DNA from: Moniliella sp. 'wahieum' | Lineage: Eukaryota > Basidiomycota > Moniliellomycetes > Moniliellales > Moniliellaceae | NCBI GenBank assembly: GCA_003971905.1 | Contig: RSEE01000064.1 | Location: forward strand, 124,001-188,000 | Reading direction: 5' to 3' | Length of the DNA: 64,000 nucleotides | Part shown: in pieces, positions 1 to 64,000 of the stretch | Position numbering within the stretch: the first letter of the stretch is position 1 | Layout of the letters: each line of letters starts with the position of its first letter | Made by a program: the position numbers and the translations under genes | The notes under the pieces: generated by a model | The model's input: the letters and a program-made list of their open reading frames with translations, nothing else | Told to the model about the DNA's origin: nothing | Database searches by the model: none

Positions 1-145
1 CGAAGATTGAAGCACCCTAGAAACGATAGCCCTCGACGGCACAGGGCAAGTGCCAACATAGGGACGAAGTATAGCCTGCCTAATCGACCTGATCCCGCGC
101 ACGGGCTCCTATCCATGATGATCACCGGGATCGGTCATGCATCAT
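1..145 (+). repeat. direct repeat Y, copy 1
   Basis: This stretch recurs at 2648-2796 in the same orientation with small indels and substitutions, roughly 85-90 percent alike by eye. It begins with CGAAGATTGAAGCACCCTAG and ends with a TCATGCATCAT motif. With copy 2 it encloses the SDR gene and the inner repeat pair X. No coding potential was recognised. It may be a remnant of a mobile element or of a duplication; neither terminal inverted repeats nor a transposase is visible. Confidence 0.85.
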
Positions 146-173
146 CCCTAGATAATCTCCCTCTTGAATCCAT

Positions 174-252
174 ATCATTGACAGAGCTTAAGGCTGGGAC
201 AGGGGGAACGCTATACGTCTAAACCTAACCGTTCATCTGCGGGGTTACTTGG
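174..252 (+). repeat. direct repeat X, copy 1
   Basis: The segment starting near TCATTGACAGAGCT and ending near TTACTTGGA is repeated at 2052-2130 with a few indels. Weaker similarity continues on both copies to a shared AGCGCGTGTGGA (about 452 and 2217). It lies just 3' of the SDR gene, whose coding strand is minus. The remaining bases up to 495 show no gene. Confidence 0.8.
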
Positions 253-495
253 AACAGTGAACCGCTTGCTGCACAGAACCAACTGAATCTCCTTTCCTCG
301 ACATCCGGTATGTTTTGTTTGCTTGAGGTCTTCTTGGTGCCAAACCCGGTTGAATAGGAAAGCAGGGGAGCCGCCCAACAGATCCGGACGCTCTGGCGTC
401 GGGGCCATCGCATCATCCGTTTCCATACCCGAGGTAGCGCGTGTGGATAGTGCCTTCGTGATGTGGATGAGCTACTGTGGGAACAACAAGAAGCA

Positions 496-1460
496 TTAGT
501 TTCTTACTGCCGCAGACTCTTGGCGAATTCCACATAGGACCCCGAATAATGTCTTCGAGATCCCGATTTGCATTGGGCGCCAGCCGAGTTCTTGGATGGC
601 CTTGGCGTTGGACGCGCGATTTTCCGAAGAGAGGAAGCGGGCGAAAACTCGCCCAAGGTAGCGACCGCTTCTTGGTACGGCAGGGACGTGAGCGGGAGGT
701 GGAGGGTGGTTGCCATGGCCTGGGCGAGATCGAGGAAGGTGACGTTCGTCTCGTATGCGGCATTGTACACTTGGCCCGCCCGGGCCGTTTCCGTCCCCCC
801 GAGCCAAGAGGTACAGCCTGGCTGCATCGTCGACATGCACGGTGGTGATGCGAGCCGAGCCTGGGTCGACGTAGTGTGACGTGCCCGGTCTGGACGGCCA
901 TGCGCATAAACAAACCTACGCCGCTGCCTGCGCGGCCGTATACGAACGCGGGGAGGCGGATGGCAACGGCTCGGATGCCCTTGGCACACTGGGCCAGGCC
1001 ATGCTGCTCCGAATCAATGCGGCGGTTCAAGGGGTTGGGCATCAGGGGCGAGTCCTCGTTGGTTTCCTGGCCGTTGGGATCGGGAGCGGTGACGAGCGTG
1101 CCCGAGGTGATCAGCAGGGGTTTCCCCGACCCTTGCAAGCCTTGGCCATAGCGTCAATGGCTGCATTGCTGTCGCTGACCACTTCCGCGTAGGGCCGATC
1201 CATCTTTTCGCCAGCGTGTCGGCGAGGTGGATGACAAGGTCCGCCTCGGCACTCTCGCGCTCCAGCACGTCGTACGCGTACACATCGCCCCGCACCGGCG
1301 TCGCGCCCAGCTGGCGCAGCGTTTCGTCCTTCGTCTCCGACCGCGACAGGCCCACCACGGAGTAGCCTTGCGCGACGGCGAACTGGATGATGACCGAGCC
1401 AATGTAGCCGCTCGCGCCTGTCATAAAGATGCGCTTCTTCTTCGTTCCGTCGGGCGCCAT
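496..1460 (-). CDS. Extended short-chain dehydrogenase/NAD-dependent epimerase-like protein, frame broken
   Basis: This is a member of the extended SDR (NAD(P)-dependent epimerase/dehydratase) family; its substrate is unknown. The start codon at 1460 leads into the Rossmann motif TGASGYIG (a TGxxGxxG nucleotide-binding loop, residues about 14-21). Family-like segments follow: DLVIHLAD, LLITSGTLV, AIRLPAFVYGRAGSG, HVDDAARLYLLA, VYNAA and finally ESAAVRN before the stop. The expected length of about 320 residues fits the family. The segments lie in different frames, with at least four one-base shifts (near 1195, 1140, 900, 750 and 620), more per kilobase than in most neighbours. It may therefore be a decaying gene rather than only a victim of read errors. 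Nested direct repeats flank it. Confidence 0.75.
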
Positions 1461-2051
1461 GATGGGTGGGAGCGTTGTGGAGCTGCTGGAGTGCGGAACT
1501 GAGTACTGAATGCTTATTAGTGGATTCTGAAATGGGGGGGAGTGGTCGCCCAGCGCTTGCCAGCACGCACGCCTGCCATGGTGCTAGCAACGATGGATGG
1601 CAGCGGCGCCGCGCTCCCACCTCCCCGCGCTGGTGCCGCGGAGACGGAGCCCGCGGCGATTCTTCAGGAGTTGACGTCGGAGATACGGCCGTCCACGCCA
1701 ATCGGTATCATTAATCACCGGTCACCAATCAAGGAATCAATATAAATAACCCAAAGACGATGCCGCGGCGCCGCCTGGTGGCACCAACGGCAATGTGAAG
1801 GAGGCACTGCCAGACACTGCTCCACTTTAGTTGCTCGCTGGCCTGTTCGCCGCTCGACTCGGCTCGGCTTGCCTGGCTGACTGGCTGGCACAGACGGCAG
1901 AGGATGGAAGTTGTTGAGCCGGGTGGCTCGTGCTTCGGCCAATAGTATAGGGCCAATGTCGCTTCGGTTCCTCAGGCCTATTTGGATTGGGAGGTGCGTT
2001 GGTTTTCTCTCTCCTGATTTTCGTTGTTGCGCGCCTCTAGATCACGTCCAT

Positions 2052-2130
2052 TTCATTGACAGAGCTCAGGCTGGGACAGGGGGAACGCTACGTCTAGACC
2101 TAACCGTTCATCCTGCGGGGATTACTTGGA
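2052..2130 (+). repeat. direct repeat X, copy 2
   Basis: Second copy of the 174-252 segment in the same orientation, with matching CTGGGACAGGGGGAACGCTA and CCTAACCGTTCAT cores. No intact SDR paralogue lies next to this copy, so it could be the 3' flank left by a lost duplicate. That is inference. Confidence 0.8.
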
Positions 2131-2647
2131 AGCGCCACCAAGGTTAAGGAACCAGCGGGATCGCCAGGATATCAGGACCCTCCGGTTCTCGCCATCCGGT
2201 CCCGTACCCTAGGAAGCGCGTGTGGACACGGAGGAACGTGTTTGACATCCGAGCGAGGAACCATTTCCACTGAGACTTAGTAGCCAACTCCTTCCAATGC
2301 GCAAACAACTTGCCCGCCGCGTTTTGGTGCGTAGTATCCTCGCGTCGTCAAAACCAGGGGGAAAAACGGCTCTTGAGTGCGACCCTGGTACTTGGCGCTT
2401 GTCAGTCGCATTCTGCCAGCAAGCATAGCATTGCAACAGCCCACTGGGCAAGTCGGGTCGGGGGAACGGGGGCAAAGGATGCGACACAGGGGATGAGAAG
2501 AAGATCATACTCATGGTGACCTGTCATGACAATGACAGGAGATTCCGCAAGCGGCACTTCAGGACTTGCGAGACAACTGAGCTCGAGAGGGATGGTGGGT
2601 TGGGTGTGTTTATGCTTTTGGCGCAACTGAAGGTACTGAAGTGGGGG

Positions 2648-2796
2648 CGAAGATTGAAGCACCCTAGAAACGATAGCCTCGACGGCAGGGGCAAGTGCCC
2701 AACACAGAGGCGAAGTAGGCCTGCCTGATCGGCCTGATCGATGATCCCGCGCCCGGCTCCTGTCCATGATGATCACCGGGATCGGTCATGCATCAT
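2648..2796 (+). repeat. direct repeat Y, copy 2
   Basis: Second copy of segment 1-145, sharing its first 29 bases exactly and the terminal block CCATGATGATCACCGGGATC followed by GGTCATGCATCAT. Recombination between Y copies would remove the SDR gene. Confidence 0.85.
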
Positions 2797-3045
2797 GTGA
2801 TGTATATGACCCAGCACATGTCACGCGTTACGTATCCTCAATCATCGATCATCGACGATCGATCTTATCCTGCCACCGCCACCATAACAGGACTCAGTTT
2901 ACCATTCGTCCGCATCGTCCCTTCCCGCACTCACTGCTCATCACGCCCACCACGCTCACCTCAGCACGCTCAACACCACACGCCACCTTCACCTTGCACT
3001 CCATTCCTCTTCTCGCTTCCTCTCGTGGGGTGACGTGCACACACC

Positions 3046-6005
3046 ATGTCGGCCTGCATCAGCGACTCAACGCTAGCTGCCACCGATCCGGTTCCCGCCC
3101 CCTACCTCCACGCCTCGGGGAGGCATTTCCGCGACGAGGCCGACCGCGCTATCCTGCTCCATGGCGTCAACCTATGTGGTGGGAAGCAGCCCCGCGGGCG
3201 TAGCACCTTCGATCCCCCCGAACTGATCTGGAGCATTGCCGAAAACGGGGGCGAGTCCTTTCGCGACACACCCTTCCGCCTCGACGATGGCTCGGCGGAC
3301 GAACACCTTGCCCGTCTCCGTGCCTGGGGGTTCACTGTGATCCGCTACCCCTTCACGTGGGAGGCGCTGGAACATGCTGGTCCGTACGTTGATGTTGCTC
3401 TCTGCTAGGTTTTGGGTTGTGCCCTTGGGGGCTCGCCGGTCTGTTGGGCGTAGGGTGTTGGCGTGTGCTTGCTCTATCTGCGTTAGGGTCGGGGAAGATT
3501 CTGACGGTTGCTATACGATGTGATGTGGTTGCTTGCAGAGGCCAGTACGACTACGAGTACATGGATTATGTGGTGGAGGTTCTGCGCAAGCTCAAGCAGT
3601 ACGGCTTCCGCGTATTTATGGACCCACACCAAGATCTCTTCTCGCGCTTTACAGGGGATGCGGAGCTCCATTCTGGGTTCTTCCCGCGTGTGGGATAGAT
3701 TGTCGGTTCCTCACTCCAACCCAGTCTGCCTTTCTGCTGCAATTCGAGTGGCCTACCGCCCAGCACCCTGATCCCCACACGTTCCCGCCCATGTTGTGGG
3801 CGACCAACTACTCGCGCCTAGCTGCCGCCACGTTATCCTCCATGTTTTTTGCTGGGCGTGACTTGTTGCCCCACTGCATCATCGACGGCAAGAACATCCA
3901 AGATTGGCTGCAAGATCACTTTGTGGCCGCTTGCACCCAGCTTGCGCAGCGCATCCACAACGCAGGCGATTTGGAGGACTGTTGTGTGATGGGCTGGGAC
4001 AGCCTCAACGAGCCCAACCCCACCTATGTCGGGCTTACGGTGTGGGACCGGATTCCGGCGTCGTGGCCACTCAAGATGGGTCCGATGCCGTGTCCGTTGC
4101 AGAGCATGCGACTGGGCATGGGGCAGTGCAAACGGTGGAGAATTGGACGTTTGGCGCGTTGGGCCCCAAAAACTCAAAGATGTCGAGGTGGATCCCAAGG
4201 GTGCGGTGCTGTGGCTTACGCCCGAGCAGGATCGCATCCAAGGCGGTGCCAAGTGGGGGTGGCAGCGTAGCTCGGAATGGCAGTTGGGTGTGTGTCCCTG
4301 GGCGGCGCATGGTGCGTGGGACGTGGAAACGGGGAGGTACTGGACAAGAACTACTTTTCTCGTTCTCGTCGTCCTGATGCTGCACCCGAGCAGACGATTG
4401 AGTTTATTCAAGAGTACTGGTACCCCTTTTGGCGCAAGTACCGTGCCTCGATCCAAGGCGTGCACAAGAACGCGATTGCCATGGTGCAGCCCCCGGTATT
4501 TGAGCCCCCGCCCCAAATGGGGGAGGAGTTGAAGGGCCGAGCGTGTTCGACACAACACTTTTACGATGGCTTGACCCTCATCACCAAGCACTGGAATTGG
4601 TTCAATGTGGATGCGCTGGGCATTTTGCGGGGCAAGTACCCCGGGGTGATGTTTGGGGTCAAAGTGGGGCTCAAGGCAATCCGACAGGCAATGCACGACC
4701 AGCTGGGCTACTTGCGTCAAGACACGTTGGACTGCATGGGTGACTACCCTACCTTGATGGGCGAGTTGGGCACGCCCTATGACTTGGACAAGCGCAAGGC
4801 GTACTTTGGTGATGCAAAGGGCAAGGGCAAGGGCGATTACTCCAACCAAGTCACTGCGCTCGATGCAACCTTACGTGCGTGCGAGGGTACCAACCTGCTC
4901 TCCTACACGGCTTGGACTTACGACCCGTTCAACTCCCATCTCCAAGGCGACCAGTGGAACGGGAAGATTTTTCGTTTTGGTCCCACGACGATATTGATCT
5001 TACCACGACGCGGCGGCCACCGTACCCCGCCTCGCTCACCGCCTCCTACGATGCAATGGCAGCCCCGTCCGACTACCTTTTCTCCAGCGGCGCAGACCTG
5101 ATCGTCCATGAGGAGGGAGAAGAAAAGGAGAAGAAGCAACACTCTTCACTCTCACTTGGGCTGTACGAGGCGCTGCTGACCAAGAACCAGAACCAGGCCA
5201 CCCCGCACTCGGGAAAATTCAACCACAACCACCCTGTGGCCGACATAACGTTTCCTGTGCCGATGGGAGACCTGCACCGCGGGGGGCGGGCGAGCCGTGC
5301 GTTTTGTCGAGCGTATGCGCGCGCCACCGTGGGCACCCCTCGGCAATGACATTTGATTGTGACTCGGGCAAGTTCACTCTCGAGGTGGAACTGAGTCAAG
5401 CACAGGCTCGCTGCGCCTACGAGAGGGGGAAAACAACGGAAATTTACCTTCCCATGCTGCACTATGCGCGGTGGGCCGAGCCGGACGAAGTCGTGGCGCA
5501 TCCCGACTGGGTCATTCGTACTCCCGTGCCGCACCGATCGGTGTCTTCGTGTCCGTGCGCGCCTGGCGCGCGCCCTTCCCAGGACGAGGGGGGCGGGACC
5601 GACACGGCGGGCGACGAGGGAGGGAGCGAGGCGCGCTTAGGCCTGGTTCGGGGCGTCGAGGGACACGTTGAAGACCGGGATTGGATCTGGGGGGTCGAGG
5701 TGGACGTTTCGACGGGCAAAGTGGAGGTGGACAGCAAGAACCAACTGTTGCACTGGACCATTGCACCTACCGACCCCATCTTTCCCTCCCCCTCTTCCTC
5801 CGCGGCTCAGCTGGGTGACTTGCGCGTCCTACCGCCCGATCCTGTGGTCCGGGCCCGCTTGACCATCACCCGTCGCGCGGCGGGCAAGATGGCGTGCGGT
5901 GCGCTGGCTCAGTCCGCGTCCATCGGGCCTAGCCTGGCACAAGGCACGGCGGGACACGCCTTGTGGGGTATCGTGGACGTTGGTGTGCGTTGGTTCGGTG
6001 GGTGA
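3046..6005 (+). CDS. GH5 steryl-beta-glucosidase / endoglucosylceramidase-like hydrolase
   Basis: A fungal glycoside hydrolase family 5 protein of the EGCrP/Sgl1 kind. Characterised members cleave glucose from sterylglucosides or glucosylceramide inside the cell. The start at 3046 gives MSACISDS; no signal peptide is seen. One intron (3384-3538, GTACGT...CAG) joins LEHAGP to GQYDYEY. GH5 landmarks are [36 protein letters not shown], the acid/base Glu in DSLNEPN (about 4005) and the nucleophile Glu in [11 protein letters not shown] (about 4757). A C-terminal beta domain runs from about 5350 to TITRRAAGK. The region around 5110-5150 encodes a charged loop ([14 protein letters not shown]). The frame changes about seven times, for example at 3655 where GGGG should be GGGGG to give TGGCGAPFW. 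The exact C-terminus is uncertain; both catalytic residues are intact. Confidence 0.9.
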
Positions 6006-6104
6006 AAGGCGTGGCGACGGCGGTGCTCGAGGCGCTCCGCGCATGCCTCGGGGCCAAGAACGACACCGTGCTGGCTTGTCCTGCCTGATTCATGCCTTGC
6101 CGAG

Positions 6105-6142
6105 TCCTGGGTCCTTAGTCCTGAATCCGGAGTCCTGTGTCC
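6105..6142 (+). repeat. 7-bp-period array, TCC anchor
   Basis: TCC occurs at 6105, 6112, 6119, 6126, 6133 and 6140, exactly seven bases apart. The four bases between differ each time (TGGG, TTAG, TGAA, GGAG, TGTG), so period and anchor are kept but not the full unit. Confidence 0.85.
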
Positions 6143-6410
6143 TGCCTGTGTCCTGATAAATGATTCCTGAGTCGTGATTCGATCCTTCCCTAGTCCTCCT
6201 GCCCCATAGCAGACTACGCGGCCCAACGTAGTCTGCACTGGTGGGTCTACATCGTTCGTGGACGTACGCTGGTTCACACGTTGGCTTGCCTGCCCTGCCC
6301 CTGCGTGAAGTTGGCGCTGCGATTCGTCCTTGCCTTGCGCCCCGTGTGTTCGTCGGGGCACGAGGCACCAGAGATGCACCCTTTGGCACGCGTTGCACGT
6401 TTCTTACCGT

Positions 6411-6470
6411 TCCGTTCCCTACCGTTCCCTACCGTTCCCTACCGTTCCCTTCCGTTCCCTTCCGTTCCCT
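6411..6470 (+). repeat. 10-bp tandem repeat (ACCGTTCCCT)
   Basis: Six adjoining decamers, three reading ACCGTTCCCT and three TCCGTTCCCT, with degenerate flanks. Simple minisatellite in the gap between convergent genes. Confidence 0.9.
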
Positions 6471-6702
6471 ACCGTACATAACTCCCACTCGTCCTTTACT
6501 CTGCCCCCGTTGGCACGCTACCTTGCTCGCATCTATCTCGCCACCTACCGAGATGGGGGAGCAGCGACATGCATGGGAAGAACGGAATGAGATCGGAGGT
6601 CAAAGCAAAGCAAAGCGTGGGGGGGGGTAGTGGCACATAGTTAAGTTGAGTAGCCAATGCGCAATGCGGGTAAGGAAAGACCCAGCGAAAATCGTGGCTG
6701 GC

Positions 6703-6740
6703 AACGTGCAACAGGTAACGTGTAACGTATAACATGCAAC
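6703..6740 (+). repeat. 7-bp-period array, AAC anchor
   Basis: AAC recurs at 6703, 6710, 6717, 6724, 6731 and 6738 with variable tetramers between (GTGC, AGGT, GTGT, GTAT, ATGC). Further GGGCAAC heptads follow up to about 6776. Confidence 0.85.
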
Positions 6741-7000
6741 GGGCGACACGCACAGACAACGGGCAACGGGCAACGGGGTTGATCCCGTTCCGGGGCGCAT
6801 GGGGAGATGCAGGAGCAAACAGAGGCGTCCTAGGATGGGGCGTGGAAGAGCACGCAGGCTAATGGGAGGAAATGGAGGGGGAAGGTACATGGAGGAATGA
6901 GGTAGGAGGTAGGAAGTAGGAAGTAGGAGGGGAGGTGGCGGTGTGTGAGAAGGGGGGGCGAAGAAGCGAAGCGGGTCCTCTGTGGCAACAGCAAAGGGTA

Positions 7001-7028
7001 CACCATGCACCATGCACCATGCACCATG
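7001..7028 (+). repeat. 7-bp tandem repeat CACCATG x4
   Basis: Four perfect copies of CACCATG, a heptamer built round the self-complementary tetramer CATG. Confidence 0.95.
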
Positions 7029-7431
7029 CAAGTCTTGAAACTCTTTACCGACCCGACCCCACCTCACCTCTCGGCCCTGGCAAAAAAAAGGGTTGGGCGG
7101 TGACACTCGCTGCGCACTGCACCGCGCATGACGGGAAGGTCCCTTGGGGCGTTTCGGCGCGTGGACCTAGACCACGGGCATGGGCTGGCCCATATCGGGG
7201 GGGAGAAGGAAGGCCACGATCCCGGGATGGCAGACGACGTGCGAGGGAGGAGCAAAGGCCGAGGAGGAACCGAGGGCAAGCGTCCCCCCCCCGCCCCTGC
7301 CCCAGCACCAACACCAACACCCACACCCACCCCACACCGCGCCAGCAAGCCCAGCGGGAATAGGCGCATGGGCCCAGGACAAACAAGCGCGTAAGAATGT
7401 ATGAGCGTACCCTGGTGCGCGCACGGCGACT

Positions 7432-9587
7432 TTAGCTGCCTGTTGGGCCGGCGGAGCGCAGCGACAGCCGCTGCGCCTGCACGGGGACGACGACCGCGTA
7501 GCCGGAAACGTAATCGCGGTCGGTGCAGTGGCCAACGCGGTTTCCATCGGCCGCGGTAGGCGGCCAGTGTGGCCGGGGCACGCACGGCCCAGCTCCTTCT
7601 CCCACGTGCCTGTTTTGATCGGTGGGCAGGTCAGAGAAGTCCGAGGTAGTGTGCACCAGCGCGGGAGCCAAGACCGGACTGGAGGGAATGCCCAGCGGCA
7701 CAGGCATCGGATTGGACGTGGCAGGGTACAGGTCACTGGCCAACAGAGGGTGGTGGTGTTGCTGGTTGGTCCGATGGGTGGTCCGACTGGCCGGGGGAGC
7801 AATCATGGTACCCTAGCAGCTGCTTCGCTCATCTTGGCTGCCGTGGGCTTGGCCTTGGTTCGGGCCCATTGCACCGACGGCGTCTCGGACGGCGTGAGAG
7901 ACAGAGCGGACAGACCGCGTTTGTGGCCTGCTCCACGCGGGTGCGAGGTGGGTAGCCCAAGTGCGTGCGGAGGCTGTACCTGTACCGTCGCTTGGTCACA
8001 AGAGGAGACGACTGGGAACGGACGTAAGCTACCCGAGCCCTCGGCGGGGGGGGGCGTAGGCAACCCTCGGGCAACGTGCTGGGCAACGTACTGCTCACCT
8101 CGCTGGGACGAGAACAGTGGGAACGTAGCTCCCTACTCCCCTGCACTCGCCGTAGGCGACGGAAACTCGCCAGACCAGACGTATCGGCCGAGGTGTCTTC
8201 CGTCAGTGCGGGGGCAGCAACAGCGTCGATCGAGTGCACTCTGCCACGGTGGCGTCCATGCCGAGCGGCCCGACGGTCTTATCTCCCTGTCCGTCCACCG
8301 TAGGGCCATCCCTCTCGAGATGGAGAGGCGCCGGTGGGTCGGCCTTGGTGCTGACAGAACGAAGCGGAAGAGCGGAAGGCTCCGCGTCGATTGTGGGAAG
8401 AAGGGAAGATGGTTGCTTCTCCTCCTCCTCCTCCACCATCGTGCTCGCTCCAACGTCGACGGTGAGAGGCGAAGGTACCTCTGATTCGTTCGAAACTGAC
8501 AAGAGAGGAAGACGCGCAGGCCGAAGCGTGTGCAAGCCAGGATGCCTTGGCCGTGACGCCGGGTGCGGGACACGTCAAAGGCTGGATGGGAGAAGAGAGG
8601 GAAAGGAGGAGCTTGGTTGCCTGTGCATGGGCCTCGGCGTCTTGGCCCGATCAGTCGGGGCCGTGACGTCCACCTTGGCATCCACTTCGCCGCCCAAGGC
8701 GGGCGGCACGGCCATGTGGAACTGACGGTGGCGATGCGGGCAGCGCGGAACGATCGTCGCCGACACAATCTTGACCACCGGGGCGGGGCACCAGGATGCA
8801 GAGGCATCAAGTCATTGATCTGACGAACACGGGTGCGAGGGACACTTTGGCCTTGGATCTCAATGGGAGACAGGGGCTCCACCAGGAACCCACCAAGTCC
8901 AAAGGTGAAGCGGCCGTACTTGGGTTTGGGCGGGAGGGAGGGATCGTCAATGGAGGTGCTGACGGAAAACAGACGGGTTCCTGTTGTGCCAACGGGGGCA
9001 GCGGGCATCGACGGTGAGAAGGTCATGTCGCGCGGCTTGGCCACCATAAAGATCCCCAAAATCAAACACTTCGACGCGGGCATGCACCTGACTGTGAGGA
9101 GCATCCGGCAGCCACGCGCCACGTACGCCCGCTCGCACCCGCTGTCCCACACCGGCCGATTCTCCGCTGCGGCCAGCAGGGTCCAGGCCTGGGCAGCCGT
9201 GGGCCAAGCAAGATGGAGTCGATGGCAAATAGGTGGGGGTGGTTGGCCGCAGCGGCATTGGGGGTGGCGCGAAGCGAGCGGACGGCAATGTGCTCGGCAT
9301 GGGGGGCAAAGCTGGCGCCGGCCGAGGGCAGGTTGGGGGAGGAGTAGATGGCGGGCCAGTCGTCGACAGGCGGCACCTGGCCGGCGTCGGTGGCTGCGTC
9401 GGTGGCGACGGCCAGGCCGAGGTCCAGGCCGGGCTGGACGAGGGCGACAAAGCGGTGGAGGAGCGCGGCGGACGCCTCGGCGAGCTGGGGATCGGGCAGG
9501 CGGGCGGGCGAGGGGAAGGAGCGGTGGGTGCTGCGCCCTGGGAGGAGCTGGGCTGGCTGCGGCCCTTGCGCGGCGGCTGCGCAGCAT
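7432..9587 (-). CDS. START-like lipid-binding domain protein with long disordered C-terminal tail
   Basis: Read on the minus strand in shifting frames, the first third looks like a START (StAR-related lipid transfer) domain: HPHLFAIDSILLGPRLP, ENRPVWDSGCERAYV, SVSTSIDDPSLPPKP, FTFGLGGFLVEPLSP, TRVRQINDL and VVKIVSATIVPR, in the order usual for START strands and helices. START proteins bind sterols, phospholipids or ceramides in a closed pocket; the ligand cannot be told here. Downstream (about 8570 to 7432) the protein is low-complexity and rich in Ser, Pro and Thr, with one acidic run (MVEEEEEKQ), ending QRLSLRSAGPTGS and a stop at 7432. The start at 9587 (MLRSRRARAAA) is a guess, because the frame shifts soon after it. 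At least six frame changes are needed. The START call rests on my reading of the pattern, not on a search. Confidence 0.55.
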
Positions 9588-9729
9588 GGCGGTGGGGAGG
9601 GGGGAGGGGGGGCGGAGGACAGAGGGGACGAGGACGAGGACGGAGAGGACGGGACGAGGAGGACAGTGGGAAGCGAACGAGCGTCGCCGGTGGCCGCCGC
9701 GCGACCTGCCCTGGAGGAGGGGGGACGCA

Positions 9730-9767
9730 TGATGTATGATGGGCCATGCGTGACGTGTGATGACTGA
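9730..9767 (+). repeat. 7-bp-period array, TGA anchor
   Basis: TGA at 9730, 9737, then 9751, 9758 and 9765, with tetramers TGTA, CGTG and TGAC between. It sits about 150 bases upstream of the assumed start of the START-domain gene. Confidence 0.75.
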
Positions 9768-10060
9768 TCGCGGCGACGACACTGCCCCTCAGCCGGGCGG
9801 GCAGCAGGGGAGCACCCTGGCGCCTGGGCCCACCCGCGTGGAGGACACGGGCGCGCTGCGGGGTGGGCGCTGATGCATGGGGTGGCAGGGGGGAGCATTC
9901 AGCGGTGATCTCAGCGGTGGCTGCGCGCCTGCGCCCACCCTGCATCATGCATCGCAGCCGTCACCACACTGGCGCCGTGGGGGGCGTGTGGGTGGTGGGC
10001 GCCAGGCACCACATGCTTTGTGCGAAGCTAGCTCTTCTCCTTGCTGCATCTGCGCCCCCA

Positions 10061-10090
10061 TCAGCGCATCAGCGCATCAGCGCATCAGCG
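10061..10090 (+). repeat. 8-bp tandem repeat TCAGCGCA x3
   Basis: Three perfect copies followed by a partial fourth (TCAGCGG). It is the eight-base relative of the TCA-NNNN arrays, with tetramer GCGC plus one A. Confidence 0.9.
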
Positions 10091-10877
10091 GCGATATCAT
10101 CGGCATCCGTGCATCAGCCGTCGTCAGCATGGCGCTCAGCATGGCCATCATTACCATTCCCATCCCATCCACTGACCCTGACAGCACCCACACCAGCACC
10201 CGCCCCCTGTACAGCAGCACCAGGGATAGTGACACAACAGCGCCCCAGTAGGAGCACCTTGGTTCATCGCGCCCATCGCATCGCTCCCTCTGCATGCTGC
10301 TATGCCCCCCTGCAGGACAGGCTCGTTCGCATCCGCTCCCCTCGCGCATCGCACTCCAGCAGTAGGCAAACCAGCTCACAGGCCAGCAGCGGACCTGCTG
10401 GCGACTCGCGTGCACGCCATGCTGCATGCTATGAACCACCAGCGAACGACCGCCGCTCAGCTGAACAACGCACCCCCTCTCTCTCCCTTGCGCATCGCCA
10501 CAGACAGAACAAGGCCGAGACTATAGTACGAGATGCAGTGTGCTAGAACGAGATAGGGAGCGCGCTTGGGGAACAGCACGAGAGACAAGTTCGTCTAGCG
10601 CCTGGATGCATGGTATGGCACGGCACGGTGGGCACCTTGCGCTCCACAGGCGCCTTGATCCCTGCTCGCGTGGCGCCAAGGCCAAGGCCAAGGCCAAGAC
10701 CAAGACCAAGGCCCAGGAAAGGTGGAGAAGTAACCCCACGGCTAACACGTCCGCTTTGCTGCAGGACCAACGCAAGCGCCCTGCCCCGGGCAGCCAAGGG
10801 ATCCAAATGCGACACGAAGGAACAGAACAGAACCGAACGTGCCAAAGCGAGCAACTTGCATCCTCCCGTCTCACGCC

Positions 10878-13190
10878 TCACGCCCGACCCACCGAAAACA
10901 ACCCCAAGAGCGTAGCCGCCGCATCGCGCTCTTGTCGCTCGGCATGGTCGCGTGCCGTGCTCCCGACGGTGGCGGGGGCGGTATCGGTGTCGGTGTCGGT
11001 GCGCGCCGGGGCACCAGGGACGTCGAGCGAACCGCTGGACTGCTCCGCGTTCAGCGTCGACGCAGGTACCCGCGTAGAGGTGGGTGTCGCGTCCGCGTCC
11101 GTGTGCGGTTGCGGTTGCGGTTGGGTTCGGGTTTGGGTTTGGGGTTGCGTGTGCAGGACCGTCTCTGCCTCCGCGCGCCATGGGTAGGAAGGTACGGTAG
11201 AGGCGCGCAGGTTGTCATGCGCCAAAGGCGGGCGGTAAGGTTGATTCCAACCCAGTGGCGTGCCCAGTGGGGTGCCCAGTGGGGTACCCAGTGAGGTGCC
11301 CAGTGGTGTAGCCCCACGTGAAGTGGGCATGGGCACGGGGGGACGTGTGTGAGCGTCGCGCGCCGGCGCGCCACGTAGGAGGGAGAGAAGCGTTCCACAG
11401 CGCCCGGCGGTGGGCGGTACAGGCGGTCCGGGCGGGCGTAGGCAAGTGCAGCTGAAGGAGCGGTAACGCACCGTGTGAATTTCCGTCCGGCGCTAAGGGT
11501 GCGAGGTGAGGTACCGAGGCTGGCCGGTCGCGTCGGTCGGGTCGGTCCCATCTGTCCCACCGGTCGTAGCGGTCAGGTTGGTCACGTTGGTCGCAGCCGT
11601 CCCATCTGTCCTGTCGATCGGCTTGGTCCCGGTCGGAGTGACGTGAAGCAAAAGCAGGTGGGGACGCAGGTGTGCGCAGTACACCTGCACCCCACCCTGC
11701 GCCCGGGGACGAAGGTGGGGACGAAGGTGCTTGACGTAAATTGGAATTCGGTGCGGCCCTACGTCGCATGACGCCCGCCACGCCCGTTTCTTGTGACAAG
11801 CCAACGGTCGTCGATCCCAGCGCGCCACGTTGCCCTCCCCTTTGGACCCCAGTACAGTCCGCTCCGTCCCCGTGCCGTAGCCCACGGAGTCGGCACTGCG
11901 TTCCGCACCGTGCTCGGTGCCCGGCCCGTCGTCCCCGCGATGGGGGGTACCGTGCTGCGTCAGGCCGAAGCTGGCAGAGCGCGCGACCGCGCCGCAATCT
12001 GAATTGCAACCGGAACCAGAATCGGAATCGGAATCCGAGTCGAACGCCAACCGGTCCGCTTCGTCCGCCGAGTCGAGCTCGTCCAGTTCGAGCGCTTGTG
12101 CTTGCACTTGCCCGTTCCCGTTCCCGTTCCCGATCCCGGGCGACCAATCGGAGCGCGAGGTACGGTAAGACGGGGCCAGGAGCAGAGTATCGTTGGTCGC
12201 TTGTAGCTTGGCCAGAGGCACGTCCGAGTCGCCCTCGGAGCTGGGAGCAGAGGTAGCGTCGCGGTCCGGTTTGGACGGGGGCAGGTTCCTCGGTGCTCGT
12301 TTGGCGCGGGCCGAGGCGTGAGCGAGGGCGGAAGATGGTTGGGCACGCGCACGGCGTTTGCAAGGTACGATAGAAGGGGTGCGGGAAGAAGGGTTGTAAG
12401 GTTTGCAAGGGTTGCGGGTGCCGTCGCCACGGGTAGAGGGGGAAAGGTCCATGTCGTTTCTCCTCCTCCGTGGACCGATGGCGCGAGCGGACGACGCCGA
12501 GTAAAATTCGTCGAGACGACGAAACGTTTGACGTGCCATGGCACGGTCTAGCGTTCCGGCCACGGCGGCCGTCGCGGGCGGCGGGGGGGGCGCAGCGCCG
12601 AGGGCAGGAACGGCGGTAAGGTTGGGCTCGGTGCGCGGAGCGAGCGGGATGCTGGGCATGGACCGTGGGCCGGGCGGAGGGACAGGTCGAGGGAGGGAAA
12701 CTGAAGTGTTTGCGGCCGGGCCGAGAGCGACGGGGAGAGGGCCCAAGGCGGGGGCGAGTGCGGGTGCGACCCAGCGGGCAGCTTGGCTTGTCTTCCTTGC
12801 CGCGGGGTTCGGGCCGGACGAGGAGGTGCATGTTTGCCATTGAGCACGACGACACGTAGGGCAGCGCACGCGTCCATGCCCGCGGCCGTGGGTGCAGAGG
12901 AGGAGGAAGGCGGGGGGGATGCGGACAGTGACGGGAGGAGGACGAGGGCGGGTAGGAAAGCGGTGTGGGGCGAGAACGCATGTGCTTCAGCAGCTCGGCT
13001 TGGTCGGGGTGGAGAAACGGGGGCGGTTTCTTCTCTGCGGCAAGCAGGGCGTCGACGTTGGAGAAGGCGCATAGGCTTTGTGCCTCGGTTGCGGGCAGCT
13101 CGGGTACGTGCGCGGGGACGGATGGGCAGGCAGGGCGGTGGGAGGCGAGGGCTGAAGCGCGGGGCGATGGCGGAGGAGAGGCAGAGGGAG

Positions 13191-13221
<31 letters not shown>

Positions 13222-13461
13222 GGTGGGCATAGGCATGGGCATGCGCTCGACCCGGGCAGTCTCGGCGAGATAGCCCATGGCGGCGAGGGCGAGCTTGCTG
13301 GCGGCGCATGGGCTTGGGCGGGCGGGGGCAAAGACGAGGGGCGGGGCGGCAAAGCTGGCGCTGGTGTCGGCGTCGTGGGGGCGGGTGAGGGTGGGGAAGG
13401 AGAGGCTGGTGTTGGGGGTGCTGGGGGTGGGCGCGGCGGCAGCAGCCAGGGAGGCGGCCAT
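10878..13461 (-). CDS. Large disordered Ser/Pro/Ala-rich protein, unknown function
   Basis: I do not recognise this gene. The likely start at 13461 gives MAASLAAAAAPTPSTP. The reading then runs through FSNVDALLAAEKKPPPFLHP, RQTFRRLDEFYSASSARA, DVPLAKLQATNDTLLLAP, an acidic Asp/Ser run (DSDSDSDSGS) and a Q/T/P repeat, to the C-terminus AATLLGLFSVGRA (stop at 10878). Expected length is about 850 residues. A CATGGG hexamer array (13192-13240) encodes Pro-Met then His-Ala dipeptides, and a GTPLGT repeat lies near 11265-11310. No domain, membrane segment or signal peptide is seen. Three frames are used in turn, so several one-base shifts are implied. Composition suggests a nuclear or cell-cycle regulator, but that is only a guess. 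It is divergent from the glutaminyl cyclase gene. Confidence 0.5.
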
Positions 13462-13966
13462 GGTGGGGGTGGCGGGGGGGTGGCGCGCAGGGAGGCGCCT
13501 GGGCGGGTGGGCGCGCCGGCGTGTGGGTGGGTTGGCGCGCAGGTCCGCCCCAGGCGGAAGGAGCGGCCGGTCCACCGCACGCCACGCCCAGGGCAGAAGC
13601 AGAGGCCGTTGGGCGGCAATGTTCAACCAGCGGTGCTGTGTGCGCTCATCGCATCCCACCCGATCCATCCCACCTCCCGTCGAACCATCCCACCCGCACA
13701 TCGCACATCTCACCGCGTCGCCCACTAGGAAGAAACGTTTACCGTTTGCCGGTAACCCCCCCCTGGCGCTCCGACGCGCACCCCACGTGCCACCGGTCAC
13801 CCCGCTGCCACGCGCGTCTCGCCGCTTCTTCCGCCCGCCTTTCGCCCGCCCTTCCGCCTGCCTTCCGCCTGCCTTCCGCCCCGCCCTTCCGCCCCGCCCT
13901 TCCGCCCCGTTTCCCCCCCTCCGCCCTCCACACCCCCACACCCCCTCCCCCCCTCCCCCCCCCATC
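13462..13966. promoter_or_regulatory. Divergent promoter region (disordered protein / glutaminyl cyclase)
   Basis: 505 bases lie between two start codons pointing away from each other. The right half is almost pure C/T on the plus strand (CCTTCCGCC repeats, 13840-13960), a pyrimidine tract of the kind often found just upstream of fungal starts. No TATA box is evident. Confidence 0.5.
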
Positions 13967-15268
13967 ATGCGCCCCCGCCCCCGCCTCCGCCCCCTCCTCC
14001 TCGCCCTCCTCGCGCTCTGCGTCGCAGCCGCCTTCGCAAGCCTCCGCACCGTCCCCGCCGCCACCCGCCCCGCCATCCACCGCCGCCTCGCCGCCCAGCC
14101 CCCGCTCTCCGACCACCAGCTCCGCGCCCTCGTCCACCGCCTCGACCCAGCGCCCACCCTCAACTTCACCGACCCCCAGTCCCTCCTCGCCCGCCTCCTC
14201 GTCCCCCGCGAGCCTGCCAGCCCAGGCAGCCTTGCCGTCCGCGCCGCCCTGGACCATGTCTTTACCCGCCAGCTCACCGGCTGGACCGTCGAGCACCAGC
14301 GCTTCACCGCCGACACCCCGCTCGGCCCGCGCGACATGGTCAATCTTGTCTACACCAAGCCCCTTGGCCCCCCGCTGCGCGAGCGCTTGCCTCCCCGAGC
14401 GCGGTCCCACGCTCACCCTCGCCGCCCACTACGACAGCAAGTACTTCCCCCCCCACCTCGCCCGAGTACCCCTTTATCGGCGCAACCGACAGTGCTGCGC
14501 CGTGTGCGATGCTGGTGGATGTAGCGCGGGCGTTGGACACTTGCTGGCGTCGCAGCCTGTTGCGCCCTCGGCCCAGCCTCCCGCACTGCAAATCATCTTT
14601 TTCGATGGCGAAGAAGCCTACCACCAATGGACGCATACCGACTCGATCTACGGCGCTCGCCAACTCGCTAGCCACTGGTCCTTCCCTTCCTCCCCTTCCT
14701 CGGCTCCTATGGTGCTCGTATCCCCGACCCAACCCCTGCCACGATGGCTGGCACGCAGCTACGCCTGGCTCCAGCGCCACCTCGTCCCTCGTCAGTGGGA
14801 CAAGTCTGCGCGGCGGATCGATCAGATGGAGCATCTGATTCTACTCGACCTGCTGGGCGCACCCAACCCTTCGTGCCTTCCTACTTTCACTCTACCAAGT
14901 GGCTGCACACGCGTCTCCTCGGTCTCGAAACACGATTACGCGATTTGGGCCTGCTCGATCTCAGTCCGACCCCCATTCCCAACTCCGCACCGGCCAACGG
15001 CGTGCCTCCGCTCCCGTCCCTCCCAACTCGAATTCGACCGTTCCTCTCCTCTGCCCCAGCTTGGGCGGCATAGAAGATGACCATCTCCGTTTCTTCTCAC
15101 CAGGGCGTGCCCGTGCTGCATTTGATTCCTTCCCCCTTCCCGTCCGTCTGGCACCGCAAAGCCGACGACGCCTCCGCACTGCATTACCCCACCGTGCGCG
15201 CTTGGAGCTTGCTCACCCGCGTCTTGGTCGCCGACTATTTGGGTCTCACAGACATCCCAGACGCCTAG
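13967..15268 (+). CDS. Glutaminyl-peptide cyclotransferase (M28-like zinc enzyme)
   Basis: This enzyme turns N-terminal glutamine into pyroglutamate on secreted proteins. The start at 13967 opens a signal-anchor or signal peptide (arginine-rich start, then LLLALLALCVAAAFA). Family features in order are LTLAAHYDSK (zinc Asp), IGATDSAAPCAML, IIFFDGEEA (catalytic and zinc Glu), LLDLLGAPNPSFPSYF, and near the C-terminus IEDDHL and GVPVLHLIPSPFPSVWH, the latter with the zinc-binding His region. The stop at 15268 gives about 415 residues, near the usual fungal length. The frame changes four or five times, including near 14370, 14440, 14875 and 15098. All metal-binding segments are present in one frame or another. 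A 7-bp tandem repeat begins four bases after the stop. Confidence 0.9.
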
Positions 15269-15271
15269 CAT

Positions 15272-15341
15272 AAGTACCAAGTACTAAGTACCAAGTACCA
15301 AGTACCAAGTACCAAGTACCAAGTACCAAGTACCAAGTACC
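15272..15341 (+). repeat. 7-bp tandem repeat AAGTACC x10
   Basis: Ten heptamers (one reads AAGTACT), directly after the stop codon of the glutaminyl cyclase gene and so probably transcribed in its 3' untranslated region. The core GTAC is self-complementary. Confidence 0.97.
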
Positions 15342-16100
15342 AAGTGTCCTTACGTGCTCCATCCGCACTCCCCCCCGTGCCTTATGCCTCACCTTGCACC
15401 CCGGCCTGTGCCCAGTCGGACCGGACCCTGGGACCATCTCGATGCGCACCCCGGTCCCCTTCCCACCCCGGTCCCCTTCCCACCCCGGACCCCTCGGCCG
15501 CCCTAGACCCTAGTAGCGCTCATGCTTCCCTTTTTTGCTCGCACCCTGGCCTAATCTTATGGACTTGTACTGATCCTGTCCCACTTCTCCCATCGAACGC
15601 GACCCGCACTCACACTCGCACTCACACTTGCACTTGCACTCGTATCCACCTCACATGTCACATCTACACTCCCGTCCGGCCTCACATGTCACAGGACCGT
15701 GTACGTGTGTGGCCAGGTCCGAGCCCACCCCTACCGCATACTTCAACCGACATTACGACGGGCTACGGGGTGCGAGAGTGCTGAAAATGGCCAGGGCGAG
15801 TATCCACAGCACGGGACGCAGACCACGTCCAGACACAGAAACAGAAACGGCCGACAATTAACACCGCTGCCTGGGCGTGGTGGCGCCCTCGGGCAGGTCG
15901 CAATCATACGGGATGAAAGCAACAGGGAGAAGGAAGGAAGGAAGGAACCAATCATGGGGCATAGAGGAGGCGAAGAACGGTGTGGAGAGAGAAGAAAAGA
16001 CATGAAAAGAGAAGAAAAGAAAAGAGATACATACATCCCTCTTAGGGTTTTTTTTCACGACACAGAGGTGGGTTAACGTTTTAACGTAGAATTGAAACGC
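15342..16100. other. Intergenic region between convergent genes
   Basis: No gene recognised. It contains CACTCGCACT/CACTTGCACT hexamer runs (15600-15645), two CACATGTCACA motifs (about 15650 and 15680) and a purine-rich stretch (15915-16030). Both neighbours end here. Confidence 0.6.
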
Positions 16101-17252
16101 CTAGGGTACGACGACGGCGGATGGCTTGGTAGCCGCTTGGATGCGCTTGGTGCGGGTCCAGTCGACGACGACCTTGAATTGTTCAAAGAACATCCAGATG
16201 AGGATGGTGTTGGGCGTGAGACGGATCCAGGAAGGCACGTAGCCACGGAAGAGGAACTTGAGTCCGTCGTTGCGGAAATGCGATTTGAGCGTTTGCAATC
16301 CCACAGCCGCCGAGGGCGCGTTCATCAGTGTGGCCTTGACCACGTCAGCGGGACTGGTCACCGTCGTGGCCACGGTACCGGCCATAAAGGAGGCGGTAAA
16401 GTGGAGGACAGTACCTTCGGTAAAGTAGCCCGTACTGATCAGGCTCGCTTTGAACATATCGTACGTGGCGAGCTGCGTCGCGTTCATCAGGACCGCTCGA
16501 ACAAGGTTGGGCGCCAAGCCACGGAACAGCGAGCCCACCCCTTCTTCCCGCGCCATGCGCACCACCCCCGTAACAGAATCATGGTAGTTGTACCGCTTGT
16601 CCAGCGGTTTGTTCAAATCCGACGTCATGCGCACCAGCATAATGTCTGCCCCCCCCCCGCACACACACACCGCATCAGCGTCAGTCACTAGTCAGCTCGT
16701 CCATTCCGAATACAACAAAACAGTGCACAAGCCCACCAGGTGGACCAACGTAGCCAAACAGCAAAGTACCAAAGTACCGTACCGCCCTTGCCCGCAACGC
16801 CACCCGACCCACCCCAACCGAATCCAATTCGAACCAACCAAAGTATAACACGTACCAGCTGGGTTGCCTGCAATGCCCCCAATCACACCGGCGCCCATGG
16901 CCGAGAGGGCGAGGGCGGTATTGGAGATAGATCCGTCGGGCGACTGACGGGCGAGCGAGTTCTTGAAATGATCGTAGGCGGCAAAGCGGGCGAGCGAGTA
17001 CGTCATTTGCCTCAACACGGACGCCGACAAGCCTTGGTAAATCCCAGCCAGGCCATCTTGCCGTGCTGTCGTGACCAAGACCGAGGCCATGGACTTGCGC
17101 ACGCCCGTCTGCGTTTGCATCCGGTTCTTGATCGCATCGAGCGGGTGGGTAAAGACGACGGCACAGGTCGCTGCGATGCCGCCTAGCCAAAAGGGATACG
17201 GCGGGCCCGGCGCGGGAAGACTCTTGGTGCCCGAGGCAGGTGCGGAGGACAT
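16101..17252 (-). CDS. DIC1: Mitochondrial dicarboxylate carrier (SLC25 family)
   Basis: An inner-membrane carrier of the mitochondrial solute carrier family, most like the dicarboxylate (malate/phosphate) carrier Dic1. Three carrier signatures of the PX[DE]XX[KR] type are visible: PLDAIKNR (repeat 1), PADIMLVR (repeat 2) and PADVVKA (repeat 3). The repeat 2 context GNPADIMLVRM and RYNYHDSV are typical of DIC rather than ADP/ATP carriers. The start at 17252 gives MSSAPASGTKSLPAPG, and one intron at 16646-16855 (210 nt, GTACGT, acceptor after a G/T-rich run) splits the GNPAD codon. Spliced length is about 313 residues, normal for the family. It is one of the few genes here with no frame break. 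Substrate preference is inferred from sequence pattern only. Confidence 0.9.
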
Positions 17253-18414
17253 GGTGTCGGCGGCGGAAGCGGGGCGGGGCAGGTGGGCCAGGCGGTATAG
17301 AAGAGTAGAGGACAGAGATAGAGGTCGGGGTGGCGGTGGTGGGCGCAGGCGAAAAAGAGAGCGTAGAGCGCGGCCGGTTGGGGGGTAGCCAGTTAGGCGG
17401 GTAGGCCTAAGCGTAGGACTTGGGGAGGGAGAGGGGCAGCGTGGGGGAGGAGACTGGGCCCAAGGCGAGGGGGCGCAAATGGCGGGGTTTTAAAGTGGGC
17501 TGCGTGGGGGCGAGGCGAGGCGAGGCGAGGAGGGAGGGGGCGAGTGCAAAAAAGAGTGCGAGACATGCGTGCTGGATTGCACATGGGAGACCCAGCAGAG
17601 AGAGAGAGAGCGTAGTGTGGATCCGTGTAGTAAGTAAGTAGCAAGTAGCACGCCGCCTGGGATCCAATTCGCCCGCGGCCGGCCAGCGCGATGGTGTGCG
17701 GTGGCTGAGGCGGTGGCAGGCCAATACCAAATGCACGGTGGTCCGTGCAGACCGCCCGACTGGCCAGGGCCTGGTGGAGGATGCGTTTTGCCGGGCACTG
17801 CACCGCGGCACACTTCTCGCCTCCTTTCGCCCCTCTCGCCTCGCACCAAAACACGGCGGACTGGGCGGACGCACCGGCCGTAGCCCCCAGCGCCTCACGC
17901 CTCGCCACGCCTCAATATTCAATCCTTGCGTCACTTGGGCCCCGAACGCCCAGCTCGCCTGACCGGCCAACCCCGCCCTACGTCCGCGGCCGTGGCGGCG
18001 GGCCAGCCGGAGTCGGTCCATGTACTTCCCAGTTCCCCATCAATCATTAATCATCGATCGTATACGTACCCCATCCTCCTCCAAGCTTCACGCTTCTGAT
18101 GTCGGACAGGTTGCATGGGACACTGGTCAGATGCCTTAGGCCTTACGTTGCCCCTCCCACCATGTCCTATCGATTATCTGAGATCTCACATGCCGCATGT
18201 CACATGTCACCATTTCACCACCGAAAAAAGATACGCTGACCAATTGTCGTTCATGCTTCTGCCTCTCTGCCGTGTGCTGGCCTGCTCAACATGGACTCCA
18301 CCAGCCTTCTTTTTCTTTCCCTTCGCCCTTTCTTCTCAGGGACCATTTCTCTCGTGCCCATCCCCATCCCCAGCAGATCGACCCCCCCCCCCACCCACGC
18401 CCACACTCGCCCCA

Positions 18415-18431
18415 TCATTAATCATTAATCA
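18415..18431 (+). repeat. 7-bp-period array TCA-TTAA
   Basis: TCA at 18415, 18422 and 18429, separated by the self-complementary TTAA. A related mixed run (TCA-TTAA-TCA-TCGA) lies at about 18043-18060, and TCA-CATG-TCA near 18207-18218. Confidence 0.9.
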
Positions 18432-19116
18432 TTCCCGCCTCCGCCCGCGGCCCATACGGACGTACACAAAACGTAAACAGAGGTCTCATCGGTTACCTCG
18501 ATCAACTGCCCACTGCCCACTCCCCAATCCCCCCCGCGACGAGAGAGTCTGGTACCTTCCCACATCCGAGCCTGCCACTGTCCGGGTGAGTTTTTACGAC
18601 GATGGGAACATTGCAATAATGACGGTTTTTTTCCCTTCTCATCCCCACCCCCACCCTCCCCAACACACTCACCCACACACCACGGAGGTGGGGGGGTGGC
18701 GCCCAGGTCCAATCCACTGTTTTGCCTGGGGACCGAGCGCGACGAAGACAGTGGGAAGAAAAACGCCGCGCGCGAGCGCCGCAAGTCTTCTAATGGGTCT
18801 ACGACGCTCAGTATAGTACCTCACTATAGTAGGGCCAGACCGTAACTGTAATCCCGTCCGGGGCCGCCAAATGAATACAGTAGAGGCATAATTAAGGAAC
18901 GCTATAGTGCATCATCGATCATCTCTCCGCGTCATCGACATCATCTTTTCGATCAACTCTGCCACACCGGTATGCATATGTCTTGCTCCACAGCTCAGCC
19001 CTGGGCCTCAGGCTGAGGCACCCCGCGCTGTGGCTGGAAGGAGCGCTTAGCCCTTAGCGCCGCTCACTCCCGGCGGGTTGGGATGCCAACTACTACTAAT
19101 ACCTATTTGCCCGATC

Positions 19117-19130
19117 TCAGATCTCAGATC
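19117..19130 (+). repeat. 7-bp-period array TCA-GATC
   Basis: Two units of TCAGATC, then CCAG. The tetramer GATC is self-complementary. Confidence 0.85.
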
Positions 19131-19395
19131 CCAGTCTTCTTTAGGACACCCGCCGGGGGAGGGACAACGATCGCGACCGGTACCGGGTACCGAGTACCGG
19201 TTGTACGCCCCAACCGGATTGTAACATGTTCGGATGGCCGGGACGTAAGTATGGATTGGACCATGTCTTGTCTTCCCAAAGTTGTTGGGGTCAAATACAG
19301 TGCAGAACTTGAGACCTGCTTGTATTTTTGTAGTACGCAATTAGAGTATAATCCAGAAAGTGTTTGTGTGAGAAAGATGCCTCTTTTCTTCGGAT

Positions 19396-19437
19396 GACAT
19401 GGGACATGGGACATGGGACATGGGACATGGGACATGC
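19396..19437 (+). repeat. 7-bp tandem repeat GACATGG x6
   Basis: Six heptamers, the last ending GACATGC. The anchor is GGA and the tetramer is CATG. Confidence 0.97.
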
Positions 19438-20002
19438 TTCCTCCCCACCACAGCACACCTCCCCACAGTACACCTCCCCATTCGAACCTACTGTCCTCCC
19501 CTGACTGGTGACCTGCGCCCGCTGTTGCCTCATAGTGTGCCTGCCTGCTGTCGCCGTACAAAAAATCAGCTTAATCAGGGCTACAACGACAATTGTCCTG
19601 TCCTCCTGAGTCTCTAAGTTATGCTTCTACAGCGAGGCTGGATGAAAGAGTTCATCATCAATTAGTAACCCACACCCCTGCAGTAGCAACGATATCTTCC
19701 AATGCAGCGGACATGCGGTGTACCCGGCCCATACATTCCTGATTCTCTTTCGCCCCAGCAACAGGGGAGGCAGTAGGTAGTATAGCTACCCTCAAAGATG
19801 TATATGGAGGGTCTTTCGGCTTCCAGCGTTCCTTTTTCTTTTGTATCTTGCTTCGCAACAACACGCTACGATGGGGGGCCAAGCACGCTCCTGATGCGGT
19901 GGCGGGGAACGGTGAGGTGGGATCCATCCCTCACCATCCTACCTTGGATTTTGAATCGAGCAAGGACTGCATCCCTGTGGACCCTAATACACACTGCAGC
20001 TG

Positions 20003-20054
20003 CATCGGTATCGGCATCGGCATCGGCATCGGCATCGGCATCGGCATCGGCATC
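20003..20054 (+). repeat. 6-bp tandem repeat CATCGG x8
   Basis: Eight hexamers (one TATCGG), then CATC. This creates spurious Ser-Ala, Gly-Ile or Asp-Ala dipeptide frames. Confidence 0.95.
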
Positions 20055-20932
20055 TGTTCTCTCCGTATCGAGTATCCGCCATGCTCTCTCCTTTCGCAGC
20101 TTTCCCGTCTCTTGGGAGGACAGGGGACCGCGCCGGGGCTTAGGTTGGCATCGAATCTTGTGTGCATCAACGTACTCGTGCTTTACTCCCAACTCCGTAT
20201 TGTGCCATAGGGTGCAGTGGGCAGCGCAAGCGCCTAGATGTCGAATCGGAGAATCGGAGGACCTGTACAGGAGGTCCAACTATTATGCATTATGCATCGA
20301 GGCTATATCTGTCGCTTTGACTCTGACACCCAAGCACCACGGCACCACGGCGCCCCACTTACCTCCCCTTGGGGTGCGAGCAGGTACCAGGCGATCTCTC
20401 ACGCGTCGTCGAGGGGATGAGGATCGAAGGTGTCAGTAACTCCCATCAGTTGGATTCCCTTTCCCATACCCTCTGTCCTCCACACAGACGCCCCACCTTC
20501 TCACCCGCATCGCACGTCAGACCCCAGTCCCCTCCACTCCCCGTGACAGGCGTACTTGCCCACCAACTACCCACCGAGAGAAGGTTGCCTGATCGCGACT
20601 CTCAGATCGCTTTGCAGGGAGCGTGCAGTGGGACGGTGGGGGGGGAGCGGGTGGCCACCGCGTGAACGTTGGTGTGGTGTCGGTATACGTATCTCTCAGG
20701 CGGGGGGCTGTCCACGCGCCATGGCAGATGCAAGGGCTCGCAGGAGGAGGTAGGACGTCGATGATGATAGGGAGGGATACATGGATAGATGCGGGCGCGG
20801 CGCACGAGTTTGGTACGTGGGACGAGCGACAGACAGAGGGTGTAAGTTGGGGAGAAAAGGAGCAGCTTGGCGCTTGGCGCTTATTAGCTTGACGTTTAAT
20901 GTTTCACGTTCAACGTAACCCTCTTGCGGCTT

Positions 20933-21006
20933 GGTGACTGGTGACTGGCCGGTGACTACCGGTGACTAGTGACTAGTAACTTGTAACTAGTGAGCTAGTG
21001 ACTAGC
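20933..21006 (+). repeat. 7-bp-period array, TGA/TAA anchor with CTAG and CTGG
   Basis: A run of TGACTGG TGACTGG, then TGACTACCGG, TGACTAG TGACTAG TAACTTG TAACTAG and TGAGCTAG TGACTAG. Most steps are seven bases; some are eight or more. It lies about 400 bases before the DUF3445 start. Confidence 0.9.
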
Positions 21007-21175
21007 TGGGCAGCTTACCATTGATAAGTGAGTCTGCGGGTGTATTATCGGCCGTGCAAACCCACCCGCCTGTAGCGCGGAGCGCTGAAGCGCCAGTTGC
21101 ATTTAAAAACCGTACACGGCCCACTCTGTACTCAGTTGAGCACACTCAGTTACTAGTTACTCATCTTGACGCCTG

Positions 21176-21193
21176 GGCCTCAGGCCTCAGGCC
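21176..21193 (+). repeat. 7-bp-period array TCA-GGCC
   Basis: GGCC-TCA-GGCC-TCA-GGCC, about 200 bases upstream of the DUF3445 gene. The same unit recurs at 48009-48025. Confidence 0.9.
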
Positions 21194-21392
21194 TCTCGGG
21201 CACAGCGCAACAGGGCACAACCACCCCACGTATTCCACGCCCATACGCAAATACGACGCTACGATAAGCCAAGCCTTATTGTTTCAGCCTGGATCCTTCA
21301 AGCCGATTCCAGCACTCTTGCCATTTCCGCTTCTGTGCTTGCCTTGCCAAACACGCTGGCCCACCACGCTCCTCCGCCACCACCACAGCCTC

Positions 21393-22974
21393 ATGCAGCC
21401 TTTTCTTCCCTACTCCCTCGACGTTTGCGCTGTGGCCGGGGCCGCCTTGGTCCTGCTTGTCGTGTTGCTCGCTTCCGTTGCTCGACGGGGGAAAAGCGGG
21501 TCATCACGCAAATACGTGTGGTCAGGCCAGGTGCAACCGATCCAAGGCTCGCTTCCTGCTCCCATCAAGTACCGGCCCTTGTACGTGCCCCCTCTTCCTC
21601 CTCTTCTCCTCCTGCCCTGCCTCGACAGCACCCGCCACGTAAGGCTGACACGTGTCCAAAACCCCCGCAAAAGCAAATGGGGCACGTACCATGTGACCAT
21701 GGCGCTGAACCAGATCGGGTTCCAAGACTGGATCGTGCTCGATACGGATTTTGTCCGGTACTTTACCCTTCGGCGGTGGCGCATGGCGCGTTCGGGCGCC
21801 GACTCGGTCCGGTTGCTGCGCTCCAAGGACGGTGGCAACGAGCTGGCGGCCCAGGAACTGGCCGAGGAAGTGGCGGCCTACCTGGTGCACAAGTACCCGC
21901 CTATTTGTCTTGCAACCGGCGCAGGGCAGGACCCCTGCGCGCTTGGTCCTGCAAGAGGCGTATGTGGCTGCGGTGCAGGCCGATGCGAGCGCGGCCGAGC
22001 AGGGCAAATCAAGACGTCCTACCCGCTTGGCACGGCGGAAGAGTGCCTCGACATGGTCGGCAGCGTGGTGCCGGACGATGTGCTGGTACTGCGTGCGGAT
22101 GAGGAGCGCGGGGGGGAATATGTGTTAGTGGGCGGGGTGACCTGTACAGCAGGCACGTGGCGGTTGAAGGATAAGATTGGAATGACCTTGCGGCAGATCC
22201 ATACTTCGGGCCATGTGCCGCAGTACGAGACCAAGCTCAAGACGGGGATGGACAAGTTGTTTGCCCGCATGCCTCCGGACAGCTTGGTGGCCCGGTCCAA
22301 CTACGGGTTTCAGGTGGTACGCAACCAGCCTAATGTCGAGCCTCATGGGCTGGCCCACCTGCCCTACCACCCTGACGAAGCGGATGTGGCCGAGGCAGCG
22401 TGGGCAACGACGGGGTTTGGGCCGGAACACGAGTGGGAGCATGAGATGCGGGGGGAAACGGGACGCGGCGGCGGAGAAGGAGAAGGACGCATCAACCGAC
22501 ACGAGTGCCTCGGCTAACGACGCACACTTTGACCCGATCGCGCTGACTGATCTGAGCGCGTTCTGCCATGCCTCGGAGGCGGAGCAGCAGCGTTTGTCGA
22601 GCACGTGCAGATGCGAACCGAGCGACAGACGCTGCGTCGACTGCCGCGCTCGGGGGCGATTGTGTTTTACGGTGCGGACGATGTGGTGCCGGTGGTGACG
22701 ATGGCGCGGAGCCAGGGGTGCCGGCACGGCTGGCGTCGGCCTTGCGCTCATGGCCGGAAGATACGTTCAAGTGCGTCGGATGGCAGAGGAGGAGGAGAGG
22801 AGGTGTGTGCAGGGAGCGAGGATGCTGACGCGGTATGGGTGTGATGGCAGGTACAAGGGCGGGAGCAAGTTCCGGGACCAGCTGGCGCTGTATCTGGAGC
22901 GTGTCGCTGGCCAGCAGCGCACCGCGGGCGTGGTGGTGGACAAGGAGGCGGATCGGAGGCAGTATCCGCTGTAG
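21393..22974 (+). CDS. DUF3445 (haem-dependent oxidative N-demethylase-like) protein, membrane-anchored
   Basis: A member of the DUF3445 family, whose best-studied relatives are haem-dependent oxidative N-demethylase subunits. The role in fungi is not established. The start at 21393 (MQPFLPYSLDV) is chosen because an N-terminal membrane segment (AVAGAALVLLVVLLASVA) follows, as in many fungal members. Intron 1 (21581-21673, GTACGT) restores KYRPFKWGTYHVTMAL; intron 2 (22771-22850, GTGCGT) restores TFKYKGGSKFRDQLALYLE. Other family motifs are WIVLDTDFVRYF, LQEAYVAAVQ, TAGTWRLKDKIGMTLRQIH, VPQYETKL, LVARSNYGFQV and RTERQTLRRLPRSGAIVF. The stop at 22974 follows RRQYPL. Four or more frame shifts occur (near 21935, 22010, 22465 and 22610). 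No partner gene for a demethylase complex lies nearby. Confidence 0.85.
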
Positions 22975-23465
22975 GCGCCCGCAGCAATCGATCATCGAGG
23001 TGGGGTTAGGCAGCTGCCGCAGCACGTAGGTCACGTGGGGGACAGCAAGCCGCGGGGGTGGTTGGCGCGTTCACGCGTCTAGTGAGGCTAGTGAGGCGTT
23101 AGGGTGTCAGGGGGCGTGGCGCCAGCGCAGTGTGGGTCGGAACTCCGAGCGCACTGCAGTGTGTGATAGCTGCGGGCGATGTGGGGTGCAGCTTGCAGGC
23201 GGCGCAGGCGACGCAGGGGGCGCACTCGCACACGCAGCCACCACACCAGCCGTCGGCGGGGCAGCGACGCACCCGCCCGTCAGTAGTCAGTACACGCGTG
23301 TTATGAGCATGCCCACCCGCGTCGCGCCCAGCACGCCTCCATGCCTCCCGCATCCGCTCCGCCCACACCATCTGCATCGCCGCCCATCCCTCCTGCCGCG
23401 TCGCCAGCATCCGCGTGCGCCCCCCTGCGCATCCCGCCTCCGCCGCCCCGCCCCCGCCCACCACC
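22975..23465. other. Intergenic region upstream of OPT transporter
   Basis: No gene seen. It contains TCACGCGTCTAGTGAGGCTAGTGAGG near 23070-23095, another TGA-spaced motif. The last 150 bases are C-rich, as in other promoter regions of this window. Confidence 0.55.
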
Positions 23466-26400
23466 ATGGACCCCCCGCCCCACCCCCTCGCCCCTGCTGT
23501 GCTGCCCCCGCTCCTCGGCCTCCACCACCCCCAGTCCGCCTGGACCAGCTCATTGCCGCTGCCCCGCCCGACACCAACGCCACCGACCCCTCCCCCCAGA
23601 TCCCAGCCAACGAGCACCAGATGCACACTCCTTCGCTAGCAGCGGCACCTCCCACCCCCCCGCCTCCCTCTCAACCACAAAAACCATCAGCACCGGAACC
23701 AGCACTAGCACCACCCTTCCGCCTATCGCATCCCCTCCTTTCAAGCCAACCTCCCCACCCTGTATGCGCCCTCTGCCAGCTCCGAGGAGGCCGACGATGA
23801 GAACACTGGCTTTCTGCTTGGCAGCCCCCCCCCTCTTGGCCTGCCTGAAAAGTACGAGCTGATGACCGTCAAAGGCTTGGACGGACATCCCTCGCCTTCC
23901 CATCCCACCTTCGCTCCCCTCGATAGCCCAAGACACGACCAAGACGACGCGATCTCCTTTGTGGACCATCGCCCCCAGTCCCCTACCAACGCCCCGTACG
24001 GCCTGGACACAAGCGGCGAGGAGGAAGGTTCCGAAGAGGCCGAGGAACCACCCGCTGTGTTTCGCGTCCCTGCCTCGGTGCGAGCCAGTGTGCCGTCCGG
24101 GGACGACATTACCATGCCGGTCAACGCTGCGTGTGTGGGTGCTTGGCCTGGTCTCGGCCAACGGATTTGCGATTCTGTTTTGCTCCTTTTTCAACTGGGG
24201 GTGGAACACACGCTTGGTCACCTCGGCGGTCATTGCGCAAATCCTATGCTGGCCCATTGGGTTACTTATGGCCGCTGTGCCCTACCCAGCTCATTGGCCT
24301 CTAGCTTGGTTTGTCAATCCAGGCCCGTTTAATATCAAGGAACACGCTCTGATTTGTATCATGGCGCTCCTCGGCCCTGGACCGGCTTGGCCCGTGGAGC
24401 TCATGTGGATCCATCAAAAGGGGGTGGTGGGCGTCCCGGCGCCCTACGGGTACCGTTTGCTCCTCATCCTCTCTTCCACCCTGATGGGACTGAGCATGGT
24501 AGGTCTCGGGTACCGAGCCTTGGTTCTTCCAGGCCGAATGATCTGGCCTCGGATCCTTGAGACCACGGCGCTGCTCGGCGCCTTGCATCGTACCAATGAG
24601 ACCCACTGGAGCCGCCGCGCGGTATTTTGGGGAGTGTTTGGGTTTGCCTTGGTGTGGGCGTGGTGCCGGGGTACTTTATGACCTGCTTGGCTCAGTTTAG
24701 CTGGATCGCCTGGTGCGCCAAAGACAACTTTGCCGTCAATCTCCTCTTTGGCGGCTCGGGAGGCATGGCCCTCCATTTTGTCTCGTTTGACTGGTCTACC
24801 ATTACGGCCGCCATGTCGAGGTGCGTATATATATGCCAACACAGTCCTGTTCTCCCTTGCCTGCCCCCCTTTCGTCGGTCCCACATCCCCTATGCACGTC
24901 TGGCTTGGAATACTGATGCATGCTCTCCTTTCCAGCCCCCTCGTCGTGCCGTTCTGGGCGCAAGTGAACACGATTGCAGGCTACCTGCTGTTCATTTGCC
25001 TTCTTGGCGGCATCCTGTACGCCACGGGAGCCCAAAACGGATGGTACATGCCATGGGTCGTGGGTTCCCCCATGGACCGGTTTGCCCAGTACTACAACGA
25101 GATGTTGATTGCTCCCGTGCTGCAGCCGGGAGAACCGATCAAGTTGAACGAAACCGTATACGAGAATTACAGCAAGCCCTACTTTACCCCATCTTTGGCG
25201 GTCAGTTTGGGTGTGGGATGGCCTTGGCTGTGGCGGCGGTGGTGCACTTTGTCTTATTTGATGCGTGGCAGATCCTGCACGACCTGCGCACGCCAAAAGA
25301 ACAAGAAGCGGATGTACATGCCCAGAGCAGCATGCGCTATCCCCAAATCCCCTACTATTGGTGGATCGCCACGTTTCTCGTGTCGCTGGGCTTGGGTTTG
25401 GGAGCGGTACGAGGATACGATACTGGTTTCCCCGTTTGGGCGCTGCTACTGGCCATACTGTTGGCGGCAGTGTATGTGTTGCCGATGGGCACGTTGGTGG
25501 CCCTGTCGGCTCTGACGTGTGAGCCAATTGATTTTTTCCAACTGCTGGCCGGGTACGTGTTGCCGGGCAAAGCGCTTCCTTGGCTCTTGTTCCGCCTGTT
25601 TACCATCACCGCCTTGGACCAAGCGTTGGTCATGCTCTCCCAGTTCAAGCTGGGACTGTACTTCAAGTTACCGCCCACGCTCGTTTTTACTGCCGTGGTC
25701 CTGGTGGAAATCACTACGTCGTTTGTGCAGGCGGCCATGCCACCGCTGTTTGGCACCCAGCTCGGGTACAATTGGCAAGCCACGTTCCAAAAAGCCGTGG
25801 TGTGGGGGCTGGTAGGTTCGCACCGCGTCTTTGGCCTGGCCAAGGACGCCGAGTATGGCTGGATCAACTGGTTCTTCCTAATTGGTTTTGGTGCCCATCC
25901 CGGGCTATCTCGCCCACCGTCTCCTCCCCCTTCGCCGCCTTTCCGTGGCGGGATTTCGATGGGACTTGATCAATTGGCCCTTGCTCTTCAATGCTGCCCA
26001 GAATTTACCCGGTTGGCTGCCAATCAACTTTACCAGTTGGTTCCTCACTGGCGCCATCTTTCAGTTTTCCTTGCGGCGCAAGTACCAGAACTGGTGGATG
26101 AGGTACGTTTTCCTCTCTCTCTTTCTCTTTCTCTCCACTTCCGTGGGGTATGCTTAACCTATACAAAGCTGATTGACCTCCCCTTTGATTTTTACTGTGG
26201 TACTAACGCACGATTTCTGCCCCCCCCCCTCTTTCTCTCTTATTACCTCTTACTTGCAGTTTCAACTACCTCACCTCGGCCGCCTTGACGACCGCGACGG
26301 CCATTAGTTACTTTATCATTAGCATCGGTCCCGAGCATGCGGGGGAATCGTTCGCCGGGGCCATCAAGACGCTCCACTGGAAACCCAATTTGATCGAGGG

Positions 26401-26548
26401 CGAAACGCGACAAGGGCATTACGATTTGGGCTTTGGCGCAGCCGCCTTGTGGTTCAAGAACATCACCATCCTCGGTACCGCCAATCATGGTGCTTGGGCC
26501 CCCGCTCCCAATGGGCTCTGGCTGCCTCCACCACCGTCTTCGACGTGA
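23466..26548 (+). CDS. OPT-family oligopeptide/metal-chelate transporter
   Basis: A plasma-membrane proton-coupled transporter of the oligopeptide transporter (OPT) family, which imports small peptides, glutathione or metal chelates. The start at 23466 has a perfect CCACCATGG context. The N-terminal 130 residues are low-complexity and then acidic (ASSEEADDENTG). The core starts at about 24115 (DDITMPVNTLRVWVLGL) and shows FVNPGPFNIKEHALI, an OPT hallmark, then ALHFVSFDWSTIT, PLVVPFWAQVNTIAGY, GGQFGCGMALAVA, DTGFPVWALLLAI, ALTCEPIDFFQLLAGY, NWQATFQKAVVW and LINWPLLFNAAQNLPG. Introns are at 24821-24935 (GTGCGT) and 26103-26259 (GTACGT). Frame changes occur near 24115, 24670, 25190, 25885 and 26480. 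The usual NWWGN-type C-terminal segment is not obvious, so the last 60 residues are uncertain. Confidence 0.92.
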
Positions 26549-28588
26549 TGCTCTGTCGATACACTGTGTCGATACGCTGTGTCGATACTCTGTGCCGTGT
26601 CGTATCGTACCGATCGAGCTCGAGCCGGTGGCTTCGATTATATTCCTTTCCTTTTTTTGCTGGACGCGCCCAAACGAAACAAGCGCCAGTTCCAGTCCCT
26701 TGATTTCCCCCCCGCGCTGCATCGCCCCCTCTCCTCGTCTCTCTCTCCGTACCGTTCCCCTCGGCTCCTCGCATTTGATGAACAGTTACTAGCTTTACTA
26801 CAGTTCCCTTTATCCCTGAGCCACCAAGGCGATGGCGATGAACCGCATTGCCTCCCGCTCCCCCTTTCCCCGTCGCCCACCCCCCTCGCACTCGCAACTC
26901 GTACCCCATCGTCTTGGCTCATCCATCAGCTGTTCGTGTTGACACCGTCGCCACCCGCCGCGTTACTGATATGCGCATAAGTAGGAATACACTTATGTCC
27001 TCCTTGGACGCTCACGCGCTCACGTTACGAGATCAATGATGGCTGCGGCGTTGGCCTGGCCTGCGGTGGTCTTCCACTTCGGACTGGGGTGGTTGGGCTT
27101 CCGTATCCTCCGTTCAACGTTGACCGGGCTCGTGATGCCTGGGATACATGGGATGGCTCCTGAGTGCTGGAGTACTGAGTATTGAGTTCAATATTGATGA
27201 TTGATGAATACGACTGCACCACTCGTCTCCCCACCGTACGTGGAGTAAAGCGAGTGGCCAAAAAAGGGATGGGACCCTGGCCCATCTCGCAGTCCAGCGC
27301 CACTGGTGTTGCCTTGCGCCCGTGGTGGGGGGGGAGCGGAGAGCACAAAGGCTTGGCCCTCTGGGGGCCCTATATACCCGACAATGATGAAACACGTACG
27401 CGGTACCTCCTTTCTCCACCAGCACTACTCTGCGCGTTCCATTGTCGTGCCGTTCCCACATGCATGATGAAGCTATGATATGAAGCTTGAAGATCGGATG
27501 TGAATGTGAATGTGAATGTGAATATGATGGAATGATCCTTGCAAGCGAAGAAAGACGATGCACGATGGCCGATGGCGGATGAGAGAGTGGCGCAAGCGAG
27601 AGTGTTGGCGCCTGTATAGAGCTGGGGGGAGTTGGGGGGAGGGGACCTCAGCTTGCAATTAAGCATGCCATCGCGTATCCTATACGATATAGCCATGCTT
27701 TTGCGACATGTCACATGTGACGTGTGGCCACCCAAGTAACGGTCCCTTCCGTCCTTAACGCGTTAACCTCCCCCCAGCTGCAGCAGGCGGGGTGGCCTGC
27801 TATGTGGCGCACTTGTAGGGAGTTTATATGTTTAGCGTTGATGTTGGAGCTGTGGAAGGGTCAACCGGTCAACGTTCGACGTTCTTCAATCCAAACGTTG
27901 AGATCGTTGAGATCATACGACCACTCCCCTACCCCACAGTGTTGCGGCCATCTGACCCTCAGCGAATCGATGCTCCCCACGCCTTACATAGGACGCGCTT
28001 CCCGCATGATGCATGATGGTAGTAGGATCACATGTCACAGGATCATCGAACACTACAGGATCACACGTACAGGACCCCGGATCTCAGATCTCCGAGGCCT
28101 CGATGCCAAGATCCCCCGTTCCCTAGTTGCCTAGTTCCTCAAATCCCTCGTTCCCCAGATCCCCAGATCCCCAGATGCTCAGATTGCACGCAAGCATAAA
28201 AACGGCCGTGCGCATCGGATGTTGGCATGGGGCCAGTGTGCTTTGCCTCCTCGCACGCGGCAGAGCCTCAGCACACCAGCGCACATCCCAGGCACGCCCA
28301 CCGACACTGGCGCTGTGCGGCCCCCGGCGCCGTGGCTTGGCCCCCGCACTTTTGGGGGTCGAGCTCCGAGGAGCACCGTAGTACTCTGCTGCAGTACTAT
28401 AGTTTACTACAGTCCGGTGGCCGGCAGAGGGGCAGCAGCAGAACATTCAATCGACCGTTCCACCTCAGACCCTCAGGCATCTGCATCACGCCTCCAGGAC
28501 AACCATTAACCAATAACCCCTCACCCCCCCCGCCTCTCCCCATCCCATCCTCCTGGCTGACTCCACCGTCTGCAACCCCGCGACTGCC
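26549..28588. other. Intergenic region, 2 kb
   Basis: No gene recognised. It holds a 13-bp repeat (TGTCGATACNCTG, three copies, about 26553-26592), a GTGAAT hexamer run (about 27500-27525), CAGATCCC repeats (28153-28178) and TCA-CATG-TCA motifs near 27710 and 28028. ACTATAG/CTATAGT occurs near 28395. Confidence 0.55.
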
Positions 28589-30587
28589 ATGCCTGCCATC
28601 CCTATCATCCCGCCTGCCTTGGGCGTCCGCCCAAACCGCCTCCGCTCCGCGCCCTAGCTCTACCCAGTGTGCCCGAGGACGCCACCCCGCTGGCTCCCGG
28701 ACGCGGGTCCGCGCTGCACCTCCCCACCTCGTCCACGACCTCGCCCACGACGATGCCCACAATCACAACTAAACCTGCCAAACATGTCTCCCTCTCCCCG
28801 CGCCCGTCTCCCGCTTCCAGCACAGAGGAGAGGCGGGGTTCGGCGGTGCTTGAGTCCGAGTCTGAGCTTCAGTCTGAGCCAGGACCAGAGCATCAGCCCG
28901 AGTCTGACCCTGATCATGAGCCTGAACTGGAAGATCCTGGTGTCGATGCTGGCTGCGAGCATCGTGCACGCAGTAGCAAGCCTACGCGCTCGGCAACCGA
29001 TCGGCGACGCGGCAGCGTAGTTGCCAAATTGGCTGTGGCGGTAAAGGCGGGACCGCGCTTGGTGCGTCGTCGTCTGGGCAACGATGCGCAACCCGACCCG
29101 TCTAGTTCACCGCAACTCTGCACCGAAGAAGCGGTAGAGGACGACGAAGTCGACGAAGCGGACTTGGTCCGATCCCCGTCCCTTGTATCCACACCTTCCC
29201 TCTCGTCTCCTACTTCTGGTGGGTTCCTGTCTTCTCCCACTTCTCCCACTTGGCCCTCTCTGCATCTCACAATGGGTCCTTCCTCCCACCGTCTGCCCCG
29301 CGGGGGCCGGCACGAAGGGCAGGAAGCGAGCCATTGATCTCCCGGCGGCCTCCTGCGCCCGCTGGAGTCCGTCTCAGCGCGCAGCATAGCCCGGTCGGTA
29401 CGACGACGTTCTCCGGCGCAGGGGGTGCATTGGAGCGATCGAGGAAGCAGCGTCAGACTCGATTGTTCCGATTGGCTGCGGAACACCACGATCATGATGC
29501 CCCCAATCGAGACCCGGAGCGAGCGGAAGCCAGTACGGCCTGGTTGCTGCATTCGCTGGCCGTGCTTCCGTATGCCTACCCCGCTACCTACCGTCCGCGT
29601 GGGGAGCGGGAGCACGAGATGGATCCCCTGGGGGACGAATGGAGCGAGTGGGGGGGGTACGAACGGCGTGTGCACAGTCGAAGACGATCGTGCACTGAGC
29701 ATCAGAGCGTACCGGTTTCCCATCGCTCCGTCGGTCCTACTGTTCTCCCCCCCGCACCCATACCCGCACACAGCAGTATCACGTACCTTCCCCCTTCGCC
29801 ATACGGTCGCTCGTTCTCGCTCGACGGCCGGCCGGCGGCCCTCCCTCCCTCCCGCACATCGTTCGATCCGTCCAGTGGCGAAGACGCAGACGCACGTATC
29901 CCGCTCTACCTCAACCGCAGCTCCACATCCCTCGCACCTGACCTACCGCTCCCCGGGCTCAGCCTGGGGGGACACCTCGAGTCGGGATCGAGCGGTTCAG
30001 GTTCGTGTTCGTTGCATTCGTCCATAGCCCACTCGCCTGGCGCAACAAGTGCCAGCTTGACCTTGGATCCTAGCGCTCTGAGACCCACTTCTTCCTCCCG
30101 CACCCGTACTCGCACTAACGTCTCTCCGTCCCCACCTGCCCCGACGGGACTCGCTCTGCGTCCCCACTTACCCCCCCTGGCAAAAGAGCGTCGCTGGTCG
30201 CTTTGGCCGTTCGGGCTGGGTGGCCGGCGCGTTTCAGCCCCGGCTACTTGTGCCTTACCCGTGGTGCACGCCCACAGGTCCACAACCGACCTGAGCGACG
30301 TGCGGTTCTTGTCTCTGGCCGATCTGGCTCAGGAGACCTCTGATCCGCCTTACCATGCTCACGAGCTAGCTCCCACCCTGTCCCGGCAGAGCGCGCCGTC
30401 GCACCCCCGAAGCAGCGCGAACGAAGTCCACGTCACAGCGGGTGGCCCGCGCCCACGCTCATCTGCTTCCCCGTCCCTCCCCCCGCGCACCGATGGCGAT
30501 CCAAACGAGCCTCCGCCCTCGTACGAGGTGGCTGTGGCGGCTGTGGCGTGGGGGGAGCCTCGGCCGCCCTCGACGGCGAGGACGTGA
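28589..30587 (+). CDS. Ser/Pro-rich disordered protein with C-terminal PPxY motif, unknown function
   Basis: I do not recognise the family. The likely start at 28589 gives MPAIPIIPPALG. After one frame shift (about 28625) the frame continues through VPEDATPLAPGRGS, a Glu/Ser/Pro acidic stretch (28850-28950), VAKLAVAVKAGPRLVRRRL and a second acidic patch (AVEDDEVDEADL). Another shift (about 29250-29330) leads into the long final frame. Notable pieces are FRLAAEHHDHDAPNRDPERA, the basic-aromatic RRWSLWPFGLGGRR, and PNEPPPSYEVAVAAVAW close to the end. PPPSY is a canonical PPxY motif that binds WW domains such as those of the Rsp5/Nedd4 ubiquitin ligase. Length is about 660 residues. A role as Rsp5 adaptor or substrate is an inference from this motif only. 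Confidence 0.6.
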
Positions 30588-31350
30588 TAGGTTAAGTGGT
30601 GGGGATCCTGGGGGGGCTGAGGCTCAGCTTGGCGGTTGGTTGTTGTAGTATACCCGCAATCCGCCTATGGCTTGTCTTGTTTTTTCCCCTGTGGGCTGTC
30701 TTCTTTCATGCAGTAGCCGTTGTGGTTTCCTGTCCTCGATAGAAGACAAAAGGGTCAACGTGCACGTGACCGGCTGGATCTGGTGCGGACAGGGGCGCTG
30801 GTGAAACTATGTTGTGAGCCTGCCATGCGCTTGAAGCATTGCAGCTGCTGCGATCCGTTGCTGCGCGGCGGCAGTGCGTTACGTAACACGCGCCCCACAC
30901 TGGGCCTGCGCGCGCGGGCGGATGGGCGAGGGGCGGCGGTCTGTGGCGGTCTGGGCCCATTAATCATTTGATTTTGGGTGATTTTGGGTGACGGGTGAGC
31001 GCTGCGTCCGATGGGCGAAGCGCACATGGCACGAGGCAGGCGCAGGGCCACACGCCGCGCGCCGGGTGTCGGTGCAGCCGGGCGGCCGGTTGGGTGGGTT
31101 GGGCTGGGTTGGGTGCCTAGTAGCTAGTACCTAGTACCTAGTACCTACGCAGGCCTGGTGCATGCCGCATGGCCCAGCGCGCTCCATCCCCCGCTCGTCG
31201 CCCACGCCACGCCCAGGCGCCGCGCATGCATCCACCCTCGCCACCACCACCAACCCGCGCCCTCTCGCCCCCCGGCCCCCTCGCCCTCGCTCCCGCCCGC
31301 CCCTGTCCACCCCACCCACACCCACACCCACGCGCACCCGCCCCCCCGCC
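30588..31350. other. Intergenic region upstream of PP1
   Basis: No gene seen. It contains CTAGTAC heptads (31117-31144) about 200 bases before the PP1 start and a C/A-rich leader (31240-31350) with CACACCCACACC runs. Confidence 0.6.
31117..31144 (+). repeat. 7-bp tandem repeat CTAGTAC x4
   Basis: Four heptamers (the first reads CTAGTAG). The unit carries two self-complementary tetramers, CTAG and, across the joint, GTAC. It lies in the presumed promoter of the PP1 gene. Confidence 0.95.
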
Positions 31351-32547
31351 ATGATCATGCCCGATGCGCAGGCCACTGTGCCCGAGGTCGATGTCAGCAG
31401 CATCATCGACCGTCTCCTAGCTGGTTGGTCCCCCCCCCCCGCGCTCCCCTCGGCTCGCACCGCTGACTGCTGACCCTCGTTCGCTCTGCTTCTCCATCGC
31501 TCAGTGCGTGGACACCGGCCGGGCAAGGTGGTCCCGCTCGAGGAATTTGAGCTGCGCTATCTCTGCCTCAAGGCGCGCGACATCTTCATTAACCAGCCCA
31601 TCCTCCTCGAGCTCGAGGCGCCCATCAAGATCTGTGGCGACATCCATGGCCAGTTCTATGATTTGCTCCGCCTCTTTGAATACGGAGGCTTTCCTCCCCA
31701 GTCCAACTACCTCTTCCTAGGCGACTATGTGGACCGGGGCAAGCAGTCGATCGAGACGATCAGCTTGCTGCTGGCGTACAAGATCAAGTACCCTGAAAAT
31801 TTCTTCATTCTCCGCGGCAACCACGAGAGCGCGTCCATCAACCGCATCTATGGCTTTTATGACGAGTGTACGCCCTGCTTTCTTTTTTTTTCTTCTTCCC
31901 CTCCTCTCTTTCATCTCCTTGCCCCACATTGTCTTGGTTCTCTGTTGGTCCAGTCGCATTCTAACGCCTCCCCCCCCCTTCCTTTTTGTACAGGCAAGCG
32001 TCGATACAACATCAAGCTATGGAAGACATTTACCGACTGCTTCAACTGTCTTCCTATTGCTGCGATTATTGACGAAAAGATCTTCACCATGCACGGAGGT
32101 CTCTCTCCCGACTTGCAAAGCATGGAGCAGATTCGTCGTGTCATGCGTCCCACCGACGTGCCGGACACTGGGTTGTTGTGCGACCTGCTCTGGTCTGACC
32201 CGGACAAAGACATCACTGGCTGGTCCGACAACGACCGCGGTGTGAGCTTTACCTTTGGCTCGGATGTCGTCTCGCGGTTCTTGCAGAAACACGATTTGGA
32301 CTTGATCTGTCGTGCGCACCAAGTGGTTGAGGATGGCTACGAGTTCTTCGCCAAACGTCAATTGGTCACCCTCTTCTCGGCGCCAAACTATTGTGGCGAA
32401 TTCGACAATGCCGGAGCGATGATGAGCGTGGATGAGACTTTACTCTGCTCCTTCCAAATCCTCAAGCCGGCCGCCAAGAAGCCCAAGTACACGTATTCCA
32501 ACCAGACTGCCTTTACTAGTCCGCGACGCCAGGGTGCCAGCTCTTGA
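31351..32547 (+). CDS. GLC7: Serine/threonine protein phosphatase PP1 catalytic subunit
   Basis: Catalytic subunit of protein phosphatase 1, which acts with many targeting subunits in mitosis, glycogen control and transcription. Exon 1 (31351-31423) encodes [20 protein letters not shown]. Intron 1 is 31424-31504 (GTTGGT) and intron 2 is 31868-31993 (GTACGC, CTAAC branch site near 31960). Metal-binding and catalytic motifs are [38 protein letters not shown] and [11 protein letters not shown], all intact. The phosphatase segment [20 protein letters not shown] is PP1-specific rather than PP2A. Spliced length is about 329 residues, as expected. The frame is uninterrupted, a useful contrast with its neighbours. 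The C-terminus [20 protein letters not shown] contains a TSPRR site resembling the inhibitory CDK site (TPPR) of other PP1 enzymes, slightly altered. Confidence 0.98.
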
Positions 32548-34336
32548 GGCGGACGGGTAGATGCGAACCAGCTACACCTCGCATCTTCCTTGTGGCTTGC
32601 TCTCCGCTTGGACTTGGAAGGATCTGACAGGAACGCGACAGGCTGTCAAAGGTGGCGGGAGCTCGCGCTGCATTCTGTTTCCCGCTCCCTGCGTTCACTC
32701 TGACGCTTCGGAGGAGGCGGAGGCAAGGTCCCATGCCCGACGGTGGGGGGGGGCGAGGGGGCGAGGATCCCTCGCACTTTTGTTTTGGTTGCGCGATCCC
32801 CCTCCTCCCTTGCTACGCTGTTTGATGGCCTGTTCTTGTTGCGCGCCCGAGTTTGTGGGTTTGGTGGTTGGGCCAGCACCCTGCCGGCCGAGTGGACCAC
32901 TTTGAACCCGATCCGCTTCGTACCGGATCCCGCCCTTGGCAGCACCTTGTCCCGTCCCCACCTCTTCTCTTCTCATCTCACCTAACTCCACCTAACCCCT
33001 TCCTTTTCTCTCTCCCTCTCCCTCTCCCTTCCTCCTTCCTTCCTTCCGTCCTTCCTTCCGTCCTTCTCGTCCCTCTTCTTCCCGTCGTGGATCCCTTGTT
33101 TTTACGCGCCCCGCTTTCGGGGTTGTGGCGCTGCCTTCGTCGGGTTGGTTCAAAGGGGTTACCCCAGCGACATCTGCCTTTCCTCGTCTGTGAACTCGCA
33201 TGTCATCATGTCATGGCGGATGCTGCTGCAGAGTTGGAATCGAGTGGGCTTGGTCGCTAGGTTGGAATGGGAGACATAGTTCGTACGCATAAGGGATGAT
33301 CGATGAGGCTCATCCCTACTAAGGATGCACAAGCGCCACGTTGGCGTCCGTTTGACAGTCCCACCCGTTCAAGGCCGTTCTCATCATATGATCGATGAGC
33401 CGTTGCCCCGCTTAGCGCTTCCCTCCGAGCCAAAGAATGGCTCAAAACGATCCAGGGTCTGACCGATCGTCTGACCTCTGACCGGCCGATCTGACCCCTA
33501 TCTGGCTACTTGGCCGCTTGGCAGCGACGGCAAGAGGCAAGCAGGAGAGGGCACATGGCCTATACTAACTCGGTCTGACCCTCGACTCCCTCCTGTGGTT
33601 CGTCCTTGGCTTGGCCCACATGCCCCCCCCCCCATGCTCTCCCTAGTACCTACATGCACGACCTCAATTGCCATACCGACTCTGGACACTGCAGTAGGTA
33701 TCCCGGCAGCCTCTGGTTCGTATTCAGCTCAACCCAAGGCAGAGACGAGGCACGCGCTGTCCGCCCCTCTGCCCCTGGTATGCTGAACGAGGAGGTCGAG
33801 GAGGATCAGTCGGGCTCTTTCTCCCTCTCCCCCCCCCTCGGCCTGTGGGACTATACTGCTTCCACTTTGCTCAAGAAGGCCGCCATTGAGGAAAGTTTCG
33901 TCTCTGCTCGCATTCCTTCTTTTACGACCCGGCATAGTTGACATTGGAGGGACACGCGCTGATAGGAGTCCTGCGTGGCGGGTGGGAGTGAGTGCGGCGT
34001 ATAGGCAAATGCAGGGACTTGAGAACGCTGGTTCGCTATAAGTTTCTTACTGCCAGATCGTAAGATGACAGAATGGTGCACCACCACCAGCTGTGGACTG
34101 CCTAGGCCACAATACAACTGGTACAGTTTACAAAGTCCAGTTTACCTGAGCGGTTGGGCGGCCGAGCATACCGCCGTTGACCTGCGCGCGCGGAATCTGT
34201 GGCCAATAGAAAGAGGTGCAATGGACTACAAGCATGGGATTCCGGTGTCAAAGTGAGCGCCGCAGGTGCCAGCAGGCCGGCATTTGTGATCATTGGAGAG
34301 AGAGAATGGGAAGGAGGTCCAAGGAGATCGGTATCC
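32548..34336. other. Intergenic region between convergent PP1 and LSG1
   Basis: No convincing gene. It holds a long pyrimidine tract (32995-33085, CTTCC/CCGT units), a TCTGACC cluster (33450-33500) and TGATCGATGAG motifs (33296, 33389). A 111-codon frame at 33606-33941 is the only longer open stretch; see rejected items. Confidence 0.55.
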
Positions 34337-36449
34337 TTACACGCCATACGGATTGGGATTGTGCTGCTTCTTTTTCTTGCCCCCCTTGAAGTGCTTCTTG
34401 GCACTAGGCACGCCGCTCACGATCGACGCCATATCATCCCCATCCTCGTTGGCGGTACCATCATTGTTGATCCGGCCTCGGAGCGAAGCCGCCGGCACTT
34501 GGCCCCGAATCTTGGGCCCCGCCGAAGCAGTGCCAAAGAAGGCCGAGTCCACATCTTGACTTACGTCCAAAGCCTTTTTACGAGCGGCCAAGGACTTGGC
34601 GCTGGCACGAGCCGCGCCAGGCGCGGCGCTCGCCTTGGTCCGCACACGCTGTCCGACCGCATCGGAAATGAGCGAATGGACCTTATTGCCTTTTTTGGCG
34701 AGCGAGGCACGAATCCGGTCGCGTTGCGCCGCGTTGAACTCATCCGGGTCCACGCCGGGGGGAGGGTGGGCAAACAAGAGACGCGCATTGACATAGTCCT
34801 TCAACACGTACCTCACCGCCTTGGTTTCGTCCGGATTGCCCTGCCCTTGGCGGGTAAAGCCACGCGAGACAGCGCGTAGGCCGATAAGAGGTCCATTCCG
34901 TTGGCCCGGTTCTGCTTAGTCGCCTTCTCATCCGTCGTCAACGTCGGGATGGCAAAGCTATAGGTCGCCTCAAGGATGTCTTGGGGAATCCGCTGAGCAA
35001 CCAGCTCAGCAGGAGCCGTGAACTCCCGCAGTTGGTCAATCGGCAACACACCATCCACCACCAGCTCCGCTGCAGTCGTAGCAAACTGCGGGAAGACCAA
35101 TCCAGGACAGTCACATAGGATTGTCGAGTCACTGAGGTGCAAGGTTTGGAAGTGCTTGGTCTTACCCGGGGTAGAGCTGACCGAAACTTTCTTGCTACCC
35201 ATCAGAGCGTTGATCGTAGACGACTTGCCGACGTTGGGGTAGCCTACCAGACCCACCACGAGCTTTCCCTGTTCCGCGTGGCCCGTCGCGGCCGCCCGCT
35301 CCTCGGGCGGAGGCGCGTAGCGCTCAAAAAGCGCCTCAAGCTCGTCGACGGACAAGATGCGAGACGCCTCCTTGCTGTCCTTGGCTTCTTTGGCTGCCAA
35401 CAACGCCTCCTCACCTCCAACCGACAAGTTGCTCAAGGCCGTGGTGACCGATTGGAGCGTCTCCCCCTCGTTGGCAGCTTGGATGGCAGCGGCATTGGCT
35501 GCACTAAGAAGGCATAGTTGATTCCCTGGGTATCAAAGTACTTGGCCCAGCTGCGACGCTGATCCTCATCGAGCAAGTCAGACTTGTTGATCAGCAGCAA
35601 AGAACGCCGTTTCCTGTCCTTCTCCGCACGCAGCGGACCGGTCGCCTGGGATGCGGCGGCGGCGGCGGTATGCGACTGGGCCGGGTCGTGCGGGTTGGTT
35701 TCAGGGTTGTTCATCTCTTCCACATAGTTTTCCAAGTCTTGGCACCGGAACTGCATCGGGTTGCGCGCATCGACAATCTGAATCAACAGGTCGCTTCGCT
35801 CAATCACGCGCCACAGTTGTCGCCACACCTCGAGGTTACGCTCAAAGGGTGTCAGCACAAACCCGAGCGAATCCGTCAGCTCAGCCAGGTTGCGACGCCA
35901 GTCGAGAAATGCATCCTTCTCCGATCGGTCCAGCTGTTCTTTCGTCTGGTCGGTCGACCACTTCGGCCTGCGCACAAGCGAAAAGAAAGGGCGGCGTCAG
36001 TACATGGAGGACGAGCAGCGGGCAAAAAGGGGAGAGGGAGGTGAAAATCATACCTCCTGGGAACACGCAGGCGGTTGCGGTTGCGGTCCTGCTTTTGGCG
36101 AATGTCTTCCTCCTCCTCCTTGGTGAGCAGGTAGGGGTTGTGCCGCTTGGCTCCAGGCGCGGAGATGACAGTGACATTGCGGCGCTCGGCGGTGAAGTCC
36201 TGGTCGGCCATCTGGGCCGTGTTGAGGAACTCCTCGAGGTTGCCCTCATGCGTGACGGAGCGGAGCTTGTGCGACTCGGACACGCTGAGGTCGGTGGTGT
36301 GGAAGGGGGAGACGCCCGACTTTTGCACCTCGGCCGCACGCCGGTTGATGAGGGCGCGGCCCAGGCCCGACTTGTTGTTCTTGGGCGGCTGGCAGGGACG
36401 GGGGCGGTGAGCGAGGAGCAGCAGGAGAGGAGTGGGGGGTGCGTACCAT
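34337..36449 (-). CDS. LSG1: Large subunit GTPase 1 (60S ribosome export-adaptor release factor)
   Basis: A circularly permuted cytoplasmic GTPase that releases Nmd3 from pre-60S subunits late in ribosome assembly. The first coding exon is only the ATG (36447-36449). Intron 1 is 36389-36446 (58 nt, GTACGC) and exon 2 starts PPKNNKSGLGRALINRR, the family's N-terminal signature. Intron 2 is 35968-36053 (GTATGA) before PKWSTDQTKEQLDRSEKDAF. Motifs appear in permuted order: NKSD (G4, LLLINKSDLLDE) first, then GYPNVGKSS (G1), SSTPGKTKHFQT (G2) and DCPGLVFP (G3). The C-terminus is lysine-rich (KKHFKGGKKKKQHNPNPYGV). Two frame shifts (near 35490 and 34840) fit one missing base each. It shares a divergent promoter with UTP25. 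Confidence 0.96.
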
Positions 36450-36803
36450 GGCGGGCTCCCGAGGCACACAGGAGCGGGTGGTTGGAGCGCGGAAGACGAA
36501 GACGTGCGTTTGTTCTGCCCTGTCGGCTGCCGTCGAGCGGTGAGAACTGGGGCGGGCGGCCTTGCGTAGCGCCGGGGGGGAGTGTGGGGAGCAGCCGCAA
36601 TCTAACCACTGCTTTTTTTTTTCAGTCCGCTCAAATATCGCCGCCCGCCGTCAGATTTTGGGCGGAACGCGCGGGCGGAATGCATTTTTTTGGGCCCCGT
36701 CTGCTCGCCTCCTCCAAAACGGCTTGTCCAACAGAAGAGCGCAGCGAGACACCCGCCTCCCCCCCCCCCCCATCCGCTCCTCCCTGCCTGCCCCGCCGAC
36801 GCC
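36450..36803. promoter_or_regulatory. Bidirectional promoter LSG1 / UTP25
   Basis: 354 bases separate the start codons of two ribosome-assembly genes pointing away from each other. It contains a T-run (TTTTTTTTTT at about 36613), a second T-run at 36685 and a C-run just before the UTP25 start. I did not find a perfect PAC or RRPE element by eye. Shared control of the pair is an inference. Confidence 0.6.
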
Positions 36804-38826
36804 ATGTCCGTTGCGCCCGTCGACGACAAGAAGGCCGAGGTCACCATGACCCAGCTCCTCACGCTCGTCAATGTGTCTGCCTCCGCGCCTGGAAAGCGCA
36901 AACATGCTCTGGTCGATGACGATCTTGCCGACGCTCACGGAAAACGCATCCCGCTCAACCGCCGCGCCAGCACGTCCGCGTCGCAGGCATCGACAGACGA
37001 GCAGCCTGAGGCGCTCGCGAACCAGGCGGTGAGTGCGACACAGCAAACTACGCCTGCCCTCTTCCCTGCTCCTTCATTCGAAGACTGCTTTTCTTCCACT
37101 GGGCTGAGGGCCAGCCTAGCCGAACAGTTCCCGACGCCGAGCGAGACCACGCCACTGGTTTGGTCCAGCACTTCTGTGGAGGGCTCCACTGGACCGACCC
37201 AGTCCCTGCTTGTGCCTGATCTCGACAGTGTGCATGGCGACATACCCAATGAAGAGGACGTGCGCAAGGTTCTCGCTACGCTCCTGCCCCCTACCTCGCG
37301 CCCGACCACGCGCGACTTGCTGAAAAGCTACGCCGATTTGGTCGACTGTACCGTAACCCACACTGGACGTGCCAAATGGAGGAACGCTGTGGCTGCGCAT
37401 GTGATGGACCATGTTTGGTCGACCCGGGAGACGGTAACGAAAAACAACGAGGCACTGGCTCGCGCTGCGGCGGCGGCAGCTGCCGATGAGGACGAGGCGG
37501 AGCTCGATGCTGCTGAGCCTGATGCCGACTTGGTTCGCGACCAAGGATTCACTCGTCCCAAAGTTGTCATTCTGGCTCCGCTTCGGAACGGCGCGTATGC
37601 ATGGCAGGAAGCTCTGGCGTCCCATTCGCGGTGCAAGACGATCGACAGTCGGGTGCGGTTTGAAAACGAGTATGGCATTCCCGAAGGCGTGGAGGACAAG
37701 TTGTCCCAACCTGCGATGCGGTCCAAGTACCCCGCTGAGCACATTGCCACCTTTTCCGGCAACATTGATGACAACTTTAGGTTGGGGATGAAGTTGACAC
37801 GCAAGACGTTCAAGTTGTTCAGTGGGTGGTATGACAGCGATGTCATCCTTGCCAGCCCGCTGGGTCTCCGTCTCTTGATCGACTCGGACTCGGCCGACTT
37901 TTGTCTTCGATCGAGATGCTTGTCCTGGACCAGACCGATGTGATGGCCATGCAAAATTGGGAGCACGTCAAGTACATCCTGAGCAAGATGAATGCCATCC
38001 CACACGAGTCTCACGATACGGACTTTAGCCGGGTCAAGCAATGGTACCTCGACAACAAGTCGCGCTACTTCCGCCAAACCATCTCTCTGCCCCCTATGTG
38101 TTCCCCGAGGTGCTCAACGTATTCAACAAGAACCTGCTCAACCTGACAGGAAAACGGATCCTTTCCCGCGAAGTGGCACCGGCGATGAAATCGGTTCGAT
38201 CGGGCATTCGCCAAACGTTTGTTCGGTTTGAATGTTCCGACCCTAAGCGAGAGCCGGAGCTCCGATTCAATGCGTTCACCACTAAAGTACGTCCTTTCCT
38301 CTGCGCCCAAAGACCCATCACTGATTGATGTTTTTCCCCCCCCAGCTCATGCCCAACCTAATGCGGTCCGCCGTGAGCGCCAACCATGTGTTGCTCTTTG
38401 TTCCGTCTTACTTTGACTTTTTGCGCGTGGAGCAATACCTGCGTAACGGGAAGATGTGAGCTATGCGGCCATCTCTGAGTATTCCACACCAAACAAATCA
38501 CCCGAGCGCGCGAAGCGTTTTTCAGTGGCAAAAAGGCCATCTTGTTGCTCACCGAGCGCTTCCACTTTTACAACGCTACCGCCTTCGGGGCTCAGACGAT
38601 CGTCTTTTATGGTCTGCCCGAGAACCCAGCCATGTTTTCCGAAGTACTCGAGTTCCCCTTTAACCGCAAAGAAGGCGAACGCTCCCTCGGGTCGGAACTG
38701 GAACCCAACGAAGTCAAGGTCGAAGCGTTGTTTTGCCGCTATGACTTGCTCAAGCTCCGACGAATCGTGGGCGCTGATGCGCAAACTCTCTTGTCGGAGG
38801 ACAAGTCGATGTGGAAGTTTAGCTAA
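36804..38826 (+). CDS. UTP25: U3 snoRNP / SSU processome protein Utp25 (DEAD-box-helicase-like)
   Basis: Nucleolar protein needed for 18S rRNA maturation; it has a degenerate DEAD-box helicase fold. The start at 36804 opens a 130-residue variable N-terminal region, followed by TRDLLKSYADLVDCTVTH, TRPKVVILAPLRNGAYAW, VEDKLSQPAMRSKYPAEHIA, LGMKLTRKTFKLFSGWYDSD, FLSSIEMLVLDQTDVMAMQN (the degenerate motif II region), LMPNLMRSAVSANHVLLFVP and TERFHFYNATAFGAQTIVFY. The stop is after SEDKSMWKFS at 38826. One intron, 38287-38345 (59 nt, GTACGT). Four frame changes near 37903, 38092, 38457 and 38490 each fit one missing base; for example AAA for AAAA at 38490 restores KQITRAREAFFSGKKA. The gene is essential in yeast, which argues for sequence errors rather than loss. 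Confidence 0.95.
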
Positions 38827-40066
38827 GGGAATGCATTGGTACCGGAGCGTCCCGTACGGGACTCAGAACATCACGGTCGGTTGCTATCCCCTCCGTCCTC
38901 CAACCGATAGTGAGATACAAGCGAGGGAGGTCCAGCCAAGGGCAAGAGGATAGGATTGGATAGTTGGATAGGATAGAGTTCAGGTTACGACCCTCCTAGG
39001 AGGGACACTTTGGGATGTTAGGGCGAGGCTCGGTTTGTGGGTCAGGTACAGCGAACTAGCTGGTCGGTACGACGTCCTCGGACAGGCGGAGACCTGGACC
39101 CCAAGTCCAGGGAATCCTCCAACGGAAATACATAACAAATTCGCTCAGCATCTCCGGGCCCACCCCCCCGCTTTCCCTAACCAGAGGCGTAAACTCGACT
39201 CTTGTTCACTGCGACCGACTGACATGGAACACAAGCTGGGTCCAAAGGGGGATCCGGCGAAGAAATTGATCCTAGCTCGAACAGGAGGGGGGAACAGTGG
39301 ACTCGTAAGCAAAAAAGCGTGATACGTCGAGGCTGCCGGTGATGCCGATAAGATGGTTGCCGGTCTGCAGGGACGCGGTCGGCTCGATCGGTAACATGTA
39401 ACAAGGGATGATGTCGTGCCATGCCCGAGCCCGGGAGGTGCGAAGCCGTTTGAGCGAGAAGACGGTCGCGAGAAGACGGTCGCGAGAAGACTGTCGCACA
39501 AGCAAATTCCGCCTTGGTGAGTGGCAGAGCGTTGGAAGGCGTGCGCAGGCTAAACTGGAATGGCTGAATTGGCTCTCGATCGTTCCACGAAGAGAGCCTG
39601 AGAAAGGTGCGGGTGAGAAAAAGAAAATACTAAGAACCCCAGTCCCCAGTTCGTGTGGAGTATTCGAGCACGGGAGTTGGGCATGCGTGAAGCTAGGTTG
39701 CTGTTGTGCGAGATGGTGGTTGCGCGGACGGTTTTGTCGCTGCTGTAGAATGGTGAATGCACCTTGGTAGGAAAGGTTGCGAGATAGTTCACTGGGTTCA
39801 TGTACTTTAGCCTAGTGGTCTTTGCGACGTGGATAAGGGACCGGAGGCATCGCCAAAACAAGGAGGGGCCGGTGGAACAGATAGGAGACGAGACAACCTG
39901 ACCTGGCAAATCGAGCAAGAGCATAGCCAGACCCTCGTCGCCGCGAGCGGAGAAGAGAACGACCGGCACACCCTTGTGGATCGCCGTTGTTGCTCAGATC
40001 CCATCCAACTCGGTTGGACTGCTGGGTTTGGGTTTGGCACAAGGCACGGCAACCACTCTCCAGGAA
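38827..40066. other. Intergenic region between convergent genes
   Basis: No gene with recognisable features. Contains GGATAGGATTGGATAG-type runs (38950-38980) and a GAAGACGGTCGCGA direct repeat (39457-39488). Minus-strand frames at 39807-40091 and 39550-39969 look mildly protein-like (VVLFSARGDEGLAMLLLDLP) and could be a frame-shifted C-terminal continuation of the next gene; I could not decide. Confidence 0.5.
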
Positions 40067-41851
40067 TCAGTTGTCCATTGACGCCCTCCATCCAGGTCGG
40101 TTACGCCGGGGCCTCGGGTTCAAACCAGAGAGGCGGTACGCCCCGTTCCGACGACTTGGACATGAGGCTGACCCATGTCTGCAGCCCCGAAGGTGTGGCC
40201 AGGAGCTCGGCCTTAGCTTGTGCATAGGCGACCGATAAAGGGGCTCGGGGGGGTAACGGTCCACTGATCGACGCGGCTTTGGGCGGGAATCGGCCACCGG
40301 GAATTTTGCGCGCTGCGCCCAAGTTGGTGGCGGCGCGAAGGAATCGGCCATTGGAGGCCTGTTGTGCCAGGGGAACCACCGAAAAAAAGGGTCTCGGCCA
40401 GGGGCAGTCCACTCCAAAACGTCCATCTTTACGTCGGTAGGTCGGACAGGGACCGAGTCAAAGGAAGGAAGGGTCTTGTGAGGAGGTGGGATCGTATCTG
40501 CGGGCGAAGTGGGCTGCCGTTCGGACGAAGCCGGATCCAAAGAGGGAAGGGATGGCTTGGTAGTAGTGGGTGTGGATACTTCCATTTTGACGTTCTCTTG
40601 GTCCCCATGAGCGTTGTCTGAGGATGCCCTGCGGGAAAACTGGTCTTGTACAGCGAGCGGCGACCCTTTACTGGGCGTAGAGGCCGGAGAACCAGCTTCT
40701 TTTCCCAGCTGCTCGTGCAGACGCGGAGATGGTTGGTCCGGCGGCCGCATGGCAGAGTCGGACCGTGGAGGCAATGCCGGCGGGGGTTCTAACGAAATGA
40801 TAGGCGTGGGAAGCGAGCGGGCACTGTCCAGAGACGCCTCTCTGAGCTCCAAAACGGAGGTACTGGACCCTGGGTGTTGCAAATGGCCACGTTTGGCCTG
40901 TGCGCGCGCTTTGGCCCGCGCGCGGGCTTCATGTAGCGTACGGGGACGATTGGGGTTGCGGGCGTCCGCTTCGGCTTCGAGGGCAGCCAGGACACGCAAC
41001 TGTTCCGCCGTTGCGGATGCCTCTTCGACTGGTGGAGCAGGCGTGCGGGAAGGAGGGGTGCTCGCCACGCTCGTCATAGTCACCCCGCGTTTGCGCGGGG
41101 GGCGAGTGAGCACCTCCTCGTGCGTGTCCGCATCCGAGCCATACTCCGAGCCTGAGCTGAGCGAGGGCGCGTGGTGCGGCGCACTAGAAGTGGAAACGGT
41201 TGTGACAGTGTGCGACGGGGCGTGAGACGAGCCAGAGGATAAAGCAGCAAACTGGGAAGTGAGCCTCGCTGTCCCCCGCTCCCCTTCGGCCGTCGAGTCA
41301 CCGGCGGGCACAACGACGGGAGGAGGATGGGTCTGACTGGGGTTGCTGGTGTGAGCCAATGAGGAAGGGGCAGGGAGTCCTGGTTGGAGTACTCGCTGCC
41401 CGAGTCGTCGCTCGTCATCGGACCACGCATCTGAGGCTCGAGAGGCGGGGGGGCAAAAGAAGGGGAGGTGTGTCCTGGGGCCCAGACGCTGGCCCGACGG
41501 CTGGAGCGACGGCTGGAACAACAGCTGGACCGGCGGGACCAGCGAAGGCGGGATGGGGCTGAGGGTGCCAGTGTGGCCGAGGGAGGCGCGGTGGGAGGCG
41601 TCGGTGCTGCTAGCACCGCTCATGGCGCTGAAGCGGTCGAAGGAAGCAGGGGAGATGCCGAGGCCGTCGCCATAGTCGGAGGGGGAGCTGAGCGAGGGCA
41701 GGGGCAGCTGGTGCAGCGCTGCCGGCGCCAACGACACGGCGGCGGGGGGGCTGGGGGACTGGGCATAGGCGTCCTGGGCCGAGGCGAGAAAGTAGTCGCC
41801 GCCCTGTGGACGCGGCACCGCCAACGGAGTGGCGGCGTTGTGGTCGTCCAT
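40067..41851 (-). CDS. Ser/Pro-rich disordered protein, unknown function
   Basis: Not recognised. The start at 41851 gives MDDHNAATPLAVPRPQGGDY; an upstream in-frame extension overlaps the tRNA-Glu gene and is rejected. The protein is rich in Ser, Pro, Thr and Ala, with a Glu/Ala/Arg helical stretch (LRVLAALEAEADARNPNRP, then an Ala-Arg-Lys run around 40890-40950) that could form a short coiled coil. Near 40400 the frame changes and the alternative (RFLRAATNLGAARKIPGGRF, then YAQAKAELLATPSGLQTWVS) looks more protein-like than the long open frame. The C-terminus is therefore either the stop at 40101 or, after another shift, that at 40067. Length is about 590 residues. No signal peptide or membrane segment. 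Confidence 0.5.
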   Translation of the reverse strand: MDDHNAATPLAVPRPQGGDYFLASAQDAYAQSPSPPAAVSLAPAALHQLPLPSLSSPSDYGDGLGISPASFDRFSAMSGASSTDASHRASLGHTGTLSPIPPSLVPPVQLLFQPSLQPSGQRLGPRTHLPFFCPPASRASDAWSDDERRLGQRVLQPGLPAPSSLAHTSNPSQTHPPPVVVPAGDSTAEGERGTARLTSQFAALSSGSSHAPSHTVTTVSTSSAPHHAPSLSSGSEYGSDADTHEEVLTRPPRKRGVTMTSVASTPPSRTPAPPVEEASATAEQLRVLAALEAEADARNPNRPRTLHEARARAKARAQAKRGHLQHPGSSTSVLELREASLDSARSLPTPIISLEPPPALPPRSDSAMRPPDQPSPRLHEQLGKEAGSPASTPSKGSPLAVQDQFSRRASSDNAHGDQENVKMEVSTPTTTKPSLPSLDPASSERQPTSPADTIPPPHKTLPSFDSVPVRPTDVKMDVLEWTAPGRDPFFRWFPWHNRPPMADSFAPPPTWAQRAKFPVADSRPKPRRSVDRYPPEPLYRSPMHKLRPSSWPHLRGCRHGSASCPSRRNGAYRLSGLNPRPRRNRPGWRASMDN

Positions 41852-41968
41852 CCCAGCGGCAAGGCGATGGTGGCGACGGGAGACGGCGGCGGGCAGGAGG
41901 TATGTGGGGCGCGTGGCGCAGCAGCCCACCCGCGCGCCTGCGCTTCTCTTCTCAAACACACAAAAAGC

Positions 41969-42058
41969 TTCCCCAACCGGGAGTCGAACCCGGGTCTTCA
42001 CGGATCAGTCGAACAGCGACTTGAAAGCGTGACATCATAGCCGTTGGACCATTGAGGA
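41969..42058 (-). tRNA. tRNA-Glu (anticodon TTC) with 18-nt intron
   Basis: Reverse-complement reading gives acceptor TCCTCAA pairing with TTGGGGA, a normal D arm (TGGTCCAACGGCTATGAT), anticodon stem TCACG/CGTGA with loop CTTTCA...C, and T arm CCGGG-TTCGACT-CCCGG. The anticodon is TTC. An 18-base insertion (AGTCGCTGTTCGACTGAT) follows position 37, the standard site for nuclear tRNA introns; AGTCG at its start can pair with CGACT near its end. Mature length is 72 without CCA. It lies 117 bases upstream of the neighbouring minus-strand protein gene. Confidence 0.95.
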
Positions 42059-42473
42059 GTTATGATGTTGTCGCCACACAGGAAATATCCGTGGTGACGG
42101 GAGCATGGAAATCAACACCTTTTACTTTCTCTCGAGCGCACCCTCTTCCATGGACTATCGGAGTCGCACTCCATTCGATAAGATGATAGCCCCGGTCCCC
42201 TGCGCCGAACACTCCATATACATAGAATACTTCAATCATTCGATGTCATTCGGCCGAAACAAAACCCCAGCCAGGTCATCGAAAGCAAGCCCTGCATAGC
42301 AGCTTGAGCCAATAACCGAAGGGAAAGTGAGACACGGTGGCGAGCAGCACCAAGCTTGCTGGATAATCGATAAATGGCGGGCGAATCCAATCGTTGTCCA
42401 CGCACATTTTCCTCATCGCAACAAAGGCGAGATTGACCAGAGGCAAGCGGCGCCCTTCCTCCTTTCCCATCCT
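42059..42473. other. Intergenic region between tRNA-Glu and DSK2
   Basis: 415 bases with no gene recognised. Internal tRNA promoter boxes lie inside the tRNA gene itself. The DSK2 gene ends here, so its 3' end and terminator lie in this gap. Confidence 0.6.
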
Positions 42474-43837
42474 TCAAATCCCACCGCCCTCCAGTAGGAG
42501 CGTCACAGCCGCCTCAACGCTCCCGCCACTGATCAACAACGCCCGCAAGTTGGCCGGTCCATTCGTAAAGCCCATTCCCTGCAACTGGGCAAGCTCGTTG
42601 GAATACCGTTCCTCGGGGGGGCGAGAATCACCAGCGGCTGCACCAGCGCCCGCGCCTGCGCCCGCAGCCCCGGCCAAGCCTCCCAGGCCACCCAGGCCTC
42701 CAAGACCGCCCAACCCACCGGGGCCACCCATGCCGCCAAAATCGCCAAACGGAAAGGGCGGGAAGGCGTTCTCAGTACCAGGAACACGGCCTGCTCCGGC
42801 GCCCAAAGCGTGAAGAACTCGCTCGAACGACTCCTCCGGGCCTGGTGCGCCAGGCCCTGCGTTGGCCGCGCCTCCCGCACCCGCAGCACCCGTGGCAGGC
42901 GCCTCGGTGCTCCCCGGCGTCCCAGCGGCCGGGTTGGCGGGGGGGGCAAAAGTAGGCCATTGAGCTGCTCCGGGCGCTCCACCGCCTGTCGCCGGCGGAG
43001 CGCCAAACAAGCCCGAGCCAAAGGGACCAAAGCCAGGCATGCCACCTGCACCCATGGCCCCTGCCATCTGTTGACTCCGCCGCATCATCTCAGGGTTGGT
43101 GAGCATTTCGCGGAACTGTTCCGACTGAAGCATCGTCTCCAGCATGCACGGTACGGCCGCATCTGCGGCCGCATCACCAGGATCTGATCCACAATGCCCG
43201 GCTGGGCCAAGGCCTCGCGCGCTTGCGCTTGAAAGTTGGAATCCTCCATCAAGTTCATCATAAAGTTCGGGTCCGAGGGTTGCCCTCCATTCCGGCAAAC
43301 GGATTGAGCGCAGCCATGTGCGGGCCAGCCAGATCAGGCCGGTTGAGCGCGGCAAGCGGGTTGTTGGTAAATGTCTGACCGGCCGAACGTGCTGGGCACC
43401 CCACGTGCCTCGGCCCGCTCGGCTGCGCTTGCAGCTGGAGAGGCAGCTGCCGACGGTGAGTGAGCAGCCGCCGGGGCGGGCGCGGCGGCAGCGGGCGTGG
43501 TGGTGGCGGCACTGCTTCCGGTGGCGCTGGGCGGGCCACGGGAGCGGACCATGTGGATGGTATGACCGCCCTGGATATTGTACTTTTCCAGCAAAACGTC
43601 GTCCTTGAGCACCTTGCCACCATAGATGAGGCGGAGAGAGGCAACGGGGAAATCGGGCTTGGCACGCTCGATGGCTTGCTTCAGCTTGCGCACCGGCGCA
43701 GCGAGTCCGATCTGGATGGGCAACTGCAGCCCGGCAGGGCCCTTGATGGTCAGAGACACGAGCTCGCCCTCGTCGTCCGAGGCGTCGGCAGCGGCGGCGG
43801 CGGGGGGAGGAGTGTTGGTGTCCGCGTCGGCGGGCAT
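42474..43837 (-). CDS. DSK2: Ubiquilin / Dsk2-like UBL-UBA shuttle protein
   Basis: A shuttle factor that brings ubiquitinated proteins to the proteasome. The start at 43837 (MPADADTNTPPP) is followed by an N-terminal ubiquitin-like domain (LVSLTIKGPAGLQLPIQIGL to IHMVRSRGP). A Pro/Ala linker follows, then NPLAALNRPDLAGPHMAALN, an STI1-type segment (DPNFMMNLMEDSNFQAQARE, QSEQFREMLTNPEMMRRSQQ), a Gly/Ala/Pro-rich region with GGLGGLGG repeats, and a C-terminal UBA domain (RYSNELAQLQGMGFTNGPAN ... SVEAAVTLLLEGGGI). Stop at 42474. Domain order UBL-STI1-UBA is exactly that of Dsk2/ubiquilin. Frame shifts near 43385, 43270 and 43165. Length about 450 residues. Divergent from EMP24, and 1.4 kb from the proteasome gene RPN11. 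Confidence 0.93.
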
Positions 43838-44177
43838 GGTGGGGGGGTGGAGGTGTTTGGTTGGTGGCCGAGAAACAGCGGCAGGGGGGACGCACGCAGC
43901 CACATCGCCGAGCCTTGCCTGGGGCGTACGTCGCCGATGTGAACGTTTGGACATTGAACATTGAATCGTCGAGCGAGCCACGCGGCTCCGGCTGGAACGG
44001 CGCCAAGCCAGCCAGACACGTGACATGGAAGTGTGACGTGGCACCCACCCTTCTCTTGCCGTGTGGCGCACCTCGAATATTGCACCACACAGCCTAGGCG
44101 GCAGCCAGCGCATCGCCCCCGCTCAAGACGCAGCCCTGCCGGGGCCACCGCCACCACCACCTCCCCCCGCCCCCGCC
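43838..44177. promoter_or_regulatory. Bidirectional promoter DSK2 / EMP24
   Basis: 340 bases between divergent start codons. Contains TGACGTGGC (about 44035), close to the core of an unfolded-protein-response or CRE-like element (TGACGTG), and a C-rich leader before EMP24. Both genes act in protein quality control or secretion, so stress control is plausible but inferred. Confidence 0.5.
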
Positions 44178-44967
44178 ATGGCCTCCACACGCCTGCTGCT
44201 GGCCGCCGCGCTGGCCGTTGCCTCCCTTCTGCTCTCTGCCTCGGCCCACATGATCGAGTTTGACCCGCCAGGCATGCAGCGCCAGTGCTTCTTTGAGGAC
44301 CTGCACATCGGCGACCAAATGACCCTCACCTGGCAGTCCGGCTCCGAACACGCCGACTACCTGGCGATGGATGTGTGGTTCCGACCCGCAGGGCACATGC
44401 TCTACCAGCTCTGGAAGGAAGACACTGGCTCCTACTCCTTCACCGCCAATGCCGACGGGCGATACGAGTACTGCTTCCACGACCCCGAGCATGGCCATGT
44501 CGAGCACGACAAGACAGTTAGGTATGTGGTTGCGGACCTCCCGAGCTTAATGCCGCCAGCTTCATTCTGACACCCTTCCCCTTCCCCCCCTGGTGTGACT
44601 TCCCTCTTGGACGTCTTTTGGTGCGGCAGCTTCAATGTGCATGGCGTCATGTATGTTGCCGACGAAGGCCTCATGTCGCCATTGGAAAAAGAGGTGCGCG
44701 AGTTGGCAGAGGGGATGCGGTCAGTCAAGGACGAGCAAGAGTACCTTGTTGTTCGTGATCGGATGCACCAACGCACAGCCGAGAGCACACGCCGCAGAGT
44801 CGGTTGGTGGTCCCTGATCCAAGGCATCATGCTCTGCAGCGTGGTGGGCGTCCAATCTTTTTCATCAAACAGTACGTCCCCCCTGGCCCCCTCTCTGGTC
44901 GGCCCAAAACTTGCTCAGCTAACGTATCCTCCTTCCAAGTCACTTTGAAGTCCGGCGCCAGATCTAA
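44178..44967 (+). CDS. EMP24: p24-family cargo receptor (Emp24-like)
   Basis: A type I membrane protein of COPII/COPI vesicles that sorts cargo such as GPI-anchored proteins between ER and Golgi. The start at 44178 gives a signal peptide (RLLLAAALAVASLLLSASAH). A GOLD domain follows with RQCFFEDLHIGDQMTLTWQ and the paired cysteine in RYEYCFHDPE. Then come SFNVHGVMYVADEGLMSP (typical of the Emp24/p24-beta branch), a coiled-coil stalk (LEKEVRELAEGMRSVKDEQE), a membrane segment (SLIQGIMLCSVVGV) and a short tail HHFEVRRQI carrying the aromatic-basic COPI-type signal. Introns are 44522-44629 (GTATGT) and 44872-44939 (GTACGT, CTAAC branch). A single missing base near 44858 breaks the frame in the membrane segment. 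Confidence 0.93.
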
Positions 44968-45196
44968 TCATACTCCCTGTTGCCATGGCCACTGCCCTCG
45001 AATCCGTCCCCCTCGCTCTTTGAGCCCCTACAGATGAACCTGCAGCGGTCCGGTCTTCCGCATATGTACCTACCTATATACTTGTCTCTACCCATCCCTC
45101 GCCTCCCATTTAACATCCCACTCTCTTCCAGCCGGCAGAGAAGTTACCAGCACCTCTTCATCCTAAGAGTTCATGGGGATCGAAATATGCATCTGC

Positions 45197-46191
45197 TCAC
45201 AGCTCGGCCAGTAGCATCGCACCCAACGACTGCACGACCTGGTCGCCCATAGCGTTCTCCACTTGGTCCTCCAGGTGACGTTTGGGATCTTGTTGCCCAC
45301 GTGCCTCGTCTTGAGCTGTTCGGGAGTGAGCGTGCTCTCCTCCTGCACCGACTTGTTGTACTCTTCCGATAGCTTGAGCATCCGCTCAATCGCCTTGGTG
45401 TTGCCCTCCTTGTGTGCACCCCAGTCGCGCAAGCGTAGACCCTCGGTCCAGTTGCGCTTGTGTAGGTTGTTGAGCATGGACTGTTCCAGCTCGGTCTTGC
45501 GGTAGTTGATGGCCAACGAACAGTACTGCCGGTTCAACCCGTGAATCAAGGCTTGGATCGAAGGTTTGTTGAGATGGCCCACATTCGATGTCGTCTGCCG
45601 CGCCTCCTGGCCCAACATCATCGCTTGGCTCGAGATGAGGCGGAACGCATCGATTACGACTTTGCCCTTGACCGACTGGATCGGGTCCACGACCACTGCC
45701 ACCGCACGCGGGTTGAGCTGCTCAAAGCTCTGCTGGGTGTTGCAGTCGACACTCGAGAGCCAACAGCCAAAACCGGGATGAGAATGGTACCACCCCACCA
45801 CCGTTTCAGGTCGGCCAGTTTGCTTGAGCATGTCAAGCATCTTGGCTTGGAACGCTGGGTCCACCGCTTCAACCGACACCCCGGTCCCCGATTGAGGCAT
45901 GGCAAACACATCGATCACCGTCACTGTGTAGTCGTCAACAAACTCGCCCAGCATCAGGCCCATGACTTCCATCGGTACCCCTGCACGGCCATGCTTCAGC
46001 ATCTTGAGCAATGCCAAGGACGAAATGTACACCGTCTCGGCATTGTCGTCTTGCGGCTGGCAACAGTGTCCAGTGTAGCACGTTAGCTCCCGTTCATGTG
46101 TGTCCCCCCTGAGCGCTCCGAAAGAAATACGCACCATCTCGCCCCCAGCAGGGGCGGCGCCCATGTCAGCACCAAATCCACGGAAATCCAT
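45197..46191 (-). CDS. RPN11: 26S proteasome lid deubiquitinase Rpn11 (JAMM protease)
   Basis: The zinc metalloprotease of the proteasome lid that removes ubiquitin chains from substrates. The start at 46191 gives [19 protein letters not shown]. An intron at 46057-46134 (78 nt, GTGCGT, GCTAAC branch) precedes [20 protein letters not shown]. The MPN+/JAMM elements are [17 protein letters not shown] (catalytic Glu region) and [17 protein letters not shown] (HxH-x7-S-x2-D). The long C-terminal half ([36 protein letters not shown]) is fully family-like. One missing base near 45288 (GG read as G) diverts the end; restored, it reads [20 protein letters not shown] and [10 protein letters not shown], stopping at 45197. 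The uncorrected frame runs on to 45163. About 305 residues, as usual. Confidence 0.97.
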
Positions 46192-48233
46192 CGTCAACAA
46201 GTCCAGGCCACAGCTGCTGTCCGGTCGGTGGTGGAGGAGACAATGGTACCGGGACCAACCCCTGGCTCACATCCCCACCGCGTCAGCTAGACGCGTAGGC
46301 GGAATGGGCGGAAATGGCCTCGTATATTTGAACATTGGTTTTTTCGCTGGTTGCCCGTCATGACGTAATAGGGACTGGTGAATGAAATCTAGTGCACAGA
46401 GAGAGCACACCACGCATCAGTCCATCAACCTGATACTTGAGGCTCTCTGTAGTGGATGTTACAGTGGGCGAACTATCTGCTGCTACGAAAGGGGGTCCCC
46501 TCTTCATCGTTTCCGGCATATATATTTTTTGGGATAATTGGCTCGCCTTCTCCATTGCATGACAAGCAGGGGATGAAAATGAGGGTTAACTGGTCCCGCG
46601 TGCCCGCCTCGGCCTTTTCATAACCTGCTGTGATGATCGTCCATGCTCCAGAGGTTTTGGTGTTAGGCCTGTGCCATCATAGGCAATGGGTCCGCTTGCA
46701 GAAGAACCGGGAAAATACATGGATGAGCCAAGAGACTGGCAGAGAAACGGATGCCCGGTTCTTATTAGATGGTGCTTTGGGGAAGTTCCTGTGGGGGTAT
46801 TTTGCCGCACCCTACTAGTATAGTCACAGATATGCATCACGCAGGTTGTCCGCGTGTATTACCTGATGGCACCTTTCTGCTCGGCCTCCCTGTCGGGCCC
46901 GAGGTCCTATAATTGCGGCGGTAAGAACCCCCTTCCAGATATCCCTTTTTCCTGGGTATACATCAAACACAGCTCAACACTCCTCCTCGTTGGGCCAGAG
47001 CTACTCGAACAGTGTGGATCCACATGATCGTGTATGTCCATTGTACGACATTCAATAAGGAGAACTCCCTACTACTATATGTGTAGCAAAAGTAAAATAC
47101 AGCCCAAAAGGTGTATGCACTATGGATACAGATAGCTGGTTTTTACCCACACAGGTTTGCTAGAGGAGGATACGCCTGTGTCAATCAACTCACTGTCTGC
47201 TTCTTTTTCACATTGTGTGGGCAGATGCGAAGAGAGGTCTCTCCCCGTGACCGGGTGACCTGAGGGCCGTCAAGGTACGCGTGATGGTGTCCCTCCACCC
47301 CCGCCCTTGAACTCTGAAAAACGATTATGTTGTCGGATTTACCCCCGTGGGCAAAAGGTACGGCATAGTATTGTTTGCACTCTCGCAGCGAACAAAGCAA
47401 AGAGACAAAAGAAGTTTTTCATCCGCCACCCTTTTCCCCACCCTGTCTCGTATCAAACAGGCAACAGTCTGATCCGCGTGAAGTAGGTATCAGTACCTGA
47501 CAGGGAGTACCATCGTATTTTGAACCCATCACAACATACAGTGAAAAAGGTACAAAGCAATCACATTGTCTCAGCTGTGCCCCCAATGATTAATTAGGGT
47601 AGCCCATACAGTGCCAGCGAGTATAACCATTCGGCCTGCCCAGGAAGGTCCCCACAGCAAATGGCCGTGAAACGCGGGTTCGCGGTACCTTTGAGAAAGG
47701 GATAACCATTTGGCCACGTGACAGAACTACTAGTATAGTCACCAGCACAGTAGGGTTCTAGTTGTTATACCATTGCTACTCCTTGTGGCAACCTGAAGTG
47801 TACAAACGTCTGTCCACTACGGCCCTCGCGTATTTGAGCCTTCTCGCGGCTCCAGGGTGGCACTACCAGACTGTCCTGTGAAAAAGTGCCTTCTGTTTTT
47901 CAATGTTTGCCCGCGGATTTTGCTAACAACTCTGCTCGTCCCCCTGTTGCTCCACTGCGGGTGCTCGGGGTGAGTGGTGGTTCCAGACAAGTCATTTGAC
48001 TTTGGCCTTCAGGCCTCAGGCCTCAGGATGGCTCTGCACCCTTTCTGACGGATACAGTGGCCTCCATGTCCAACATGCACCGTCACGGTTGTCTCTCTTC
48101 TGCACGCGCTGAACTAGGAAAAGAGAGAGCAGTAGCCATATAATCGAGCCCTTTCTCTCTTTTTCTTGCTTGCTTCGATCAGCTTTCTCCGACCTTTTCC
48201 ACAACCCACTTTCCTCTCCAACACACCCACGCC
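46192..48233. other. 2-kb intergenic region, more AT-rich
   Basis: No gene recognised on either strand. Composition is clearly more AT-rich than the rest, with few long frames. It lies upstream of both RPN11 (minus) and the ZIP transporter (plus), so it contains both promoters. Features seen: ACTAGTATAGTCAC twice (46815-46828 and 47731-47744), TTAATTA near 47592, and the TCA-GGCC array at 48009. A zinc-response element could be present, but I did not identify one. Confidence 0.6.
48009..48025 (+). repeat. 7-bp-period array TCA-GGCC
   Basis: TCA at 48009, 48016 and 48023 with GGCC between, about 210 bases before the ZIP start codon. Same unit as at 21176-21193. Confidence 0.95.
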
Positions 48234-49423
48234 ATGTCTGACGCTTCTGACGCTTGCAGCCAAGACCCGCCTTACCAAGGCGGGATCGGTCTCCGAATCG
48301 GATCTATTTTATCATCCTCGCCACTTCCCTCTTCGCGACCATGTTCCCGGTCGTCACCAAGCGCGTCCCCCAGGTTAACATCCCCGTCTGGGCCTACGAC
48401 ATTTGTCGCTACTTTGGCTCAGGTGTCATCTTGGCCACCGCCTTTATGCACTTACTCCAACCTGCTTCTGAGGAACTTGGCTCCCCCTGCCTCAACTCGA
48501 CCTTCCAAGGTTATCCATTCGCGTTTTTCTTCTGCCTCTTCTCAGCCCTGTACGTTCTCCTCCGTCGTCCTCGCCCTCGTCCCATTTCCTCTCTGTCTAT
48601 CATCGCAGCGGTACTGTGACTTGAGAGGGTTGCTATTAACCCGTCATGACTGTTATGTTTCTTTACCGTATACTAGCCTCATCTTTCTCATCGAGATGCT
48701 TGCCTTCCGCTGGGGCGCGAAACTGGCCAACAAGCTGGCTTACGATCCCCACCAGGGTGGACACCACCATGCCGCCGAGCACATCAACCCCCCCTTACTC
48801 CCGTGGGAGAGTACCATTCCTCACCTGTGGAGCCGCCTTCCGATACATCGGTGAAGAGAGATAAGCTCTCAGACGAGGAGAACTGGATTGCGGATGCCGA
48901 CTCGGAGCAACTGGATGCACAGTCAGGCAACGGTGCGTCGCAGATCATTGGTGTCGCTATCCTTGAGTTTGGTGTCATCTTTCATTCGGTCATTATTGGT
49001 CTTACACTTGGCTCCTCCAGTTCCCAGAGCGACTTTATTACGCTCTTTATAGTCATCATCTTTCACCAGATGTTCGAGGGACTGGACTGGGAGTCCGTCT
49101 GGCCTTTTTGCCACTCGAGAAGAGTTCCTGGCTGCCCTTCTAGGCGCATTGGCCTACCCTTGCGTCACCCCCATTGGCGAAGCAATCGGATTGGGCATTC
49201 GGCACACGTACAATGCCAACAGTGCACAGCCAACTACGTTGAAGGTACCCTTGATTCCATCTCGGCTGGCATTCTGTGCTACACAGCCTTTGTCGAGCTG
49301 ATTGCCCACGACTTTGTTTTCAATGACAAGATGCGCAAGGCGCCCATCTGGCTCCTCACCCTCGACATCTTTTATGTCTTCCTAGGTGCAGGGTTGATGG
49401 CATTGCTGGCAAAGTGGGCCTAA
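48234..49423 (+). CDS. ZIP-family zinc/iron transporter
   Basis: A plasma-membrane ZIP transporter, like yeast Zrt1/Zrt2, importing zinc (or iron). The start at 48234 (MSDASDACSQDPPYQGGIGL) is followed, after a one-base shift near 48302, by IYFIILATSLFATMFPVV, ICRYFGSGVILATAFMHLL and FAFFFCLFSAL. An intron (48550-48676, GTACGT) leads to LIFLIEMLAFRWGAKLANKL. The cytoplasmic loop has a short histidine cluster (HQGGHHHAAEH). Transmembrane helix 4 has FGVIFHSVIIGLTLGS and helix 5 has HQMFEGLGLG, the metal-pathway signatures. The end is LTLDIFYVFLGAGLMALLAK, stop at 49423. Frame changes lie near 48302, 48790, 49090, 49135 and 49243. About 350 residues. Confidence 0.95.
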
Positions 49424-50163
49424 TCCTCTTATTGTGTCTCCCCACATGACACTCAATTGCACTCGAGATTGGTGTTGTACGGGGCTTATCACACCTGTAT
49501 GAACCCACCACAAGGAAAAACATCCCGGCCCCCACCCCAGAAATCACCTTTTTGTCTCTCGATCTCATCCCCCCTCCCCCTCCCCCTTCTCTCCTATTGT
49601 TACGTTTTTGTTTGTTGGTTATGCCATGCGCGAGAGGGCCTACTTTGATATCGCCAGTTCCTGGCGTCTATACACCCCTTCTCGTGGGTTTCCCTTCCCT
49701 TTACTCTCTCACTTCACTTCACTTTGGTGCATGGTCCGTAGGGTTTTTGTGACACCACTGCGATATATGCTTTTGGGACGAATATGAGATAGCTGCAGTG
49801 CTCTTCTCATCATTCAATGATTATGGATAGCGTTTGGAAGACAAGCATCCCCCACGGTTATTAGCGCGAAACACTGGCAGAGAGCCCGTTCGAGAGGCAC
49901 AGAAGATAGATATGTAAAAGGCACACTCACTTATTGACTTGATGTGTTGGCATAGTCGCTGAATAGATTCCAGTGGGTCGTTTTCACTTTTCTTTTCGAG
50001 GTCGGAACCACAGCCAGAGGCGGCGCTTTTCCACAGCTCTCTCCCTCTGATCTCCAACTTGTTTTGAGGGTTGGCGGTGGCAGGCTGAAGGTATGTATTG
50101 TGTGAAGGGTCGTGCAAGTCTGGACGGCAGTTGGATGGCAAAATGGAAAAATAAACGTAAGGA
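49424..50163. other. Intergenic region between ZIP gene and tRNA-Ala
   Basis: No gene seen. T/C-rich in the left half (3' end of the ZIP gene), otherwise unremarkable. Minus-strand frames near 49821-50141 show no family features. Confidence 0.6.
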
Positions 50164-50235
50164 TGGACGAACAGGGAATTGAACCCCGGACCTCATGCAT
50201 GCTAAGCAAGCGCTCTACCCCTGAGCTATCCGCCC
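50164..50235 (-). tRNA. tRNA-Ala (anticodon AGC)
   Basis: Minus strand: acceptor GGGCGGA pairs with TTCGTCC, D arm GCTCAGGGGTAGAGC, anticodon loop TTAGCAT (AGC), T arm with GGTTCAATTCC, discriminator A. Length is 72 without CCA and there is no intron. The anticodon stem CTTGC/GCATG has one T-T mismatch, which is either real or a sequence error. Confidence 0.95.
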
Positions 50236-50537
50236 ATGATGGACGTGGGTCTGTTACTTGAGTAGGGTTAGTGGTCACGTGCACCCAAACCCAGTAGCAG
50301 GGTTGACTGGTTGGTTACGCCGTACGACCGGCCAAGAGCCGCAATGGCCGATGGCCACCCACCAATGCTCCCGCGGAGCAGCGTGTGCTGAGCCTGCGAG
50401 CCTGCGCTGAGACGAGGCGGATCGATCGATCGCTGATCAGATACCGAGTGCGCTGGCTTGCATGCACACGAGCAGCACTCACATCTCGTCGCCACCACCA
50501 CCTCGCCATCGCCACCGCCACGCGTCCTCTCTCCATC

Positions 50538-53375
50538 ATGGCGGCTGCCTCCGCGTCTGCGCTTGCCGCAGCCCCTCCCCCCTCCTCTTCCTCCCCGCGC
50601 CCAGCAAAGCGCCTGCGCCCCCAACTCAGCTGCGACACGTGCCGTGCCAGCAAGCTCAAGTGCGTGCCCCCTCCCCCTTCCCCCCGCTCTCCCTGCTCGC
50701 TGACCTCGCCTGCCCCTCCCTCTCCTACCCCCCCCTCCCGCCAGGTGCGACCGCGAGTCCCCATCTGTGCCACCGCGCCCATGGCCGCTCACCCAACCAG
50801 TGCACCCGCAACGGCATCCCTGTCCTCCATGCACCCCAAGTGCGCCGTCGCACCGCCCCCGCCCCCCCGACGACCCCCCACGAGCCGCATCCCATCGGCC
50901 CTTTCCCCGCCTCCCCTCCGTCCCGCCCCCACCTTTGCCCCTGCCCCCTACCTTGCCCCAGTCTCCCATCCGCCCCCATCCCTGCCATCCGACTCCCCCG
51001 CCGCGCCCTCGCCTTCCTCCCGCGGCGATCGCAGCGCTGCTTCCGTTGGCTCCGACACGCACCACCCCCCTGGAGTCAACCGGGACCCAACCAGCACCAT
51101 TGCGCCCGTTAACATGACCCAGCCTACATCCGAACTTGCCTGTCGGGCACGCAGGCTGCTGCCCCCCCGGCTGGGCAGATGGAAGCTGTACTGGAACTGT
51201 ACTGGTCCAAAATATCTGTCGCTGCGCCCTCGTATGACCCACACCTGATGCTGCAACGCACACGCGACCTGTACCTTCTCCCCTTGGGAGAAGAGCCGGT
51301 GCAGGTGGGCAATTTGACCGGCATGACATTGCCCATGCTAGCGTGGCTGTGTGCTGCATGCTCTGCCGTCTTCCGCTTGGCTCAGCCCACCCGGCTGCTC
51401 ATCTGGGGGGTGGTGGACGATGCGTTTTGTGGCACGCAAAGCGTGTGAACTCAACACGCTTGCGCGCGAATGTCTCCGCCGAGCGGCGGCCGCGTTTGGG
51501 TGAAAAAGCGCTTTGCCCCATGCGTGGTTGCCCCGCTGCCTTGCTGCGTATTCAGGCGGGTGTGGCAATTGCCTTGGCAGCCTCGTGTGGCGCCCCAGCC
51601 CGGATGCAGTGAAGTGTTGGACGTAGCCATCCGCTGGGCCCGCCAAGCTGGACTGGACAAGATGGGCAAGATAAGCGAACGACCGCGCACGCTGCATGAG
51701 TACGAAAAGGCGGGATGTTGGCTGGCGTTGGTGTGTACCGACTGGCGTGCGGCTCCTTACATGGGCTGCTACACCATCTTCCCGCAAACCTTCTCGACCG
51801 AGTGGGACCTATCGATGGACGATTTAATTGAAGGCTATGCCCAGGCGGCCAAGACTGCGGGCCAAAAACGCAAGTTCTCTCGGATCTAAGCGAGGCGGAG
51901 CGCGCCCCCGAGGATGCGGATCAAGGGGCGGATGAGACCGAGGAAGCGGATGAGTTGCAAGAAGCGGACGAAGAACAGGAAGCGGATACGGCGCAGGAAA
52001 CCAACGAAGCTCCGACCGCTCGGAGCACATGTGGAGGCGTGGACGCCCATGCATCCATGTGGGTGTGGAAGTGGCAGATCCAGTTGGCCGACGAGGCGCG
52101 CAAGCTATGTGACTTGGGCGTGCACGATGCCTCACAACGGGTGAATGTGGGGTACGACAAGGTGGTGGAGCACGACCGGTGCTTGCAGCAGCAACTCTGC
52201 CAACGCCCTCCCGAGCTAAAGGTGGGCGAATGCAAGAAACAAGATCGAGAACCGGAGGTGCATGCTAAAGTGAAGCGCTTCCCCTGGCTGTTGATGCAAG
52301 CAGTTGCGATCACACTCCCATTACGCGCGATTCTTCTGTCGCTGCACATGCCTTATGTGCTGGGCGGGTACCAGGACTTGGCCCAGCCCGATTCGGGTCA
52401 AGCCTTGTCCATTACCGCCATGGAACAGAGTGTGCTCATTGTTCGTGCTGTCCAACGCGCTTCGACGAAGGACATTCTCCATCGTCAATGGTCTTTGCGA
52501 CACAGCCTTTTCAACGCCGGTCTTCTGCTCATTTGACCTTCTCCTGCGCACCTCCTCCCTCCTCGCCGCATCTACCCAGGCGGCGCATTCGGAACGCACT
52601 CCCTGGATGAAGAGGTAGCACTGGCGATCGAGTGCCTCGATGACTCTTCCTGGCGTCGCGGCCGGTCCGAGACGATCGACGTGCCGTGGGTGAACAACTC
52701 GGACTTCCCCTCGCACTGGGTCGCGACTGCTCAGGTTCCAATGGTGTGCCGGGTCCCATGGGAATGCAGCATTTTACCGGGGAACGACTGGAACGGTTAC
52801 TCGTTCTTGCCCTCAACCGGAACGGACAACAACAGGGCGATGGAGCACGCGCTGTGGATTCGTACATGCAAGCCTACACCACCGACCTCATCGGGCACCG
52901 TCGATCCATCCGCCGAGGCACGTCCCCTCTAGTATCTTACCTGCTGCACTTCGCTCCGTGCCTCGCGCCCAAGCGCTCGAATCTACTGCTCCCTCTACGG
53001 TCGACGTGTCTACCCTCGATCCAACTGCTACCACCTCTTCGTCCCATTGGTTCCCACCTCGGCTCCACCCGTTCCTCCCGCGTCCGATGAACCCCGGTTG
53101 GACTTACCACTGCCTCCTTCTTTCCCTCTTCGACCGGTTCCTACCGACTGGCCTACCGATTGGCCCCCGGAGCCGTCTGGGGCGCGACAAACGTCGCGAA
53201 TCTCTTGCAGTTTGCCGATTCCTCCACGGGCATTCCCGTCGACCAGATCCTCGCCGACCCGTTCCTGGTCAATTTGACCAACCGGAGTACCCCCATGTGT
53301 AACGATCTAACGGGGCAGTGGAATTGCAGCTGCTGGGCCGGTGAGCCGGTGAGGCGAGGCGTGTGTGGATCTTGA
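50538..53375 (+). CDS. Zn2Cys6 fungal transcription factor
   Basis: A fungus-specific regulator with an N-terminal zinc binuclear cluster. The start at 50538 gives MAAASASALAAAPPPSSSS, then RPAKRLRPQLSCDTCRASKL. An intron at 50660-50744 (GTGCGT) leads to KCDRESPS and, after a shift, HGRSPNQCTRNGIP. The CxxC pair around the third and fourth cysteines is disturbed by a frame break (50760-50780). Further on are ELYWSKISVAAPSYDPHLML, LTGMTLPMLAWLCAACSAVF (like the middle homology region of this class), WALVCTDW-like and YEKAGCWLALVCTDWRAAPY, an acidic E/A/D run (51905-52010) and the final VWGATNVANLLQFADSSTGI ... PFLVNLTNRS, stop at 53375. About 900 residues. Ten or more frame changes make the exon structure after 51000 uncertain. 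The target genes are unknown. Confidence 0.8.
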
Positions 53376-53650
53376 GTTATCGATTATCCAATGTATACTT
53401 TTGCTTGGTGTGATGTTAACGTCCGTTTTGTCTTGTTTGTGCTTTAGGACTTAGTCGAGATATAGATTGAGATAAAGAAGCATAGGGGGAGGAGGCCGCT
53501 TCAGTCGCTTTCGTTGATCATAGGAACACTTCTATCTTAGGGTATATTGACCCGCATGGGAAGAGTGGGCGAGGTTGCTTTGGTGGGACGGGAATCTGTA
53601 CCGAGTAGAGGACTTTATTAGGTAAATCATTACTCAGTACATATTGGCCG

Positions 53651-53676
53651 TCAACGTCGTCAACGTTCAACGTTCA
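53651..53676 (+). repeat. 7-bp-period array TCA-ACGT
   Basis: TCA at 53651, 53660, 53667 and 53674; the last three are exactly seven apart with the self-complementary ACGT between. Looser TCA-GATC units follow to about 53740. Confidence 0.9.
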
Positions 53677-54245
53677 ACTCAGTTTTGAGAAGAAGGATCA
53701 GATCGATCAGATCGTCAGATTCATAATCTGAATTCAGGGGGTAGTATAGACGAAGACCGAACGCCAAGGTTTTGCTCAGAGGGGCCGTATCTTATAGGCG
53801 GAGTTAGGGCAACCTTAGCCCGGCCTTACGGGTACCGGTAATTGGTAAAGCCCTCTATAGAACGGCATTTCAGAAGGGCGATATGCTCGGTATCAGTCGG
53901 CAGAAAGGCGAAAAAGCCGCAGCACTCTAGTATTGTCAAGAGTTAATAAATCGGCTGAAATGGCCTGCACTTTTTACCTCAGCTGCCCCGTGACACGTTC
54001 CCAGCCACCCGCAGCCAGAGTATCGGTGATATTATTTGCCCTCTCCAGCGTGGAAGGGTTCCAGCGTGGAACGGTGGACCGGGGAACGGTGGCTACGGTG
54101 GCGATGGTGGGCCGGGGAACGGTGGCTAAGGTGGCGACCAAGTACCAAGCTGGGGCAGCTGACCGGGCCGTAGGCCCGGTGGTCTCCTCGTCTAACATAA
54201 AAGGGGAGGGGCAATACCTGACTATAATAGGCCCGACTAGTCCAG

Positions 54246-54288
54246 TGACTGTGACTAGAGTGACTAGTGACCAGTGACTAGTGACTAG
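54246..54288 (+). repeat. 7-bp-period array TGA-CTAG
   Basis: TGA at 54261, 54268, 54275 and 54282, with CTAG, CCAG, CTAG and CTAG following. Less regular units start at 54246. Confidence 0.95.
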
Positions 54289-55226
54289 AGACTGTGGTGC
54301 CTATGCTTTGGCCCGGTTCTTCCTGTAGTTACTAGCTTCTTTGACTTGTCATTTGACTAATCAGTACGTCACTATACTGAACTGTAGTCGCCTTAGCCCT
54401 CCCCCATGCTCCATGCCGCATTCTGCGTGTCATCGAGACGCATAAAATTCCATTCATTTTGGACACGACGGTGCTGCGACACTCGCCCTTCAACAGCCAC
54501 TCAGGTCGACAGATAGTACAGCGGGGCTTTCAGTCTATAGCACACAGGTTCTTGTTGTTCCGGTTACCCCAACGAGATGGAGAAGAGGTGGAGGCAAGTT
54601 TGATTATTGGTCAATTCAGAGGCATAGAAGAGATATGTACTACTTGTTCCTTAGTTTGATATGCGGGTTTAGTGATAATCCTCTCGCTCATCTTTCGTCA
54701 TCATGCATCAACGTGCATTGTTTGATTCCCCTATCCTCTTTCTCATCTCGGTAGGGACTACACGAACCCTTTCGCGTATCAGCCTTCAGCCTCAGAGCGC
54801 TCAGTGGCTCAGCTTGTCGTGTGCTGCTGTCGCTTGCTGGAAGAATCAACTGGATTTCCTGGCAACGGAGGCAAGAAAAGCAGGGGCATTCCGTGCAATG
54901 GCCTCAGTTGTTTGAAGTCCTGGTAAGCGCCAAGCAAGGCTAATGCGCGTCAAGCTTCAAGAGAGATCCAAATGGATTCGGACCTGCTACAGTGTATACG
55001 TATACCCAGTCCAGAGGCTGAAGCGCGGAAGCAGGCGACTGAGAGGCCTCGGACTGCGATGAGGCACGAGCAGGCTCCCTCATGGAAACAAGGCAATATT
55101 GACCCGACTGGGGGACCACAGCCCCACCAGCCTGGCACACCCGAGCCAAAAAGTCTGCCGAAGCGCAGCGCCACGGTTACTACATGCTGGATACCCACGC
55201 GGGGCCCAACAGGGCCCACCCAGAGG

Positions 55227-55957
55227 CTAGCGCCGCACCGCTTCACTGTGGTCTCCGCGCTCCCATGGCTGCAATGGCCAAGGTGTGCGGAGTCCCGTCA
55301 ATATCAATGCGTCACTGCACCAGGAGCATCTTGCCGGGCGGCGGGGCGAGTAGAAGACGTGTGTATGGGCCAAGGCGGGCAGAGAACGCAGGTCGGGGAA
55401 GCGGCGCTCGAGCTCGGCAAACACGTGTGCGGCGAGGTCGCTAAAGCGGGAGATGGGCAGGTTGGCTAGCTTTTGGCGAGCATGGCTGCGCTTGGGATGC
55501 AAGTCGTGGTGGGGCGGGAGCACGAGAGGCGAGGGCAGGAGGCGGCGCAGGTGCTCGTCGTACACGTCGGTGGAGAGCTCGGCCAACTGCTGGCGGCTGA
55601 GACGGGCGAGCTTTTCGCGCGCCCTGGAGCAGCCGACGCGTTCGGCTGGCAGAAGGTGGGCCGTCAGTGGCGCGAAAGGGCAGGGGCGAAAGGGCAGGGG
55701 GCGAAAGGGCAGGGGGCGAAAGGGCGGGGGGCGAAAGGGCAGGGGGCGAAAGGGCAGGGGGCGAAAGGGCAGGGGGCGAAAGGGCAGGGGGAGAGGAGGG
55801 GACATACGCCGGTCGAGGTGGTGGTGGAGGAAGTGGTAGAGAGGGCGTGGTAATGGACCTGGGCGAGACGGTGTAGGGCGTCGTGGTCGGGAGCGACGTC
55901 GGGGGCGGGCCTGGCGGACACGGCGGACACAGCGGACGCGTCGTCGACGGTCTGCAT
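55227..55957 (-). CDS. Spa2 homology domain (SHD) protein, apparently short
   Basis: Two SHD (GIT/Spa2) repeats are clear: RAREKLARLSRQQLAELSTD with VYDEHLRR, and HARQKLANLPISRFSDLAAH with VFAELERRFP. They are separated by LPPHHDLHPKRS, as in Spa2, the polarisome scaffold of hyphal tips and bud sites. The start at 55957 (MQTVDDASAVSAVS) leads to LAQVHYHAL and, after one shift, FLHHHLDR, matching the Spa2 N-terminus. A possible intron at 55646-55807 (GTATGT, 162 nt) holds a 15-bp minisatellite; it is a multiple of three without stops, so it can also be read through. After ERRFPDLRSLPALAHTHVF the frame soon ends (55227). The 800 or more residues of a normal Spa2 are missing, so this is a truncated copy or a short paralogue. 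Confidence 0.8.
55672..55790 (+). repeat. 15-bp minisatellite GCGAAAGGGCAGGGG x8
   Basis: Eight units (first 14 bp, one with a G for A), inside the candidate intron of the Spa2-like gene. On the coding strand each unit reads Pro-Leu-Pro-Phe-Arg when translated. Confidence 0.97.
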
Positions 55958-57011
55958 GGCGCCAACGGCCAAAGGAAGGAGGCGTGTGTGCTACCCAGTG
56001 GTGGGGGCAGCGGCGCAAACAGGCAGCTCAAGCCCTTGGCTTGTGGCCTTCCGGGCTTGTCCGAGCCAACAGGCGGAACCAGTCGGAAGGGCGCGTCGCT
56101 AGCCGAGTGCCCTCAGCTCAGCCGTCCATCTTCCTCCCCTTGGCCCTTGGGCTTCTCACGCTTGGGGCGGACGGGTCCCCTGCTCTCGCGTCGCCCCCGC
56201 GCTGCGGAGCCTGGATGGTTCATGCGCTGCTCATGTGGAGGTGCCTATGCTGCACAGTCAGAATTGAAAAAAGAAGGAGGATATGCCTGTGACATGTGAC
56301 ACGGACGAAGAGCTTATGGTCAAGCATGGCCGGGGGGGATAGGATACGAAGCGTACAACAGGATAACATGTAACACCACAGAGAAGAGTAAGGCTGCTGA
56401 ACTTCTGACCCTTTGCAAGACTTCAGCTGTCAGAGAACTCAGGCTGGTGATTGGTAAGCCTCACTGCTCCACTCGTAGGTACCCCGTCAGCTCTCAATCT
56501 CGTGGACACACACATGGTCCAAGATGTAGATGCGTTGGTGTGTTGCCGCGACTGCACTGCTGCGACCCCCACTCATCATGCAGATGACGTTGTTTTTGGC
56601 GCATCGGCCTATCCGTTGGAAGAGGTCGTCACTCACCCATTGTCGTGGCCTGAGTAGATCCCTGAGAGAGGCCTGAGGCTCAGGCCTGAGGCATTGACGA
56701 TCGTCGGCGATATGATAATGATTAACGAGAGGCCTCTGAGGGTGTGATAACTTTGGTCTTAAGAGATGGCTCCGCGCTCCCCCGCGATTTCCCCCCCCTG
56801 CCATGGTTCGGAGAACTGAGGGTTAGGCTTTGGAGCTGGAAGAGCTGGAAGGGCCTGTGATGCATGTGAGATGTGGGAACGTGACGCGTGACGCATGAAC
56901 CTAAGAAGCTGTTGGGCGACAAGTGAGGCCGGTGACTACGACTGTGGTGAGAGGGCCGGTGAGCCCGATGTCGATGGCGTGTGACATGCATGTGACATGC
57001 GATCCCCCGCG

Positions 57012-57045
57012 TGACGTGTGACATGTGACGCGTGACGCGTGACGG
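57012..57045 (+). repeat. 7-bp-period array, TGA anchor, CGTG/CATG/CGCG
   Basis: TGA at 57012, 57019, 57026, 57033 and 57040 with CGTG, CATG, CGCG, CGCG between. A looser copy (TGA-CGCG-TGA-CGCA-TGA) lies at 56882-56898. Confidence 0.95.
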
Positions 57046-58218
57046 GCGAGGCAGTCGGCGCCCGGCGAGCCGGTGGGATCGGAACCCCCCCGGAGGCACA
57101 ACACGTGTGGGGGTTTTGTACGCAATGTGGCGCTGTGGGTCGCCAGGGGTCCCTGGGGGCCTCACCGGTGAGCCGGTCATCCTCGAGGCCGGTGACCGGT
57201 GGGGGAGTCGACAGGAGAGATGAACCGCTCAAAATGCACTCGAGCCGAATTACAGAGCCCACATAATATCCGTCATGTTGGCCGAAAATGCATATAGGGT
57301 GCGACTATGTAGCTTTTTGAGATCTTTTCAAGGTTCAGTGTTCAGTGAGTGCGAAGCTAGCGAAGCTAGTGAAGAGGCCAGTTCTAGTGACTAGTGGCTA
57401 GTGTGGGGCCGAGGCCTGATCCTGAGGCTTGGTGAGGGATCGATGAGGAAGACCTGAGGTGTGTCGAGCACAGCTCGTTGTGCAGTGGCGTTCTCGCGCT
57501 TGCTTTGCGTTCATATTTCAGTCAACACACGCGCCCCCTGGCGTTCGTGCCATCGTGCCTGCACGTCCATCCAAGTAGGCGCCATCTCAGTGTGGTCTGC
57601 CAGAGTCGCCATGCGCCGCGGGGTCCATACTCCTCCTGTGGCTCTACATCCCCTCAGCTGTCCCACCTTGTCCATATCGCCCCCCGCACTTTGATCCACT
57701 TGGCTCGCGGCGGCGAACCTGCCGGAGCGCGGTCTCATTCGTTCCTCCCACCCGCGCTTGCGACAGCGAGAGCCGGCGGCGGCGTTAAGCCTTAAGCGCC
57801 GGGTGCGCGTTACTAGTAACTAGCGCTGAGACGCTGATCAATCGCTGACCATCGATCATCGATCATGTTTTGTGTCCCTGAGAGATGGGATGTCGATGAG
57901 ATGCATGGCAGTCGCATGGCGGGGCGCCGTGTCCGGGTGACCGGTGACCGTTCCCGAAGAAAATCGATGATTTATGTGGTCGATGAGGTCGATGACGCAT
58001 CGATGACGCCCGGGATATCCCGACGAACTATAGCCATGCCCCCAGCGGGGTCTGGCCTCGACCTTCCTATCGCCCTCGGGCACCTCCACACAGGCCTCGG
58101 CCCTCGACCCGGCGCGCAGAACGTATGGAAGTATGTCTTGGTCTTGGGTCGTTCGGGCGGCCGGTGCATGGCGGGCCAAATGCGTAGGTGGAACGGGGCC
58201 GTTGGAAGAGGACATGCA

Positions 58219-58232
58219 TGATGCATGATGCA
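58219..58232 (+). repeat. 7-bp-period array TGA-TGCA
   Basis: Two units TGATGCA, preceded by CATGCA. The same unit on the other strand (TCA-TGCA) is at 59568-59581 and at the ends of repeat Y. Confidence 0.85.
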
Positions 58233-58864
58233 TCGACCTTGGGTACTCAGTGCCTCGCCAGCCTCGCTTCCCCACACGCCCCGCGTCACGCGTCACACAC
58301 GTCACACACACAAATGCGGGGTGCGTACTGCGTGTTGCAGGCAACTATGCGCGGTGCACGGCACGTCACGCGTCACCGGTGAACGTGCGCTGATGCTGCT
58401 CGAGGGCAGGAGGGCAGTGCATCTTTGTCTGTTGAGACGTTGGGGTCCGCCGGCCCTCAGAGCACCAGGCCACAGGCGGCCTAAACTCCTCAAAGAGGCC
58501 GAGGGCGAGACCAACCGGGTGAACTTATACCCGGGCATAGTCCCGTCGCCCCGAAGCGTGCGGTGATCGGCTGAGACTTGTGGGGGTGTGGGGTAAAACC
58601 CTGGCCCCGCCACCGTGTCCCTGGGTGTTGTACCTCGTCTGGTCCGTGTTACATGCAGGAGATACGTATTCTCATCCATCTCAGATATCGGAAGATCTCA
58701 GCGATCTCAGCCCAGATATCCCCACCGCTGCTCCCAAGCCGATCGCGTACGAGGAAAGGCACAAACCTGGGAGCTGTGCGATGGCAATTATGCCCTAAAT
58801 CTCCGGTGATGACCATGCTCAGGCCCTCAGTCCTCAGGAGCCTCAGGCTACACTCTATCAAATC

Positions 58865-58899
58865 TCAGTACTCAGTACTCAGTGAGTACTCAGTACTCC
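58865..58899 (+). repeat. 7-bp-period array TCA-GTAC
   Basis: TCA at 58865, 58872, 58879 and 58890 with GTAC (once GTGA-GTAC) between. Irregular TCA-rich DNA (TCAGGCCC, TCAGTCC, TCAGGAGCC) precedes it from 58819. Confidence 0.95.
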
Positions 58900-58988
58900 G
58901 TGTACTCATGCAACCCATGTAGGCCGTATCCAATTCGGCATCCCCCGCCGTGTCCCACCGTTGGTCTGCTGCAATCGACAATCGCTCT

Positions 58989-59016
58989 TCAAGCTAGCTT
59001 CAAGCTTCAAGCTTCA
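58989..59016 (+). repeat. 7-bp-period array TCA-AGCT
   Basis: TCA at 58989, 59000, 59007 and 59014; inner tetramer AGCT (AGCTAGCT in the first step). Confidence 0.95.
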
Positions 59017-59277
59017 CACAGTCACACGCCCTCTCCCCTGCTTGCGCTCGCGCCTCCTTTCTCAGTCGGCTGTGTGGGCCAAAGCGTGACGATCGTCAGT
59101 GCCGTCAGTGACTACACCGGCTAGTGACTACTGACTAATAATAGTGACTGACAGCCTCTCGCGCTCCTCAGATCGTGCCCTCCAGGAAGCAATATCTGGA
59201 AGACACCTTAGGCCTTAGGGAGGGAGCCGAGCTTAGGCTATCGACTATCGGTGCCACACTACCCTCTCGTCACTAAT

Positions 59278-59308
59278 TCACTAGTCACTAGTCACTGGTC
59301 ACCGGTCA
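59278..59308 (+). repeat. 7-bp-period array TCA with CTAG, CTGG, CCGG
   Basis: TCA at 59278, 59285, 59292, 59299 and 59306. The tetramers in order are CTAG, CTAG, CTGG and CCGG, a stepwise change along one array. Confidence 0.97.
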
Positions 59309-59501
59309 CTCCAAGTCACTATTATTGCGGACGGGTGGGTATAGTGACCGCACCATATCCTAAAACGAATATTATTCGCGCAACACTGTGCCTGCAGGTG
59401 CATACATGTCGCAAACGAGCAAGCCTTTCTCCACACTCGCCCCACTGCGAGTCTCAGTTGTCCACAAAAAATCTTGGTTATCGTTTTGCGAGGCACACCC
59501 T

Positions 59502-59544
59502 TCAAGCTTCAACTCTTCAAGGTTCACACGTCACGCATCATGCA
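59502..59544 (+). repeat. 7-bp-period array TCA with changing tetramers
   Basis: TCA at 59502, 59509, 59517, 59524, 59531 and 59538, with AGCT, ACTCT, AGGT, CACG, CGCA, TGCA following. The anchor and period are kept while the tetramer drifts. Confidence 0.95.
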
Positions 59545-59957
59545 CATCGTTATGTCCATCCCCCACATCATGCATCATGCATTATGCTCCCAACGCAGTT
59601 GCCAGAGCACCAGGGCACAAGCGATCGCTTGGAGGCAGTATATGGCCTTGAAGCTTGATGCATGATGGCCATAATATCCTCAAGCTGGCCCCCTGGCCTT
59701 CTGGTGCATGATCACATATGAGCCAGCAGTGTGGGGGGAGATTATGCATGCCTGTGCCCTTCAAAAAGAGCCCCCCCCCTTCGCCCGCATCCCTTTATAC
59801 CCCCCACCCACCTTTCCTCCCTCTCTGTCACTCTAGGCCCGCCGTCGCCCCTCGCCAGCCCCCCTCCCACATCCCACCTCTTTCTCTCAACCAACACCTC
59901 CCAACCTTTTCGCTGTTCTCCACCCCGTTTCGTCTAACCCGCCTCCGACTTTCCGTG

Positions 59958-61936
59958 ATGAAGAAGTTTGAGTTGCCGCAAGCGGCTGCCTGGCGGGTAG
60001 TGCCCAGCGAGGCCTTTAACCGCCATTACCTCTTTTCCGCCTTGACATTTGGTCTGCTCGGCCTGGCGCGCGGGCTGGACGAAGGTGTGATCTCGTCGCA
60101 GGTGCTGATGCCGTCCTTTATCCGTGACTATGGAGTGGAGCCCAAATCGAATGCGCAGAGCAACGTGACCTCCATGGTTCAGATTGGATGTGTGGCCGGG
60201 TCGCTGCTGGTTGGTACACGAGCGATCGACTAGGCCGTGTACGGAGTTGCCAGATCACCTGCTTCTTCTGGGTCTTGGGCGCCGTCATCTGGATGGCTAG
60301 TCCAGGGCGGCTGGGTCAACTGTACGCTGGTCGGTTCATCACTGGTATTGGTGTCGGTGGCACCGCGGTCTGTGGACCAACCTACCTCGCTGAAGTGGCT
60401 CCCAGAAGCCTCCGTGGTAGTTTGATTGGCGTCGGTCTTTTCTCGGGCAATGTGTACCTCGGCACCTTCCTTGGCTACTGTGCCAACCTAGGCGTTCAGC
60501 GCCATGTTAGCGATGATTCGCGCAACCAGTACCTGATCCCCACCAGCCTCAACGTCATTTTTGGTGGCTTGTTCTTCTTGGCCACCTTCTTTATTCTGGA
60601 AAGGTACGGAATAATACTCGCGTTAATTGGATGTGGGGGTTTGAAAATGGGGGACACGCTACTAACTCGTCCTCGTCCTTCTTGTCTGTCTACTGTCCAT
60701 GTGTTGGTTTGCCTTACCCAGCCCCCGTTGGCTTGCTAAGAAACACCGTGAGGAGGAAGCGTACGCCAACATGCTCAAGCTCCGTCAACTTCGTCCCGAA
60801 CATCCGTATCTCCGCAACGAATGGAAGCCATTCTGGAATCGATTCGGGTGGAAGAAGAGGCACGGGGAGCTACTGCGCTGGTACCACTCTATTCTTGCCC
60901 TCTTCCAATCCTCGGAGAACATCTACATTATCTGCTGCACCATCGGCGCCCAAGTATGGGGCCAATTTAGTGGCGCCGGCAGCATTTCGGTTTACGCACC
61001 GCAGTTGTTCCAGATGGTCTCGGGCAAACCCAGCACCAAAAGATTAACCCTTCCACCACCGTGGTCTTGGGGCTGTCAGCTCGTGTTTGCCCTTGCCTCG
61101 CCCCTCTTCTTCTTGGACCGGTACGGACGCAAAGCGGTGGCGATGACTGGGATTGTGTGCCAAGCCTCGGCCATGCTCTACATTGCCATTTACCTCCGCG
61201 TCTCGTCGGGAGATGATGAATCGGCTTCCAAGCGGCACGGTGGTGTTGCTGCCATTGTGGCCCTGTTCGTCGGGGGAGCCTCCTGGGCAGGCGGCATCAA
61301 CTCGATCCAGTACGTATACAATCTGTCTCTTCCCTTCTGTTTATTCGCTGGGAGCTGTGTGTGACAGGCAAAAGGCAAAGAAGAACGGGTTTTGTTCTGA
61401 CGAGAGGGGTTCTTCTTTTTTTCCCCTACAGGTACCAACTCGGGCCCGAGTACCTTGGCGTCACGGTGCGTAGCCTGGGCACGATGATGTCGATGGCGGT
61501 GCACTTTATCTGTCAATTTGGCGTTCGCGCGCCGTTAATCCGATGATTGCTCGATGGCGCGCATGGGGGTTGTTCCTGTTTTGGTCGATGGAGAGTTGCG
61601 TATGCCTTTCTTGGCCTGGTTCTTTTTGCCCGAATCGGCGGGCTGGAGCTTGAAGAGATGAGCACCCCTGTTTTCCGGTCCGTGGTACAAGATTGGCTGG
61701 AAACCAACGTCCCTTTAAGGAGGGTGTCGGTTGAGGAGGAAAATAAGATTGCCGACGAAGACTTCCCTTATAGGACGATGGAAGACAAGACTTCCACACC
61801 GATTGGGGGCGTGGTTACTCGCGATGATGACATTCAAGCCCAAGAACCCGCTTTGCAGTACTCCGCTGCACCTCAAATCCACTTGGCCGGCGAGCCAAGC
61901 GACGACAAGAAGGACGATGAGATCAAGAAGGCTTGA
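59958..61936 (+). CDS. MFS sugar-porter-type transporter
   Basis: A twelve-helix plasma-membrane transporter of the MFS sugar-porter group (hexose, quinate or related substrate). The start at 59958 gives MKKFELPQAAAWRVVPSEAF; the first helix includes LARGLDEGVISSQVLMPSFI. Signatures are DRLGRVRS (loop 2-3), YAGRFITGIGVGGTAVCGPT and YLAEVAPRSLRGS (helix 4-5 region), LESPRWLAKKHREEEAY (PESPRWL-type end of the first half), FLDRYGRKAV (loop 8-9) and PESAGWSLEEM (PETKG-type end). The acidic-lysine tail is DDKKDDEIKKA, stop at 61936. Introns are 60604-60721 (GTACGG) and 61310-61431 (GTACGT). Frame changes near 60215, 60815, 60850, 61035, 61525 and 61600. About 540 residues. The substrate cannot be assigned from sequence. 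Confidence 0.93.
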
Positions 61937-62233
61937 TCTCGATCTCGTTCCTCCCCCTCTCACACTCTTTCAAAGAGTCCACATAGTATAACGAACGCCT
62001 CTGAGATTTGATGTGTAAATTTACCCCTCTGTTCCGTCCCTTTGCTCTCTAGCCACTGTAGTAGTCTGGAGTGAAAAGGCATCCCTCCCTCATGAATCTC
62101 TTCACCTTAAGCTGTTGATCTGCCTCGGTCGAACCCACTAGGGGCGGTATCCCACTCAAAGAGACGAAGGAGAGGGGATCATTTGGGGTTAATTTAGGTA
62201 ACCGTAGCATCGCATCCCCAACCAAAGCTGCGC

Positions 62234-63120
62234 TCAGGCTTGCGGGTAAGGAGGCAACCCCCACTCTGGTTTAAAGTCGAGCATGGAGGTGAGAGTTTGG
62301 TGGGGCGCATCCGGGTCGGAAGGCGAGCCAGGCAGACGGTCATGGTGGATCTTAAGCAGCTCTGCATCTGGGATCCACACCACTTTCATTCCAGCCCTCC
62401 GGCCGCCGTCACGCCCGGTCGGCCATCCTCAAAGACAGCAGCTCCTCCCCACCAAGGAGGGTACCGTCGTACTGCGCACCGGGCTGGCGTACGCGCGCTT
62501 CCCACTCTGCTACTTCAGCCGGGGTAGAGCCCAACGCTTCGCGTGCAGCAACGAGGAAAATGTCCGGGTTGGGCTTGCGCGCTCCACACGTGCATCGTCC
62601 CCCGTACATAATGCGTGCCAAACAGCTCAAACAGTTGCGCATTGGCCGCCTTTTGATCTCGAACGCTTTGCGCTGGCTGGACGTGGCAATCGCAAGGGCA
62701 CCCCGCTGGCTTGAGGTGGAATCAACTTGATCACCCCAGGGAGCGGACGGACGTTGTGGAACTCTTCTTGGATCAACACCGCGCGTTGGGCTAGGAAACT
62801 GTCAATCGTAAACGGGCAGGCATCCTGGTCGAACGCTCTTCTTTCCCCTCGCGAGGCGGCCAGATGCGCAAAGAGAATGGTCACAGCCACGCGGTCGGGG
62901 GTACCCATCAGCTTGGCTTTGATCTCCCACGTTTGTTCCTTCCCATACGGACGCAGCAACTTGTTCACCACCACCGTGTAGGCGTCCTCGGAATTGAGCA
63001 GCAGCCCGTCCATCTGCGCGCTGGGTCAGCCTCGGCGCGGTCGCAGCAAGGGGGGAGGGGACGGACATCAAAGAGACACGCCTGAATGGGCGCCTTGACA
63101 GCGGGCAGATTGGAGGCCAT
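62234..63120 (-). CDS. HAD-family phosphatase, pseudouridine-5'-phosphatase-like
   Basis: A haloacid-dehalogenase-type phosphatase, closest in pattern to HDHD1/pseudouridine-5'-phosphatase. The start at 63120 gives MASNLPAVKAPIQACLFD. A 53-nt intron (63014-63066, GTCCGT) splits the catalytic motif I, which reads CLFDMDGLLLNSEDAY once joined. Later motifs are WEIKAKLMGTPD, LIQEEFHNVRPLPGVIKLI, KPNPDIFLVAAREALG (motif III lysine) and, after a shift, FEDGRPGVTAA (motif IV), then GMKVVWIPDAELLKIHHDRL and a final DFKPEWGLPPYPQA, stop at 62234. Shifts lie near 62690, 62560, 62440 and 62365. About 275 residues. The 342 bases between this start and the next gene's stop (63121-63462) hold no other gene that I can see. 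Confidence 0.9.
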
Positions 63121-63462
63121 GGGGGCGTTGGCGGTGCGTGTGGAGGGGGTGAGGGGGCCGAGTCACTAGTCAACCAGGCCTGGCGAGATCAACCCACGGG
63201 CAACCCTAGAGCGGTGGCAGCAACCCTACTGGAGGCAGCCCAGGCATGGACAAAAGTTTCAACTCGATCGTCTATTCTCTGTGGCTCTGTCTGTCGGTGG
63301 AGCTACGCCGCATCAGGTTCTGCGTCTGCTGCGCTGGGGCGCCATGGCATTGCATGGGATCGGCATCGCCGCGCCGGGTATCCTCCGCCTGGCTCCCCTC
63401 GGCCACCGGGCGGGGCCTTCGTCGTTCTTCGTAGCTCGCTCTCGCTCCGCCCCGCATGCTCC

Positions 63463-64000
63463 CTAGCCCATCGCGAGCAACTTGTCAATCGTGTCCTCCA
63501 AGTTGCCCGCACACGCCTCCAGCATCAGCTGACACACGTCCGCTCCATATTCGGGAACATGATCGTCAGCGTCTCGAGCTTGGCTTGGTGCTGCTGGTCC
63601 TCCGCCCAGGGATTCGGCACCTCCCCCCGCGGCGACAGCGGCAACGCAGACTAGTCGCTGGCCCCGCCGCGTCAGGCGCAAAGGAAAGGCTCGCCCCGTG
63701 GTGAAACCGGTTCGGCGGTTAGGCCCCTCGGAGAAGAGCGACAAGAGGCGATTGCGCTGGGCTGAGGAGGGTGCGGAAGCTGGTAGAAGGAGAGGGCATG
63801 GCGGCAACCTCTCTTCCCCACTACGCGCCGGACCCTTTCTCCCCCGCTCGCCCTGCTGGGGACTCCAGCTCAGAGGAAGAAGCAGGGGCAGGAGGGGCAG
63901 GAACGACCGTAGGCTCGACTGCTGTCGCCTCAGCCCACAACTTGTTCAATGCTCCAATCGGACGACCAATCCCCATCTTGGCCGCTTCGCCCGTACGCTG
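63463..64000 (-). CDS. CUE-domain protein, C-terminal part (runs off the window)
   Basis: Only the end of the gene is present; its start lies beyond base 64000. The last 45 residues form a CUE domain, a ubiquitin-binding three-helix module: QAKLETLTIMFPEYGADVCQ, then LMLEACAGNLEDTIDKLLAM and Gly, stop at 63463. The MFP motif and the di-leucine end are diagnostic. One missing C near 63560 (CC for CCC) separates MFP from EYG. Upstream, at the window edge, AAKMGIGRPIGALNKLWAEA and an Ala/Pro/Ser/Glu linker (63830-64000) are probably part of the same protein. The identity of the whole protein cannot be told. Confidence 0.75.

Follow-up and report, generated by a model that had tools for sequence, protein, structure and literature searches.

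The 7-base arrays of the 64-kb window (the whole stretch of DNA analysed here) are real, and the rule of palindromic tetramers noted for them sharpens to a rule of copied dinucleotides: in 183 of 210 palindromic TCA/TGA sites, the tetramer consists of the adjoining dinucleotide and its reverse complement. We consider it somewhat probable that the sites are excision-type scars, formed on 7-bp target duplications at T-S-A (S is C or G) after the ends had been closed as hairpins and then opened 2 nt short of the tip.

The counts were made in 314 kb of the 69.5-Mb genome, comprising the window and 25 ten-kb loci taken at fixed positions, one per contig on 25 contigs, and not by random draw. The loci L001-L008, which had been chosen for another pattern and six of which overlap, were excluded from all 314-kb counts. 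A crude codon-usage mask, covering 29% of the 314 kb, was used for the coding split, the stem and loop grid, the dinucleotide statistics, the +6, +8 and +9 counts, the Markov resampling and the triplet comparison.

As the initial annotation had claimed, TCA and TGA recur in excess at a spacing of four bases: there were 407 occurrences of TCA-N4-TCA and TGA-N4-TGA, whereas eight other lags gave 147 on average. In the window, TCA-Nk-TCA was counted 59 times at k = 4 and 10-27 times at each remaining k of 0-14, and TGA-Nk-TGA 43 and 7-20 times, respectively; the 25 other loci gave 158 (TCA) and 147 (TGA) at k = 4 and 43-94 at the remaining k. The tetramer was self-complementary in 210 of the 407 occurrences (52%), above both the expected 1/16 and the 5.9% found among all tetramers, and all 16 palindromic tetramers were represented. 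When the same word did not follow four bases on, the tetramer after TCA or TGA was palindromic in 615 of 7855 cases (7.8%). An anchor-free ranking of flank pairs by palindromic four-base core, which took in three-base pairs with at least eight such cores, placed TCA/TCA (equal to TGA/TGA) at the top with a z-score of 39 and TAA/TAA second (33 of 81). The relatives with TCC and AAC anchors that had been grouped with these arrays failed the palindrome test (36/315 and 4/154, respectively), and CACCATG, AAGTACC and GACATGG, as plain repeats of a heptamer in tandem, do not belong to the same class. Meanwhile, the intergenic placement held, with 208 of the 210 sites outside the mask. Third-order Markov resampling of the non-coding DNA gave a mean of 4.8 and a maximum of 10 palindromic sites in 60 runs, compared with the 208 observed; together with the counts for other triplets given below, this rules out chance or composition as the source of the pattern. 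Palindromic sites were present in 23 of the 26 sampled loci, many of them single and not in arrays. The 17-mer (TCATGCA)2TCA had 1203 matches genome-wide (overlaps counted), and its reversed control had 0.

With the old target written as ab-T-S-A-xy and primes denoting complements, the derived type L is abTSA-b'a'-abTSAxy and type R is abTSAxy-y'x'-TSAxy, each with a net gain of 7 bp over the old target. The 210 sites fall into 63 L, 58 R, 62 that fit both and 27 that fit neither; the edge rule of this classification lost one non-palindromic site. The non-coding part held 127 L and 115 R, where the Markov expectation is 0.4 for each. Of the palindromic sites with no TCA at the next unit position to either side, 32 were R, 37 L and 18 unclassed. 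A +9 class retains the 7-mer abTSAxy (a direct repeat nnTSAnn) intact on both sides of the 2-nt inverted copy, and it is because of these whole 7-mers that we infer a 7-bp target duplication.

In the window, T-N-A flanks a palindromic tetramer at 62 sites, 54 of them with C or G in the centre. They span 135 to 63172, rather than making up the roughly 20 places within 6105..59582 described at first; the start near 6105 is not of the palindromic class, with no palindromic T-N-A sites between 2852 and 15650. Individual arrays and scars of the window are the following:

1708..1731, + strand: array TCA-TTAA-TCA-CCGG-TCA-CCAA-TCA, two unlike adjacent palindromes, the second of type R (TCACC-GG-TCACC)
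2626..2641, + strand: +9 scar ACTGAAG-GT-ACTGAAG
2724..2739, + strand: +9 scar CCTGATC-GG-CCTGATC, made of a TGA-centred 7-bp direct repeat plus the reverse complement of CC
2735..2744, + strand: TGATCGATGA then TC (TGATC-GA-TGATC), type R
15651..15660, + strand: TCACATGTCA then CA, type R
16685..16694, + strand: AG-TCACTAGTCA, type L
18415..18431, + strand: array (TCATTAA)2-TCA
20963..20972, + strand: TGACTAGTGA then CT, type R
23081..23096, + strand: +9 scar AGTGAGG-CT-AGTGAGG, also scored as a period-9 repeat
27897..27912, + strand: +9 scar GTTGAGA-TC-GTTGAGA
48009..48025, + strand: array (TCAGGCC)2-TCA
53649..53676, + strand: +9 scar CGTCAAC-GT-CGTCAAC, continuing into the array (TCAACGT)2-TCA
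54261..54284, + strand: array TGA-CTAG-TGA-CCAG-TGA-CTAG-TGA, whose middle unit CCAG appears to be a palindrome that has lost its symmetry through a change of one base
57012..57042, + strand: array TGA-CGTG-TGA-CATG-TGA-CGCG-TGA-CGCG-TGA
58696..58711, + strand: +9 scar TCTCAGC-GA-TCTCAGC
58858..58881, + strand: array TCA-AATC-TCA-GTAC-TCA-GTAC-TCA
59000..59016, + strand: array (TCAAGCT)2-TCA
59278..59308, + strand: array TCA-CTAG-TCA-CTAG-TCA-CTGG-TCA-CCGG-TCA
59649..59665, + strand: TGA-AGCT-TGA-TGCA-TGA, one TGA common to two unlike palindromes (type L then type R)
63163..63172, + strand: AG-TCACTAGTCA, type L; the 62 window sites end here

The +9 class comprised 22 distinct sites, where three scrambled controls gave 1, 2 and 0. 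The subforms abTSAxy-y'x'-abTSAxy and abTSAxy-b'a'-abTSAxy were found 14 times each, with 6 sites fitting both and a Markov expectation of at most 0.03 for each subform; 11 sites have an ab unlike xy and its complement (1, 2 and 0 in the scrambled controls). The +8 class was weaker (12 and 8 against 3, 0, 4 and 4 in controls), and 3 of its 12 stem from a single plain repeat of an 8-mer (window 10061-10077). The +6 classes disagree, with 14 against a control of 2 and, for the mirror form, 10 against 10. The +7, +8 and +9 scars numbered 181, 19 and 22 at 5800 TCA/TGA sites, 30, 4 and 4 at 2231 TAA/TTA sites, and 174, 33 and 29 at the 209264 sites of the remaining triplets pooled. Thus, the +7 form accounts for 181 of the 222 scored TSA scars, the scoring being limited to forms with a 2-nt inverted copy; 15 plain 7-bp duplications lie outside this count. 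Extrapolation gives roughly 37,000 rule-fitting scars genome-wide.

When the lengths of stem and loop were varied in a grid, 2+3+2 (the same as 3+1+3) alone stood out, the stem-1 cells being indistinguishable from their own complement control. Triplet loops with a stem of 3 (20 vs 102 and 12) or 4 (5 vs 7 and 0) showed no clear excess, and G-N-C, C-N-G and A-S-T centres were nearly inactive. The statistics of the copied dinucleotide, taken over 120 one-sided events or over 68 outside arrays, revealed a bias (AG, CT, TG and TC up; GC, TA, AA and GG down; p about 5e-5) that the uncopied dinucleotide did not share. Beyond TSA itself, the preference amounts to a weak avoidance of adjoining G.

The gain of seven bases was traced in copies of a dispersed repeat. 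Among 40 aligned copies, the form T-N-A, palindromic tetramer, T-N-A was carried by 10 of 15 seven-base insertions (at 8 alignment places) and by none of the 136 that were 1-6 bases long; therefore, the sites are 7-bp insertions. Each of the ten is absent from 23-35 of the 27-38 copies covering the position. At one ancestral TCA, L054 and L050 carry a type-L insertion (CTAG), whereas that of L040 is of type R (GCGC). In the window, the insertion at 2735..2744 is seen directly because a related copy at window 1-145 is without the 7 bp there.

On the reading that we favour, a cut-and-paste element would insert with a 7-bp staggered duplication nnTSAnn centred on T-S-A and later depart, leaving flanking ends closed as hairpins. 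A host nuclease would open these 2 nt from the tip, producing the four-base self-complementary overhangs xy-y'x' and b'a'-ab, and end joining would take either overhang, so that R and L arise at equal frequency. In the palindromic tetramer we would then see the former hairpin tip. Repeat hits on one TSA would build arrays with changing tetramers, and arrays of identical units may also have been lengthened by slippage. A hairpin-related mechanism had been among the earlier guesses and agrees with this reading. The guess of a degraded element family came close, but what is left resembles excision-type scars spread over many targets, not decayed copies of one element.

In excerpt, PMC5873905 attributes the palindromic P-nucleotide scars of Ac/Ds in plants, Saccharomyces and Candida to hairpin-closed ends, their opening and end joining, and reports 28 different Ds footprints among 128 Candida clones. 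As in the hAT footprints described there, an inverted copy of the bases adjoining the break is present, here between copies of the target site, and the target direct repeat flanks the junction, in full (nnTSAnn) at the 22 +9 sites and in part in the +7 form. The differences are that the duplication would be 7 bp with T-S-A in its middle, unlike the 8 bp of Ds; that the product is mostly one fixed form, whereas hAT junctions are heterogeneous; and that the scars would number tens of thousands by extrapolation, with no hAT domain matched in the genome. Tandem heptanucleotide repeats share the 7-bp period, but they arise by whole-unit copying; the present arrays preserve period, T-N-A and self-complementarity, and their tetramer is dictated by the neighbouring bases. 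V(D)J coding joints are programmed, belong to vertebrate lymphocytes and are not known to carry a 7-bp duplication. They resemble the process proposed here in that their hairpin ends are opened at or near the apex, in their case by Artemis, which, in the excerpted text of PMC13041557, acts at the apex or 2-4 nt away and gives P elements. The hAT target duplication is 8 bp, or 5, 6 or 7 in named subgroups, and 7-bp duplications like the one proposed here are listed for the fungal hAT7 and Kyakuja transposons (PMC12730594, in excerpt). Literature searches, judged by titles and abstract openings in a collection short of most subscription journals, turned up no description of genome-wide scars of this kind.

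If the excision reading is true, the genome is a record, resolved to single bases, of tens of thousands (extrapolated) of cutting, hairpin formation, opening and joining events, and simple counts then give target choice (T-S-A), opening position (2 nt) and joining side (L and R about equal). The reading would also explain intergenic micro-repeats that repeat finders label as tandem repeats and would show scars greatly outnumbering recognisable elements; the copied-dinucleotide rule is simple enough to be counted in any genome. Against it stand a donor not found in the scans given below, the very large number of excisions that some 37,000 scars imply, a copied-dinucleotide bias that the model does not predict, the 27 sites fitting neither L nor R, the mutual inconsistency of the +6 classes, and a uniformity far beyond that of known hAT footprints.

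Self-templated mini-hairpin slippage is a rather unlikely alternative. A 3' end ...ab-TNA would flip out, T would pair with A, and the polymerase would copy ab as b'a' and then resume on its original template; the product would be longer by exactly 2+3+2 = 7 nt, with neither a break nor a transposon involved. Such slippage gives the +7 product in a single step, with L and R arising via the two strands, requires no donor, and explains the need for T-N-A by the pairing of T and A, the grid geometry being also a stem of 3 with a loop of 1; a bias confined to the copied dinucleotide suits templating as well. However, it does not yield the +9 class, the lack of a clear triplet-loop excess at stems 3 and 4 is odd for a stochastic process, and the near inactivity of G-N-C, C-N-G and A-S-T centres also speaks against it.

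It is decidedly improbable that intergenic T-S-A is cut by a host nuclease, such as a domesticated transposase, and the hairpin ends rejoined with a 7-bp gain, no mobile element being involved. A 7-bp duplication together with a flank hairpin is the normal outcome of insertion followed by excision, whereas one cut would not easily produce the two together; nor was a candidate enzyme identified. Such a nuclease would nevertheless account for all the geometry of the excision reading, for sites in 23 of 26 loci and for a donor not found in the domain-model and inverted-end scans. We equally doubt a V(D)J-like host activity making T-S-A-centred, hairpin-ended intergenic breaks, the rejoining of which, without a transposon, would have left tens of thousands of 7-bp insertions and given rise to the arrays; if true, it would be a large, possibly continuing source of intergenic sequence.

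Ordinary tandem slippage of 7-bp units is very hard to credit. The window does hold many plain heptamer repeats, and runs of identical units, such as (TGAAGCT)6 in the other loci, probably grew in this way, but unit copying creates no reverse complements. Identical A..T palindromic hexamers recur at lag 7 at 501 per 10,000, compared with 40 for non-palindromic and 0-20 for other palindromic hexamers. As was originally argued, slippage alone is insufficient: as the sole cause, it is refuted by the palindromic seven-base insertions and by the A-N4-T palindromes (n = 1118), whose neighbours 7 bp apart were identical 56 times and non-identical 25 times (25 of 81 pairs). There is as little to commend selected binding sites for a protein reading TCA half-sites at four-base spacing, another early suggestion: the spacing and anchor are fixed and 208 of 210 sites non-coding, but all 16 palindromic tetramers occur, the neighbouring dinucleotide sets the tetramer, individual repeat copies show the site arising by 7-bp insertion, only the weak G avoidance extends beyond TSA, and orientation to the nearest coding segment has no clear bias (81 same, 61 opposite).

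The donor element of the excision reading may be extinct or without recognisable ends. The hAT dimerisation (PF05699), hAT-like RNase H (PF14372) and Plavaka models had 0 matches in the genome and none in the control genomes either; MULE (PF10551) had 0 in the genome and matched 3 of 14 control genomes. A radial-spoke model, taken as a marker of a zoosporic fungus, likewise had 0 matches, with none in its controls. No transposase was among the Pfam matches of ten long reading frames in the sample. A scan over distances of up to 4 kb found no 12-bp inverted ends (at most 1 mismatch) flanked by a 7-bp duplication, and T-N-A duplications with inverted ends (4 of 69) showed no excess. Kyakuja (KDZ) elements are marked by 7-bp target duplications and CA..TG ends without inverted repeats; neither these nor hAT7 elements were found in the hAT, MULE and Plavaka model searches or the end scans, and CA..TG ends between identical nnTSAnn words (22 vs 14.3 expected, several in arrays) showed no clear excess.

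A looser nnTNAnn scan gave 9 candidates, several of which are scar arrays; those in L025 and L009 agree at 9 of the 12 end positions. We rejected the strongest one, L029:4868-9756 (duplication CCTCACC, ends TGCCCAMAACTCGC), because the genome has just 3 occurrences of its motif and a SAM-domain gene lies in the interval. In L074, an insertion of 182 bp, at first taken as a MITE with a TAA duplication, is not a donor but an LTR-like unit TGTCA..TGACA present at 18 further loci. Some copies of this unit have 5-bp duplications (GTGGG, GCTGA, GGGCA, GCCAT and GTAAC), and others share their flanks on one side.

The pattern is real and very strong, and it follows an exact rule. It was examined in a 314 kb sample, which consisted of the window (G000:C64:124001-188000) and 25 ten-kb stretches from as many other contigs, read at predetermined positions; the genome has 69,493,810 bases in 223 contigs. 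In this sample, TCA-N4-TCA and TGA-N4-TGA occurred 407 times, as compared with 147 on average over eight other lags, and the tetramer was self-complementary (palindromic) in 210 of the 407 sites against a background of 5.9%. The initial annotation had proposed an excess at spacing four and a palindromic fraction above 1/16, and both proposals held. When the anchor was not preselected, TCA/TCA had the top z-score (39) among the flank pairs that had eight or more palindromic cores, followed by TAA/TAA (33 of 81 cores palindromic). The density of palindromic sites was 0.94 per kb outside a crude coding mask (208 sites) and 0.02 inside it (2 sites), and 23 of the 26 loci contained them, the range being 0 to 1.7 per kb. 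Extrapolation from the 25 loci alone gave approximately 43,000 palindromic sites genome-wide; the direct whole-genome count, made for a single 17-mer, was 1203 versus 0.

The same annotation had listed three heptamer arrays as relatives of this class. They proved to be plain heptamer tandem repeats:

Window 7001-7030: CACCATG tandem repeat, 4.3 copies
Window 15272-15345: AAGTACC tandem repeat, 10.6 copies
Window 19396-19436: GACATGG tandem repeat, 5.9 copies

Four further loci of the genome carried three-unit runs of AAGTACC.

When a third of the sites was printed with flanks, the bases neighbouring the second TCA were often the same as the tetramer's first half. Among the 210 palindromic sites, the tetramer was composed of the reverse complement of the preceding dinucleotide and that dinucleotide itself in 63 (type L), and of the following dinucleotide and its reverse complement in 58 (type R); both readings fitted 62 sites and neither fitted 27. 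This L/R rule was obeyed by 59 of the 62 T-N-A sites in the window and, by the extrapolation above, would be obeyed by about 37,000 sites genome-wide.

The sites are the product of 7-bp insertions constructed from a neighbouring dinucleotide. Self-comparison of the 314 kb revealed five 7-bp gaps between related copies, three obeying the rule and two breaking it; one rule-following gap lies at window 2735-2744, and its counterpart at window 1-145 lacks those bases. A dispersed repeat at least about 600 bp long (L009:2468-3080 and L034-L072) was used as a record of indels. It had 50 reported matches at 75-89% identity, the query itself excepted, and 40 copies were aligned. The form TNA-palindrome-TNA was present in 10 of the 15 seven-base insertions, at eight alignment places, and in none of the 136 insertions of one to six bases. 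For longer insertions, the counts were 1/1 at 8 bases, 2/3 at 9, 1/3 at 10 and 0/16 at 11 or more. One of the five failing seven-base insertions, TCA-CTAC-TCA, was a single base off the CTAG form that a different copy carried in this position. At one ancestral TCA, copies L054 and L050 carried a CTAG (type L) insertion and copy L040 a GCGC (type R) insertion, and TTA- and TAA-centred events were seen at two alignment places. A further insertion in this repeat (L073) measures about 220 bp and is flanked by approximately ACTGCG at either end; inverted ends are not evident.

In a grid of stem by loop lengths, 2+3+2 (equivalent to 3+1+3) was the sole geometry standing out. A second grid, run with scrambled controls, varied the trimming of a 7-bp target ab-TSA-xy (S being C or G) and the inverted additions made to it. 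The main class, adding 7 bp, gave 127 type L sites (control 1) and 115 type R sites (control 1). The +9 class, in which the target heptamer stands on either side of a 2-nt inverted copy, gave 14 R (control 1) and 14 L (control 2), that is, 22 distinct sites, six of them fitting both readings; one example lies in the window:

Window 23081-23096: +9 scar AGTGAGG-CT-AGTGAGG

The +8 class gave 12 (control 3) and 8 (control 0), and the +6 class 14 (control 2), its mirror form giving 10 (control 10). The classes with one-base additions overlap the +6, +7, +8 and +9 classes and were left out. Simple 7-bp duplications that lacked a palindrome were present at TSA in 15 cases. By centre, the +7 scars numbered 31.2 per 1000 sites at TCA/TGA, 13.5 at TAA/TTA and 4.3 at ATG/CAT, the next in rank; the only preference found beyond T-S-A was a weak avoidance of G in the adjoining position.

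The minor classes, taken together with the hAT scars described in PMC5873905, point to an origin in which T-S-A was the centre of a 7-bp duplication and the ends were closed as hairpins. If such a hairpin were opened 2 nt from the tip, two bases would pass to the opposite strand, and this step alone, without further trimming, would yield the main +7 form; the +9 and +8 forms would follow from cuts at the tip itself or 1 nt beyond it on the other side. The copied dinucleotide was biased (p about 5e-5) and the uncopied one not significantly so (p 0.12): in 120 one-sided non-coding scars of the window and L009-L033 (the 25 other loci), AG, CT, TG and TC were high, AA and GG low, and GC and TA absent. 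Hairpin opening after excision leaves this bias unexplained, and polymerase slippage on a self-templated mini-hairpin, requiring neither a break nor a transposon, might account for it.

That a mobile element was involved is a further inference; no donor was found in the searches made. Two hAT models and a Plavaka model matched nothing in the genome or in any control genome, and a MULE model matched nothing in the genome but did match 3 of 14 control genomes; the absence of hAT is weak evidence, because only the MULE search had a matching control. Ten long reading frames from the sampled DNA were compared with Pfam; nine had matches, none to a transposase. Two donor-like elements were examined and rejected. 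The Kyakuja branch of KDZ is described in PMC12730594 as making 7-bp duplications and lacking inverted repeats.

One of these rejected elements is a 182-bp LTR-like unit with TGTCA..TGACA ends (L074:90-271 and L076-L093). Most of the copies listed (40 scored of 437 first-look candidates) were about 96-98% identical to the query. Several are bordered by 5-bp target duplications, and others have a common flank on one side; this is the pattern expected of a young retrotransposon with both solo and paired LTRs.

The source organism is very probably a fungus, judging from the fungal transcription factor domain PF04082, for which a profile search gave 45 matches in the genome and none in the control genomes, and from the eukaryotic genes of the window, RPN11, PP1, OPT and UTP25 among them. 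A tRNA at window 41969-42058, minus strand, was called by Rfam (45.6 bits) and not by ARAGORN; given its length of 90 bp, it perhaps bears an intron. A single reading frame at L010:6987-8504 combines a tryptophan synthase alpha domain with a PLP-enzyme domain and probably encodes a fused tryptophan synthase.
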